From the NCBI GenBank assembly GCA_032358255.1, contig JAULBX010015973.1, forward strand, positions 1 through 64,000: a stretch of DNA of 64,000 bases, written 5' to 3'. Origin of the DNA: Heterotrichella gracilis (taxonomy: Eukaryota; Sar; Xanthophyceae; Tribonematales; Xanthonemataceae). The notes beneath the pieces are model-generated. The model saw nothing but the letters and a program-made list of their open reading frames with translations, searched no databases and was not told the origin of the DNA. The position numbers were made by a program, and so were the translations under genes. Of the stretch, positions 1-64,000 are shown in pieces. Within the stretch, counting starts at the first letter, position 1. Every line of letters begins with the position of its first letter.

Positions 1-142
1 GGATGATGGACCTTGGGGCGAATGGTGCAATGGTGGTGGTGGTGGCGTGGGGGTGGGGGTGGTAGTATTGGTGGTGTTGGTGGTGTTTGGCAGCAGCCTG
101 GTTAGCTCTTGGGGCAGGGATGTGGGGTGCAAGGAGCGGGGC

Positions 143-296
143 ACTACCACCGGCGCCGCCTTGAACCCCAAACCCTAAGCGATAACCCCTAAATCCTTGT
201 AGGATGCACCCTAGCCATTTCTGCATCAGCTGACCACAGCCAGCACTGCCCTGAACCCCACTCCCTGAACCCTAAACCTAAACCTAAACCTCGCAG
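143..296 (+). repeat. Exon-edge echoes plus CCCTAAA-like tract before an SPT6 exon
   Basis: The start of the exon at 297 is copied imperfectly upstream. Bases 199-256 resemble 304-360 (shared GCACCCTAGCCA, CAGCTGACCAC, CACTGAAC-like blocks). A shorter copy at 148-168 resembles 341-360. Each copy is followed by a degenerate telomere-type tract (169-193 and 257-290, AACCCTAAACCTAAACC). The true acceptor TCGCAG lies at 291-296. The left flank (25-95) is a GGT-rich simple repeat. Confidence 0.75.
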
Positions 297-3200
297 GGTC
301 TTGGAGGTGCACCCTAGCCAGTTCATGATCCAGCTGACCACCGCCAGCGCCGCACTGAACGACGACGCGGCCTGGGAGCGGCGGTACCTTGCTGACGAGG
401 ACGAGTACTACAAGGTGGTCAGTGCGCAGGACAAGCAGGAAGCGGCGGCGGCGGGCAGGAAGGCAAAGGGGAAGGTGGGTGGTAGGGAGTGTGGTGGGGG
501 TGTGCGGTGGGTGTGGCAGTACAAACGACATGCGGGCATGCAGCATGCTGCTGGTGGGCATTGCGGCATGCACTGAGAATTACATATCATGGGTGTAATA
601 AAGAACGCACCTCGTTGTTTCCAGCAGTTTTGTAGGGCAAGTATCCTTCCAGCGTGTTGAATGCACCACTCTCGCATCAGATTGTCAATCTGATGTTCAA
701 ACTCCCCCCCCTTTTTCCCCCCACCGCAGACCTTCATCTCCCGCCCCGTGAAGCACCCCTCCTTCAAGAACGTGTCCATGGCCGAGGCGGTGGCGCAGCT
801 GGAGGATGCCCCGGTGGGCAGCGCCATCTTCCGGCCCTCCAACCGGGGCTGGAACTCCATCAGCGCCAGCATGAAGGTGCACCATTCGGATGCAGAAGGG
901 CCGCTCATTGTGCATACGGAGGTCAGGGAGGCTCCAAAGGTGGGTGGGTGGAAACCTATTTGAACCCTGGCAATTTTTTTTGTGCACATTGAGGTCAGGG
1001 AGGTGCCAAGGTGGGTAGGCGGGGTGTGGGGTGGGTACCCAAGAGAATCCTAGCAAGCCATGCGTGGGTGGGGGCATAATAGCAATGCTTCCGGCGCCGG
1101 CGATTTGGGACTAAAGAATCCCAAAGAACCATAGTGGGTAGGGGGTAGGGCGGGATCCGCCATTGCTGGGGAGCATGAAGGAAGCTCTAGGGCCGATGCA
1201 TGAGAACCCTTGTGAGGAACGAGCGATCATGAAGGACCACCCACGCCCACGCACATGCACACCATCGCAACACCCCCTGCCACTGTCCATTGCCCCTCCT
1301 GCACTACCCACCACCAGTGCCCTCCTCACCACCCACCTCCCACCCCCTGCAGAGCGGCGCCAACGCTGCCGCCAACCTGAAGCTGACCACCCCGCTCACC
1401 ATCCAGCTGTACGGGGGTGCCAACAGCGACAGCCAGCACTACGAGGACCTGGACGAGCTGGAGGCGCGATACGTGGAGCCATACTGCACGGCGGTGGCGC
1501 GGATAGTGGCGCACCCAAAGTTCAAGGAGGGCAGCTGGCCATCGGTTGAGGTGCGTGGGGGGATGATGGGGGGGTGCCTTGGGTGGGGGTGCAATGTGTA
1601 GGGTCACTATTCCACATATATTGTGGGAGAGTATGGTGGATGTGGCATTGCATTGTTCGGGTAAAACCACAGCGCAGGAGGCTTGCAGTGCATGCTAGCG
1701 CCACATGGTTACAAACCCATGTCCTCCCGTCCATGATCCATCCTCCACCCCACAGCAATGAAGGGCATTTCTGCAGCCCTAGTCAGTGCCGACAAACTAT
1801 TTATAAGCACTTGTGTGCAGGCGCATCTCTTCGCTGATGAACTTTAAATATACACCCTAATTCCGTCCTTTTTTCTACGATTGCAACTCATTGCCGACAA
1901 AACCTGAACACCCTCCCCTCCTCCTTTCTGCAGGCCCAGCTCATTGGCGACAAGAAGCGCGTGCCCCCCAACCGTGCCGTGTATTGCTTTGGCCTGGGCT
2001 ACGAGAAGCCCGGCACCTACTACCTGGGGTTCATACTCAGCAACACGCCGCACAGGGAGTACTTTGCCGCGCTGCCGTCGGGGTACTACTTCAGGGGGAA
2101 GGTGCGTGGTGGCGGGTGGGAGGGGGGGAATGGGAGGGAGGTGTGGTGCGCTCCTGGCAGCGGTGGGTGGTTATGGTGGTTGCATCATGCACTGCGCGAT
2201 ACCCTGCACGGCCTGTGTGTGAACCTTAATCGGCGCCTAGCTTTGGACATGTGTCAACAGCGCCCCCTTTCTGCCTACTGTACCGCGGGTGGATGCAGAT
2301 GCGCAGTCTGGTGTTCATCCCTAAACTCCCAACCCTTGGCCCCCTCTGCCCATGGGTGCTGTGCAGCCTGAGCCATACCCTAAACCCATAATTATATCTC
2401 CCTGCTCCCACAAACCATGTGCAGCTTGGATCACATCGTGGCTGCCTTCAAGAGCGATCCTAAACCCTAAACCCTGATCCCTCCCCCCGTAGGTGCTGTG
2501 CAGCCTGGACCACATTGTGGCTGCCTTCAAGATCGACTCCAAACCCTAAACCCTACTCCCTCCCTACGCAGGTGATGCGCAGCCTGGACCACATCGTGGC
2601 TGCCTTCAAGAGCAACCCCGCCGAAGCCAAGAAGAAGTACGCGATGGATAACCAGCACGAGGCGCCAGCCTACCGTCCCAACCAGACCCCCCAGCAGCAC
2701 TACCAGCAGCCGGATGCGCAGGCCTACGCCCCCCCCGCCCCCCCGCAGTATGCGGCGCAGTACGGCGTGCAGCCCAGCGCGGCATCGGACGTGGGGTACC
2801 ATGGGTATACGGCCACGGCGCCCTCAGGTGGGTGGGGGGTGGGGGTGGTGCGGAGGGTGTGTGTTGCGTGTGGAAGGCCGGGGGGAAGGTACAACCTAGA
2901 CAGGGTGGTGGTGTTGCGGCGGTGTTGCGGTGGCATGCATTGCGGCTGGTGGCCCGGTGTGGGGTCCGCTTGCAGAGTGCTGTTGGCCGAGGTCTGATGC
3001 ACGTGGCTGCAGCCCGGTGGCGCAATGCTACCACTCGCCGGGGTATTCGACACGTATGGATAACCCACATGCCTGTCGTTTCCTCCCCATGTGGATCCTG
3101 CAATTGACCGGCCCCCTTGGCTCCCCCTACCTGCAGGCATGGCGTACGCCTCCGCACCCCCTGCACCCCCTGCCGCACAGCCCTGGGACCAACCCCCCCA

Positions 3201-3504
3201 GCAGCAGTACCAAAGCTGGGGTGGCCAGTACCAGCAGCAGCAGCAGGCCCCGCAGCAGCAGCAGTACCAACAGCAGTACCAGCAGCAGCAGTACGAGCAA
3301 CCGCCGCAGCAGTATCCCTCCAGCGGGTTCGAGTACGGCGCTGCAGACTATGCTGCCGCCGCGGCGGCGCCGCCGCCGCCACCACCGCCCGCGGAGGCAT
3401 ACCCACACCAGTACCAACAGCAGCAATATGGGGTACAGCAGTACGGGGGGTATGGGGGGCAAGAGCCGCCTCCACCGCCTCCACCGCCCCCCGTGCACGG
3501 CTAG
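297..3504 (+). CDS. SPT6: Transcription elongation factor SPT6, C-terminal part (gene enters from the left)
   Basis: SPT6 is a nuclear histone chaperone that travels with RNA polymerase II; its tandem SH2 module binds the phosphorylated Rpb1 linker. Exons read as 297-474, 730-939, 1353-1550, 1934-2101, 2572-2827 and 3137-3504, all with GT-AG borders and matching phases, ending in TAG. The first exon (VLEVHPSQFMIQL) matches the end of the S1/OB domain and leads into a Lys-rich linker. Exons 2-5 are the two SH2 folds: the first has a phosphate-pocket-like FRPS motif, the second contains CFGLGYEKPGTYYLGF. The last exons form a low-complexity tail rich in Gln-Gln-Tyr and poly-Pro, ending in PPVHG. 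Upstream domains lie outside the window. Intron ends around the first, second and fifth exons hold duplicated exon edges. Family assignment is strong; tail boundaries are less certain. Confidence 0.93.
981..1010 (+). repeat. Copy of an SPT6 exon 3' edge in the following intron
   Basis: The last about 30 bases of the exon ending at 939 (TGTGCATACGGAGGTCAGG onward) recur at 981-1010 and are followed by a donor-like GTGGGTAGG. The copy differs by a few bases and small indels. No telomere tract separates it from the exon; the 41-base spacer contains a T-run. Confidence 0.7.
2358..2571 (+). repeat. Three upstream copies of an SPT6 exon start separated by CCCTAAA tracts
   Basis: The exon beginning at 2572 (GTGATGCGCAGCCTGGACCA) is preceded by three partial copies. 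One at 2358-2376 is short. One at 2416-2459 is about 40 bases, running through GTGGCTGCCTTCAAGAG. One at 2493-2539 keeps an acceptor-like CCCCGTAG directly before it and stays open in frame. Tracts of (C)CCTAAACCC follow each copy at 2377-2387, 2459-2474 and 2540-2554. The third copy could act as an alternative acceptor or a skipped pseudo-exon. Confidence 0.85.
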
Positions 3505-4315
3505 GCGGGGTGCGTGCACCTGTTTGTTGATGGCGTTGCGGGACTGGAGTAGACGTGTTGGATAGGTACAAGTGTGCGCTAGGCAGTGCGTTGGCTGTTG
3601 GCGGGTGGTTGTGGCGCCGTTGCGGGGTATTCTGGGGACCGGATTTATGTTCCAAGTGTGGCTCAGCTGAGCAGGAGGGACTCTGCCAGCTGTGAAACGA
3701 GCGGCAGTGCTGCATGCGTTGCACTGCACCATTGGCAGTTGTTGCATGCGGTGTGTTTCTGTGCAAGCAATTTTGGCAGTGCCCATTTTGGGCTCATACG
3801 TGCACCATGCACACAGTTGTGGCTCACTTGCAAGCCACCCCATTGGGAGGTGCTGTACGAACATCAAGTCCCGCCATGGCATGAGCATCATGGCAGCAGC
3901 AGTTTATGCTGTGTCAAGATTAAACACTGAGAGTAGGGCACAACAGTTTTTCTAGACGTATCACTGATACTGTGCAGCGTGCACGCCATGCATGCATGGG
4001 ATGAAGAGGGTGTCCTTGAGTTTGTCCACACTGTTGCAAACCCCTTGGGAGTGAGTAAACCCCGGGCGGGTGTGCCCACCGCCGGCTTGGCACGCGCACC
4101 ACGCACGATAAGAGTGCGTTGCAGGCTGCTGTACGTCTTTACACAAGGGCGAATACAACGTATCACCAAACTGCAGACGGTATCTGTATCGGCGGCTGTA
4201 CTTACCTAGCTAGTACATGTGACGTGGCTCTGCGCCCCCATCAAGTGTAGCATCACCCGACAGGCAACAGCTTGAGCTGTGCTACCCCCCCTACATCTAA
4301 GTCCACCTCGCTGCA
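3505..4315. other. Intergenic, SPT6 to ferritin
   Basis: Holds the SPT6 3' flank and the ferritin promoter. Frames are short and unconvincing. I see no recognised RNA gene or motif. GCATGCATGC-type alternation occurs near 3987. Confidence 0.5.
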
Positions 4316-6855
4316 ATGGCTTTCAGCATGAGCAGCGCGCTCTGCGCCAAGCCTGTTGCTCTGTTTAGCTCCAAGACATCGAGGTGCGTCAGATGCATGC
4401 ACATTGCAATTTTGGGGGCAGCTGCATCCACGCACGAAAGCCTGGAGCGGCCTGCGAGCAACCCACTTCAGGGCATGCATATTCCTGTTTGGGTTTGGTT
4501 TGCGCACCGATGAGTGGCTGCAACGCGCAAGAAAGTGGGGAAGCATAGCTGAGGAGGGTGCTCATGGCCACGTGTTACGCAACGCAGGGCTTCGGCCAGA
4601 GTGCCCGCGCGCCACCGGTATGCCACAGTGTGCGAGGCTCAGGCGGTGGACAACCTGACTGGAGTAGTGTTCGAGCCTTTCAACGCGGTATGTAGCATGC
4701 ATGCATATTCCGCCTCTTGGGCGCTGCTTGCGGCACCTAATCTAAACCAAGGCTTGGTCTAGTCAAGCACCCGCACTTGGTGGTCCTTAACCTTTTGCGT
4801 TGTGGGCACGGTTTTCCACGCCTTGGAATGCTAAGGCTGCATTGCTTGTCCACTTTCAGCCCTGCTGGGTCACTTTCTGCATGGCAATGCCGTCATCCTA
4901 ACCCAAAGAGGCATGTCATGACGTCCCTGCTGACCCATGCAGGTGAAGGGCGAGCTGTCCGTGGTGGACAAGACCAACAGCGCGGTCGAGTCCTTTGCTC
5001 GGATGGACTACCACCCTGACTGTGAGGCGGCTGTCAACGAACAAATCAAGTAAGCAGTGTGCATGGGTGCACCTTTTATAGCCCACCCTTACTAGCCAGA
5101 TTATACTCCTCCAAGTTGGACTTGTCAACCCTTGGACGAAGCTAGCTCCACACTACAACCCCTACGGCCACACCTGTCCATGGTAGTTGACACCCGCAGT
5201 GCTTGCGCTTGCAACCAGGGTTGTTTGGCCTCGCTGTTGAGAGGCATAGAGTCTATAAACACCTGCCATGGGATGCCCACGCCCCACCCCTGCGCGTCCA
5301 ACCGCACCCACAATCGTGGTGCGCAACGTACTTGAATGGTGTGCTCAAGCTAAATTTCTACAGCTTGCCAGTATTCTTTGAGCCACCCACATTGCATGGT
5401 GATGGTGCACAGACACTTTGCCCTTCGTGCTCACACCACCTAAAATTAACAGAGTATGATGAATAACTTGCGGCACCCCGTAACGGGCATAGGCACTACC
5501 CAGCTGCTCATGCGCCCCCTCCCGTCTGCAGCATCGAGTACAACGTGTCCTACGTGTACCACTCCATCTACGCCTACTTTGACCGCGACAACGTGGGCCT
5601 GCCGGGCTTTGCTGCCTACTTCAAGAAGGAGTCGGAGGAGGAGAGGGGGCACGCAGAGAAGCTCATGGCCTTCCAGGTGCGACCCTAAACCTGAAACCCA
5701 AACCCTAAACCCTCCTTCTTTAGGAGCCAGAGGAGGAGAGGGGCATGCGGAGGAGCCTTCCAAGTGCGACACCTAGTGCAGGGCTTATCAATTCTAGCAA
5801 CCCTAAACCCTTCCTTCCAGGTACTGCCGCCAACGAGTGCTGTCAGAAAGTGCACATGCTTTTACAATTCCAACCTCTCAAAATGCTGATGCCCAGCGTT
5901 TCAACGCCACTGGGTGCTCCACACCATCGCGAAATCTCCCCCCTGCCCTATGCAGAATGTGCGCGGCGGGCGCGTGCGCCTCCAGACCATCCTGGCCCCG
6001 GAGGTTGAGTTCAACCATGATGAGAAGGGTGATGCGCTGTTTGCCATGGAGCTGGCGCTGTCGCTTGAGAAGCTCAACTTCCAGAAGCTGCGCCACCTGC
6101 ACGACGTGGCGGACAAGTGCGGGGACGCGCAGATGGCGGACTTCATAGGTGAGTGGAACCCAGTCCAGGGGCACCCTGTCTAGGGTTCTTGGGTTGCTTA
6201 GGGTCGTGTTAGTGGCGGACGAGTGTGGTGACGCGCAGATGGCGGACTTCATCGGTGAGTGGAACCCAATCTAGGGGAACCCCGTCTATGGTTCTTGGGG
6301 TGAGCGGTGTTTGGGGTCTTGCTAGTGGCGGACGAGTGTGGTGACGCGCAGATGGCGGACTTCATCGGTGAGTGGAACCCTATGTAGGATCTTGGGGTGG
6401 ATGGTGTTTACGGTCTTGCTAGTGGCTGAGAAGTGCGGGGACGCGCAGACGACGGGCTTCATTGCTGAGTGGACGTGTAGAGTTTTGGGGTGGGCGTGTT
6501 TAGGGTTTTGCCAGTGGCTTACCCACCATGCATTCATGGCTATAGTTGAAACCCCCAGCAAGCCCAGTGACCAACTGCATTGAGACAGCTTGCATCACCT
6601 GCTGCATTGGAATGTTGGTCTCAGCCCGCTACATGACTGGATGATGCATTGTTGGTTTCAGCTCGCCATGCCTGGATTATCGCCATCCCCGTGCACACCT
6701 TGGCCGTCCACTGTTCCTGTTTCCTCCCTGCAGAGGGCGAGCTCCTGAACGAGCAGGCTGAAGCTGTGAAGAAGGTGGCGGAGTACGTGGCGCAGCTACG
6801 GCGCCTGGGCAAGGGCCACGGCGTGTGGCACTTTGACCGCCTGTTGCAGGCATAG
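4316..6855 (+). CDS. Chloroplast ferritin
   Basis: Ferritin assembles a 24-subunit shell that oxidises Fe(II) and stores iron, here predicted in the plastid stroma. Exons are 4316-4383, 4588-4687, 4943-5049, 5532-5676, 5956-6148 and 6734-6855. Phases all agree, giving 244 residues. The start [19 protein letters not shown] opens a Ser/Ala/Arg-rich transit peptide running to about residue 45, followed by an extension peptide ([13 protein letters not shown]). The four-helix bundle shows ferroxidase-type residues: [10 protein letters not shown] in helix A and [11 protein letters not shown] in helix B. The C-terminus is [15 protein letters not shown]. Length and layout match plant/algal ferritins. 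The introns after exons 4 and 5 contain copies of the adjoining exon ends, so mis-splicing or alternative donors are possible. Confidence in function is high. Confidence 0.95.
5684..5820 (+). repeat. Echo of ferritin exon 4 3' end with CCCTAAA tracts
   Basis: Bases 5722-5768 (GAGCCAGAGGAGGAGAGGGG onward) resemble the end of exon 4 (GAGTCGGAGGAGGAGAGGGG at 5630-5649, to CTTCCAG at 5676). The copy is followed by GTGCGAC, like the true donor. It is flanked by CCCTAAA tracts at about 5684-5712 and 5800-5812. Confidence 0.75.
6181..6470 (+). repeat. Three tandem copies of ferritin exon 5 3' end and its donor
   Basis: The last about 44 bases of exon 5 (GTGGCGGACAAGTGCGGGG to GACTTCATAG, ending 6148) recur at 6211-6254, 6323-6366 and 6422-6465. 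The first two are followed by the same GTGAGTGGAACCC as the real donor. Spacers carry degenerate TAGGGTT/TTGGGG motifs. Copies 1 and 2 share GAGTGTGGTGAC and so derive from one another. Copy 3 keeps the original AAGTGCGGGGAC but has lost the donor (GCTGAGTGG), so it arose separately. Confidence 0.88.
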
Positions 6856-8204
6856 GCGCCCAACCACCTTCTTCAGGCATAGGCTGAGGCGCGCATCTGG
6901 GGGTGGGTGTGCACCAAACAGGCACTACCAACTGGAGGCGTCAGCAGGCTACGCAGTCGCTTGGATAGGAATGCGAGGCTCGGTGGCGCGGTTTCTGCGT
7001 GCATGGTGCGCCCAGAAAGCGCTGCCAGGGGGGTGGGGAGCAAGGCGTCGATGGCTAAGTGCAGTGGAGGATGGCGACGAGTGTTGGGATGTGAGGCGAT
7101 GCGCGCACCACCTGTGGTGCTGCGTACCTTGTAGTGGAGCGCACAGGGCGTGGCTTGTTGTCACTGAGAGGGCGGGGATGTGGGGTAGGATGCGCATGTG
7201 GTGCTATTTGGACAGCTTTGCTACTCAAATGCGTTGCTATATTTCGTCAGATATTAATTTGATATTATCACTTGGAAGGCCTGGCATTCAGCAATGTAGA
7301 CTAGATAAATACTCCGCGATTACCCCTGGACCAGGTGGCGATGCGGCTGATGGTGAACTTTGCTTATACTGAGTGTGTGTGCCCATGCGTGCATATCATA
7401 ATCTAGGGTCGGGGTTTGGGCTCAGCTGCGTAGTAGTACCCACATGATACACCTTCAATGGTGCTCTTCAGGATGACATCACGACGTCAGGATAACCCGA
7501 GTCAATGGATATTCCTGCCCAACGCTGTACAGGTAGCATAATGGCACTGGCAGCTGTAAACAAAGTGTGAATTCAATTAATACTATGACAATCGTGCAGG
7601 ATAGATAATTCATGCTCCAAACTTTGAGGCTTAGCCAATCATTGGTGACCTGGTGCGAGCCAGTGGCCCTTTGACACCGCCTTTGCGCGTCCCCATTCTT
7701 TCAACGAAAGGCTTTCTTAACCCAGGGAATCCATAACGCTTCTGGGTGGTTTATGATGCCCTGGTGCGAGCCAGCTATTGTAGCTCCCTGACTCCGCCTC
7801 TGTGCGTCCCCTTTCTTTCTTTGTGTTTCCCTTGTTTATTTCTATCATGCACGTGGTTGCCTTCAAAAGGCCACATGACCACTTCATTGAGAGTGGCGTT
7901 TGCCCCCCAAGTGGCACTGCGCAGTTCCAACGCACTGGCTCGGGCAGCAGCGCACACATTATAAAAACCAATGGGGCCAGTGATCACCATTGAGGTGCAC
8001 ATGCCCCACACCAGGGACTCGTGGCACCTATGCCATACGTATGCCAATGGGCTGGACCACTGATGGTGTCTACACCAGCCTGGGGCTGAGCCTGGCAGAT
8101 GAAAAAGTGCTGCATGCATGACAGCTGTGTGGCCCTGTGTGCGCTCCCCTGCGCAAGGGTTTTGGCGAGGAACAAGTGTTGAGGGTATAGGTCATGGCTG
8201 AGCC

Positions 8205-8233
8205 TAGTTAGGGTTAGGGTTTAGGGTTTAGGG
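8205..8233 (+). repeat. Interstitial telomere-type tract, TTAGGG/TTTAGGG mixed
   Basis: Four consecutive units read GTTAGGG, TTAGGG, TTTAGGG, TTTAGGG. The last two match the Arabidopsis-type telomere repeat found in many green algae. The tract lies between genes and is not attached to an exon that I can identify. Confidence 0.85.
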
Positions 8234-8386
8234 CAGATTTCATGCGCAAAGGTTCCACCGGGCCTTTGAGGACCCAGCGCAGACCACGCAGCTGAAGCGT
8301 AAATCACCAACAAAAGTTAATGTCCAAATTTGGCGTTGGAGATGAGACAGCAAAGAGAGGACATTGCTCACCTGCCCCCTGCTGGG

Positions 8387-8480
8387 CACCCTGCCATGCT
8401 GTGCGCACCCTGGCCACGTGTGCACACCCTGCCATGCTGTGTCACACACCAGCTATGTGTGCAGCATGCATGGCAGGGTG
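8387..8480. repeat. Short direct and inverted repeat around CACCCTGCCATGCTGTG
   Basis: CACCCTGCCATGCTGTG occurs twice (about 8388 and 8426). An inverted partner GCATGCATGGCAGGGTG follows near 8464-8480. The arrangement could fold into a small stem-loop. No function is evident. Confidence 0.55.
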
Positions 8481-9613
8481 TCTGTGCCACACCTGGCTGT
8501 CTGACACATCCAGTATTGGTCATAACTGGGTCCACTGGAATTGAGCACTGCCAGTCACTGAGATAGACGCTCACTGCACATCAAGCAAACAGTTTTTGCA
8601 ACTGCATGAACAATATCTTGCCAATGGCCTAAACTCTGGACTCGCAGTAAGCAGCCAGTGCCTTTGTCAGTTTGTAGCTAACAAGTTGCCAAGCATTGCT
8701 TCTGTAACTTCCTGCCACAGCGATTGTATGCATGTGGGGCGGTACTTACGTGAGCAGTACTGTCCATCACTGTACTTCTGGTGGGGTACCCTTCCTCACG
8801 ATAATCATTAGCATGATAACAAAGGGCTGGAAGCAATCAGTGTATAGGGGGACATGCAATGCGAGCAAACGAGTTTGCAGCAAGCACCCATGGATTGTGG
8901 ATGTCCAATCCATTCGCCAGGCTGGCATGACAACAGTTCGTGGATGGCCTTTGCCCAACCGCATTGCCTGCACCCTAGCAGCTTCACAAATACCAACCTG
9001 TGCCGCCTTGTTCTTCGCCCACCAATACAATTTTTTGACACTATTGTTGAAGGCATTTTGTGGGTTATTCGCTCTGTACCGTCATGTCACCCTTCAAAGG
9101 CTCTAGGCTGGCAGAGTCTGTGGGTTGCACAACAGTGCTGACAGCCAGTTCCACTGACAGTGCTGACACTACAGTGTATATTCGTACAATAACCGCCCTG
9201 CTGACTCACTTGTTTCACACAAACCACCGGTGATACCCCAGTGCCACGTTATACTATTGACAGTGAACTCAGCAACCATATGGTATCATACCGGGTTGGC
9301 AATGCCGTGGTAGACTATCATAACGCAGCACAAGATGCTGACAGCAACAAAGCAAGCTACTGAGGGTGCCGACCGGGGCTCGCATATACATAATAGGTTT
9401 GCCAACTTAACTCGTGAGACTTGCAGTTCCAACTTCAAGCGTTGCTGGGTGCCAGCGTTGTCGTGAGTGTGTGGACGCGTGAGTCAATTGTTGCAGTTTA
9501 ACTGATACTATCTCTTCACATTGTGAACTCCCGGCCTGTTCACTCAGTGACAGTCTGGGTCCCCTGGCTGCTGTGCACTAGTAGTACCACAATCTAGTGG
9601 TACACACTTTAGT

Positions 9614-12600
9614 ATGACAGGAAACAAGGTTTCGAGGGCGCTCTCTGGACTGTTTCACTTCATTACCGGCAGATCCAAGCAGAAGGAGAATTCAAGGCGC
9701 CAAAAGCCTGGTAAGCAATTGCTGGCAGAAGTCACTTTGCATCAGCAGCTACTGCCATTGGGAGCTGTTGTGTAAGCTGTCTATTATAGTGTCCCTGTGT
9801 GTTAACACACCACTGTACTGGCACCCACCCACCTGTCAGTGGGCACAATGTGGTTCTCCATGCCAACCCATTGGGCGGTTCTTAACCTCCCCATGCGGCT
9901 GGTATTATGCAGGAGGCGAAGGGTAGGCACCTGCCCCAGGGTTGGCGGCGGCCAAGTCAAACAGCAGACCCTTTGCATCACCCCTCCAAAAGTTCAAGAG
10001 CTTGGGCAACTTGCAGTCTGACTCTGCGGCTTCTGGAAATTCTGGCTCCCATCCGCATCAGAAGCAGATCAGAACCCAGAAGACAGATCCCGTGCAGCAG
10101 CGCGCAAATAGGGATAGAGAAGGCGATGGCCCTGCACATGGCACCGTCCAGCATTCTGCTGGGCAGTCATTGCAGTACATGGCTGGCATCCTGCACAGCA
10201 CCAGTCCCCTTCCGCATGGAGAGCCTGCTTCAGACTCCTCTGAGGAGTACGCTTCACGGTCCGCCAAGCTCATGACCACCGGCTCGGTGGAGCAGCTCAC
10301 ACCCTCAGGTATACCATCATGGTGCAGGCATCACATTGTGACATGTGGCAGATGGCAGTTGCATGAGGCCAGTGTGTGGGAAACTTTACAACTACAATGA
10401 ATGCCTGGCGCATTCAGGCTGAATGACATTGTCCAACTTGCTACCAGCCAGGGTGAACCACATACATTGCCTCCGCATGGCATGGCGTGGCCGAAGCCAC
10501 TGCGTGTTTGGCTTGGAAGTTAAGCACATGTTGCACAAAATGTGTTGTATTTAGATGCTATGCCATATTCAATTATAATAGTATGTTTGCATTGCCAATT
10601 TGGACATGCATTTGCATTTGCAATTTTATGTCATTTGAACACATGCCTGTGTGCGTGTATCCTACATCAGTGGAGCTTCTTCAATGTTTGCAAATTTCTG
10701 CGTTCAACTGGACACAATCTTGCATGCAATCTGTAAGTTGATACCAGTTCCACACCGCAAGCACCTGGGGCACCAGACCAACTCAATCACTGTCCTTCAG
10801 ATGCGCCAGCTGTCGCCAAGGTGGCAGTCCGCCAGCTGTCCAGCAAGGAGCCCGTGATCAGGCTGCACGCCGCAAAGCGCCTGTACGTAGACATGAACGG
10901 CAAGCACCAGGCCTCGACGACCTCCACGATGCTCCAGCAGGGGGCGGTGTTCACCCTGATTGAGGTGCTCGAGCAGGCATACAGAGATGGTCCCAGCGCG
11001 GATGCGGGGGCTGATGCCTGCACCATCCTTGCCGCCAAGCTGCTGTACCTGCTGGCTGGAGATGGCACGGAGGCAGTCACACAGATTGTGGAAGCAGGTA
11101 AGACCATTGCATATGCCGCATGCAAGAGTGCACAATTTGACTGTGGATATGGATATCATCAATGTGACTGTGGTAATGGATATGACCCTGACCTTATGGA
11201 CAGGTAAGAGTACAAAGAGCACAATCCTAAAATCTACATCCCAAACCCTAAACAGAAACCACACACCAGCACATTGCCCACAGAGAGCAAGGCTGCCTGC
11301 CAAGTGAACTCATCTGACCAGCATTTGACATCCGTAAGTGGTGTGCATTCCAGCTGAGACGCCATTCACCAGATCTGGGTGTGCCTCACCACAGTACATT
11401 TGACGTGCATGTATTTGAATAGATTTCTTTGCCGTGTCCCTGCCAGGTGGTGTGCTGCTGCTGCTCAAGCTGTGCCGCCAGACGTGCGACACCTCACTGC
11501 GCCTGCTGCTGCTGGCCATACTCAACGACATGCTGGTGCATCAGCAGGCGCTGGAGGAGATGGTGATGGGAGGTAGGGGCGCCAAGGAAGGCTAAAAGAC
11601 TACCTGCTGTAGTTTTACAAGTGCCGACGTTAAAACCGGTGTCACTGAAAACGTGCATTGAATTGCTTTCACGGCGAGCAAAACAACTTTGAATTTAATT
11701 GCGCATTTACACCATGTTTGTAAATGGGTCCTGTCTTCTAAGAAGACTTGCATTTAAAGCCGTTGGAGTTCCAGCACGATCATGCCCGTAAATAATATTA
11801 CAACCAGGCTTCATGGAACCAAGATCCAACACGTAGTCTAGTGGGTCATGCGCTCTCACTTGTCCTTGCTTGCAGGCGCATGCTCCCTGTACGCTGCCCT
11901 GTACCACTCCCGCCTGCCCGAGATCAGCCTCATCTGCCAGCTGCTCATAAAGTCACTGGCCAAGGTGCCCAGCTGCTCACCCGCGCTCACCCAGGCTCTG
12001 AGGCAGCAGGCAAAGGTGTCCAAGGTGGTGGTGGCGCTGAAACGCAAAGGGGTGGTGGTGCTGTCGGAGACAATGGAGGAGGCGGGGCGCCTGGATCCGG
12101 ATGCGTTCCTGAATATCCAGCAGCCAGCTAGGGCCCCACCAGCAAAGCAGGACCAGGTAGGACAATTTTTGCATGCAATTTTAATACTGCGTAGACTGTG
12201 CGGGCCTTGTAGGAGCCATTTGCATGCCGATTGGCAGAGCTGCAGTTTGGGTGCATACATTTACCTGTGCATTGCAGGTAAACGCTGCGTGCGGCATTGG
12301 CTGGCATGGGTTCATGGCACATCCTTAGGTTATGCGATATATCAGAAGGATCTGCTGCAACCGCATCTGTACAACATTGCTGCCCATCTTGGTGACCAAT
12401 TGCACTGGTCCAGGATACTTGTCTTCTCAAGACTGAGTGACACCTGAGTGCACTAGCTATGCATTGCTAGCGCTGTGTGCAATCATGCCAAATCTTGCCT
12501 CCTATCACCTGCAAGGGTCCTCAAGGCAGCCCCCGCTCCAAAGCATCCCAGCGCAGCACCACCGCACCCAGCAGCATGCCCATCAACATCGCCTCACTCC

Positions 12601-13870
12601 CCCTGGACATGCCAGGCGCTGCTTCTATGGCAGACGTGGCACCCGACTTGGTTACACGTGACATCTCTTTCAGAACCTCCTTCCCCCAATCAGCCAGCCT
12701 GCCCATCATTGAGCGGGCAGAGACCCTGGCTAGGGTTTCCCCACAGCCATCTGCCCCCGGCACCCCCCGCTCCGGTACCGCACCCAGCGTGGCTCTGTCC
12801 CCCATGAGCCTGGTGGAGCGCATGGGTGGCCTGCACCCCCTGGGCAACATTGTGGACGGCTTCTATGACAAGATCCTGAACGACCCGCACCTCGCTCGGT
12901 TCTTTGAGGGCATCAATATGCGCAAGCTAATGGCCAAGCAGGTACGCGATGAGTCACTGACGGGAAGTATGGGGGGTATGGGGGGTACAGACCACGAGAG
13001 GTATGGGGGATGGGGGGTATTGAATGCTCATGGAGACTAAATAATTTCCACAAGTGCACACTGTTTGTATTGTTGATCATTGTTGCATGGGCAGTGTGCA
13101 TTATCCACTGCCAAGAGGTTCAACCAGTGGCACAATGGATGCAACTTACAAAGCCCTAGGGACTGGCATCTTTGCCCCAGGGGCATTGCTCCTGTGGCAT
13201 TGCCACTGATGTGCTTGCTGCTATGGCCCTGCAGATGCAATTCCTCTCCTTTGTGTTCGAGGGGCCTGCAAACTTCAAGGGCAACGACATGGGGACAGTG
13301 CACGCGCACATGATTGCAGACCAAGGCCTCAACCGCACCCACTGGGAGATTTTCAGAAACCACCTGCTGGTGACTTTGCAGGAGCACAATGTTCCACCGG
13401 TAGGTTGTGGAAGACCTCCTGGCCATGTGCGCGCATGCATACATATGAGGGTGAAAGCGAGATTTTCACAGACTACCTTACAGCTACGCCACATTACATA
13501 ATGATTAAAGCTGCGCCACACGCCACATAATATTAAATGATTAAAGCTATGCCACAATCCATTTTGATTTTTATATTGGGTCACAGATATCCATCAGCAG
13601 CATGACAAGATAGTGTGCATAGTCTGAGCGCTGCCTCGCGTCTCTGTGGTGTGGTATTGCAGCTTTGTTCCCATGTCCAACCATGTGGGTCTGAGTGGCA
13701 TTGCCCAGTGCAACAGTCTGGGTTCTATCCGTTGCTCCGCAGCTGGCAGCGTTGCTCATGTGCCCCCCTTGTTTTCTTTCCAGGCGGAGGTTGCTGAGGC
13801 AATGCGGAACATCGACACCACCAGAGAGATGTTCCCGCAGGCTCCAGCACCAAGCAAGAGGCGCAGGTAG
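9614..13870 (+). CDS. Armadillo-like repeat protein fused to a group I truncated hemoglobin
   Basis: Eight exons (9614-9710, 9940-10308, 10801-11097, 11447-11572, 11876-12156, 12516-12941, 13235-13399, 13784-13870) join with correct phases into 615 residues. Residues 1-155 are basic and low complexity. About 156-390 look armadillo-like (repeating Leu-rich helices, IVEAGGVLLLLKL). About 391-486 are a Ser/Pro-rich linker. About 487-606 form a truncated hemoglobin: FYDKIL carries the B10 Tyr (about 507), FFEG the CD1 Phe, AKQ the E7 Gln (532), and MGTVH the proximal F8 His (about 555). These heme-pocket residues are those of the TrHb1 class, which binds O2/NO. The armadillo part suggests a protein-interaction scaffold. 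No targeting signal is clear. The fusion is inferred from continuous phase across all introns; a transcript would settle it. Confidence 0.85.
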
Positions 13871-15768
13871 TGGGACAGACTACTTGGCGTAGGGTAATTA
13901 CAGTAGTGAGTTTATTGAGCCGCGGCTTTCTGGCACTGTCCAATCAATGATGAACAAAAGGGCCGATGTGACCTGCATTGGAGGGCACCCAGCAGGCTGC
14001 TGCTGGCGGCAGTTCAGATCAGTGCAAGCATACCCTCAATCATTCCAGCGGCCTGCCCTACAGGTTTACATCAAAGGATTGGGGTCAATCCAGATTCCAA
14101 ATCTGGCAGCCACAGGGCACAAAGAGATAGACTTGAACATGCGTGGTACATTACATGGAATTTACTTCACGCATATCGCGCCCTTGTTGTGACACACTGT
14201 GCTCTTGTTGCGTGACAATAAAGTATGAGATTTTAGCGTTTTGGGTTGAACAGCTAGTCAATGCAGCTGCCTTTTGGCAGCCAAGACTCTTGTAGTTGTT
14301 GCTGCGTAGGATGCGCATACTGTGGGTATTATTAGCCCGCATACACTGATCATAAATAGTATTATGAAAATAAATAAGCTATAGCATTACCCGCATAAAT
14401 TAGGTTATGGTGGTCCATGCACTGACCAAGTGTGAGTGCTGCCACTCTGAGAGGTGGCAGTCACTGTGTTTGAGAACACGGAGTGTTGAACAAGTCATGA
14501 GGGGTATTCCTAAGTGACACAGGCTTTTTGTGCACATGAACACTGAGGCGAGGATCTCATCACACAGGTAGTACCATGTACCTGTAGACTTTCCAATTTT
14601 TGCAGTTGGGGGCGAACCTTTATCGGGCGCCCTGAAGTACAGTAGCCCTGTCTGCAGTGTAGGGTAATAGGTTTACGCCTCGTGGTTTTAGGGTGGCTCA
14701 GCTTGAACCCAAACGTTAATTGGGTTAACGTTTGCTGTGGGCAGTTGATCTATGGTACAGGCATGGAATAAGCTGACTTGGTATGGTGTATGGAACCCGT
14801 TTCAACGATATTTACTATAGCATACTGATACCTGCATGGGTGTCAGGGGCCGCATACCGTGACATGTGCTGTTCAGCTTGATGACTGTCTCAAATACATG
14901 TCCTATCAATAGGACACGGATATATGAAAGGAATACTCTGGCAGAGCGGGCGGGCTGCATGGCCCACAAGGCAATTAGCTAAGCTTAAGGTGAGAACGCC
15001 TTCACTTCAAAACCAGTATAATTTACAGGTTTTTGACAAGCGACTATTACCAGTGTGACGTGCCGATTGCAAGCACAGTCCCATACATTATGTAATCATC
15101 AAAGGGGAAGTCCCTTAATTTGTTTGATCCATGAAATTTTGTGCCAGAGTTGGAGTACCGTATGCTACAGTGTTCTTGCAAAAAAGTAGCCTAAAGCCTG
15201 GACTTATCAAGTTGCCCATCGAACAACTATGGAGGCATACGGGACAAGTCCAACACCTATTTCTATAGCATTTTTGGTAATTCTAACGTTCTTAACCTGA
15301 TCAGCAAATACTGTACATTTTTGAGTTGACACTCCTAGAGGAAAACGGATACCATCGATATTTGCAAATGGCAGATTGTTGCCAACAAAAACGGTACTAT
15401 CATGATATTCCATACAGCACACTTGGTGCAACATGCGTTTGACTACTCTTTTACTGAAAATGTCTACATTCACTCGTCGTCACTAATGCAAACCCTCCTA
15501 TTCAGAGATATGGTCGCATCCCCCGACGTGATACAAAAGGAGGACACAATGATGGGTGCTTGGACTTCCAGTAGGACAAAAGTCAACCTTGAGTGTACCA
15601 AAACTGTGTGCACATGAGTGTTGTGTTCAGCCTAACCTCAAGGGTGTCCCAGCTGCTGGTTCTACACACCCACAGGTAGTAGGCACACCAGCTGCTCTCC
15701 CAAACTGTAGTCCAACCCTATGAACCCAACAAGCTGATCAGGCAGGAGCCCATTTCACTGAATCGCCT
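13871..15768. other. Intergenic, no gene recognised
   Basis: AT-richer than its neighbours. An 88-codon open frame at 15207-15473 (-) has no domain I recognise and no splice partners. A palindromic AACGTTAATTGGGTTAACGTT-like motif lies near 14713-14731. Otherwise I see nothing. Confidence 0.4.
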
Positions 15769-17098
15769 TCACGGCCACGGTGCCCGCCTGGTTGAGCGCT
15801 CCTCCTCCCCCTCGTCCACCATGTCCTGCAGCACTTTGGTATACGCGTTCTCGCTCTTGATCTTCTGCAAGAGGAACACCATGCGCTCCACCTGCTTCTT
15901 CTCGCTGTTCACCACCTCGTCAATGTACCGCTGCATAGCAAGCAGGGCGCGCACGTTGGTCTGGGCGGTGTTGATGGCCAGCTGTATAACCTCCTCAGCC
16001 ACAGAGATCCTGTCACTGCAACAGCACACCAGGTGTTGAGCTACAACATCAGCAGTAGCAAGTGCAGGCGCCATTGACTGTAGCTGTGTGCGCATTCAGG
16101 TCCGCGTGGTTGACACCTAGCAACCAGGCAGTCTGGTGGAGCGCAGCAGGAAAAACTTACACTTCTTCCATCTTGGCTCCGGAGGTGAGAGCCTCGTCGC
16201 CATTGCGAGCAACGGCTGCAGACAGGGCTGCTACAAACTCTGGCGAGAACAGAGGGTTCGCCCCCAACACTGATGGCCCAGGAGCTGCAACCTCTTCCTC
16301 TTCTTCTGGCTCTGTGTAACCAGAGTAGCTGGACGACCCGTTGTTGCTGCTGTAGCTGTCACTGCCATTTGACCCAGAGCTGTGGTACTCAAAGCTGTTC
16401 CGTTGGGAGGCTACGGTGCTGCCGTTGTAACCTGGGCCATCCTCAGGATCGATGACCTGGGTATCAGTTGAGAAACCTCCCCACCCATACTCGTGGGCCT
16501 TGATCTCAGTGCTGTGACTCCCATAGCTGGGGAGCCTCACTGAAGAGTGCAGACGTTGTGGGCAGAGGCCTCTCCTGCTAAGGCTGTGCACTGGCGTCTC
16601 TCCACCCTGCAGGATTCAGTTGGTTGGTTACATGCATTCAGCAGCACCAGGTTAGCAGTCAGCCAGTGCACAAAAACCCTAGCAGTCAACGTGGACGTTC
16701 ACGGCTGTGTCAAAGTGTATCACGTAGACGCTTTGGAAACCCACAAGAAACTAGGCAAACGCTGACGGGAACAATCTAGTCAACAGCGGTTGAGTCTGGT
16801 CAAACAGCTCAGCGAGCAAGGGTTTCATATGCAGGTCGTTGTATAGCTACTGCTTCAACGAAACCGCAGGTTTGCGGCAACTACAACCCGGAAATTATTG
16901 AATTGCGGTTGCTCTTGAGTTCCCTGCCTGTCAACTGTGCGATGAACTCGTGGGTCGCCAAGCATGACACCCCATGACTCTAGTTGCTGGGCACCACCCG
17001 GTCAACAACGCTCTTACACAGAGGCAACTAAGGGCTTGGCAAGGGTTTCACGTTACCTTGAGGACGAGAGCATGACGGTGGAGACTGGAAAGCTGCAT
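15769..17098 (-). CDS. Unrecognised Ser/Gly-rich, acidic protein with C-terminal helical region
   Basis: Three exons on the minus strand (17098-17057, 16606-16161, 16015-15769) join in phase to 244 residues. The N-terminus (MQLSSLHRHALVLK, then an Arg/Ser/His-rich stretch) resembles a plastid or mitochondrial transit peptide. A Ser/Asn/Gly/Tyr-rich middle leads to a run of Glu (PEEEEEV). A helical, probably coiled C-terminal third (RISVAEEVIQLAINTAQ..., EKKQVERMVFLLQKI) ends in RRAPWP. I do not recognise the family. The first exon is the weakest part of the model; the second and third are supported by splice sites and by the switch from low complexity to an amphipathic helix. Confidence 0.6.
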
Positions 17099-17847
17099 CT
17101 TGTCAGCAACAGGTTGGACTTAAAGGTTGCGATGAGGAGTCACCGGCATGCGCTGGCAGGACAGGTGCAGATGTCTCTTGCACGAGGTATACGCAGCACC
17201 GAGATAAACAGCAGCCTTTGACGAGCTATAACAACGGTTTTGCACTTCGTTGAATATTCGTCAACTCAAAAGCGGCCTATCCGTTTCCTGTGTGGCTGGC
17301 CTTGTGGTAGGGTTTGAGGGGGGTAGCCTCAAGATATGAGAAAGGGGACACGAAATGCAGGCAAATTGCAATTATTTCATTCATTGAAAAAACAACTATT
17401 ATACTTAAAAAGCAAACAAATACGTTTCAGGCGCATTTCATGTAGACTAGCATGACCCAATGGGAATTTCGTTGAGAAGTGTGTGCTGCCGCGAGAAAAT
17501 TGCCTGGCCCTAAGGCATCACCGCCCTGCATGCCGATAGCATCTCATCACTTGCAGGGTTCACAAACTCGGACAATTACGTCCACCAATAGCACCCTCTC
17601 CTATTGTGATGTCCGATCAACCGCAGAAAATGACTGGCACACCCATGGCAGCCACGGCGCAGATTGTCTGCCTCCCATGCATGGGCGCAGCCATGCCGCA
17701 CGCGGGAGCACCAAAGGGAAGAGCCGTTTCACAAATAGACCTGCACCACATCCACCGCTGCATTGCAATCTCCCCACTGCAGTGTGAATTGGCCGCTGCA
17801 CTGAGCCGCCACGAGCCGACCCTGCTGCGCTACATCCTGCAGGCGGC
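17099..17847. other. Intergenic between two minus-strand genes
   Basis: Contains the upstream flank of the 15769-17098 gene and the 3' flank of HISN2. It includes an AT-rich stretch near 17350-17450. I see no gene. Confidence 0.5.
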
Positions 17848-20307
17848 TCATTTTGGGCGCGACGCCCGCTCCTCAATACCCGAGGTCCCAAACCTTGAGC
17901 GGAGCACCTTGAGCACATCCTCCATTGGAACACCCTGCACATGCCACACGCCATCGCCATCACGCCAGGACATGCACACATGCTGTGAAGAGCATGCGGT
18001 GGCTAAATGTAGTGGAATGATTGTGCATTGCCCAATTAGCACTGCAACCTCAATGTGGTCTCCTAATGCCATGCGCTGCCTGGCACCCCTCATAACCCCA
18101 CACTGCATACCACCACAAAGCCACCAAACACCAACCATGCCGCATCAAGCAAGGCCCCCACTCAACCTCCCCCCTCCCTCGCGCATTGCCCCATTACCTC
18201 CCTGCCCAGCAGCACCATGGAGTGGTACAGCAGGTCCGCCATCTCAGACGCCATGCGCTCCTTGCCCTCACCCTCCTCTAGGGTCTGGCACAGCTCGCCG
18301 GCCTCCTCGCGGATCTTCTTGCACAGCAGCTCGGGGTTGGTCAGCAGGCGCGCGGTCCACGAGGGCTTGCCATCTGGACCAAGGGGCCACATGACGTGAA
18401 CACATGGACAGAAGGTGCTAAATGTACGGTGCGGATGTAGTCAGGCAGGCAGGGGGAACATGCGCAGCAAGTCTGGAGAAGGCGCATTGGGTGAGCATGC
18501 TGTATTATACAGGAAATAATTACAGGAAATAACTGCGGGTCCATGGACACTCGAATTGCTATTCTGATTAATTGCTGAAATGTACCTACTCCCTTTTGTG
18601 ATTATGCAACTAGATTTACATTACGGAGTGGGAAACGATACGGTTGGCGTATGCAAGTCAGCCGATGAATGTATGTCATGCTTTGTCGCTCTTGTGTATG
18701 CTCCATGCTCCCACATTCACCTTATTGTGGACATGGGCATGTCAAGGGGGTTGTCAACTTCAATGCACCAAAGCATGCGCCAGTACTGACCTACAACCGG
18801 CGCATCCTTCCGCTGCTGGATGGTCCTCTCCAGCGCATACAGTGTGGTCAGCGGCCGGTAATCGCTGCTGCTGTTATCCTGCTCCTCCATGATGGTATCG
18901 CCCTCACCCTTGATCTCTGAAAACCAGCAGGTGGGTGCACCCTGCATGACGCATGCGGACATGGACTGTCATCAGTGTAATGCTTGGGATACGATAGTCC
19001 TCCTGCACTACATCAAATGCACACCTGCATGCGGACATTTCTCTCTCGTGCCTTTCTTGAATACAGTCAGATCAAGGACTGTGCCACCTGGAGCTTGCTT
19101 GCTCCCCATTTTGTTGGAAATCATCAGCATAGCACGCAGCGCCACCCACACCAGTATCTGCACTACTGAACCCGCTCCCAGCAAGGGGTGACACAAGTTG
19201 CCAAACAGTGTCGCCAAACAGCGTCGCCATGGCAGCACCGATGCGCAACCTTTGATTTGGCAATGCTGTCACCCTGTCATGGGGCTTTTGTTCTCGCCAC
19301 ATGGGGTTGTCTGGGTGTCATGGCCTTACCGTGTGGCACGCCGGCCCTATGGGGTCCCCCAGGTAGATGATCGAGTCCTTGTCACAGTCCAGGTACACCT
19401 GGTGCACCTTGATGAAGTGGCCTGACGTCTCCCCCTTGCACCACCGCCCCTTGCGCGATCGGCTGTAGAAGGTTGCCAGCCTGATGGGATGAGGGGGGGG
19501 TTGAGCACTTGCAGGGACCATAGCATAGTCAAGGCAATGTGCGGAATGTGAGGCGTCTAGCATAGCAAGGTCAGCATAGAGTGCCTTTAGCAGTTGAGTG
19601 GCAATGCAATGGGAATGGGTGGGAGCAGGGCCTCAGAGCACAGATGTGACGTGCGGTCGCAAAAAGGTGGGTTATTCCTGACTTATAGCTACTGTGATTT
19701 TATTGTCAGGTAAGCATTGGCCATGCATGATCGGCACGGCAAGGTGGGTAATGTGCGATCCCATGCGGGCTGTGGGGAAGTGTTACAGGGGTGCTGGTGG
19801 CACCCACCCGGTGTCAAGGGTCTCCAACAGCGCATCCTTATTTGCAAACGCTTGCATCAGCACATCCCCGGTGTCAATGTGCTGCAGTAGGGGTGAGGGC
19901 ACAGCGCCACGTCAGGGGTCAATTTGTGTGTCTGTAGTGCGTGCAAAGCGCTCACACCAGGCACATGAAACAACCGAGAGTTGCGTTGTTCGCTGCATCA
20001 GGCACTTTACCTGCACAACCACTGCTACTAGCCCGTCGCTGTTGTACTTCAGAGAGTCCATCACTGCAGTGTTCGCCCACCGTGGCTGTGCTGCTGACTC
20101 TGTATCTACTCCTGCCCCTGCTTGAGCCATAGTGCGGGACCTTTGCCGGCTTTGGCATGACTCTTGCTTGATGACCTGCGCCCTTGAGGAGCCTGGGGTG
20201 CTGGGTTTGCTCCTCACAGCCTTGCCAACCAACAACTGCTGTGATGGCTGCCGAGCTGATGGCCCAGTTAGCAAGCAGCAATCACCTAAGGTTACCTGGG
20301 TGAACAT
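17848..20307 (-). CDS. HISN2: Bifunctional phosphoribosyl-AMP cyclohydrolase / phosphoribosyl-ATP pyrophosphohydrolase
   Basis: Catalyses steps 2 and 3 of histidine synthesis: it hydrolyses PR-ATP to PR-AMP, then opens the ring to ProFAR. In plants it works in the plastid. Exons on the minus strand are 20307-20011, 19881-19808, 19480-19330, 18941-18791, 18373-18198 and 17934-17848, giving 311 residues with consistent phases. About 75 Ser/Arg/Gln-rich N-terminal residues fit a transit peptide. The cyclohydrolase half contains TFYSRSRKGRWCKGETSGH, the metal-site DCDKDS, and GPACHT...TCWF. The pyrophosphohydrolase half contains LYALERTIQQRK, KKIREEAGELC and SEMADLLYHSMVLL. It ends near SRFGTSGIEERASR, as in plants. 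Domain order (cyclohydrolase first) is the plant/bacterial HisIE order. Confidence 0.95.
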
Positions 20308-20954
20308 CTTGAGGCTGTATTAATACAACAGAACGTGTTTGCTGTGGCTTGTGCCTTGTATCACTTCAGACTGACCAGCCACACTTGATGCATGCGCCTG
20401 CTCAGAGCAGCCAGCAGCAGCAGTACAGCGGAGTTGCGCAAGCTAGCCTCCAAGTATGTCTACACTGTAACGCATTGTGCAACAGATGGACATAGTGGAG
20501 CTTTGTAACTTGTGTAAAAAACTTGTGTAAAAAACGCAAACCTCGTTGGCATTGAAAATCCAGTTCATGCATCCCAAGCCATCTAGGGATCCCCTCGTAC
20601 GTAGAAAAATCATATGCATGCATGCATGCATTGCGCCCATGTGTTTTAAAAGCAAGACCCAGATGTTTCTCTGGAAGAACAGGCGCTTGAGAAAGTGAAG
20701 TTCACCTTCTCAACTCTATTGCCAATTGAATCTTCTCAGGCTGGTTCCGGCACCTTTTGATGGGCGATACCCTGGCCAGCTAGGAGGGATAATGCCTACT
20801 TGCATTGAACATTACACAACCGCGCTGTTTGACGTAAGCACGGCCGTTTAATGCTCTACCTAAGTTAATCTTGACGTAAGGGTGCTCCAAGCTATGACGA
20901 TCTTGGACGAAGCTGATTGTCCATCAATGTCCATGTAACAGGGTGTCAGTTGCA
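20308..20954. other. Divergent intergenic, HISN2 / GT90-A
   Basis: Probably carries the promoters of HISN2 (-) and the first GT90 gene (+). It includes a perfect ATGCATGCATGCATGCA alternation near 20614-20630. No gene is seen. Confidence 0.5.
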
Positions 20955-23900
20955 ATGCGCCTTGCTGTCTCAAGGTGGCGCCTACCAGCCCACCGGGTCG
21001 CTTTTTTAATAGCCAGAACCTTCTTCCTTGCACTTGTGGTACCAAGGGTGGCTCATGCTGCGAACAGCCAGGTATGTAACTTGTGCTTGTCAGAACAGAT
21101 CGGGGGAAAGATTTGCCAAGCCTTGTGCTGTTTAAACCTCTTGAAAAGCGCCCCCATTTGCTGTCCTTGCTACAGCCCTACACAGCAACCGCAAGCACGT
21201 TACATAAGCCACCAGTGTGGGATATGCACGTGACTGCCTAGCACTGACTACCACCCTCCTCCTCGTGTTTCACCCCCCAATCGCGCAAACCAAAGCAAGC
21301 GCACGCCACACGTATTCCAAACTCTGTGCAGAGTACAATATGCCTGGGCATGCACCGCATCAGGGCCTCCCACGTGCTACCCTTGCACCACCCCCCTTGC
21401 AGGCCTGCCACAGTTGCCTGGACGAGGAGGAACCCTCTGCTCCGCAGGCGTGCGGCACAGCCTACCCCTGGGTCCTCCCTGCCTTGGACCACTGGTTCGT
21501 CAACGCTGAGCAGTCCCTGAAGGAATCCACGCAAAGCACGGTGGAGGCCATGCAGGCCATCCGGGACACCAGGTGGGGCGACTACAAGGTGGGCATGGTG
21601 GAGGTCATACTGCGCTACAACGGGAGCACCGACCGCTACGACATGGAGGAGGTGCAAGTGAACAAGCCCAATTTGCCTCACAAGCCGGCGGGGCAGCTCA
21701 TGGTGAGGTGCATTAGGTTCTTCCAGTAGGGTTTGGGCACTAGGGCTGGGCAAAGTAGGGTTTGGGAACGAGGGTTTGCGTGCACATGCACTTCATGCGC
21801 CAACATCCAATATCCCATGGCCATGCCGTGCCTTGGGGTGTTCCGTTAGGGTCTGGGAACTAGGTTTTTCTGGGGACCTTTTGATGTATGCTGCAACATC
21901 TCATGACCATGCCGTGGCCTTGCACATCAGCTGGTGGGCCTATCTCAAGATTCAGCACAGCTTGGGGGTGAATCCTCACCCATACCCCATGGCATCGACC
22001 AGGTGCTCCGCCGCGCCGTTGCCCGCCACAATCGCGACCTTGTGGCTGCCCCTGAGCTGGCCAAGCGCGAGCTGCGGTTCATGATCGGGTCGGAGGACTT
22101 CCCATACGTGTGGAAGGGGTCAAAGTGGAAGCTGCCGGCGTTTGCGATGTGCTACGAGCCGATCAAGAATGACATACCAGTGCCTGGTGGGTGGAGGGCA
22201 TCTGATTGGTCCGGCGTGTGCAGCCTCGGTGGCAGGGATGGAATGTAACGCACCCGTTGCCAGGATGTGGGGCCATGCAACTGCAAGCGCAGGTGGAGTC
22301 AGTATTGTCCCAGCTGGATCCACTTTGCCTTGCATGGGCTACAATCCCAAAATAGTAAATGCTATTGCATGGTTCACCTCATGGGATGCTCCCAGCGTTC
22401 ACCGGTCCCTCCAAATTTCCTTTAGATTTCACGTGGGAGCTGTACCCCGAGGTGCGCTACTCCAACACCAGCTGGTGGGCGGTGCGCAACCTGCTGCACC
22501 ACAAGGCCTCCATGACTGGCTGGAAGCACCGCAGGCGGGCCATCTTCATGCGCCACTTCATCGGCGTGGGGCCCCGCAAGACCATCATGCCCCGCTTCAT
22601 GTGGATCCATGGCAATGGGACGGACATGGAGCAGGTGTGCGGGCGGACAGGTGCCGCCACTGTCTTAGAATCCTCTTCTCGTATATATTAAAAGAAAGAA
22701 TCTAAACAAATGCACATTTGTGTCATCACCTGCGCCGTGTGTGCATCAGACACCATGGTTCGTCGGTGGTCAAACGCCATGGGCATCACCCTTGAATGCC
22801 TTCCACCGAGGCGCCACAAGATCACCCTAAGGGTAAATCAATGCATGCCAATTGTAACACACTCATGGTATACACCTTTTTCCATACACTGTATGCGCCA
22901 GCTGCCGTTTAAATCCACATCGACCGCTGCTTTGTGCAAGCCTGTTCCTGAATTTGGCTATGGGGTGTATCGCCACAGGTGGGCGTGCAGGTGGATGTGC
23001 AGGACTCTGGCTGGGAGGCCAAGGGTGACAACTTCCAGTGGCTGGATGAGTGGTGCAAGTACCGCTACCTGGTGCACACTGCGGGTTTCTCATACTCCGC
23101 AGGGCTCAAGTACAAGCTGGCATGCGGTAAGGAAAAGGGCATGGCTGTGGGCGCTGTTTGCATATTTGGATCCCATATGTGTTTTGTATCTTACAAACAT
23201 GTTCTTGTTGCCATTGCTGAATGGGCCAAAATTTAGGGGCATTCAACAGTACCTTACATCCACTGTCTGCTTTAAAAGTGCTGGTGTGCCTGCGGGTGAC
23301 CTTATCTTCCCCACGCCCATCCTGTGTCCTGATCACTGGGGTTCAATGAAAGACATTTACTCTTCAGATGGATCTGTGTGTGAGCTTTGTGCGGACAATT
23401 CTGTATATGCGGCGATGTAGCTATAACACCCCACAACTCCTGCAGGTGGCCTGGTGTTCAAGTTTGAAAACAACTTCCGGGAGTTCTGGGAGCCCGGTCT
23501 GCAGCCCGGCAAACACTACATCAGCCTGAGTGAGGACATGGGCAAGTGGGAGAGCGAGACCCTGCCACGCATCAAGCAGGTGAGGGGTGCCCTGCCTGTG
23601 AATGTTGCATGTGCACAGCTGAGCAAGGTGGTCAGTACATGCAATCCCGCCATACAGCAGGATGACCAAGCACCCCCGCGGTGAATTGCACACCAGCAGG
23701 GGTCACGTGGTGCATCCTGCGTGCGGCTGGGGTCACCAGGTTCACCAATGCAATGATCTGGTTATTACTATTATTTTCACAACGGAGAGAGGCTACGGGC
23801 AGAATCAGAACCACAAACACACCAGAGGGAAGATTTGCCACTTGTAATATATATAATTTAGTATTATGTGGATCAATTACAAATTATTCATCATACATAG

Positions 23901-24122
23901 TTGTACGTATCATTACTGCCCCATCCCCACCAATCACCTTTCCCTTCCCTGCAGGCCATTTCTGAGTCCGAGGCGCTCCCCGAGGACGAGCCCCCTCCCA
24001 TGGCGGTGGCCGGCCAGCACTTTATCATGACGCAGCTCAACCGCAGGGCGCTGTCCTGCTACTGGTACCACGCAATACTGCGATACAGCAAGCTGTACTT
24101 CCACCCGGACAAGGCTGGCTGA
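20955..24122 (+). CDS. GT90 (CAP10/POGLUT-like) glycosyltransferase, paralogue A
   Basis: Exons 20955-21071, 21403-21702, 22003-22186, 22426-22634, 22979-23126, 23446-23579 and 23955-24122 give 419 residues. An N-terminal hydrophobic stretch (about residues 12-35, VAFLIARTFFLALVV) is a signal peptide or type II anchor, so the enzyme is expected in the ER/Golgi lumen. The C-terminal half shows the GT90 signature: YRYLVHTAGFSYSAGLKYKL, then a Gly-Gly-Leu-Val-Phe-Lys block, EFWEPGLQPGKHYISLSED, and a basic/Tyr-rich end (SCYWYHAILRYSKLYF). Family members transfer glucose or xylose to proteins or glycans using UDP-sugars; the acceptor here is unknown. Shared exon lengths link it to the two genes downstream. 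It has the longest exon 2 of the three (300 versus 255). Confidence 0.85.
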
Positions 24123-25109
24123 GTAGGCAGGACAGTGGTGCAGCTGGGAGTTAGGTTGCAGCACGGCTCCGGCGGCGGTATCTGCATTCACATGCTCACA
24201 CCCCATTTGCAGAATAAAACATTTGGGATGTGAGCTTGCTGGACGGCTACGCCAGTGGTCCTGGAAGGAAGGACAGCATTGCAAATTGAAAGAATTTATT
24301 GGCGGACTATGTTATGCTTGCAACCTTGTACCCCCTTGAGCGCACATCCCCCATTGTCTCGAGGCTGCTATGCATGCTTTGCAAACAGCCCAAGCTCATT
24401 GCATATCAATTTTGTTGCAGGCCGTAGTTTATAAAAGTGCATTTTGGTTGGTTCTTGTACTTTTTCTGAGGCAAATGCAGGGCAAAGCAAATGCGTCACC
24501 CTGTGAAATTGCATAGCTCTTGCCGAATGCAGAGTATACGATGTGACTTGCTGCTAGGTAGGTTGCTGGCGTTGTGAAGTGTCGTCGCTAGTGGCCAAGC
24601 CACGACCATTGCAACCCCTTGCCCCGGGCTGTTCAGTGGGTTTGTTTGGTTCATCTCAAGCTATTGACTCTCAGCTCTAAGGTTACCAAATGTTTGGAGA
24701 TTTTGAAGTAGAACATGCAGCACTGGTGAAGTTGCGTTATATTTATTATTCCATTTTTGATTGGATATCGGTTTCATTTTGCATATGCATACATGCATTG
24801 AATGCAATCAAGCACTCCAAGCCACCTGTTTCACTGCCTTGCCCAATAGCTTGTAACAGCAAGTTGATATCATCGGCAACGACCACAGTGCTGTTTTCCT
24901 ATCTTATTTGTTCAACCACAGGGTCCTGTCTAGACCCTGCTGGTTACACGATGCGCTGCAACCTATACGACATCCACCCTTGGTAGCTTAGTCGCAATAC
25001 CTGGTCAATATGGTACTTGTGCTGGTCCATATGTCCTTACTGCTTTTGGGTACTTTCACGGCGTTTTACTGAGTTGCGAAAGTCATGACCCGGCTTATTT
25101 GTTGGCCTG
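24123..25109. other. Intergenic between GT90-A and GT90-B
   Basis: Contains the 3' flank of GT90-A and the promoter of GT90-B. A 98-codon frame at 24690-24986 (+) has no splice or family support. Otherwise I see nothing. Confidence 0.45.
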
Positions 25110-28100
25110 ATGGTTGCACCTTGGCGACTGACCCCCGGACCGTTCAATAGTTGTAACAAGACGTGGAATGTTGGGCTTGCTTGCCTGGTTCTAGCCTGCC
25201 TAGGCCGTGCCAGCTCGGACCCCCGTTCAGCAAGCGCCAGATCCCAGGTTTGACTCAACCCCTCTTTGCCATTGCTAGGCTGGCTATTGCAGTGTTTCCA
25301 CAGCGTGCACACCGTTTGTAGACTATTTTAGTACACCAAATATCTGGGCTGTGCGAACTGCCTGCTTCTTTATCCTTCATAATCTTGCTAACATTTTGCA
25401 TGCATAAATTGCATAGGTTGGTTGGTTGGTGGCATGCATCAGTGCTTATGCTGTGCCTGCCCGCTGTTTGTGCCTGCCACTAGGAACTAGCACCACTTAC
25501 GTAAGAGTTACAGCTGCAGCGTCCTTGCAGCCTGGATGTGACGACCATAAAATAGATCCTGTGATTAGCGCCTCATGGGACAATGCGCTCTCCCCTCACA
25601 CAGGACTGTGCCTCGCACTTCCCTTGGGTTGTGCCCACCGTGGAAGACTGGTTCCAAGGTGCAGATGCCTCAGCCAAAGAGGCCACTCAGACCACGGCGG
25701 AGGCGATGCAAGCCATCCGCGACATCAGCTGGGGAGAGTTCCCGCCCGGCAAGGTGGAGATCATACTGCGCTACAACGGGAGCACCGACCACTATGACAT
25801 GGAGGAGGTGGAGCTGTCAAAGCCCAACCAGCCCTACAAGCCCATGGGGCAGCTGCAGGTGGGACTCTCAACAGGCTTTGTTGAATAGGGTTGGGTTTAG
25901 GGTTTGAACGTAACCCTAAATCCTAGACGGTTGGCTACGTTCATGCATAGGGCACGGGTACAACGGGGGCCTCGATGTGCAGTCACGGTCTCAAAATGAC
26001 CTTCTTGCTGCTGTTACTGCTATCACTGCAGAAAGAAAGTAGACAGCAAGCAAGGCTAGGACGTGTTGGCTGTGTATGCGGGCATGCTACGCAGGACTGA
26101 CTCAGGTCTGGGATCAGACATGTGATTCCATATACTAGGGATCCCCATGACCATCCTACCTTCTGCAAAGGAGCCATGATGTCTGTTGCCCAGTGCTCTA
26201 CATGCTGCGTCCAGGTGCTTCGCCGCGCCATCGCCCGCCACAACCGCGACCTCGTGGCTGCACCTGAGCTGGCCAAGCGTGAGCTGCGGTTCATAATAGG
26301 TTCAGAGGACTTCCCATACGTGTGGAAGGGGTCAAAGTGGAAGCTGCCGGCGTTCTCAATGTGCCACGGGGAGGCTTGGATTGACATACCGGTGCCAGGT
26401 GAGTGCTCAATGTCACCGCTTGATTGGGGATTAATCAGCCGCAAATGGTCCATGGCGACAACGTCAACGTTTGCATCAGGCACATGATAAGGGACTGGCC
26501 AGGTCGGGATATCAAAGAGCATCAATGACAGTTGATAATGATGAGTTGTACAACCTTCTGCACCGGATTTAAGCACGAGGCTCGTAGCATGCCATCCCAG
26601 CTGACATCCCAATGGATCCCAGAGTACCTTGGGCCCGCTGCAACTTACAGCTGCCTTCATACCCCCCAAAAATACCATGCCCTCCCCGCCACTGTGCAGA
26701 TTTCACATTTGAGCTGTACCCCGAGGCGCGCTACGTGAACACCAGCTGGTGGGCGGTGCGCAGCCTGCTGCACCAGAAGGCCTCCATGACGCACTGGATG
26801 CACCGCAGGCGAGCCATCTTCATGCGCCACTTCATCGGCGTGGGGCCCCGCAAGGAAGTCATGCCGCGCCTCATGTGGATCCATGGCAATGGGACGGATG
26901 TGGATCAGGTGCGGCGGCAGGCAGGGGAGTGCGTTTGGGCGGTGCCCAAACCTTGTTTTATTTCTTTGTTGCCTTTATATAAAAAGGATTTCAAAAAGGT
27001 CCCCTTCCCCCCCTTTCCCCGGTAGGGTTGTGCGCTCTGTAATCGCCATGCTAAAAACATGGAGGGGTGGGGTGGGTTGCCCCTGTGGATTGGAGTCTTA
27101 TTGTGTGGTGGTAACCTCCCTTGCTGTGGTGTGGGGTTGTTGCTACATGAGCTGGTCAGTGGGTACGACGGAGCTGGTTTGGCGTGATGGGTGCACCTCT
27201 CCTGGGGTGTCTTGTCAAATGTAAATATATGCATAGCGCGGGGTACCAGCGTGTGCCGGGGGGATTGAATTACTGCAGGGACTTGGCACTCCTGGGGCAC
27301 CTACCTGCATGTGCCTCAAATCCACTCCAAATTACGGCATTGGTCAGCAGTGTTCTGGTACCATGTTTGCAGGTGGGTGTGGAAGTGGATGTGCAGGACT
27401 CGGGCTACTGGACCAGCAAGGCGGAGGCCTTCCGGTGGCTTGATGAGTGGTGCGCCTACCGCTACCTCATACACACGGCGGGCAACTCATACTCTGCGGG
27501 GCTCAAGTTCAAGCTGGCATGCGGTAGGGGCAGCTGGTGGGCAGGTGGCGGCGTGGAGGGGTTCATACTGGTTGCGCTGCCATGCTGCGTCCAATGATGT
27601 ACCCCCATGCTTTCCTGGAAAGCTGTTTCCGATTTAGGCATGTTTCTTCATAAATAGCCAAATTGTTTCAAGGCTGTAGATGGCAAGACATGCCCTGTGT
27701 GCTCATCATTGGACACAGATATTCAATCCAACACCGCTGCTACCGTTCCTATTATCGGTGTTACCCACCCTTTCCCTGCAGGTGGCCTGGTGTTCAAGTT
27801 TGAAAACCAGTTCCGTGAGTTTTGGGAGCCTGGCCTGGAGCCCGGCAAGCACTACATCAGCCTGAGTGAGGACATGGCAAGATGGGGGAACGAGACACTG
27901 CCACGCATCAAGCAGGTGGGGGTGAATCAGAGCACAACTGGCGTCTGTCTGCCACGCATCAATGCAATGGCGTGGATCAGAAAATGGATTGCAAACCTTG
28001 GTTACACTCTGCACGTGTGAGCTTGGATGGGGAATTGGCAGCCTCAGCAAGACTGCAAAAGTGCACCTATCGTGGGCGCCTCTTTGTCGATTATGTGTGC

Positions 28101-28299
28101 TGCAATGCCTCTGCAGGTGATCATCGATGCCGAGCGCCTGCCAGAGAATGAGCGCCCTGCGGTGGCGACGGCAGGTCAGCGCTTTGTGATGACCCAGCTC
28201 ACCCGACGGTCGCTGTCCTGCTACTGGTACCACGCAATACTGCGATACAGCAAGGTCTATTTCACTGGCCCTGGCATGCAGGGGGATGGCGGGGGGTGA
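25110..28299 (+). CDS. GT90 (CAP10/POGLUT-like) glycosyltransferase, paralogue B
   Basis: Exons 25110-25247, 25604-25858, 26215-26398, 26700-26908, 27373-27523, 27782-27915 and 28117-28299 give 417 residues. The first exon is short: MVAPWRLTP..., then the hydrophobic VGLACLVLACLG, ending in CAG before GT. It joins in phase 0 to the conserved DCASHFPWVVP exon and supplies the secretory signal the other two paralogues have. The later exons match paralogues A and C almost block by block (for example MRHFIGVGPRK, HGNGTDVDQ, YRYLIHTAGNSYSAGLKFKL, EFWEPGLEPGKHYISLSED). The C-terminus has an extra Gly-rich tail (GPGMQGDGGG). An in-frame ATG at 25583 would give a shorter form without a signal. Confidence 0.83.
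25885..25925 (+). repeat. Head-to-head telomere-type motifs after GT90-B exon 2
   Basis: A tract of TAGGGTTGGGTTTAGGGTTT is followed within about six bases by AACCCTAAATCCTA, so the two strands' repeats face each other. It begins about 27 bases after the donor at 25859. The equivalent intron of paralogue C also starts with telomere repeats, and that of paralogue A holds degenerate TAGGGTTTGGG. Confidence 0.75.
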
Positions 28300-29482
28300 A
28301 AGGTTCATCTAGTGTTAAGTATTGTTGTGGAAAAATGAAGGGCTCATCGGGTCCCGAGGTCCTTAAGCTCGGTTGTGCCAGTGCCCACCACCTTCAACAA
28401 CTGGAGTGTAGGTTGTCAAATCCCTGGATTTATTCCTTGGGTTTAAAATAAGCTAGTTTGACTTTTGATGGCTGCAGGGAGGCATGAAGTGTGTAAGGGT
28501 GTGGCGACCCTCGCTGCTGATTCTATGTGGCGAGCATATTCCACGTGGAACTACTGCTTTTGTTTATGTGCAGGGACAGCAGCCTTGCTGATCGTTTTCA
28601 CTGTGCCTCAAAGTACATGGGCTTTTGATTGACACGCTGAGCGCCTTACCTGACCTTTTTCAAAGCTTGTGTGAGCATGCCTATATGAAATTTTTACATG
28701 TTCGTCAAATCTATTTTGGATGGAATATCTACGACTGATCCGGTCATATAATTGGCTGCAATCTGTGAGCGTTTCCTCAGGAACGGAGCAAGAGTATACT
28801 CTTTTAGGAGAGGTTTCGATGTCCTCATTAGGGTAAACTTAGGGTACTCAGTACATGGCCTGCACTTCACCGAGTCATTTCGCTTGATCCTCTCAAAGCA
28901 GTGTACATAACAGGAAGGCGTACAGCGCTTTGACGGCTTTGGCATCTGGTGAGGTGGTGCCTACGGTGCGGTCAAGGCGTTCCAGCGCATGCACTTGAAT
29001 GCATGCATGCATGCAAGTGCTCGTGAATGCGTGCTGCTGCGCTTGTGATACTGTGCTGCCTCCCTGAGCAGAAGCGCGGCACTGTACACAAGTACGCCAC
29101 CTAGTAGGCGCACGCAGCAACAAGGACCCGCCCAATTAAGGCGTGCAAGGGAGTCGACGTTTAGTCTAAGGTGTCAAACATGGGAGGTCCTACCCACAAC
29201 CTTGACCCACAAGAAGTGCATCCTTTGCACAAAACTGGGCTGGGATTTCCTGAAAGGCTGGTGCTCACTAGAAACCTTTTGGACAGCGACACGGTGTAGT
29301 TTTGGGTTGACTTGTTTTGCCCTCCCCTGCCCTCCCCTGTCCGGACATGTCCTGCTGCGCGCTTAAGCCTATATGCGTCCTTGCACTCCTTTAATCCTTG
29401 TCTCCCTACCACAGGTACCCAGGTGCCTATTTAGTTTCAACTCTAGATTTTAGGCAGGCGCGCAGACCAACATTTATCCATC
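28300..29482. other. Intergenic, no gene recognised
   Basis: Contains the GT90-B 3' flank and the promoter of the gene at 29483. A GCATGCATGCATGC alternation lies near 28999-29016. Short frames on the minus strand have no recognisable domain. Confidence 0.45.
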
Positions 29483-30311
29483 ATGGCTGCAGTAGTAGCA
29501 TCCAATATGCGTGCTACCCTGCCAGGCGTTGCTGGGGCCCAGGTGCAGCGTCACCACAGGCTTTGTGCTGGTGCACACAGGCGTTCAGCCCGGCAGGGGA
29601 CAGTGAGAGTGGCTGCCATGAGCACCAGTGCGGAGGTATGTGGTGTTCCTGTGTTATTGGTCCTCCTCACAAGGCCAGGTGCTTGCTGTGCGTGCTTTGG
29701 CCCTTTCAACGACGTTGCAGGAGCCTAGGAAGGGGCTGGGAGCCTTTACCCGGGCACTTGCAGGCGTGGATATGCGCTTTGTGTGCCCCCCACTGCTTGG
29801 AGCGCTGTTGGCCCCAGGGGCAGCTGAGTATCTGGTGGGGGACCTGGCAGCTCAGCCTGTGGGATCCAGGTACGCTGAAGTTTGGGTGTCGCCAACCCAC
29901 TTTGTTAGCAAAAGACTTTTTTCACCCGCTTATAAGGTAATTATGTGCACTGCAGTTTCTCGTCACAGCTGCAGTCGATGTGGGGATAACCTGTGCCGCC
30001 TTGGGTCTCAACACCTGCGTGGACAGGGCCAAGGCTGCAGTGGAGAGGGAGGACAGTCAGGCCGACATGCTGGTCGCTGAGCAGATCTGGCTGCAGGACA
30101 GGAGTGATGCTGAGCAGGCCCGGCAGGCAGCGGAGGTGCAGACCGAGCAGGAGCAGCTGATACTGGTAAGTATTGTCAATTAAACCCTTGACATGCAGCA
30201 ATTTTTGTAACTACACATAGGTTGTGTTGTGCCAGTGGCGACAGTGTGCTCTGGTTGCAGGTGGAGGTTGCCAAGGGCGGAGTGGTGTGCATCAAAAGCA
30301 AGGGGGTTTAA
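29483..30311 (+). CDS. Unrecognised protein, probably plastid-targeted
   Basis: Four exons (29483-29635, 29721-29936, 29956-30165, 30261-30311) join in phase 0 to 209 residues. The start MAAVVASNMRATLPGVAGAQ is followed by a His/Arg/Ala-rich stretch and VRVAAM, a good chloroplast transit-peptide profile. Next come a hydrophobic stretch (VDMRFVCPPLLGALLAPGA), a block ending in LFSPAYK, a second hydrophobic stretch (FLVTAAVDVGITCAALGLN), and a charged helix rich in Glu/Gln/Ala. The tail is short (VEVAKGGVVCIKSKGV). The second intron is very short (19 bases), so exons 2 and 3 could instead be alternatively joined. I do not recognise the family. Confidence 0.62.
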
Positions 30312-30315
30312 TTGA

Positions 30316-30534
30316 CAACATTTAATTGGCTTCAAGGAAGGGACAAGTGATGAACTGAACAATGTCGAGGATTTCATCGTCTCCTCCTTGAAGATGGAAT
30401 CGGAAACTGTCGTGAAGACCACCCTCGCACTCAACACCGGCAAGAGCATCGACATCAAGGACGTGTTCAAGCAGCGCTCTACTGCCAGAGTACTGCGCAG
30501 CGTGGACGCTATCTACGTCACGTTGGCTGCCTAG
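30316..30534 (+). pseudogene. Orphan open frame, 72 codons, no start
   Basis: An open frame between stops reads as ordinary soluble protein (FKEGTSDELNNVEDFIVSSL, then SIDIKDVFKQRSTARVLRS). It has no ATG at its left end, and its right end is a stop with no donor. It starts five bases after the stop of the preceding gene. It could be a displaced exon or a mobile-element remnant. Family not recognised. Confidence 0.35.
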
Positions 30535-30908
30535 CAGTAGGGGCCAGCACTAGGATGAGGTGAGGGGGCACACACCTGGAGCGCATGGCACCTAAAGCAA
30601 TTACAAGCTGTGGCACTAGCAAGCATGCAATGCATTGTGGAAGAACTACATATGATGCAGACAGTCACCCTGTGGCTGAGGCATTGCTCTAGCAAAATTG
30701 GATCATGGCACATCAGCATGAATTAAAATACCAATGCAGCAGGGTCACATGTTGCAGCCAGGGCAAATCTGAGTGCAGGCCAGAGGGAACGTTTGCAACT
30801 GTCACACCAATTGTTGCTAAGGCACAGCAGATCCTTTCCCTACTGACAGCAGAGGCAGTGCCTGGCCTGCATATATTCAGCATGCTCATTCCTGGTGCCA
30901 TCCACTGA

Positions 30909-31379
30909 ACCCTGCGGGCAAGCATATTCCCTAAGCGCAATCGTGGCACGTTCGCTGACATCCAGGACTTGTTGAAACTGCTTTCAACTGGGGGACAGAA
31001 GTGGGAGCTGCGCTGGCAACATGACGGCACCTGTACCAACACAACTGATCCCCGCACCGCAGGTGCTCCAGTGCAAGGGAATGCTGAAGCGCAGGCGCTA
31101 GCAATGCACGCGGCGGTGGCCGCAGAGATGTGGGCGACAGGGGTTGAGGCCGCATGGCAGGCAGGGGCGGTGCTCGTTGGCATGCTGGCCAGGGCAGTCG
31201 TTGGGGGACAACAGCAGGGAGCCGAGGCGGCACAGCCATCACTGACCCCTGACCAATGGTCACATTTCATGTGTGAGGTGCGCCGCATCTGCTGCGGCGA
31301 TGTGGGCCCTTCCAAGCGAGGTTGCATGGTCATGACGGTCGCTGCGGCAGCTGCATCCCTTGCACATGTCTTGGGCTAG
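30909..31379 (+). pseudogene. Orphan open frame, about 156 codons, Ala-rich
   Basis: The frame opens right after a stop, with no ATG until codon 21. It begins LRASIFPKRNRGTFADIQDL and continues through WELRWQHDG into an Ala-rich helical part, ending SLAHVLG. The (D)IxD(V/L)(F/L)K pattern near its start loosely recalls the orphan frame at 30316, so the two may be pieces of one element. An ATG at 30969 would give 136 residues. Not recognised. Confidence 0.35.
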
Positions 31380-31406
31380 GGGGCATAAATGCCCTACACA
31401 CCAAAA

Positions 31407-31555
31407 TTTCCCCAGCCCATTACTTGCATTCAGTTTCTAGTGAGCTGTTTACTTCGCCCTACTATACCCTCATGGGCTTTGAATGCCAATTAGGGTACTG
31501 CAAGGCAAGGTCAACAGCTTACTTGAAACTGAGTGCAAGTAATTGGCTGGGGAAA
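31407..31555. repeat. Long imperfect hairpin / MITE-like element 1
   Basis: The left arm at 31407-31449 (TTTCCCCAGCCCATTACTTG...) pairs with the right arm at 31513-31555 (...CAAGTAATTGGCTGGGGAAA) with a few mismatches. Weaker pairing continues inward (GCCCTACTATACCCT against AGGGTACTGCAAGGC). Total length is about 150 bases. It may be a non-autonomous inverted-repeat element or a long small-RNA precursor. The distinction cannot be made from sequence alone. Confidence 0.8.
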
Positions 31556-31618
31556 AGTACACAGAACTGAGTTGAAGTCGGTTCTGATGGTTTTGGGCCT
31601 TTTTAAGGTACAAACAAA

Positions 31619-31788
31619 CTGACTGTCTCTGTAAACTAGTCCATGCCGTCATTCCCATTGAGTCAGCACTGGTATCAAGGTACAAGGCAAAAGTGGCGCT
31701 GAATTCAACACCATATGTGCTTTGTGCTTTGACAGTGCTACTGACTCGTTGGGAATGACGGCATATACTGATTTACAGGGACAGTCAG
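31619..31788. repeat. Long imperfect hairpin / MITE-like element 2
   Basis: The left arm at 31619-31671 (CTGACTGTCTCTGTAAAC...ATGCCGTCATTCCCA...GAGTCAG) pairs with the right arm at 31733-31788 (CTGACTC..TGGGAATGACGGCAT...TTTACAGGGACAGTCAG). There are few mismatches and the loop is about 61 bases. The sequence differs from the hairpin 64 bases upstream, but size and design are alike. Confidence 0.85.
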
Positions 31789-32507
31789 ACTGTGGATGTT
31801 TGTACGGAACAGTGAGGTAGAGCTGCGGTCAACGTTAACGCTTGTTGCATAATATTACTGGTCACATGGCTACAGTAGCCGCTACTGGCATGCACACACA
31901 TGTACCAGGGACCATGATGTGGACAATGTGCGCCCAGGCTTTTGTTCAATTCCTGACTTTGCCACAAACGGCTTTTACACAGTCTGCCGTGGTCTGTATC
32001 CTTGTACCCTTCCATTGTATGTAAGAAGATGTAAGCATTGAGATGCACATGTAGAGATACGCACTGATACCCAACCGGCTGGCCCGCGAACAAATATGTC
32101 GATGGGGTGACCTGCGGTGCCTAACGGGTGGGGGACGTTGTGAGGCTCCCACGCATGCATGCATTTTCATATTACACTGCATTTTCATATTACACTGCAC
32201 TGTCAGATGCATGCATGCACTGCAAACCTAGCCACTGTACTAGCAAACCGAAACAGTGTGGACCACTGTGCACCACTTCTCCTTTACCTCCTTTTAGATA
32301 GTTTTCATAAACAGACGACTCCGTGCAACAAGTTCGCCGGAAAACTGAAAGTGGATTCCGAGGTGCATGCATGGTTCACCCAGCTGCTAAAGCACCAACT
32401 TCCGCTTGAGAAACGATAACTACAAGTTATCAATCCTACCCAAAACCGTTTCTCATCCCCTTTGGAAGTCTGGGCGTGGATGGCTGGTGCAAGTGATTGA
32501 GGTGGTG
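31789..32507. other. Intergenic before GT90-C
   Basis: No gene recognised. A tandem 17-base unit (GCATTTTCATATTACACT) occurs twice near 32160-32196, flanked by GCATGCATGCA runs. It presumably includes the GT90-C promoter. Confidence 0.45.
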
Positions 32508-35500
32508 ATGCGGGGCCTGGGACTGCATACCCATATACCCATACTCCGTGTAAATATCGATATCAAGCTTGCTGTACTGCTGCTGGGAGTCGTATGGCAC
32601 GCCTGCTCTGCCGCAAAGCCTGGCAGGACACAGGTAAGGCGACTCAGTGCTAGAGCAAGGTGTCCCAGACTCTGGGCCAGAGCCTTTGCAGCTGCAAACA
32701 CCTTGCTAGCTCAAGGTTCCTGTGCTAGGTGAACGCGCCTCCTTCTACTTCAGTAGTGTTGTAATGTGACCACGAAGCTCCTGCCATCTATCAGGTCTGC
32801 TAAACCTTCTTTAGTAGCCACCGCCAGGGCCACTCCAGAGTTGTCCACATGGTTAGCATGCCACCCACTCCCAGCACTGATTCATAGCTGCCCTTCCTGC
32901 CAGGACTGCGCTCTGCACCACCCATGGATCCTCCCTGCGCTGGACCAGTGGTTTGCCAACGCCGAGGCCTCCGCCAAGCAGTCCTCTCAGACCACGGAGC
33001 AGGCCCTGCAAGCCATCCGAAACCTCACCTGGGGCGAGTTCCCACCCGGCAAGGTGGAGGTGACACTGCGCTACAACGGAAGCAGTGGCCGCTATGACAT
33101 GGAGGACAGCCAGCTGTCTGTGCCCAACCAGCCCTACAAGCCTGTGGGGCAGCTGGCGGTGGGGCGGCAAAGCAAACCCTAAACCCTAAACCCTAAACCC
33201 TTCAAGCCTGTGGGGCAGCTGGATGTGGGGCTGCACAGCAAACTAAACCCTGTGGGACAGCTGGAGATGGGTTTGCACAGGAACAATAGGCGCGAGTTGC
33301 TACTACAGCTACATGGCAGGTTTGTGAGCCCAGCTTGACTTACTTTGAATCTTGACCTCCTAGCACACATGCGTAGGCAAGGTGAAGGGAGGGGTCCTCA
33401 CCAGACAATGGCCAAGGTCCTTGAGGATGCCTGCAACCTTTTTCCTCTTCTACTGCAAGCAATACACCTTTCCATGCACCCCAGCAACAGAGGGCAAGGG
33501 TGCACCAAGGCCACCTCACCCATTGCACCAGCGCTTTGCTGTTCTGCATCTTGTGCTCGTCACCCACCAAGTGGGTGGAGGCTGTGAGTACATGCAGGGA
33601 CTGTTTGTTGGGCAATGCAGGTGCTGCGCAGGGCGGTTGAGCGGCACAACAGCGACCTTGTGCGGGAGCTGGGTCAGCGCGAGCTGAGGTTGATCCTAGG
33701 GTCTGAGGATGAGCCCTATGTGTGGAGGGGAGACAACTGGAAGCTGCCTGCCTTCTCGATGTGCCATGAGCCGGGGAGCATCGACATCCCGGTGCCAGGT
33801 GGGTGCATGCGGGTCACAGACCGCGATTCCACCACCTGCAAACCCTAAACCCACCTCCTGCAAACCCTGAACCCACCTTGTATAAACCCTAATCCGCCAC
33901 CTGTAAACCCTAATCCGCCACTTCCGTACGCGTGGCCCAAGGATACATCTCATCACACAGCCCGCAGCCCTCAGGCAATTCATGCAACACATCCCTGTTG
34001 TGCATTATTCTCGAGAACCCCTTGTGCACCCGCAGACTTCACATTTGAGGTCTACCCCGAGACCCAGTACACCAACACCAGCTGGTGGGCTGTGCGCAAC
34101 CTGCTGCACCACAAGGCCTCCATGACCCTGTGGAAACACAGGAGGCGGGCCCTGTTCATGCGCCACTTCATCGGGGTTGGCCCCCGCCAAATCATCATGC
34201 CGCGCCTCATGTGGATTCACGGCAACGGAACGGATGTGGACCAGGTGGGCGCAAAGTGGTTGTGCATCTGGCATGCCGGCTACTGGCTCAGTGCTGCATG
34301 GGTGCATGGTTTTGTTGGCCCCTGTGCCACATGGCGTTGCATGGGGCACATGGCTTTGTACGTGCATGCAGCCACCTGGATCTACTTGTTCAGGTGCATG
34401 CAAGGTGTTAGCATTTGGTTGTGCATGCGCTGCACAACCTACCCATTCATGCCGCTTGAACCATGCGCCACCAGAGACAATGATCACGACGTTAGGGTGC
34501 ATGCGCCATGTAGGGCAGCACCTTGACCTTGCCCTGGCTGCCGCAGGTTGGTGTGGCTGTGGATGTTGAGGACACGGGGTTTGTGGGGTCCAACGAGGGG
34601 GCATTCCGGTGGCTGGACGAGTGGTGTACCCACCGCTACCTGGTGCACACGGCGGGCAACTCATACTCTGCGGGGTTAAAGTACAAGCTGGCATGCGGTG
34701 CGTGGTCACCGCTGTGTCACCACCATACATTTCATCAATTGAAATTACAACTTGTATTTGAATTTTAATTAAATAGATTTCATTAACAAATAATCTTAAT
34801 TGAACAATTTGGTTAGATGTGCGCAAACTACTGTCATGTGGCGGGCTGATGTGGTGGCTGTGTGCAGGATGTAGCAGCGGGATGCAGTGACAGGGGTTGT
34901 TCACGCAAGCGACTTGTTGCTAGGTGGCGGGCCATGCGTAGGATCTGTAAACCGCACCATAAATCTTCAACAAGAGCACTCGCCATTAGTCCATTTCAAG
35001 TGTCCTCATCCTGCAGGTGGCCTGGTGTTCAAATTTGAAAACCAATTCCGTGAGTTTTGGGAGCCTGGCCTGGAGGCTGGCAAGCACTACCACAGCCTGA
35101 GTGAGGACATGGGGAGGTGGGAGAATGAGACGCTGCCACGCATCAAGCAGGTGGGCATGCACAACGGTCTTGGCACTGGGTGTGACTTATCACATCACGT
35201 GATAGTGCGACACTAAGCTGTGCTGCAACATGTGCTCCAGAGAATTTTGCTGACCAGATATTCACAGGTCTGCATTAAAGGCATAGAAACTTGTTTGTGT
35301 GAAAAGGATTGCTGCATGTTGATCAATTCAAGTGAGACGTCCACGCTCCCACGCCTAATCATTTTCTTCCCTGTGCAGGTGGTCCTTGATGCTGAGCACA
35401 TGGCTCAGAATGCGAGGCCACGTGTGGCGGTTGAGGGTCAGCGCTTTGTGATGACTCAGCTCACGCGCCGATCGCTGTCCTGCTACTGGTACCATGTGAT

Positions 35501-35531
35501 ACTGCGATACAGCAAGCTCTATTTTAGCTAG
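32508..35531 (+). CDS. GT90 (CAP10/POGLUT-like) glycosyltransferase, paralogue C
   Basis: Exons 32508-32633, 32904-33158, 33621-33798, 34036-34244, 34547-34697, 35017-35150 and 35379-35531 give 401 residues. The N-terminus has a hydrophobic core (IKLAVLLLGVVWHACSA) typical of a secretory signal or anchor. The body matches paralogues A and B: DCALHHPWILPALDQWF, WWAVRNLLHHKASM, MRHFIGVGPRQ, HGNGTDVDQ, HRYLVHTAGNSYSAGLKYKL, EFWEPGLEAGKHYHSLSED, SCYWYHVILRYSKLYFS. Exons 2, 4, 5 and 6 are the same length as in B, and intron phases are identical, so the genes arose by duplication after the introns were in place. It lacks the C-terminal extension of A and B. Acceptor substrate unknown. Confidence 0.85.
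33175..33285 (+). repeat. Two echoes of GT90-C exon 2 3' end after a CCCTAAA tract
   Basis: A clean tract of about three and a half CCCTAAA units (33175-33200) begins 16 bases after the donor at 33159. It is followed by TTCAAGCCTGTGGGGCAGCT (33201-33220) and again by CCCTGTGGGACAGCTGGAG (33248-33266). Both copy the exon end ACAAGCCTGTGGGGCAGCTG. Each copy is followed by GTGGGGCTGCACAG or GGGTTTGCACAG. Confidence 0.85.
33828..33925 (+). repeat. CCACCTGCAAACCCTAAAC minisatellite
   Basis: Four to five imperfect units of about 20 bases (CCACCTGCAAACCCTAAAC, CCTCCTGCAAACCCTGAAC and so on) lie in the intron after GT90-C exon 3. Each unit contains one telomere-type motif next to a CACCTG/CACCTT element. 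Confidence 0.8.
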
Positions 35532-36253
35532 CAGGCGCGCATTTGGGGTTGGGGTACCTTTGGCATGGGAAAAGAATTTTTTTACAGGAGTTGGTTGCAT
35601 ACCTGATCCTCGATAGAGAGCTGAAGGTGAATGCTTCAGTGTATCATGTGCGCTATGCGCCAGGCCCGAGCACATGCTGGGACAGGGTTTTATGTAGAGA
35701 CTCACGTGTTCACAATGGGGTGGCACTTGTTCAGATGCATGTGGAGTACCTTGGGGCACCAACAATTAATAGCAGCAAATGGTCTTTGTGGTGCATTCCT
35801 GGTGTGACGCCATGGCATCCAAAAACCTTGGCAGCCACGTCACAGCGCTGCTGATGCGTGCACATCAGTTCAATCCAACTTCTATCAGCTCATTCATTAC
35901 GTGCTGAACGCTAATTACGTGGGTGGGAGCATTGTTGGTCAGTTGCACTTGTGCCCGATACATTTAAAGGGTTTTAACGCCTTGGTAAAACCCTACTTGG
36001 CCAGTTTTTGTTTAATAGAAATGTACACCATTTCCAAACCGTCGTGGTACATGTGTCTCATTGCCTGCACGCCCAACCTATTGCACGGCTTGCAAGGTCA
36101 AGTCTCGAGGCCCAACGTTCAATGAGCACAAAACACCATCCACAAGTGCCTACAACCCTCCCACAAGTGTGCATGCATCTGACCATCTTTGCTAGCTGCC
36201 CAACTCAGCAACGTGACACGGCTGCACACTAGTGCAACCTTCGTGTAGTCAGG
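35532..36253. other. Intergenic, GT90-C to dehydrogenase
   Basis: Holds the 3' flank of GT90-C and the promoter of the dehydrogenase. Frames are short and unconvincing; no motif stands out. Confidence 0.5.
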
Positions 36254-39200
36254 ATGGCAGATGGAGGGTCTTTAACCGCGGAATTTGCTGCTAGGCGCTT
36301 TGGGTTGGTGGGCAACACAGCCCTGGTGACAGGGGGGACCAAGGGGCTTGGCAGGGCGATAGTGGAGGAGCTAGCGGGACTAGGGGCGACGGTGGGTGGC
36401 AATGCAGCACAACATCATACATCGGACCAGTATGTTCTAGTGCTTGATGCCACTTGGTGGGGCATGATGGGAGCAAGACGGTGTTTGCCAGACTTGTGGA
36501 CAAAAATAGATGCATGCATGCATGTGGTCCTTGCGCCTTGAGCAAACAGGGAATGCGCCAACATTGCACGGTGATGAACCAAATACGTTTCCCCACAATA
36601 TTGGACGGTGGTGTCCCTGGCGCCTAGTCCTGCATGTCCACCAAACACCCTTGCAGCTCGTTGGATATAACTGCAGCCTACCTGCCCCAGACTGCTGTCT
36701 TATGACAAGGTTTCCGCCCGCATCGAACCCACTCCCAGCCCCCGCACCGCCCCATGGGTGTCCCATACTGCTCTCTAATAAGGGTCCACCCTATGCGCAC
36801 TGAACCGGCGCCCTCCCACCGCCCCCGCAGGTGTTCACCTGTGCCCGCAACGAGGAGGAGCTACAAGAGGCGCTGGCAGGCTGGGCTGCGCAAGGGCTGG
36901 CGGTGAAGGTGCACAACCCGAACCCTACCACTAAACCCTAAAACCTCAGTCCTGGCCCTGCCTGAGCTCCAGGAGGCGCTGGCAGGCTCGGCTGTGCAGG
37001 GGCTGGCTGTGGAGGTGCTTACTCTAAACCCTAAACCCTATGCGTTGCCCACCATGTACCCCTGTAACCACTGGCGACGACCACAGGGGCTGGGACCAGG
37101 AATACCGCCAGTCCTGTGCTAGATGTATACTGGTACAACGTATCTACACACACCCTTGGTGTTGCACTTGTGCTGTGCATGGGAGATTGCGTCTTCATGC
37201 TTTGCGTTCTCATGCCATGGACTCGCACCCCGTGCCATAAATTGCGGCAGCAGTCAGCATGAACATCAATGAAACCTTGCTATGATAACTTAGCATCCAA
37301 TCACTTACCATCCCATCACTGTGGCGCATGCGCCACCTGATGTGCTTCATGCTGCATCCGCCCCCTTGCAGGGCAGCGTGGCGGATGTGACCGATGCGGC
37401 CCAACGGCAAGCCCTGATGGAGGCTGTGTCATCAGCCTTTAGCGGCCAGATGACGATACTAGGTAGGCAGATGGCTGGTTCGAGGGTTTAGGCTTGAGCA
37501 GATGGCTAATTTTAGGGTGTGGGGAACCCAATTGCTCACCACACCAATGCAGCTGCTTAAGGTCACTAGAGGAATGATAGTGGAGGGGTGGGTGCTTTTC
37601 TATTCATGAAGGCAGATAAATCAGCCTTGATTTATCTTCAGCTTTGGTATTTTTGGTCAGTTTATCTTTAGCCTTGAAATGAAAAATCCTTATTTTAGCT
37701 TTCACCCTTGCTGGTTCAGGTTTATCTCTATTTTTTCCGTGTGCCCATGAGCGGGCTAGCCCATCGTTTATCTCTATCTTTCAGTTTTTGAGGCCTAATA
37801 TCCTCATCTCTCTGATTTTCGGGCCAATTATCTTGTATATCTGCCTTCATGGGTCGATGCTTTGCTTTTGGGGTACAAGGCCTGCCCCCACTGCAGGATG
37901 ATAAGATGAATTATGGGAAATTCTTGCCTGTCCAAGTCCCCCCCTATGATTTGATGCTGAAGCTCACATCCGACCCTGAAGAGTTTCCACCTCGTAGTGA
38001 ACAAAGTGGGCACCAACAACATCAAACTATCAACCCTAAACCCTTTTCCCTTGCAGTGAACAACGTGGGCACCAACATTCGCAAGGCCAGCGCCGACTAC
38101 ACTCCACAGGAGTACAGCAGCATCATGGCAACCAACCTGGATTCAGCCTTCTTTATGACACAGGCAGCATTCCCCCTGCTCAAGGCATCTGGCAAGGGGT
38201 GTGTGGTGTTCAACACATCGGTGGCGGGGGGGCCAACTGCGATGCGCAGCGGGAGCATCTATGCCATGACTAAAGGTGGGGGGGCATTTGGTGATGGTGA
38301 TTGGGTGGGGGGTGCAGCCATGCCCAGGTAGCGGTTTGGGCGCACCAATGGGCATCGGTAGGAGATCGATAAACCCATGCTCTTTCCGAGAAATAGGAAC
38401 ATTTGGGAGGGATTTTGAACATATATGCCCATGGAGATTGAGGTTCAGTTGCACCATTTGCGGCAGCGCCAAACTTGCTGCTTCACATCCATTGGCCCCC
38501 ATGCTCTACCCCCAAAAAAACTACAAACCCTTACAAGTGCCGATTGGCCTCTTGCAGCCGCGCTGAACCAGGTGACCAAGAACCTAGCCTGCGAGTGGGC
38601 TGGGCTGGGCATTCGAGTCAACTCGGTTGCCCCCTGGTACATGGCCACACCCCTGGTGGAGCATCTGCTGTCTGATGAGGCCTACCTCAAGGGGATTGTG
38701 GACAGGACGCCGATGGGGAGGGTGGGGCAGCCAGAGGAGACGGCAGGTAGGGCCAGGCCGACACAGAATGTTTAGGTATCATGTGCGTGCATGGTGGGTG
38801 TCTTGCTCTAGGGTGCGTTTCATCTTCTGAATGTGGGTACCCCTAGGGTGCGTGTCCATTGTTGGTGCATGTTTGTACTTGGGGCGGGTCCTAGTAGGTG
38901 CCACTGGTTGGGCGCGACGGCCGCCGCTAGCAGTGCGCATGGAGTGCGCTCTATCCTAGTGATGGTGATCGGCGTTGGTCTCATGTATGTTTGCATGTGA
39001 ATGCTTGCCATCATTGAAACTTTATCACGGATGCTGCACTCGATATAATCGACGCCTGCAGGTATATATAGGATCCATGTATACAGGCCTTGCGCACCAC
39101 GGTCGCCACCTCACTGTTGCATCCACGTCCCTGTTTGGCGCCTGTGTCCATTTAGCGGTGGATATGGTGCTGAGCCCCTTGAACCCATGCTCCCACCCAG

Positions 39201-39295
39201 GTGCAGTGGCCTTCCTGTGTTCGCCTGCCGCATCCTACATCACTGGCCAGATCATCCAGGTAGATGGTGGATACTCAGTCATGGGTTTCTATTGA
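36254..39295 (+). CDS. Short-chain dehydrogenase/reductase, tropinone-reductase-like
   Basis: Exons 36254-36391, 36831-36908, 37372-37462, 38057-38275, 38558-38746 and 39201-39295 give 269 residues, the usual size for a classical SDR. The Rossmann glycine motif TGGTKGLG (residues 26-33) suggests NADP(H) use. NNVGTN (about 104-109) replaces the more common NNAG. Catalytic Ser157, Tyr171 and Lys175 (SIYAMTK) are present. [14 protein letters not shown] and the C-terminal [16 protein letters not shown] are typical of the tropinone-reductase-like group. The substrate cannot be told from sequence. No clear targeting peptide is seen. Introns 2 and 3 hold copies of the neighbouring exon edges, and intron 3 holds an inverted-repeat element. 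Confidence 0.93.
36909..37040 (+). repeat. Echo of dehydrogenase exon 2 3' end between CCCTAAA tracts
   Basis: Bases 36963-37014 (GAGCTCCAGGAGGCGCTGGC... ending TGGAG) copy the end of exon 2 (GAGCTACAAGAGGCGCTGGC... ending GTGAAG at 36908) and keep a GTGCTT donor look-alike. CCCTACCACTAAACCCTAAA precedes the copy at about 36924-36943, and CTAAACCCTAAACCCTA follows it at 37024-37040. Confidence 0.88.
37605..37851. mobile_element. MITE-like element with 14-base terminal inverted repeats in intron 3
   Basis: CATGAAGGCAGATA (37605-37618) is repeated exactly in inverted form as TATCTGCCTTCATG (37838-37851). The 247-base interior is AT-rich, has many TTTATCT motifs and no open frame. It is inserted in an otherwise GC-rich gene. 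This fits a non-autonomous DNA element; a clear target-site duplication is not evident. Confidence 0.65.
37994..38056 (+). repeat. Echo of dehydrogenase exon 4 start followed by CCCTAAACCC
   Basis: GTAGTGAACAAAGTGGGCAC (37994-38013, continuing to about 38022) copies the acceptor and first bases of exon 4 (GCAGTGAACAACGTGGGCAC at 38053-38072). CAACCCTAAACCC (38032-38043) lies between the copy and the true acceptor. Confidence 0.85.
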
Positions 39296-41097
39296 ACAAG
39301 ATGGCGTTGCTCTGCGCTCAGCAAGTGTCTGCACTTGGATGCCAGTGGTTGGATGCGTCCATTGTGGATAGGCTCGAGTTGGATATGGATGGCCATTGCC
39401 TTTCACTCACAGACAGTCTGCAGGGCGCGAGATCGTGGCTGTAGTCCGTAGCCATGCAGTGATTCATGGCAGCCTATACAGACTGGAACACGCCGTGCGG
39501 CGCATTGGACACATGGACAGACTATACTAGACTGACAGTCAATGCCGCCATATGCACGCCTTTGGCGTTTGTTTTGTTTTCTCTTATTCATGTCAAGTGA
39601 ATATAGCAATTGACAATATAATATTGTCAATAATTGCAATGACTTACTGAGGGTCTAGTAGACAACTGTAGTCTACTTGTAGACCACCGTCAACACTGCT
39701 GACAGTTTGTCGCAGACTGCTGCACCTTGACAATAGTTGCTGACCATCATTGATTGGTGTGAACAACAACAATTGTCACACAGTGGCAGTGCCCACTTCA
39801 TAAAGTTATACTTAGTATACTCTGTGTCACAACAACAGAGGATCTAGTGCACCATCTAGAAGTATACCACAAATCCCGATGGCTATTTTTAATTGTCCAG
39901 GCTAGTAAGTACAGTACGTTGTCAAAGCAGCCCTGCATTGCTACGGCACAAATATTGTTTGCCTCTTCTGACCTGAATTCAGAATGTTAAAACCCTCAAT
40001 GTTCTCACACTCAGGATGGATTGCATGCAATGCCAGGAACGAAAGGCAGAGTGGTATGAGAATAGGCACAGTGCCCTCGGGTGGGGTCAGTCATCATATC
40101 ATACCATAATGGGTGCCACCGATATCCAGTGCCGACACACTTTTAGTCCTTGACAACAGGCTCTCCCAGACCCTTGCGGTGAAATCAAAGAGGACTCCCA
40201 ACTCCGCGCTCCCAGGCGCTCCAGGGCAGCGAAGGTGGACATGGAAGCAACGGCAACATGATTCACTCGCACTCCATCAGATGCTAGATTCTATGCACAG
40301 GGTGCGCAGGCGGGTGAGTCGTTAATACTATTAGAGAAGCAAGACGGATTCAATATGAGGTCCAAGCACCCCCCACCGGCTAAGTATTTCAGGCTGCAGG
40401 TGGACATCTTGGAGCCCCAGGGATGTGAGGTCTGTCAGCTGCTCAAGTGCTGGCACCAAACCCGGCGGCGCTGCGCCGCCGATGGGCCATCTAAGTAGTA
40501 TTTGCACTGACGTAATTTACAGACGCAAATGGCCTAAAGGAAACAGCCCGAGATATATGTATCATACTATCTATTATCATATTAGATTCTATAATAGCCT
40601 TTTGACTGCGAAGGGTTTGACACATCATCCTGTTCTTAATACGATATTCCTGCATACACTCATTTTTGCCCGGTTGGTATCATGGCCACATTATGCAAAA
40701 GTTGAATGTGCTAGTCACAACACGCATGCTTGAAAAAAGTGATTATTTTTCCATGCATATTGAATTTCCCAAAGGTAGCCAATTCATGATCCTAAGTGTC
40801 TCTTTTGTTCTCAACGCACCCAATCCCTAAACTGTTACCCCGAACCCTGAAAAAGGGATCAGCTGCAGTATTCAACAAAACCAAACACAACAATAAAGCC
40901 CAGGGCCCAACAAATTTCCCAGACTTGCCCTTCAGGCTTTTAATACAAAGTACTGCCTGTAAACTTCACCCGTACAGGCCATAGAGGAACATTTGAAAAA
41001 AGCCTCACAAACATGCAAGCATTGTAAGCTAAAAGCGGCAGGATCTTAATGAAATCGCATCATTCGCACAGGCCATAGAGGAACAACTAACAAGGCC
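39296..41097. other. Intergenic, gene-poor and repeat-bearing
   Basis: No supported gene. A small palindromic stretch (GTCTAGTAGACAACTGTAG, then GTCTACTTGTAGAC) lies near 39652-39684. A direct repeat ACAGGCCATAGAGGAACA occurs at about 40974 and 41068. A 70-codon frame at 40113-40325 (+) reads like protein but has no partner exon or family. Confidence 0.4.
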
Positions 41098-41396
41098 TCA
41101 CTCTATGCAACCTCTGAATCCTACACATGGATTTGATTCAAATAGCCTCGTCTTACTCCCTGGTATGCAACCCCAAACCCTCTTAATCATGGCATTGTAG
41201 AGGTCCTCAAGGGTCCACTGGTCCAGCATCATTAAAGCCCCAATGTAGTGAACCAGCTTCAACTTCTCCATGCTTAAACAGTCAATGATTTCGGCAAAAT
41301 GGTCAGCAGGTGGGCTGCATTGCCACCAGAGCCATCCTCCAGCTGCTTCACTGACGTGGCAACCTGTGTCAGAAGCCTCTCCACCTCAACGTCCAC
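41098..41396 (-). pseudogene. Frameshifted gene remnant
   Basis: On the minus strand an acceptor (TAGCAG) at 41397-41402 opens a protein-like frame (VDVEVERLLTQVATSVKQLE, then DGSGGNAA) that soon stops. Another frame continues as ordinary helical protein (DHFAEIIDCLSMEKLKLVHY, then MMLDQWTLEDLYNAM) to a stop at 41098. One small indel would join them. The acceptor itself is duplicated in tandem: GTGGACGTT with CAG before it occurs twice, 15 bases apart. Family not recognised. Confidence 0.4.
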
Positions 41397-41760
41397 CTGC
41401 TAAACGTCCACCTGCAGTCAGAGAACCACACTGCTATAAAATCATGATGGGGTTGCGGATGGATCATGTGCTGTGGCATGCATACGGTGTCACGCCTAAC
41501 AGGGGTATGGGATAGGATGCACAATATTATAATGATGACCCTGCGCGTAGGGGTATGGAAAAAGTCCGACTTAAAAAAATAATTTACTAGATTCCAGAAG
41601 GCCAAATGGTGCAAAATGGTTTCAGAAACGATACGGCAGCAGCTGGGTGCAGTTTGAGACTATCAACAAAACGTGCAACCACAGGACTTACAAAATTGGT
41701 CTACTTGGAAGCTGTAACCTCCTCCTGAGTTGGCTCCCCACGCTGTGGCTCTTGGATGTT

Positions 41761-43402
41761 TTAAGCAGGATTGGTGGACCCAAGCTCCGCAAAGATGACC
41801 AGCGTACCCACGAAAACCCCTGCTCCAATGCTGACTGCAGCCTGGAGATAGCAAAGAGAGACCTTTAAAAGGAGGAACAGGGGAAAAGGACAACGCAAGG
41901 AGGGTTGGGGCAGGCTAGTTATACCAATAAGGGAGCACGCACCTGTTGCCAATCAGGCCAGGTCCCAAAGTCCTCAAACACCGCCTCAGGCGCATAGGAT
42001 CCAGCCATACCAGCGACACCAGCTGCCAGCCCACCAAGTGTAAAAGTTTCAGCCGCAGCAGTCTTGAGGAACAGTTGAAAATAGTTGGGCTTGGTTGCCT
42101 GCACAAAAGCAAATTAGCACAAATAATAAACAAATGAGCCTTTGTAGGTGGGGGCGGTGACGGCACAAACACTGTGTGCCACTGGTGGCTGGCTGCCTGT
42201 GTGGTTTGGCTGTTGACCTGGTCTTCTCAGGCCCAGGGCTTAGGCTCACACGAGGGCGGGGGTTTGCTGAGCCGCTGCACAGCGTTCCGGCATGGTGCAC
42301 CCTTGAGAGCCTGCGGGGGTGCTCTCCCTTCACCAACTGTGACAGGGGCCACTCCACAAAAAGCCAGGTCACTGAGTGTCAAATGGAAACATTTGGCATA
42401 CACGACTGACGGCACACAGGCATGCCCTGGCCTTGGAAACAAAATGATTGGTTTCAAGTATGTGTTGCAGCAAGTGTAATCACCGACACAGTGCTGTGTC
42501 AAGGGCAATCCAAATCATTTCAAACGTCTCAACAGATGAAACAAATTGTAACTTTTAGGCACTGCCCTATGCTTTGCTGTCTACCCAAAGGCGCTGCCAT
42601 CCCCAAGCCCACAGTTACCCGGTCTCCTCCTCCGTCTTTGTGAGGAACACGCTGATTCCCCTGACCTGCCAGAGAGTGTCGGTCACGTCCTCCACGGGCC
42701 ACACCTCCAGCGGCCACACCTCGCCAGTGTACAGCTGCAGCCTCACAGCAGCTTTGCGGGATGAGGCCATTCCCTCTGGCATGCTGGTCAGCAGGTACTC
42801 TTGCAGCGCCTGCTTGGCCCCGCCAGGGACACCTTCCAGCTGCTCAACCAGCCTTGGAAACGTTTCGAGGAGAACCCCGCCCTCGTACACGCTGACCTGC
42901 AACGTAATTGTTCTTCTCAGCGGCTGGCAGTGCCAGGATACTGATGCAGCACCATTGCAGCGTTCACAGGGAAGGACCAACAAAAGGTGCCATCTATAGT
43001 TAGAAACCAGGCAAAAGCTGACAATAACGTACCGTGACACTGCGGTACCGGTTGCGCTGTTCCTCAATTGTGGGTGTGATGGAGATGGTAGTGGTTCCCT
43101 CAGGTTGCCCCAGGCAAGCTGTTGTCCCCTGGGTGCGACCCTGAATGCCGCTTCTCCTCCTGTACCACAGGCTGTGGCCTCTCCTACCAAGTTGGTGATG
43201 AAGACTGAGGATCTATGTAACAGACATTAGTTGTGAGGAAGACTACAGCAACCACATTGGTAACGGGCTGTTAAAAACACAAAACATTATGCGTTTGTGC
43301 ACAGACATATGGTAGCTGACAGCCTACATACCGCTTTGGCCTGGCCCCGCTGGCATGGCACAGGGTGGTCTGGGAGTGTAGAACGCTCCGTGAAGGTATC
43401 AT
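41761..43402 (-). CDS. Unrecognised membrane protein, probably plastid-targeted
   Basis: Exons on the minus strand are 43402-43332, 43204-43033, 42896 to 42666 or 42619, 42098-41943, and 41841-41761. The start MIPSRSVLHSQTTLCHASGA and the following Arg/His/Gly-rich stretch look like a transit peptide. The middle is a soluble domain (TIEEQRNRYRSVTVSVYEGG..., SSRKAAVRLQLYTGEVWPLE). Two hydrophobic segments near the end (FTLGGLAAGVAGMAGSYA and SIGAGVFVGTLVIFAEL) predict a membrane protein. Ending exon 3 at CAG/GTCAGG (42666) keeps the frame and gives 236 residues. The longer version (GISVFLTKTEEE, donor at 42618) reads well but leaves the next exon out of frame, so alternative splicing or an extra small exon is possible. 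Family not recognised. Confidence 0.6.
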
Positions 43403-44799
43403 GCTCACCAAGGTAAGCAGTCTGCAAGCTCGCAGTCACGCAGAAACAACCTGTGCACAGTCAGTGAGGCTTACTGCAGGGCAAATGCATGCAACCTCGT
43501 GGTGAGTGGCAACCAACCTTGCAACATGCAAACTGACACCAAAACCCTGGCTTACCTTCTGAGGCAAATGGGTTGCGGGAAACTTGATACCACCCGGAAT
43601 AGCCAGTGATGATGTTTGGTTGGCGCAAGCAGGGACCTAAGGGACCCCAGTACACAGGCTTGTGGCAACCCTGCTGTTCACAACCCAACCCCGATGCCCA
43701 CAGGTGGAAACTGCAAGTATACCGTCGGCAACTGCTCCCAGGCGGAAACTGCAAGTATAATGCGTGGATACGGGTGAATTATGAACAATCCAGGTCCTTG
43801 AATACAGTTGCAAACGCTGCTATGTGGGCGGTGGGCGTTCACACCCAGGGGGAGACTCTGTGAACGGGAGACTTGTGTGGGTCTTGGATGGATACGTGAC
43901 CGCAAGCCTAGAGTTTAGGGGCCCTGAATTGTCAGTGAAAGTCTTCAACCATCGGCTGGGTAACTTCTGCGTTTGGTAACCGGCGTTGCCGATACCCCAC
44001 TTGTGTTGACTATTGTGTTGAATATGCAAGCATGGCCCATAGTCGGCGACCTGTGACAGGCGCTGTTAAAAACACACGATACTGCACAATTGCGCTAACA
44101 TATCTTACTAAACATATCATGTCGTGGAGCACTCCTGCTCACATGCTTCACAGCACACATTGCATGCATGCATGCCGCTGCCATTGCATTACCAATGCAA
44201 TTGCATGCCAATGCCAATGCCAGTGCATGCATGCCGTGTGTTATCAATGCTTGCACAGTTGATAGTTTAGCGCCCACATTATGATACTCACAAATGTTCA
44301 TACATACACTAGCATTCCTTGCGCACTTTGCTGTCTATGGCAGGCTGCTAGGTTGCATGACTTCCAAGTTTAACCCCGAGGCAAACCAACTGATTGCTCT
44401 CTGTATTTTTCCCTGTTCTCTTTGTCCTCCTACGATCATCTGTTCTACAGTACTTTGGCCAGGAGCTTGCAACCACAGCTCTGGCAACTTGACCAAAAAT
44501 GGCGGTTGCTGCCCTCGGCAACGAATCAAAGTCCTGGACCAGCACCAACACACCGCGTGCTCTATTTGCAAGATCCCCAGCAGGCCACTCACAAAGCTGC
44601 CTCACTGAAGCCTTAAAAAGTAAGGCTTTCTTATGGTTTACAGTCTCTTGCATTTGTACAAGAAAACAGGAGTAAAGGTGAAAAAAGCATGAAAAAAATC
44701 GTTGCTCAGAAAATGATTCTCCAACTATTTTGAACTGGACTGTGTTACACCAAGTGGCCGTTCCCGCTCCCAACGCCAAATCCTTTGCCCACATCCCCA
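43403..44799. other. Intergenic, between a membrane-protein gene and THADA
   Basis: Contains the promoter of the 43402 gene and the 3' flank of THADA. A GCATGCATGCATGCC / CAATGCAATTGCATGCC alternating tract lies at about 44160-44235. No gene recognised. Confidence 0.45.
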
Positions 44800-47700
44800 T
44801 CAATTGTGCTGTCGGTCCAAAAGATACAGGCACTGTAAATCCCCGTCCAGCACGGCACAATCCCAGCCACCATCCCCCCTCTCCACCCCCCATGCCTCGA
44901 ATACCCTGTTGAGGGTCACCACCAAGGTTGGCTGCACCGGCACCTGCTCCAAGCACTGGGCTGCCGCCTGCAGCGCCCCCGCCACCACACCCACATGCTG
45001 CGCAGCGCCCAGGTGTTGCGCCAGGGAGTGAAGTGCAATGAGCATCTGGTTGAAGGGGAGGAACACGTCCGGGTGGTTGGCGATGCTGCCGTACCACTGG
45101 CACCGCTCCTGCACCTGGGGCAGCTGGGTGCACAGGGCTACCAGGTCCTGCACAAGTCAAGGGTGTGGTCAGTGTCAGGATGAGCACAGTGATCGAAAAT
45201 CATGCTGTTAAATCACACGGATTTGCTTAATTACGTGATATATTAATGTCCTCTTTGATTGAATACCCCAGCTGTGTGTATGGAAACTTTTGAATGCAGG
45301 GATGAAACAAATGCAATCCCGGGGACCATGCGGTCTTGTCTATCTGCCTCACAATCCCGGAGATTTACGGCGCACATTTTAAATACATACACAGAATCCG
45401 CCCGCCCCCTCACCTGCGCCACAGCCTCCAGGTACATCCCCAGCGCCTCATCGTGCCCCCCCCACCCCTGGTCCACCCCGCCCCCCACCAGCGCCTCCGC
45501 GGCCAGCTGCGTGAGCAGCATCCCCTCCTCGTGGTGGTTGTCAATCTCCCTGTCAAACAGCTTGCGCACCATGCCGGGCTGCCAGTCGCGCAGCTTGTCA
45601 TGCAGGGGGTTGGAGGAGCGGGAGCCTGAGGGGAGGAAAGGGGGTAGAGGTCAGGCCGGGACGCGGGTGCAATGTGGCGGGCTTTTCGCTAGTCTGTTCC
45701 GTTGTGGCCCTCCTAAGATGCAGTGCATGTCCTAATGTCTAGGGGCAGGCATGCCATGCCCTCAATGCTGCGATCTGTCAATCCAGCCGGGTTTTGCGCC
45801 TGCAATATGATGCACCAATTGCTGGGCCGCCTGCGATCCTGCATGATGACTGTCGCCCAGAACCGTGATTGGCACATCATGTGACCAGCAACATATGTGA
45901 ACGCACCCTTTGCTATCAGGGGCAAGAGCCACTACCCTTGGGCAGCAGGAGGTAGCGCACCTGACTGCACCAGCCCCCCAGCCACAAGCTCCAACCCCCC
46001 TGGGGCATACACCCACACCAGCAGCTGCACCAGCAGCGCCTGGCTGCCCCCAAGCCGCCGCGCCAGCACCCCCACCACACTCCGCTCAACGTGCTCCACA
46101 TGCGCAGTCAGCATGCTCTCAGGGCACCCCAGGCCAACCAGTGCGGCTGCGCCCATGCGGCAGGCACTGCCTCGCACAGACGGGTCCTCGTCTTCCAGCA
46201 GCTTGACTGCTGTGGCCCATGCGCGCACGGTGGCGGTTTCCAGCCAGTGTGGGGTGGTGGGTGGGGAGCAGGGGTTAAGGGTGGCATTTGGCAGTGCGGT
46301 GAGGAGCCCTGTGGGGGGTGGGGGATGGGGACTTACAGGATGTGTGCTGGCATCTGCGGTGACAACTTGGGAAGTGGACATGCCAAGGGGTGAATACACA
46401 AGCTGGCATCAGCATGGATGCGGGCAAGGATTGACATGGCTGTACCATCCATCACTGAAATAAAACACTACTAGATAGGAACAAAAACATATAATGTCAC
46501 AAATCCAGTATTTTAAACCGCACGCACCACTTCTCTGCAGCGCCTCCACCGCCCCCAGCCTCGCCTCCCCCGTCAGGCCTGCATCGCTGTTGTCCTCAAC
46601 AACATCCAGCACACACTCCACAGCCTGCCGCACCCCCTCCCCTTGGCACCCGTCATCTTCCCTCCCTTGCTTTCCCTCCAGTGTGGTTTCCAGAAGGGGG
46701 TGTAACAGCACACCCAGGCAGGGGATGGCTTGCTGGTGCACCAGTGGGTGGGCGGGGCTGTCCAGGATACCCTTGACTAGGGTGAAGGCACGCAGCGTGG
46801 AGGTTGCATCGTTGGCGGTCCTGTGGGGCACAGAGGGTGTGGCATGATGCAATGCTTGGGGACATGTTGCCGAAATAGTGGAATAGATAGTGCTTGTTAG
46901 TGCTGGATTATACCAGATGTGGACTGTTGTATGCATAATTGGCACAGCTACTTACAAGCTGTGTCCACTTGATCCAACGCCTCAAGTGATGAGCTCCACT
47001 AGGATTATTGCAGTGCAGTAATTGACCATAGGGCCTGTGTAGCATGCCAGATTTGCTGGCACATGTCGCACCTGTGGGTCTCAGGCAGCATGCAGAGCAG
47101 CTCCAGCGCCCTCCGCTTAGCCTTGTGGTGCGTCTCATGCACCGCCCTGCTCAGCATCATTTCCAACAGCGCTCCCCTTGGGTCCAAACCCAGGAACTCC
47201 AGCTGATCGCCACCTGTCACTCTCCGAACCAGCGCCTTCAAGGTGGCTGATCGAACCTCGTAAAATGGGGAGGTGAGGCAGGCTTCTATGTCTGTCTTTG
47301 TGACGCCACCGCAGCCTAGGGTTTTGGTGATGCTCTGTAGGGTTTTGCTGAACAGAAGGGCAGCTGTTCGCTTGAGCCAAACGGAAGTTGTAGGGTTTTT
47401 GGCCTCTGCCAGGGTTTTGGGGTTTAAAGCTGCCAGGGCGGTGCTCCTGCACAGAAAAAGAAACATTACTGTGATTGCTGGGCATGTTAAATGAATGATA
47501 AGAAGGCCATTCATTGGGGATAACGGTACTTAACGTGTAATGAAGGTGCGCATGGCACTCGAGGCACAATAAACAAGCCATGCTAGTTAGGTGCATGAGA
47601 AGGAATCAACAGGTACATGGCACCATTACAATCTTTCAGCAACCACACACCATAACAACGGCCATCACACCTGCATCCCCCTTGCACTACAGAACAGCAA

Positions 47701-50700
47701 TTGATTGGAAATCCATACCCCATGTCCCTACCTTTCAAGCACGCCCCGACACAGCGCTATAACCTCCCCTCCAAACTCCGCCCCGCTGCCCCCCTGGGGC
47801 GGCACCAGCCCCACCACCAGCCCCACCACAGCCAGTGCAGCAGCCCGCACAGCCGCCGGTCCACAGGCCTCGGTGACCAACCACAGCCGCTGGCGGATGG
47901 GGGCGAGGAGGGTTTCCGCCATGGCGTTAGGGTCTGCGCTGCGTGCGTTGAGTGACAGCAGGGCCCTGAGCTGCAGGAGGGCACCGTGGACCTGCGGTGG
48001 GGTTTGAAATTCAAAATTGAGTTTAATAGTCCAGACTTCCAAACCATTGAGTGGCCTTGAGCTGCAGGAGGGCACCGTGGACACCAATGTGTAGACTAGA
48101 CGTACACTACAAGAGGGGGGGGGGGGGTCAACAATTTAAATTTCAAACTTCCAGGATTCAAACAGGACCCCATTGATAGATGCTGAGAGTGGTGAAAAAA
48201 AATTGCGTAAGTGTAGCAGATCAACTATTGAAGCAATGAGGGCACATACGGATTGGCAACCACACCACATATTTCTTGCAAAATTGTACATATTTTTTGG
48301 ATATCCTTTGCCTGCACCAAACACCATCCGCGTGACTCCTCATACCCAACCCAGCCCATACTTTTTGTACCCACTCCACAACCTGCAGCCATCTCGCAAT
48401 CTCCGAGCCCACCACACCACTGGCCCCCCTCCCAGCCCCCTCCTTACCTTATTGTGGTCCACCACGGGAGGGCACAGCGGAACCAATTCCACCAGACCCT
48501 GCAGCACTCCCAGCAGCTCTTCGGGTGCGACAAGTGGCGCCAGCGCAGCCGCCGCCAGCTGGCGCACCCCCATTGGCCGAGCCATGGCGCATGCGCGCAC
48601 CACCGGGCCAAAGGGGGCGGGGGACAGCTGCTCCCCCACGCCGTGCTGTGTGTGGGGGGAGGGCCTACAGGCAGGGGAGGTTGTGGTGGGTGTTGGTGTG
48701 GGGAGGGTCTGTACCGCTGAACCGAATAAACTCACTGACTACTGCTGAGAATACCCGTGCAATACCCTAACTACCGCAGGATAGGCATGCAAGTAATGAA
48801 AAATTGGTAGTAAGACGAACGTTTTGTAACAATGCAACAGCGACGCTGCCCAGAGGTTTAAATTTCGCACTGGCCCTTTTTGCTCCAGTAGGTTTGATGA
48901 AAACAGGCCGACTTTATTGGTGTCATCAAGGGGCCAGCGATACAAAAATGATAACAATGCAACAGAGGCGACGCTGCCCAGATATTACATTGCAAACTAG
49001 CCCCTTCTGGGGCCCAGTAATTTTGACAAAAACAGGCCGACTTTACTGGTGTCATCAAGGGGCCAGCGATACAAAAATGATAACAGTGCAACAGAGGCGA
49101 CGCTGCCCAGATTTTACATTGTAAACTAGCCCCTTCTGGGGGGCCCATTATTTTTGACGAAAGCAGGTCGACTTTACTGGTGTCATCAAGGGGCCAGCGA
49201 TACAAAATCTATAACATAGAGGACAGCCCGCATCCACTGCGTTTGTTACTGTACAACAAAGCCCACCTCAGCTGCCCCAGCACCCTAAACCCTAAACCCT
49301 ATACCCTAAGCCCTAAGCCCTAAGCCCACCTCTGCTGCCCAGGAGCACCCCAGGGAGCACCCTCAACCCTCTAGGTACCTACATGAGCCGCGCCAGCAAC
49401 AACTTCAACCCTGAACCTTCAACACTAAACCCTACATGTCTTTCCCACCTTAAACGCGCCAGCAGCATCCTCAACCTAGAGGGACCTATGCCGACATGAG
49501 GCTCGCCAGCAGCACCCTAAAACCTAAATCCTGGACCTTAACCTGAACCCTAAACCCTACACGTATTTCCCCACCTGAGGGGCGCCAGCGGCACCAGCAC
49601 CACATGAGCCGTGCCAGCAACACCCTAAACCCTACATCCTAGACCCTACTCTGAACCCTAAACCCCACAGGTATTTCCCCACCTGAGGCGCGCCAGCAGC
49701 ACCAGCACCGGCGCCAGGCTGGGGTGCACCCCCTGCCCCCCCACCTCCAGCCCACCCGCAGCCTCCTGGAGCTGACCCAGCAGGAAGCCATGCAGTTGCG
49801 GGTAGCGCTGGAAGAACTCCGACCCCGTGATGGCCTTTTTGCTGCTGTCGCGCTCCCCCTTGGCCAGGTTCTTGAACCCTAGGGTCCTGAGGGCGAGGGA
49901 AAAGAGGAAGGAATTTTTTTAATGTGGTTCAACCAGGGACAGATGCAGTTACAAGCACAAGGGGAATGAGATAATAAAGAGATTATTTTACTATCCATTA
50001 CCCTTGGTGTCCCCAAAGGAACGCAACCGCAATAAAATATATCAGGGATGCATGGACCAATACCATTATCGAGTACTTCTTCCTCATTCATAAACAAAGC
50101 GTCACTAGGCAGCAGAAAAGAAAAGAAAAGGAGCGCCAAGGGGGTGCATGTAGCGTGCACAAACAATTTACCTGAGGATGAGCGCTCCAAAGCAGAGTGA
50201 GGCGGCGTTGCGCACCTCCCACTCGGGTGCACCCATGCCTATGATGGCCACCTGGAGACCTGGGGCACACCGGGGCACAGGCGTTTCAGTAATGGCAATT
50301 ATAGTGGTTTTGTCAGATCCCTGATTCCCAACACCATTGTCTATGGGTTCGCTTTCTTTATTCCTTCTGTTCAGGTAGGTGCACGCAAACCCTAGCAGCG
50401 CAAGTGCAAACCCCAATAGAGTGCAGCACGCACAAACGCACCCTCGGCACAGAACCCTGATGTGTCCACCGCTAGGTTCTTGTCGCTGAACGCCAGTCGC
50501 AGCACGTTAAGTGCGTGCACCCTGGGCCAAGGGGGGATGGTTCCCCTCCTCTCGCCAACAGCGGAGGCCAGGGCAAGGCACTTGGACATGCCGCGCCGGA
50601 ACAGCACCTGCAGGGCAATCGGAAGGGGTTGTTAGGATTCTGTTAGGGTTCTGTAAAGGTTTTGTGGGGGATGGAAAGAGCTCATAGCAGGAGGCATGGC

Positions 50701-53700
50701 TGGTTGAATATGGGTCACCCAGACACACAGCCAGGGAACTGGCAGGTTGCCATGTAAGGAAGTCATGTGGTACTCCGCAATGCCAATACCAACAGAAATA
50801 GCAGTACAATGATGAGAATCCCACCGCAATTCAGTAGATCCAAAGCTTCCTGCCAGAGTAGATTCCCGATCCCACTCATGCCCTCATTACAGTATTTTTT
50901 GCACTGTGGCAAGCAACAGCGCACCAAAGGCCAGCAGCAGCAGCCTTGCACCGCGCCGCATGGTACCCTCATGCTACCCTCCCTGCTCGGCACTGGTCGT
51001 GCCACCTACCCCGTTATTACCACCCTCCCAATCCCCGTTCCCTCCTTGCTACCCCCACCCCCTCCACCCTCATCCCCCCTTTTGCTGTCCCCCCCACCAC
51101 CATCGATAACACACCCACCTTGTGCGCGGTGGCCTGCTCCGCAAGGAACAGCGCACCAAACGCCAGCGGCAGCCCCGCGCTCCTGCGTATAATATCCTCC
51201 CTGCTCTGGCCGGGCCTTACCATGTGGGTAAGTACCCACTCCAGCCAGCGGCCCGGCAGGCAGTTGAGTGCAGGCGAGGCCTCCTGCAGCAGCCTCTGCA
51301 CAAGAAAAAGCAAAGCGAGATTAATCAACACATTTCAATGATAAATCAACGCATTAAGAATTTTACACATATTTCAACAATAAAATAAATCATCACATTG
51401 ATAGCTACCAGGGGCCATGTTTTTTTAGTCCGTGCTCAATTTGTCAAGCACAGGGCGGTGGCTGAGGATACGGCTGAGTCAGGGAGAGAGCCAGCCCCCC
51501 GTGTCCCAACATTTTCCATGTCCCTCCCTGGCAGTGGTATAAGCAGTGCCAAAATGAATCATGCGGGTCGCATGTTCAAGGCATATTTCTGGCTGTATTT
51601 GCATAGACAGCATGCACCTGACAAGGCACCTACCTGGCAGAGGGCGCTGAAGCCGATCTTGGTCTTATCGATTGCCCCGTTGTGCTTCATCTGGCACAGC
51701 ACGCGCACCATGTGGTCACCCATGGCACACAGCTGGGAGGCGTCCAGCAGGGGTGGGTGGGCAGGGGAGTCGTCGCCTGAGGGAGGGCCAGAAGGAAACC
51801 TTATGCAGGTCTTGCGTAGGCAGCCATGCGGGGTGCAATCAACGGGGCACGTTTTTAGAGTTTGATATTCGGGAAAATACCTCTGCTTTCCCATCTGCCA
51901 AAGCCACATCAAGGGTACTAACATTCTGATGAGAATATTTATTATCTTATTACTTTGGCCACGTGCCGGAAGTGTGGCTCCCAGCAGCAAAATCTCCTGC
52001 ACTAGGGTCCTCACCTGTATTGCAAGGGGTCTCACAAGTGGTTTCTCAGTGTTCCTAGGGTTTTGCCCCCACCTGCCAGCGCCACGTGGCTTGCCAGGGT
52101 GCCCATGAGCAGCGACACCTCCTTCATGGTCAGCCAGCACCCAGTCACAACCACCTGCGCCTGAGGAGCCACCTCCGGGTCGCAGCCGCCATCTGAGTCC
52201 CCATCGCCCTCCCCTCCTCCATCCTCGTCCACATCCTCGGCACCCACGTTGGACTCCTGGGATGGGGCAGGGAGCGGGGGCAGGGTCAGTGGTGCAGTTC
52301 GGTCAGTGGGATGATGGCGATGGCTGCATGTGGTGGGGTGCGAGCCAGTGATTGCACGGGGATGCAATGATGGTGTGATGGTTGGTCAAGGGCAATCTAC
52401 GCCAGGGGTGAGGGATGCCACATGGCCCTGTGACGCTGCGCGGGGTAACTTGCATACTAGCCCCTTTTGGTGCAACAAGATTGCTACATAACTCCCGACT
52501 TTACTGGGACCAAAAGGGGCTAGTATCACGCGGTTGAAAACAAATGGAAGCCGCGCGGCATTCGCCCAATGACGCTGCGCGGGGTAATTTGCGTACTAGC
52601 CCCTTTTGGTGCAACAAGATTGCTAGATAACTCCTGACTTTACTGGGACCAAAAGGGGCTAGTATCACGCGGTTGAAAACAAATGGAGGCTGCGCGGCAT
52701 TCGCCCGGTGACGCTGCGCGGGGTAATTTGCGTACTAGCCCCTTTTGGTGCAACAAGATTGCTACATAACTCCCCACTTTACTGGGATCAAAAGGGGCTA
52801 GTATCACGCGGCTGAAAACAAATGGAGACTGCGCGGCATTTGCCCGGTGACGCTGTGCGGGGTAATTTGCGTACTAGCCCCTTTTGGTGCAACAAGATTG
52901 CTAGATAACTCCTGCCTTTACTGGGACCAGAAGGGGTTAGTATCACGCAGTTGAAAACAACAGCGGCATGGGGTCCCTTCTCTACCTGTGACCCATTGCA
53001 CTAGGGTTTCACTAGGGTTTGTTCACCCGCCTGTGGCCACTTTTACTAGGGTTTCGCTAGGGTTTCTCCACCCACCTGGGACCGGTTTTACTAGGGTTTT
53101 ACTAGGGTTTCTTCACCCACCTGTGGCCTGTGCAGCAGCAGCAGCGCCAGCTCAGCAGCCTGCATCAGCAGCCCCAACAGCAGGCGCAGCCAGTCCGCCA
53201 TGTGGCGCGCCCTGGCCACATCTGACGTGGCATCGGCCCATTGGACCTCGGGGACCAGGTAGCGCAGCGCCAGCAGGGTACCGTGGGCGAAGCTGTGGCG
53301 ACAGAATAACAGAGCAGTTTTGAGAATCGATGGAGAGCCCGCAGCAGGTTGAAATGAAACACCTTATTGTGCGCGCAAGTTAATATATTTGCTGATAATT
53401 AGGATAGAATACCTGATCCCAAGGAGAAGCAGCACACACCCTACATGCACAGGTAGTGACAGAACAGGAGACGAATAATAACCAAAACCCTAAACCCTAT
53501 AGTTGTACCTGTGGCGGCAGGCTGCTGGCATGTCCTCCCTCCCCTCCTGAATGACATCTGCCAGCTCCCTTGTGAGGCTGGTCAGGAGGCACATGGAAGC
53601 GCAGAAGCGGGTGGAGGGGGTGGGGGCTGCGGGGGGTGGGTGTGGGGGGGTTGAAGGGTGATGTCGGGGGGAGGCGGATGGGATGCAGCTTGTCAGCTGG

Positions 53701-56700
53701 CATTGCAATGCTTTGCTGCATAGAGCCATTTGATGCAACAGGGTACAATGGCATAAGAAAGGCGAGGTTTAAAATGCACAACCCTAGCAAGCTGAAAACT
53801 ACCAGACGGTCACCTAACGTTGGGGGCAAAATGCTTTATGCAGCGCGCTTTCTATCCCTAATACAATCCCCATCGCCGCACCTTCTGTCCCCTCGGGCGC
53901 GCTCACGGCCTCCCTGGGATGCACCTCCACGCGCCACATCATCCCCTTCACGTATTTATTATACACAACCTTGAGCAGCCGAGCCCCTGCATCGCTCTCC
54001 CTCACCCTAGGGCTTTTGGACAGGAAGTGCGTCCATTCCACAAGGGGTAAAAGGGTTGCTGGGGAGGAGAGGCCTGGCAGGGGGGTGGGGAATTTTGCCA
54101 GTGCTGATGTGGCGCCCTCTCGTAGCCTGTCCCAGCTGTCGACTGCTGCGCCTGCAAGGGGGGAGAGGATGTGGTGGGATGTAAGGGTAGGAAAGAGTGG
54201 TGGGTGCAGGGGGGTGATTGCCAGGTAGGGGGAACCTTGTACTTAATTGCAGTTGAAACATTTCATCAAGCACAATACGGAACATGGCAGCGCTTTGGAC
54301 CATGCCATAAGGAGGCGTGGCATGGTACTGCCACAAACATGTCCATTTGGCAATGTCAGCCTGGATGGGCAATATGACTCATGTGGCATGGGGAATTATA
54401 TCAAAAGCCGTGCCCATACGTGACATGTAAAATCGTACCAAAGCAGCAAAATATACGCAACAAATAGTGAAGCCCATGTGACCAGGACCCACCTAGCAGC
54501 ACTTCCACAGTGCCTGCGCTCACAAACCCCTCAGCAAAGGGCCAAAACGGCACCGCACCATCCCCTTCACCCCCCTCCGCCACCTCCGCTCCTGCCGCCA
54601 TGCAGCCCCCCCATATGTCCAGCACCGAGTTCAAGTGCACCAGGGCCATATATTTGCGCTCATACGGGGCCCCGGGGTACAGCGAAGCCAGCAGGAACCT
54701 GGTGAGCCACCGCATGAATGCCTCCTGGCGGATCACATCTGAAACCTCCTGGGCATCTTCCTCCCCCATGGTGACCTCCCCGTTGCTGGAGGTGGCTGTG
54801 CCCCCCTGGGTGGGGCGGGCTGCCCGTTTGGCACTCGCCAGGCGCACCTTTCGGCGCTGCAGGTGGAGAAAAGTGACAGTAAATTATAATGAAAGCGAAA
54901 ATGGCTGCTTCATTGAAAATCATCAGAATTGATCAGAGCAGTCAGATCTGGCTGCAGACGAGCTGTTGAGAGGATAAAAGTGACAGTATATTATAATGAA
55001 GAGGACAGTGCCCATGCAGCAGTGGCGGACCAAGTAATGACTTCATGTGTACCTTGAGCACACACAGCGCACCCCTTGTCCTATTGACCTGGTTGATCGT
55101 CCTGGTTGAACGACCTACACATGTGGTGGATCATGAACACACACCACAACCACACACACCACCTAGTCAATTGTTAATCAACACCCCCACAACCTTCACA
55201 ATCCGCACGTCCCCACCTGATTGATTGTCCCCACCGACACATGCACCCTGGCCAGCAGCTTTGCCCCCAGCGACCCCCACTGGTTGCGCATGCTTGTGCT
55301 TGTGCAGCGGGTGCCCAGCACCACCCCACCAGCCACCAGGTCCAGGTCAAGGGGGGTGGGGGGGAGGGAGGGGCGCGGGTGGAAGCAGCACAGCTGGAGC
55401 GCGTCAACCCTAGGGAAGGGTTTCCAGGGTCATTAGGGTTCTCGGTATGGGGTATGGTGTTGATTTTCTGTCACTTTGCTGCAGTTAAGCCAATTATGTG
55501 GCATAAGCAGTGGCTGCTGGCGCAAGGCGTGTAGGGTAAGCGCGACTGTATTGCTGGAAAAACCCCATGTATAAAGTAACGTCATGTAATGTCAACACAT
55601 CATATAATCAGTCGCACTCCAGGCTGGCTGCATAGCCTAGCTATATCCCGGGAAGGCATGTGGCTACTGCCATGCAGAAGAGCCAGGTACCCACCTGAGT
55701 AACTCTGACAGTCGGAGGGAGGATGTAATACGCACTGCATGCTAGTCACTTTCTAGGTCTGTACCCACCTGAGTGACTCTGATTCGTGCTGCGCAGCCAC
55801 CTGCAGCATCCCCCTCAGCCTCTCGCAATCCATCACCCCCCCTGGCAGGCTGTCGATGTCCACCAGCAGCGCCAGCTGGCGGGACACCTTCAGGGCAGAC
55901 ACCAGAGCGGCTACCTGCGCGAATTTTAGGGGGTGAAAACCAGGGCATTTTACAGGCATGAGGGGGTGTAATCCTGAATTGGCAGCAATGATGACAATGG
56001 GGGAGACGAATAACAGGATTTTGATGTAAAAGTTGCAGCACTTACAAACAAGCACAGGCAAAGGGGTGATAGGACAGGCGTCCAGGGAAGGGACTACTTT
56101 CAACCAACACCACCCGCCACCCCTACCCGCCCACGCCACCCACCTGCCCCGTGTGCCAATCCGCCCCCGCCGCACCCCCATTCTCCCCCGGGGCCAGTAT
56201 CCTGGCAATGACATGCGGCAGCGACCCCCCATCCATTTTGAGAGGCACCGGCAATCCATATGCCGACACGTGGTGGCGCAGGCGCTCGTCGGGTGACATC
56301 AGCGCTGCCACCATCACCCCTACCCAGTGTCCCCGCCATGCAGTATCCCCCTGGCTCAGGGACCCTGGGGGCAGGGCAGGGTTAGGTGGGCGCATGGAGG
56401 GGCCAAAGGAGGGTCTTTATGAGACAAAAAATACGCCTAAGGACATAGTGTTTAACTTCAGGAAAGTAGCCTTCCATTGTTGGTCACGCCTTGCATGCCT
56501 CTCACCATTGCAGTTGCCAAACAGGGCGCAGTCACTGTTCCTTCCTGATAGACTGATTTTATACTGCTTGAAAACCGTTCAATGAGCATTACGATACCTT
56601 CAAGTCAACCACCCACACCCGCAGGTAAGCTTCCTCTCCCCTGCCCACCTGTTTCCCTGTAGCACTCCTCCCTCAGCCCCCCCAGCAGCGCCCCCAGCAG

Positions 56701-59700
56701 GTTGGCAGCAGCAGAGGCCACACTGGCATCGCCCATGGCGGCCACTGTCTCTGAAACCAGGTCGGGGCGCAGGCGCAGCAGCGGGGCGCTGCCTATGCGC
56801 GCCACAATGGCGGCAAGGGGGGCGTACTTGCCCTTTTTGTGGGGGCCTGCAGGGGAGGGAATCGGATGTAGGCCCCTTTCCTTCATCGTGCGTACATTGC
56901 TCCTGCACCAGTATTGTGAGCCTGGGTTGGGTCCGTGAATGTCGATGTCAAATAAACGTTGTAATTCTTGTATTTGCTGAGGTGTGTGAGCTTCCTCCCC
57001 GCATTATCCTCCACCGTATTTGTTCAAAATGCCTGCTCAGCGCATGGGTTCCAAACGGGTGCGAGGGAGGGTTTTCAATAGGGTGTTACACTGTCCAATC
57101 AGTCATGAACCGCTTGCACGCATTGGGTCAGGCGCGTTCGGCTTCTTCCTGACTCGTGGCGTTTGATGTCCGGAGCTATCTGCCCCTCAGGCCATTGCTA
57201 GCGCTGGGCCAGGGGGAAAAGAAGCTCCGGTTGCAAGGAACACAGGAAGACCGCAGGCAAGGTAAAACTGTGCAGGAAGGTGCCACAAATTGGAAACCTT
57301 GGTGCCATTGCGTTTTGAACCATAGGAACACCTGTTTCAAACCTTTAATTGCGGGTTCTCCACAGTGTTTTGCCCACATGGGGTGCGTCCCCATCTAAGG
57401 TCTGCAAGGGTAGAGATTGGCAAAACATTGTGCCGCCCAGGGCTTGGCACGGATTTGGTATGGTCAAAGGTTAAGGGTTTTGGTGCAAGGTCAAGGGTTT
57501 GGTACGTGCCTAATGCCAGCAGGTCCCTTGCAGCTGTGTCAATGAAGTCGTGGGGAGGTAGCTCCTCCCCACCTGGTGGGTACTCCACTGCCCGCTGCAG
57601 CGCCACCACATCCAGCAGCAGCTCAAAGGCGATGTGCACTTGCTTCACTGTCTGGGCAAGAGGGTCCTGGGAAATTGGGAGGGTTTATGTTAGGGTTTTG
57701 TCCAGGTTTGCCAGGGTTGTGTTTGAGTTTTGAGTAGGGAGTGCAGAGCATGTAATTCATCACCGTAGCACAGAGTTTTGTGTTCCTGAACTTGACCTCC
57801 AGTCGGCTTCTTGTCAAGGGTCTAATTGACCTTAGGAAGGGTTTTGGGTAGGGTGTTGCACTGTCCAATCAGTCATGAACCGCTTGCGCGCATTGGGTCA
57901 GGCACGCGCGGCTTCTTCCTGACTCGTGGGGGTTGATGTCCGGAGCTATCTGCCCCTCAAGCCATTGCTAGCGCTGGGCCAGGGGGAAAAGAAGCTCCGG
58001 GTGGAAAAAGGACTAAGATATGAATGAATTGTGTGGCAATACATGGAACGCCTGGTGTAGCTCTTACCAATCAAGACGGGATATCTGTTAGCCACGCACA
58101 GCAAGCTTTACAGCCAGCAGTCGACAAAATGCACATTAACAAAATACAAAGAGGAAGAGCATGCAATAACATTTGACGTTTCTATAGCGCTAGCATTTGA
58201 CAGGCATGGGCATGCCTGGCGGGTGGCCTTTCTTGGTGCATTTTGGACCCAATTTGGTGGATGCATGCCACCTGGGGCTTACATGGTACAACAACTTGAG
58301 GCTATTGGGTTAAGAGTTTAGGGTTTCCTCACCTCCCAGTTGGCCCAGCACACCTCCATGACAGCCTGGCACATGGCGCCACTGACACATGGCAGCAGCT
58401 GGGGGGTGGTGGAGCAAGGGGGAGGGGGGGTGGCGTAGGGGAGGTCGCCATCACCCGCCTCGCTACCAGCGCTTGCAGAATACTTCATGTGATCCTGGAA
58501 ACAAAGGAGCAAAGTAGCTTATATTGGAATTTGGTAAGATTCAAAGCAATGTAGCTGCGTTGACACCGCCAGTGCAGAGATGGTATAAGCAGTGCCAGGA
58601 CAGGGTTGCTTGGCGCCGGGCATGTGTGATGGACTGCTGATCTTGGCAGAGCCCATAGCAGGCCCCGTCAGACACATGTGTGCCCACTCGCATCACCACC
58701 ACCAAAACCCTCCCCAACCCTAGCCAAGACCCTACCTGCAGCGCCCCCTTGACCCTCTCCAGGCACACACACAGCGCAGTCACTGCATGGAACTTGTAGT
58801 GCGCATCAGGGGCACCCTTGGCAGCAGCGCACACATGCGGGAGGGCGCCCTGGGTGAGCATGGCCCAAGGGAGGTGGTGGTTTCCTCCCCGTTGCAGTGA
58901 CAGCCGGGCCAGGAGTACCTCACTTGGGAAGGCGGCGATGAGGCCTGTGGGGACGGGGATTGGGGTTTAGGGATTGGGGGTTTGAGATGACTGCAGTGCC
59001 TATACCCTGGCGAGAGCGCAACAAGCACGAGACTGTCAGAGATTATGATAGGTATTAAAAATACTTCTATGCATTTCTATTTGATGGACAATGTTTTGTT
59101 CATTGTCAAAACATCGATCGTTCACGTTGATTGTTACAGTAGTCAGTGGAGAAGTATACTAGCGCCCTGCATGCTGCATATGCACGAGGAAGGGAAATGC
59201 AGTGAATGAAAGGGAAATGCAAGTGAATGAAACCACTGGCAGAATCAGCGCCAGGCAGGCAATGCAACTGCAGAGGGACCCCAAAGTGCCATGATTCCAT
59301 AATGCAAGGGAGGGGTTTCCATCCCATGGTCACATGTGCCCAACCTTTGAGTGCGCATATGTGGCCAATGGGGGACAGGCGTGCCAGCTCAGCAGCCAGG
59401 CAGCTGCCCTCTTCTCGTAGTGCCACGTCAGCAATACCCAAGGGGGGCAAATCGCGCAGGGGAGCAGATGATCCTGCTGTTTCCCCGACAGATGCCAAAT
59501 CCGTGGCATTCTCCACAGTGAGCCGGCCCATATCTACAGCGATTTCCTCCCCTGCTGAGAGCCTCCACCCCCCTTGTTGGTCACCCACCAAAGGGGGTGG
59601 AAGTGTGGAGAGGAAGAGACCTGAGGAGTAGTGGAGGGCGGTGGCCAGGGGGGTGGCGTCTGGCAGTATGGATGCAGCCAACAGGGCCACCGCTGCTGAT

Positions 59701-61527
59701 GACATTGTCTCCCGTACCAGTGCTGAGCCCTAGGCAGGATAGATAAGCTTACCACTTGGTGCCACAAAGGAGGGAATGTGTGCATTTTAACAAGGAGATC
59801 GTTAAATTTGATCAGAAAATTCAGAAAAGGTAGGGCTAGAAGTTACCAGGATACTTTGTACATAGCAGGGTGATCTGAGACAAATGCACTCCAGGTTGCC
59901 CATGCACATGTGGGTATGTGGGGTTGGCGTTTGGCAGCGGAGTGTACTTGACATGCGGCATGGCGTGGGGCTGCTACTGGTAGATGCATCCCATTTGAGC
60001 CACACATGATCCCGTTACCCTATACAAAACCCTACTCTCTCAGCCCCCGTACCTGCAAGCACACCAGCATGGCCCGCGCCGCAGCCTCCACAGCTCCGCT
60101 CCCCTCCTCCCCCCCCTGCTCCACCACCCCCTTGCCATACTGCTGCAGCAGATAGTAGATGGAAGTGACACCATCCTGCAGCCGGTCCATCACAAGGGGT
60201 GCGATGACCTCATGCCCACCCCCAAGCACCTCGCACACCACACCGGATATGCAGCAAAGCACCGGCGCTGCGCACTCAGCTAGCCCGACCTTACACAGAG
60301 GGCACTCGAGGAGCGATGACAGCGCCTCCGATAGGGTGAGGGCAGCGTCCATATTCATGGGGAGGACGCTATTTGATGTAGAGGGGAGGTCAGGCACTGT
60401 ATTATGCACCCCTGTGGCATCTGCATCTGCACGCCCGCCGTCGCCGCCCTCCCCGTTTTTGTAGTTTCTGCCGCCCGCCTGGGAGACCATCAGGGCCACC
60501 CAGCGCAGCGCCGCCAGGCGAAAGAGCTCGTGCTGATGTGGTGCCAGGTGGCGCATGTTGGCCAGCAGCTGGCGGTGGAGTGGCTTGCCATTGGCCATGA
60601 ACAGGAGGCCGGCCAATAAGTGCAGGCAGGGGGCCAGCTGGCGGGCTGTGGCTTCATCCACACTGCCATCTGCTGGGGCCTGTGGGCCATGAGCAATGGG
60701 TAAAACTGTATTATATTCATATGCTTTGCAATGAGAGTGGTGAAGAGTGGTCAAGACCCCTGGAAGGGCACCGCTGATAAGGGTGTTGCCAGTGCAAAGA
60801 ACCCTAAGATTGATGTTGCTTCACTTAGCAAACAGGGTGGATTTAACCCACAAATACAGCCATATATATCAACTCACAGTACAGTTTGCCTATCATTCAC
60901 CAAATGATCCGCATAGGTACCTCCTGGCCCACGAAACCCTCCACAACAAACTTATTGGGTAACAATATGAGGTCCACGGCAATTGTTTTGAGTACACCCG
61001 CATTCCTTGGGGGTTAATGAGCGTGGGGGGGCTATGCCAAGGAAAACCCCTCCATGGCCTGCCAAGTACATTTAAGTGTCACCACCTGCGCTGCCAGTCT
61101 CCTTGCTTCCTCCACCACAGGCTGTGTGAGCAGCTTGAGACCCTCCAGCTCGCCATAGGTGGTGCGCAGGGAGGCGTGGGTGAGGAGGCGGGTGGCCAGG
61201 GACTGGAGGGGGGTGCCGGGGGGGCCCGCTGCTGCGGCGTTGACCTGAGGAGAGGTTGGGAGGAGGATGATGGTAGTGGGGTTGAGCAAGTGGCAGGGCT
61301 GTGAAACAGCTTGGCGCACTGTTGGGAACCCTTGCCTTGGTGGCGGGGTGATCAACAAGGTACAGTTGCTTGTATGCACTGACATGGATGTATTGCCCAC
61401 GGGTGAGCTGGTATGCGCCCTGTGCCTGCAAACGGATGCTCACCTGCTCGAGGTAGCTCGCAGTGAAGGTTGTGCCGCTTTCCGACCAGCTGCGCTTTTT
61501 CTGCTGGCGCCTGAACCGTGAAGACAT
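44800..61527 (-). CDS. THADA: THADA / Trm732 family armadillo-like protein (DUF2428)
   Basis: THADA/Trm732 is a large helical-repeat protein that partners the FTSJ1/Trm7 methyltransferase in 2'-O-methylation of tRNA position 32. 28 exons on the minus strand: 61527-61444, 61244-61086, 60679-60053, 59729-59345, 58944-58736, 58494-58333, 57666-57510, 56846-56649, 56364-56144, 55914-55769, 55409-55217, 54856-54493, 54151-53882, 53626-53509, 53292-53121, 52256-52073, 51776-51634, 51295-51119, 50607-50442, 50259-50172, 49886-49683, 48664-48448, 47991-47732, 47446-47072, 46820-46528, 46308-45961, 45625-45414, 45147-44800. All phases agree: about 2159 residues, close to animal THADA. The DUF2428 hallmark CWLTMKEVSLLMGTL is at about 1195. 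RVHALNVLRLAF, WEVRNAASLCFGALILR and GSEFFQRYPQL follow. Exon 7 seems to use a GC donor. Introns are repeat-rich. Confidence 0.9.
48053..48083 (-). repeat. Echo of THADA exon 23 start
   Basis: GCCTTGAGCTGCAGGAGGGC and the following ACCGTGGAC (48055-48083) repeat 47963-47991, the first bases of exon 23 as read on the minus strand, with two differences. The copy lies about 65 bases upstream of the true acceptor in the transcribed direction. No telomere tract is adjacent. Confidence 0.8.
48827..49212. repeat. Intronic tandem satellite, about 123-base unit, three copies
   Basis: Between THADA exons 22 and 21. Units contain GCGACGCTGCCCAGA, AAACTAGCCCCTTCTGGGG, CAGGCCGACTTTACTGGTG and TCATCAAGGGGCCAGCGATA. 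The first unit is more diverged than the other two. Shared blocks (CTAGCCCCTT, GACTTTACTGG, AAGGGGC) match the satellite at 52431 in the same order. Confidence 0.88.
49264..49682 (-). repeat. Array of about six echoes of THADA exon 21 3' end with CCCTAAA tracts
   Basis: The exon end reads on the plus strand CACCTGAGGCGCGCCAGCAG at 49680-49699. Copies at about 49571, 49602, 49494, 49446, 49382 and 49264 (for example CACCTGAGGGGCGCCAGCGG and CATGAGCCGCGCCAGCAAC) sit in the following intron. Between them are tracts of CCCTAAACCCTA, clean at 49282-49300, 49547-49557 and 49622-49633 and degenerate elsewhere. Two of the copies have lost the donor GT. Confidence 0.88.
52431..52965. repeat. Intronic tandem satellite, about 139-base unit, four copies, with internal inverted repeat
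   Basis: Between THADA exons 16 and 15. Units start near 52431, 52570, 52709 and 52848 with TGACGCTGCGCGGGGTAA. Each has TACTAGCCCCTTTTGGT, then GACTTTACTGGG, then ACCAAAAGGGGCTAGTA, so each unit can fold into a stem of about 17 base pairs. Copies are highly alike (a few substitutions), suggesting recent expansion. Confidence 0.92.
52983..53121 (-). repeat. Three tandem copies of the THADA exon 15 donor with CCCTAG-type tracts
   Basis: Read on the minus strand, the exon end GGCCACAG and donor GTGGGTGAAGAAACC are followed by two AAACCCTAGT units. The block then recurs with period about 43: CCGGTCCCAG/GTGGGTGGAG, GTGGCCACAG/GCGGGTGAAC, GGGTCACAG/GTAGAG. Two of the three copies keep a consensus GT donor. 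Confidence 0.9.
55688..55712 (-). repeat. Echo of THADA exon 10 3' end and donor
   Basis: GTACCCACCTGAGTAACTCTG (55688-55708) copies GTACCCACCTGAGTGACTCTG at 55761-55781, which spans the exon 10 donor. The copy lies about 73 bases downstream in the transcribed direction. Confidence 0.8.
57069..57231. repeat. Interspersed repeat, copy 1 (about 162 bases)
   Basis: Starts TAGGGTGTTACACTGTCCAA (57080) and ends GGGGGAAAAGAAGCTCCGG. It matches 57839-58000 with roughly 90 per cent identity by eye. It sits in the THADA intron between exons 8 and 7. Confidence 0.9.
57839..58000. repeat. Interspersed repeat, copy 2 (about 162 bases)
   Basis: Same orientation as copy 1 but in the next intron (between exons 7 and 6), so the pair brackets exon 7. 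Shared blocks include CCAATCAGTCATGAACCGCT, CGGCTTCTTCCTGACTCGTG and GATGTCCGGAGCTATCTGCC. No terminal inverted repeats are obvious. Confidence 0.9.
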
Positions 61528-62311
61528 GGCGGCTGCAGGGACCACGCCGCAGCAGACTATCCACCACGATGCTTGCTACTATTTGAGCCTAGTCACAGTG
61601 AGATGTTGCGACGAGATTTCTGAAGTATAAGCTGCAAGTTGGTGTCTTGAGGGTTTCTCGGTTGTGTTCTCTCGCGTAATTGGTGCATGCCATTGCAATA
61701 CACAGGATCAATCGCAGGTTACAAGGGTGTCCCGACAGTCGATAGATGGGCGTTGCTAAATCCTTAATGGATTAAATTAAAAAAGGGTTGTTGCCGCTAC
61801 CTCGAAGTTCACTTGAGGCTGCAAATAACAGGCCTGACATATGCATGCATGCAAACTGATGCATGCATGCATTTGCATAGATGCGACGCCCTTCCTGGCG
61901 CCGACGGACGCAAGCCGGGCGGTGCTGCAACACGACAATTTTGGCTAATGTTCTGCGCAGCCAGCTCTTACATAGAAGTCGCATGTTGTGACATTTGCGT
62001 CGCCACCTATACCGGCGGTGCCTGTTCCGCAGTCCCTCAGCCCTGTGCAATGCATGCATAAAGCTTGGCGGCCATCGACACGCATCAACCATATTTCCTG
62101 CGTCCAAACACACGCATACATACTAGCTGCGTTTATTGTCCTTCCAGTCACAGCTGGCGTGTGTCAATCAGGAGTACCCTGTCGTCATATATATCGTTTT
62201 ACTGCCCATCTTCACACGGACGGAACCACCATATTCCCAGTCACTGTGCTAAGCAATATACCATTTAAACGTGTCATCCGCATCCCCGCTTTAGTTGGAG
62301 AAACCACCACC
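61528..62311. promoter_or_regulatory. Shared upstream region of THADA (-) and DENR (+)
   Basis: The two genes diverge from this 784-base gap, so both promoters must lie here. It contains two ATGCATGCATGCA runs around 61842-61872. No TATA-like element can be assigned with confidence. Confidence 0.5.
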
Positions 62312-63531
62312 ATGGCAGACGAGGCCCCAGCAGCGCCAGTGCCCCAAGCCCCCACACCCGCACATGTAGACTACGACCCCATCACGGGCGTGCCAGCAGA
62401 GTTCAACGAATACCTGCCCAAGGATTGTGAGGAGTTCAAGCGGTGGAAGGCGGCCAAGGAGGCGGGCACGTCGGGTGTGGAGGGGCAGCTGCAGGACTTG
62501 AAGCTGAAGGACAAGAAAGGGGAGGAGATTGAAAAGAAGCTGCCAGGTCAGGCTGACCCATCAGCGCGCCTTGTTGGAGTGGCCGGGTACTGGTTGCTTG
62601 CAGTCGTTTGTCAGCCGTATGGCGTGTCAGTAGTCTCGCGTGGCAAGTGAGGTGTGAGAATGTGTACACACTTGCCCCGGGCCCTTTTAGTTTCTTCTGG
62701 AACGCCTGGCCACCGCCAGGTGTCAAGAGCCTTGTTGGTGCACAAATTGCTGCCGCCCATAGGCGGTGGGGCCTATTATGCCTACCATCACACGCCACAC
62801 CGGCACACATGTCCATGCCGCCTCGTACCCTCCCCCCCGTTGCCTGGTGTGTCACTGTTACAAACCCTAAACACCCACGCCTTCCCCCTGCAGGTGGCAA
62901 GGTGAAGAAGAAGCAGAAGCCCGAGGTGGTGGTGGAGCGCAACACGCGCAACAAGCGCAAGTGCATCACCACGGTAACGGGGCTGGAGCTGTTTGGGGTG
63001 AAGCTACCCGAGGCCGCCAAGCTGTTTGGCAAGAAATTTGCGTGCGGGGCCTCAGTCACCCGGTCGGCGTCAGAAAAGGACCAAATAGACGTCCAGGGGG
63101 ACGTGCAGGACCACATCATTGAGTTCATCCTCAAGACCTACGGCACCAAGAACGGCATCACCAAGCCCGACATCTACATCATTGACGAGAAGAGGAAGGT
63201 GGGTGGTGGCGGGGTGGGGTGGGGGGTGCACCTGTGTCTAGCGGCGCTGCGTCCAGCCGGCACTGAACAGTAATGCACTGATCTGGAATGGTGGCTGGGA
63301 TTGCAGCGCTGGGCAGCCTGCTCCTCACCTTGGTGTGTTTCCTACCTTGCGGTGTTTGTCTTCCTGAGCCTGGCGTTTGCTCTAGATTAGGGTTTAGGGT
63401 TTTGGGTTGATCTATGGACCAACGCAATGCACTTGTACGTGGTGGTGGTCATGGTCATTGTAGGTATCTTACCCGAGACGAATGCTCCCCCACAGGTGGC
63501 GTACTACGACAACGACGAGGATGACGAATAG
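62312..63531 (+). CDS. DENR: Density-regulated protein DENR / Tma22 (SUI1 domain)
   Basis: DENR pairs with MCT-1 (Tma20) on the 40S ribosome to recycle post-termination complexes and support re-initiation. Exons 62312-62546, 62894-63198 and 63496-63531 give 191 residues, the usual size. The N-terminal part reads YDPITGVPAEFNEYLP and is followed by a charged linker and a Lys-rich stretch (GKVKKKQKPEVVVE). The SUI1/eIF1-like domain covers about residues 100-175 (CITTVTGLELFGVKLPEAAK, FGKKFACGASVT, IDVQGDVQDHIIEFILKTYG). It ends in an acidic tail (YYDNDEDDE). In known family members the N-terminal part carries a zinc-binding Cys cluster; here three of those four cysteines are replaced. Introns 1 and 2 contain single CCCTAAAC or TTAGGGTTTAGGG motifs. 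Confidence 0.93.
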
Positions 63532-64000
63532 ACTAGCTGCAAGCGCATGAACGTCCCCATGTGGCACATGGTCAATACCAGCGCGGCTCAGTTTGACAGC
63601 AACCTGGCAAGCTGACAGCTGGCAACAAGTTGCGTGTGTGGGTGCAGCCAGTGGAGCACCATGATCATATGGGAGCACAATTATGACACCTTGCTATGGG
63701 CATGGGTTTGCATGCCATGAGGGCTGAATTTGAGCAGGCGCTGTTGCAGCCATTGGCTGCTTGCAGGCTGTGGTGGTGTCCCAAGGAGCAATTAATATGG
63801 TGGATTTCAAGCTTGCTTAACTCGATGTATGCTTTTTATTTGCTTGCAAGCCACGTGATTTCGTGGCGCCAGAGGTCGCATGTGTGCATGCAACTTTTGC
63901 TCCACTAGATGCTCTGTACCTTCTGTGGGCGCACTTTTAAGACCTGTTAGAGTGTATGTCCGTGTCACAGAATGCTGGCAACAAGGTGTACAGAAAAAGA
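63532..64000. other. DENR 3' flank to window end
   Basis: No gene recognised. It presumably holds the DENR 3' UTR. Confidence 0.5.

Follow-up and report, generated by a model that had tools for sequence, protein, structure and literature searches.

In Heterotrichella gracilis, exon ends are copied into the adjoining introns and these copies, here termed echoes, are joined by the telomere repeat; the pattern is real and genome-wide. The analysis covered a stretch of 64,000 nucleotides, hereafter the window, a 314-kb sample (23 telomere tracts in the window and 63 beyond it) and genome-wide searches. Recognisable echoes are present in about 31 of the 470 sampled introns, which by extrapolation corresponds to about 6,800 genome-wide. 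We regard it as slightly better than an even bet (probability roughly 0.55) that every echo is a scar left where a DNA break was repaired, involving a staggered break at the intron end, telomerase addition, fill-in and end joining. The combination of exon-edge copies and telomere joints was not found in the literature searched; the ingredients are already known.

Nine clear and two weaker echo borders were found in the window, distributed over the genes of SPT6, ferritin, GT90-C, SDR and THADA (Table 1), which bears out the original prediction of exon-end copies at more than ten borders of five genes. All five genes are backed by Pfam (SH2_2, ferritin, Glyco_transf_90, adh_short and THADA/Trm732, respectively). 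The joined ferritin exons give a single clean open frame and the joined SPT6 exons are open through five exons, the last junction being one base off in the joining script. Donor and acceptor edges and both telomere orientations are represented among the window echoes, as had been stated. Multiple copies per border were confirmed, with one to about four found instead of the proposed one to about six. Telomere-type linkers had been said to join most copies, and flanks are duplicated at 12 of the 23 window tracts (27/63 beyond the window; score at least 16); the linker of the SPT6 border at 939 is telomere-like only, and the THADA border at 47962-48082 has none.

Table 1. Echo borders and related intron starts in the window (positions in the 64,000-nucleotide stretch)
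Feature	Position	Strand	Description
SPT6 acceptor-edge echo	163..296	+	At 163-256, copy of intron end together with ~64 nt of the next exon (start 297); telomere tract at 268-290
SPT6 donor-edge echo	940..1022	+	Exon end 939; copy ~980-1022; linker merely telomere-like (gaaccctgg)
SPT6 acceptor-edge array	2357..2571	+	Exon start 2572; three copies, of which two are long and one is short; tracts 2377-2387, 2459-2475, 2541-2555; 79-bp period
Ferritin donor-edge echo	5677..5811	+	Exon end 5676; copy ~5723-5769; telomere tract on either side
Ferritin donor-edge array	6149..6480	+	Exon end 6148; last 43 exon nt plus donor repeated about three times in decaying form, linked by degenerate TTTAGGG; period 97-106 bp
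GT90-A intron 1 start	21703..21778	+	Degenerate TAGGGTTTGGG repeats follow donor; GT90-C paralogue in which no exon echo was seen
GT90-B intron 1 start	25859..25905	+	G-strand telomere tract follows donor; no exon echo seen
GT90-C donor-edge array	33159..33281	+	Exon end 33158; C-strand tract 33174-33201; two exon-edge copies; inner joint holds the exon's own CCCTA
SDR donor-edge echo	36909..37040	+	Exon end 36908; copy ~36970-37013; tracts 36921-36942, 37024-37040
SDR acceptor-edge echo	37998..38056	+	Exon start 38057; copy of 21 exon nt at ~37998-38018; tract 38032-38044
THADA acceptor-edge echo (weaker)	47962..48082	-	~30 bp, 91 bp distant; no telomere linker; finder's exon border 47970 probably ~23 bp off
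THADA donor-edge array	49282..49682	-	Beside exon 49683-49886; several copies repeating every 108 bp; tracts 49282-49309, 49546-49559, 49622-49634, 49654-49665
THADA donor-edge array (weaker)	53000..53128	-	45-bp units with CTAGGGTTT linkers; only ~8 exon nt per unit; beside exon 53121-53292

The sample contains 87 telomere tracts (about 280 per Mb), compared with 0-3 for 25 shuffled heptamers, two of which were drawn twice. In the whole sample the left flank of a tract is repeated on its right in 39/86 cases. The corresponding rate is 4.8% at 3000 random places and 0.55% when flanks are swapped, and the result is independent of gene models. The aligned copies in these 39 loci are 19-101 bp long, some taking in the tract or neighbouring units, and in 12 of them the direct repeats lie within 8 bp of the tract on both sides. 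Flanks are likewise duplicated at 9 of 25 further tract-centred loci, with 0.35% for swapped flanks (28 loci less L001, L003 and L006, which overlap others). The inserted heptamer is the same as that of (CCCTAAA)6, which forms the first bases of six contigs, and the genome encodes TERT (TERT domain, E 4.8e-13). TTTAGGG is stated to be the ancestral telomere repeat of green algae (PMC8226300).

Exon edges outside the Pfam-supported genes are predictions of a self-trained gene finder that used sequence only and placed 8/12 SPT6 and ferritin exons exactly, despite both genes serving as its seeds. With these edges, it was found for the sample that 40-mers of exon edges recur in their own intron at 33/823 edges versus 8/708 exon interiors (p 4e-4), and with each edge compared to just one random other intron the match was 0/823. 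Telomere 10-mers are present in 20/31 echo introns compared with 61/439 introns without an echo. Both comparisons had been named beforehand as ways in which the pattern could fail, and on the sample neither refuted it. The 8 interior matches and the 61 echo-free introns with a telomere 10-mer nevertheless count against the break-repair reading. In the window, CCCTAAACCCTAAA with at most one mismatch occurs 16 times where 0.04 are expected. This excess, the shuffled heptamers, the flanks of random places and the exon-interior comparison rule out a chance origin, as had been claimed.

Tract midpoints lie in introns in 82/86 cases, a class that is too wide owing to merged genes, and 25 of 82 intronic tracts lie within 15 bp of an exon edge (11.1% expected); the same holds for 10 of 40 tracts without detectable duplication (8.5% expected). 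Among tandem duplications, 32 of 56 non-exonic loci span an exon edge compared with 17.7% expected. At least two telomere 6-mers are found in 20/32 edge duplications, in 3/13 intronic ones and in 17.5% of random intronic spans, and the stricter telomere 10-mer in 11/32 and 3/13, respectively. Duplications with telomere words are edge-specific (20 edge, 3 intronic), while the telomere-free ones are not clearly so. A purely geometric origin, in which duplications arise at random, exon-internal ones are purged and edge ones stay visible for longer, is weakened, because edges are still in excess when their detection is assumed to be twice as easy. If it is assumed to be three times as easy, the excess becomes marginal (p 0.054 and 0.046) in stricter subsets. 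The strict subset comprises 21 edge loci hand-picked by exon fraction, with 11 loci having exon in both copies dropped.

Genome-wide, a telomere 11-mer follows AGGTGNG 1992 times within 30 bp and 805 times at 31-61 bp, the latter count taking in long tracts that start nearer, and precedes it 575 times, a number inflated by acceptors reading CAGGTG. In these pair searches array copies enter separately, and pattern-reversed controls gave 0-3 per strand, which is a weak null. The tracts show a strand bias genome-wide: the G-strand prevails after donors (1219:773), whereas ahead of acceptors it is the C-strand (819:456; Fisher p 4e-46); the match lengths in this strand and edge-excess analysis are those of the first 50 of the 100 donor-telomere pairs listed. 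C-strand tracts are likewise enriched after donors (773 versus 243 upstream).

The copies diverge by about 10-20% and echo-versus-exon mismatch rates by codon position are 0.099/0.099/0.193. In the echo alignments 11 of 13 gaps are not multiples of three and in-frame stops occur in 6/32. Addition of the echo lowers the SDR domain score from 155.3 to 138.6 bits. Echoes decay neutrally whereas the exons remain constrained, so that the echoes are scars rather than hidden exons: alternative or hidden exons are ruled out by the codon-position rates, frameshifts, stops and the drop in domain score. A role of echoes in supplying usable splice sites or exons is therefore not supported, while the other part of the original prediction, break repair with local copying and telomere addition, is the best fit to the direct repeats, in-register bases, own repeat, TERT and strand biases. 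Introns with echoes are longer (median 388 versus 291 bp), which weakly supports the proposed lengthening of introns by echoes.

According to the break-repair reading, a break with staggered ends, or a pair of offset nicks, would open a segment A, some tens of bp long, which spans from the exon interior across the splice site into a few bases of the intron. Telomerase would extend one G-rich 3' tip by a few TTTAGGG units, and the overhangs would be filled in, as by CST-Pol alpha-primase both at telomeres and where breaks leave 3' protrusions. Joining of the ends, in many cases at a few in-register bases, would then give the order A - telomere - A that is seen at the loci. With the original splice site still in use, one copy would remain exon, and the other would turn into intron and decay; repeated events at the same place would result in arrays. 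We infer that the breaks fall at edges because G-rich tips suiting telomerase occur there, on the sense strand just after donors and on the antisense strand just before acceptors; the C-strand enrichment after donors indicates that G-rich tips alone are insufficient to explain placement. Compared with mid-intron, GGG is about twice as dense directly inside donors and CCC about three times as dense directly before acceptors, the tracts themselves being counted in. At least two in-register bases are found at 6/16 and 7/15 joins compared with 1/16 expected. Of 48 loci, only the 16 left and 15 right joins that passed a filter for telomere phase were scored, and loci within one array are not independent. 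Several results count against the break-repair scar. The in-register signal is weaker at the join expected to have been primed by telomerase (at least two bases in 6/16 and at least three in 0/16, compared with 7/15 and 4/15 at the other join). Eight edge duplications hold no telomere 6-mer at all, telomere-free duplications show no clear edge bias, and by the stricter 10-mer the edge and intronic shares are 11/32 and 3/13. As a more tentative extension, for which we would not claim even odds, telomerase may be a standing mutator of genes here, which caps breaks in G-rich intron ends, whereupon repair copies the exon edge into the intron and introns grow from their ends.

The alternative that survives best, although we hold it to be rather unlikely, consists of two steps: tracts were first seeded at intron ends by telomerase or otherwise, and slippage or unequal exchange later duplicated the unstable neighbourhood including the exon edge. 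Tracts without duplication at score 16 (47/86) fit this order of events and also count against the break-repair scar, as does the presence of a tract in every copy of many array units, which slippage of an existing tract would give equally well. GT90-A and GT90-B lack the echo of GT90-C, yet other telomere-like tracts stand at this donor in both, and telomere tracts are known to be unstable (PMC6410037). However, by reading of the loci, C24 26516, C24 28293, C24 23558, C13 33604 and L043 have the tract at the joint only and none after the last copy, and two steps leave the position of the tracts at exon edges without a reason.

It is improbable that selection places the tracts, either since telomere-like repeats aid splicing, as G-runs after donors and pyrimidine-rich C-strand before acceptors, or since they are purged elsewhere. 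The strand biases agree with the needs of splicing and could reflect such selection, which also speaks against the break-repair scar. Exon-internal tandem duplications are, moreover, nearly absent (2/58 loci). Yet insertions in mid-intron should be no more harmful, and edge and intronic duplications stand at 32:13 (22.5% expected); telomere-free duplications have no clear edge bias (8 edge, 8 intronic; p 0.08 versus 30% expected), and GT or GC is kept in 14 of 18 echo donors as judged by eye, which is near neutral decay.

A very improbable explanation is that insertions create new introns, introner-like or by AGGT tandem duplication, and that the tract has been at the splice site since the birth of the intron. 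Tracts do adjoin splice sites closely, a potato gene sets a precedent for a tandem duplication across an intron-exon border (PMC4974935), and at score 8 likeness to the far exon occurs at 6 starts and 9 ends of 470 introns versus 1 and 1 for swapped ones. At score at least 12, however, the signature is found at 2 starts and 1 end of 470 introns (swapped 0 and 0), one of these cases being an evident gene-finder error, and the ferritin and GT90 introns reach well past their echoes, the GT90 intron being common to paralogues without the echo. Intron birth is thus rejected as the main process at this threshold; a weak low-score excess is left over, and rare births may occur. An assembly or gene-prediction artefact is scarcely credible: short-unit repeats are prone to misassembly, and the finder calls some echoes exons (e.g., 36973-37014) and merges genes, but copies diverging with codon-position structure, flank duplications that need no gene model and the presence of the pattern in Pfam-supported window genes argue against it.

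If the break-repair reading is true, thousands of natural scars, by extrapolation, would map breaks relative to splice junctions in one genome and would show what telomere enzymes do when breaks are internal. Three subjects that are mostly treated apart, namely intron growth, interstitial telomere repeats and small tandem duplications, would become linked, and one could test directly how intron length and decoy splice sites originate.

Introners are repeated insertions involving splice sites; unlike in these, intron birth is at trace level here and the sole shared inserted sequence seen is the telomere repeat. In mammals, short interstitial telomeric sequences are inserted by telomerase at double-strand breaks (Nergadze et al., 2007; PMC2246262), and they resemble the loci described here in the short tracts of the own repeat at internal sites, the in-register joins and the sometimes duplicated flanks; in contrast to the flank duplication reported for 6/130 rodent and 4/25 primate loci, it reaches 39/86 here, with flanks of tens of bp, beside splice sites and at about 280 tracts per Mb. 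CST-Pol alpha-primase makes small tandem duplications at breaks with 3' protrusions, with induced overhangs down to 43 bp, and these are also direct repeats of tens of bp, generated at staggered breaks by telomere-maintenance enzymes; in the passages considered, neither a telomere repeat at the joint nor an exon-edge preference is mentioned, and the word telomerase occurs 0 times (PMC8355091). In Chlamydomonas and Volvox tandem repeats are in excess towards intron ends, near intron-exon junctions, and this concentration at intron ends is shared; exon-edge copies and a telomere motif are not named in the passages considered, and "telomer" occurs 0 times in the text (PMC3887541). In the potato RdRp gene, a tandem duplication crossing the intron-exon border, splice site included, as do the duplications described here, yielded a new intron (PMC4974935), whereas in the present genome it is the existing intron that lengthens, with the copy decaying.

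The window was read through and exon ends were aligned to their own introns, and nine clear and two weaker borders were found in the window at which an exon edge of about 8-64 nt recurs, together with its splice site, in the adjoining intron (such a copy is termed an echo). The original prediction of copies in five genes was thereby borne out for SPT6, ferritin, the glycosyltransferase-like gene GT90-C, the SDR dehydrogenase and THADA, all five names being backed by Pfam, and telomere-type repeats, proposed to join most of the copies, are present at 9/11 of the joints in the window.

The search was extended to the genome of which the window is one stretch (68.5 Mb, 903 contigs), sampling the window, 25 further 10-kb stretches picked by place, 8 tract-centred loci and 20 short tract-centred loci, to which genome-wide pattern counts were added. 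Exons were predicted with a small HMM-based gene finder, for which the SPT6 and ferritin genes of the window served as seeds before self-training; it returned 504 exons in 314 kb and recovered 8/12 seed exons exactly and the remainder correctly at one end. These 314 kb contain 87 telomere tracts (TTTAGGG/CCCTAAA), compared with 0-3 per draw in 25 draws of shuffled heptamers. Comparing left and right 120-bp flanks with telomere words masked, a direct repeat at a score of 16 or more was detected at 39/86 tracts; the rate was 4.8% at 3000 random places and 0.55% when flanks were swapped. Duplicated flanks occur at 27/63 tracts outside the window and in 9/25 further loci chosen solely for three exact units; the echo pattern extends past the window. 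Tracts exist away from exons too, as seen for a clean TTTAGGG tract at window positions 8208-8233, which is probably intergenic and has flanks that are not duplicated.

Among intronic tracts, 25/82 lie within 15 bp of a gene-finder exon edge, with 11.1% expected in the same introns. Exon edges were commoner than exon interiors in their own introns, a check that had been set for the original prediction: 40-mers from the edge matched at 33/823 edges and the next 40 nt inward at 8/708, while the edge 40-mers matched one random other intron per edge, or the reverse complement of their own intron, in 0/823 cases each. Among the 58 tandem-duplication loci, 32 span an edge and 13 lie in introns, with 2 in exons, 4 between genes and 7 of other kinds, the expected edge share being 17.7% (exonic loci excluded). 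Edge duplications stay detectable for longer because one copy is constrained; with a twofold detection advantage granted, the edge excess persists, with p 3e-6 for all loci and 0.003-0.005 for stricter subsets. Edge specificity is a property of the duplications that carry at least two telomere 6-mers, 20 of which lie at edges and 3 within introns; duplications with no such 6-mer are divided 8 to 8. A gene-model-free count over the whole genome agrees with this placement, as a telomere 11-mer lies downstream of the donor word AGGTGNG in 1992 cases within 30 bp and in 805 at 31-61 bp, and upstream of it, again within 30 bp, in 575. Within 25 bp before TGCAGG, 819 C-strand and 456 G-strand tracts were counted genome-wide, and the strand preferred at donors is opposite to that preferred at acceptors (Fisher p 4e-46). 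The sense strand is GGG-rich just inside donors and CCC-rich just before acceptors, so that the antisense tip is G-rich at the latter.

The usual anatomy is A - telomere - A, where A is a stretch running from the exon across the splice site into the intron; aligned copies measure 19-101 bp, and in 12/39 loci neither copy is more than 8 bp away from the tract. Two or more in-register bases were found at 6/16 and 7/15 of the scorable joins versus 1/16 expected, an excess present on both sides of the tract. The inserted repeat is the one with which six contigs begin, and the genome encodes TERT, whose RNA-binding domain gave two separate matches, probably separate exons, at C626:23723-24513. We infer, with a probability of about 0.55, that these elements acted together in one step: a staggered break would span the exon edge, its G-rich 3' tip would be lengthened by telomerase, CST-Pol alpha would fill in and the ends would be joined. 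According to the main rival, which we consider rather unlikely, tracts were seeded first and duplications arose later by slippage. This would account for arrays with a tract in every unit as slippage products and for the 47/86 tracts that have no duplication at the score threshold. It also gains from the predicted telomerase-primed join being the weaker of the two joins for in-register bases, and from the stricter telomere 10-mer, present in 11/32 edge versus 3/13 intronic duplications, parting these classes less well; because of the last two points the one-step origin is held slightly less firmly and the two-step origin slightly more. C-strand tracts, which are enriched after donors as well, do not fit neatly with the one-step origin, and nor do the weak primed join, the tracts lacking duplication or the tract-per-unit arrays.

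Echo introns are mostly not newborn: at a score of 12 or more, 2/470 introns start like the downstream exon and 1/470 ends like the upstream one (swapped, 0 and 0), and at a score of 8 these numbers are 6 and 9 versus 1 and 1. Hidden or alternative exons were rejected, since mismatch rates in 32 edge echoes are 0.099, 0.099 and 0.193 at codon positions 1, 2 and 3, as expected from one freely decaying and one constrained copy, 11/13 gaps break the frame, 6/32 echoes contain an in-frame stop and the SDR domain score falls from 155.3 to 138.6 bits once the echo is added to the protein; the echoes are therefore most simply inert scars. Of the suggested gains in intron length and splice sites, the former is weakly supported (median 388 bp for echo introns versus 291 bp) and a role as usable sites is not supported.

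Features located in the window and at two other loci of the genome
Feature	Location	Remarks
Three tandem GT90 glycosyltransferase-like genes	window 21403-35488	intron positions conserved; Pfam run on third alone
22-bp minisatellite, GT90-C intron 2	window 33829-33913	unit CCACCACCTGC plus one telomere unit (AAACCCTAAAC)
THADA intron tandem array, 129 bp x 2.5	window 48885-49207	
THADA intron tandem array, 139 bp x 3.9	window 52425-52960	
Donor-edge echo, near-identical 53-bp units (L009)	C2 4374-4808	first copies without telomere repeat between
100-N assembly gap inside intron (L024)	C13 about 104840-104940	intron has strong non-telomeric exon-edge duplication

The GT90 trio may serve for internal empty-site comparisons. 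Telomere-like sequence directly follows the same donor in all three paralogues, on the G-strand in GT90-A and GT90-B and on the C-strand in GT90-C, and the exon echo is confined to GT90-C; separate hits at one place, postdating the gene duplications, are suggested by this. Across the 70 nt at the start and the 60 nt at the end of the paralogous introns, the minisatellite was not found. The units of both THADA arrays share the words CTAGCCCCTT and GACTTTACTGG, no telomere repeat was noticed in them, and they may represent a related satellite or small mobile element. The donor-edge echo on C2 is apparently recent, and a telomere tract lies elsewhere in its intron.

For exon-edge copies joined by telomere repeats, the combined pattern of which the original prediction knew no description, no earlier account was found in a literature search covering mostly journals outside subscription. 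Small tandem duplications and break-associated interstitial telomere repeats are each known, as are tandem repeats close to the ends of introns in green algae (PMC3887541). For the proposed steps, telomerase insertion at breaks (PMC2246262) and small duplications made by CST (PMC8355091) have been documented in mammals.
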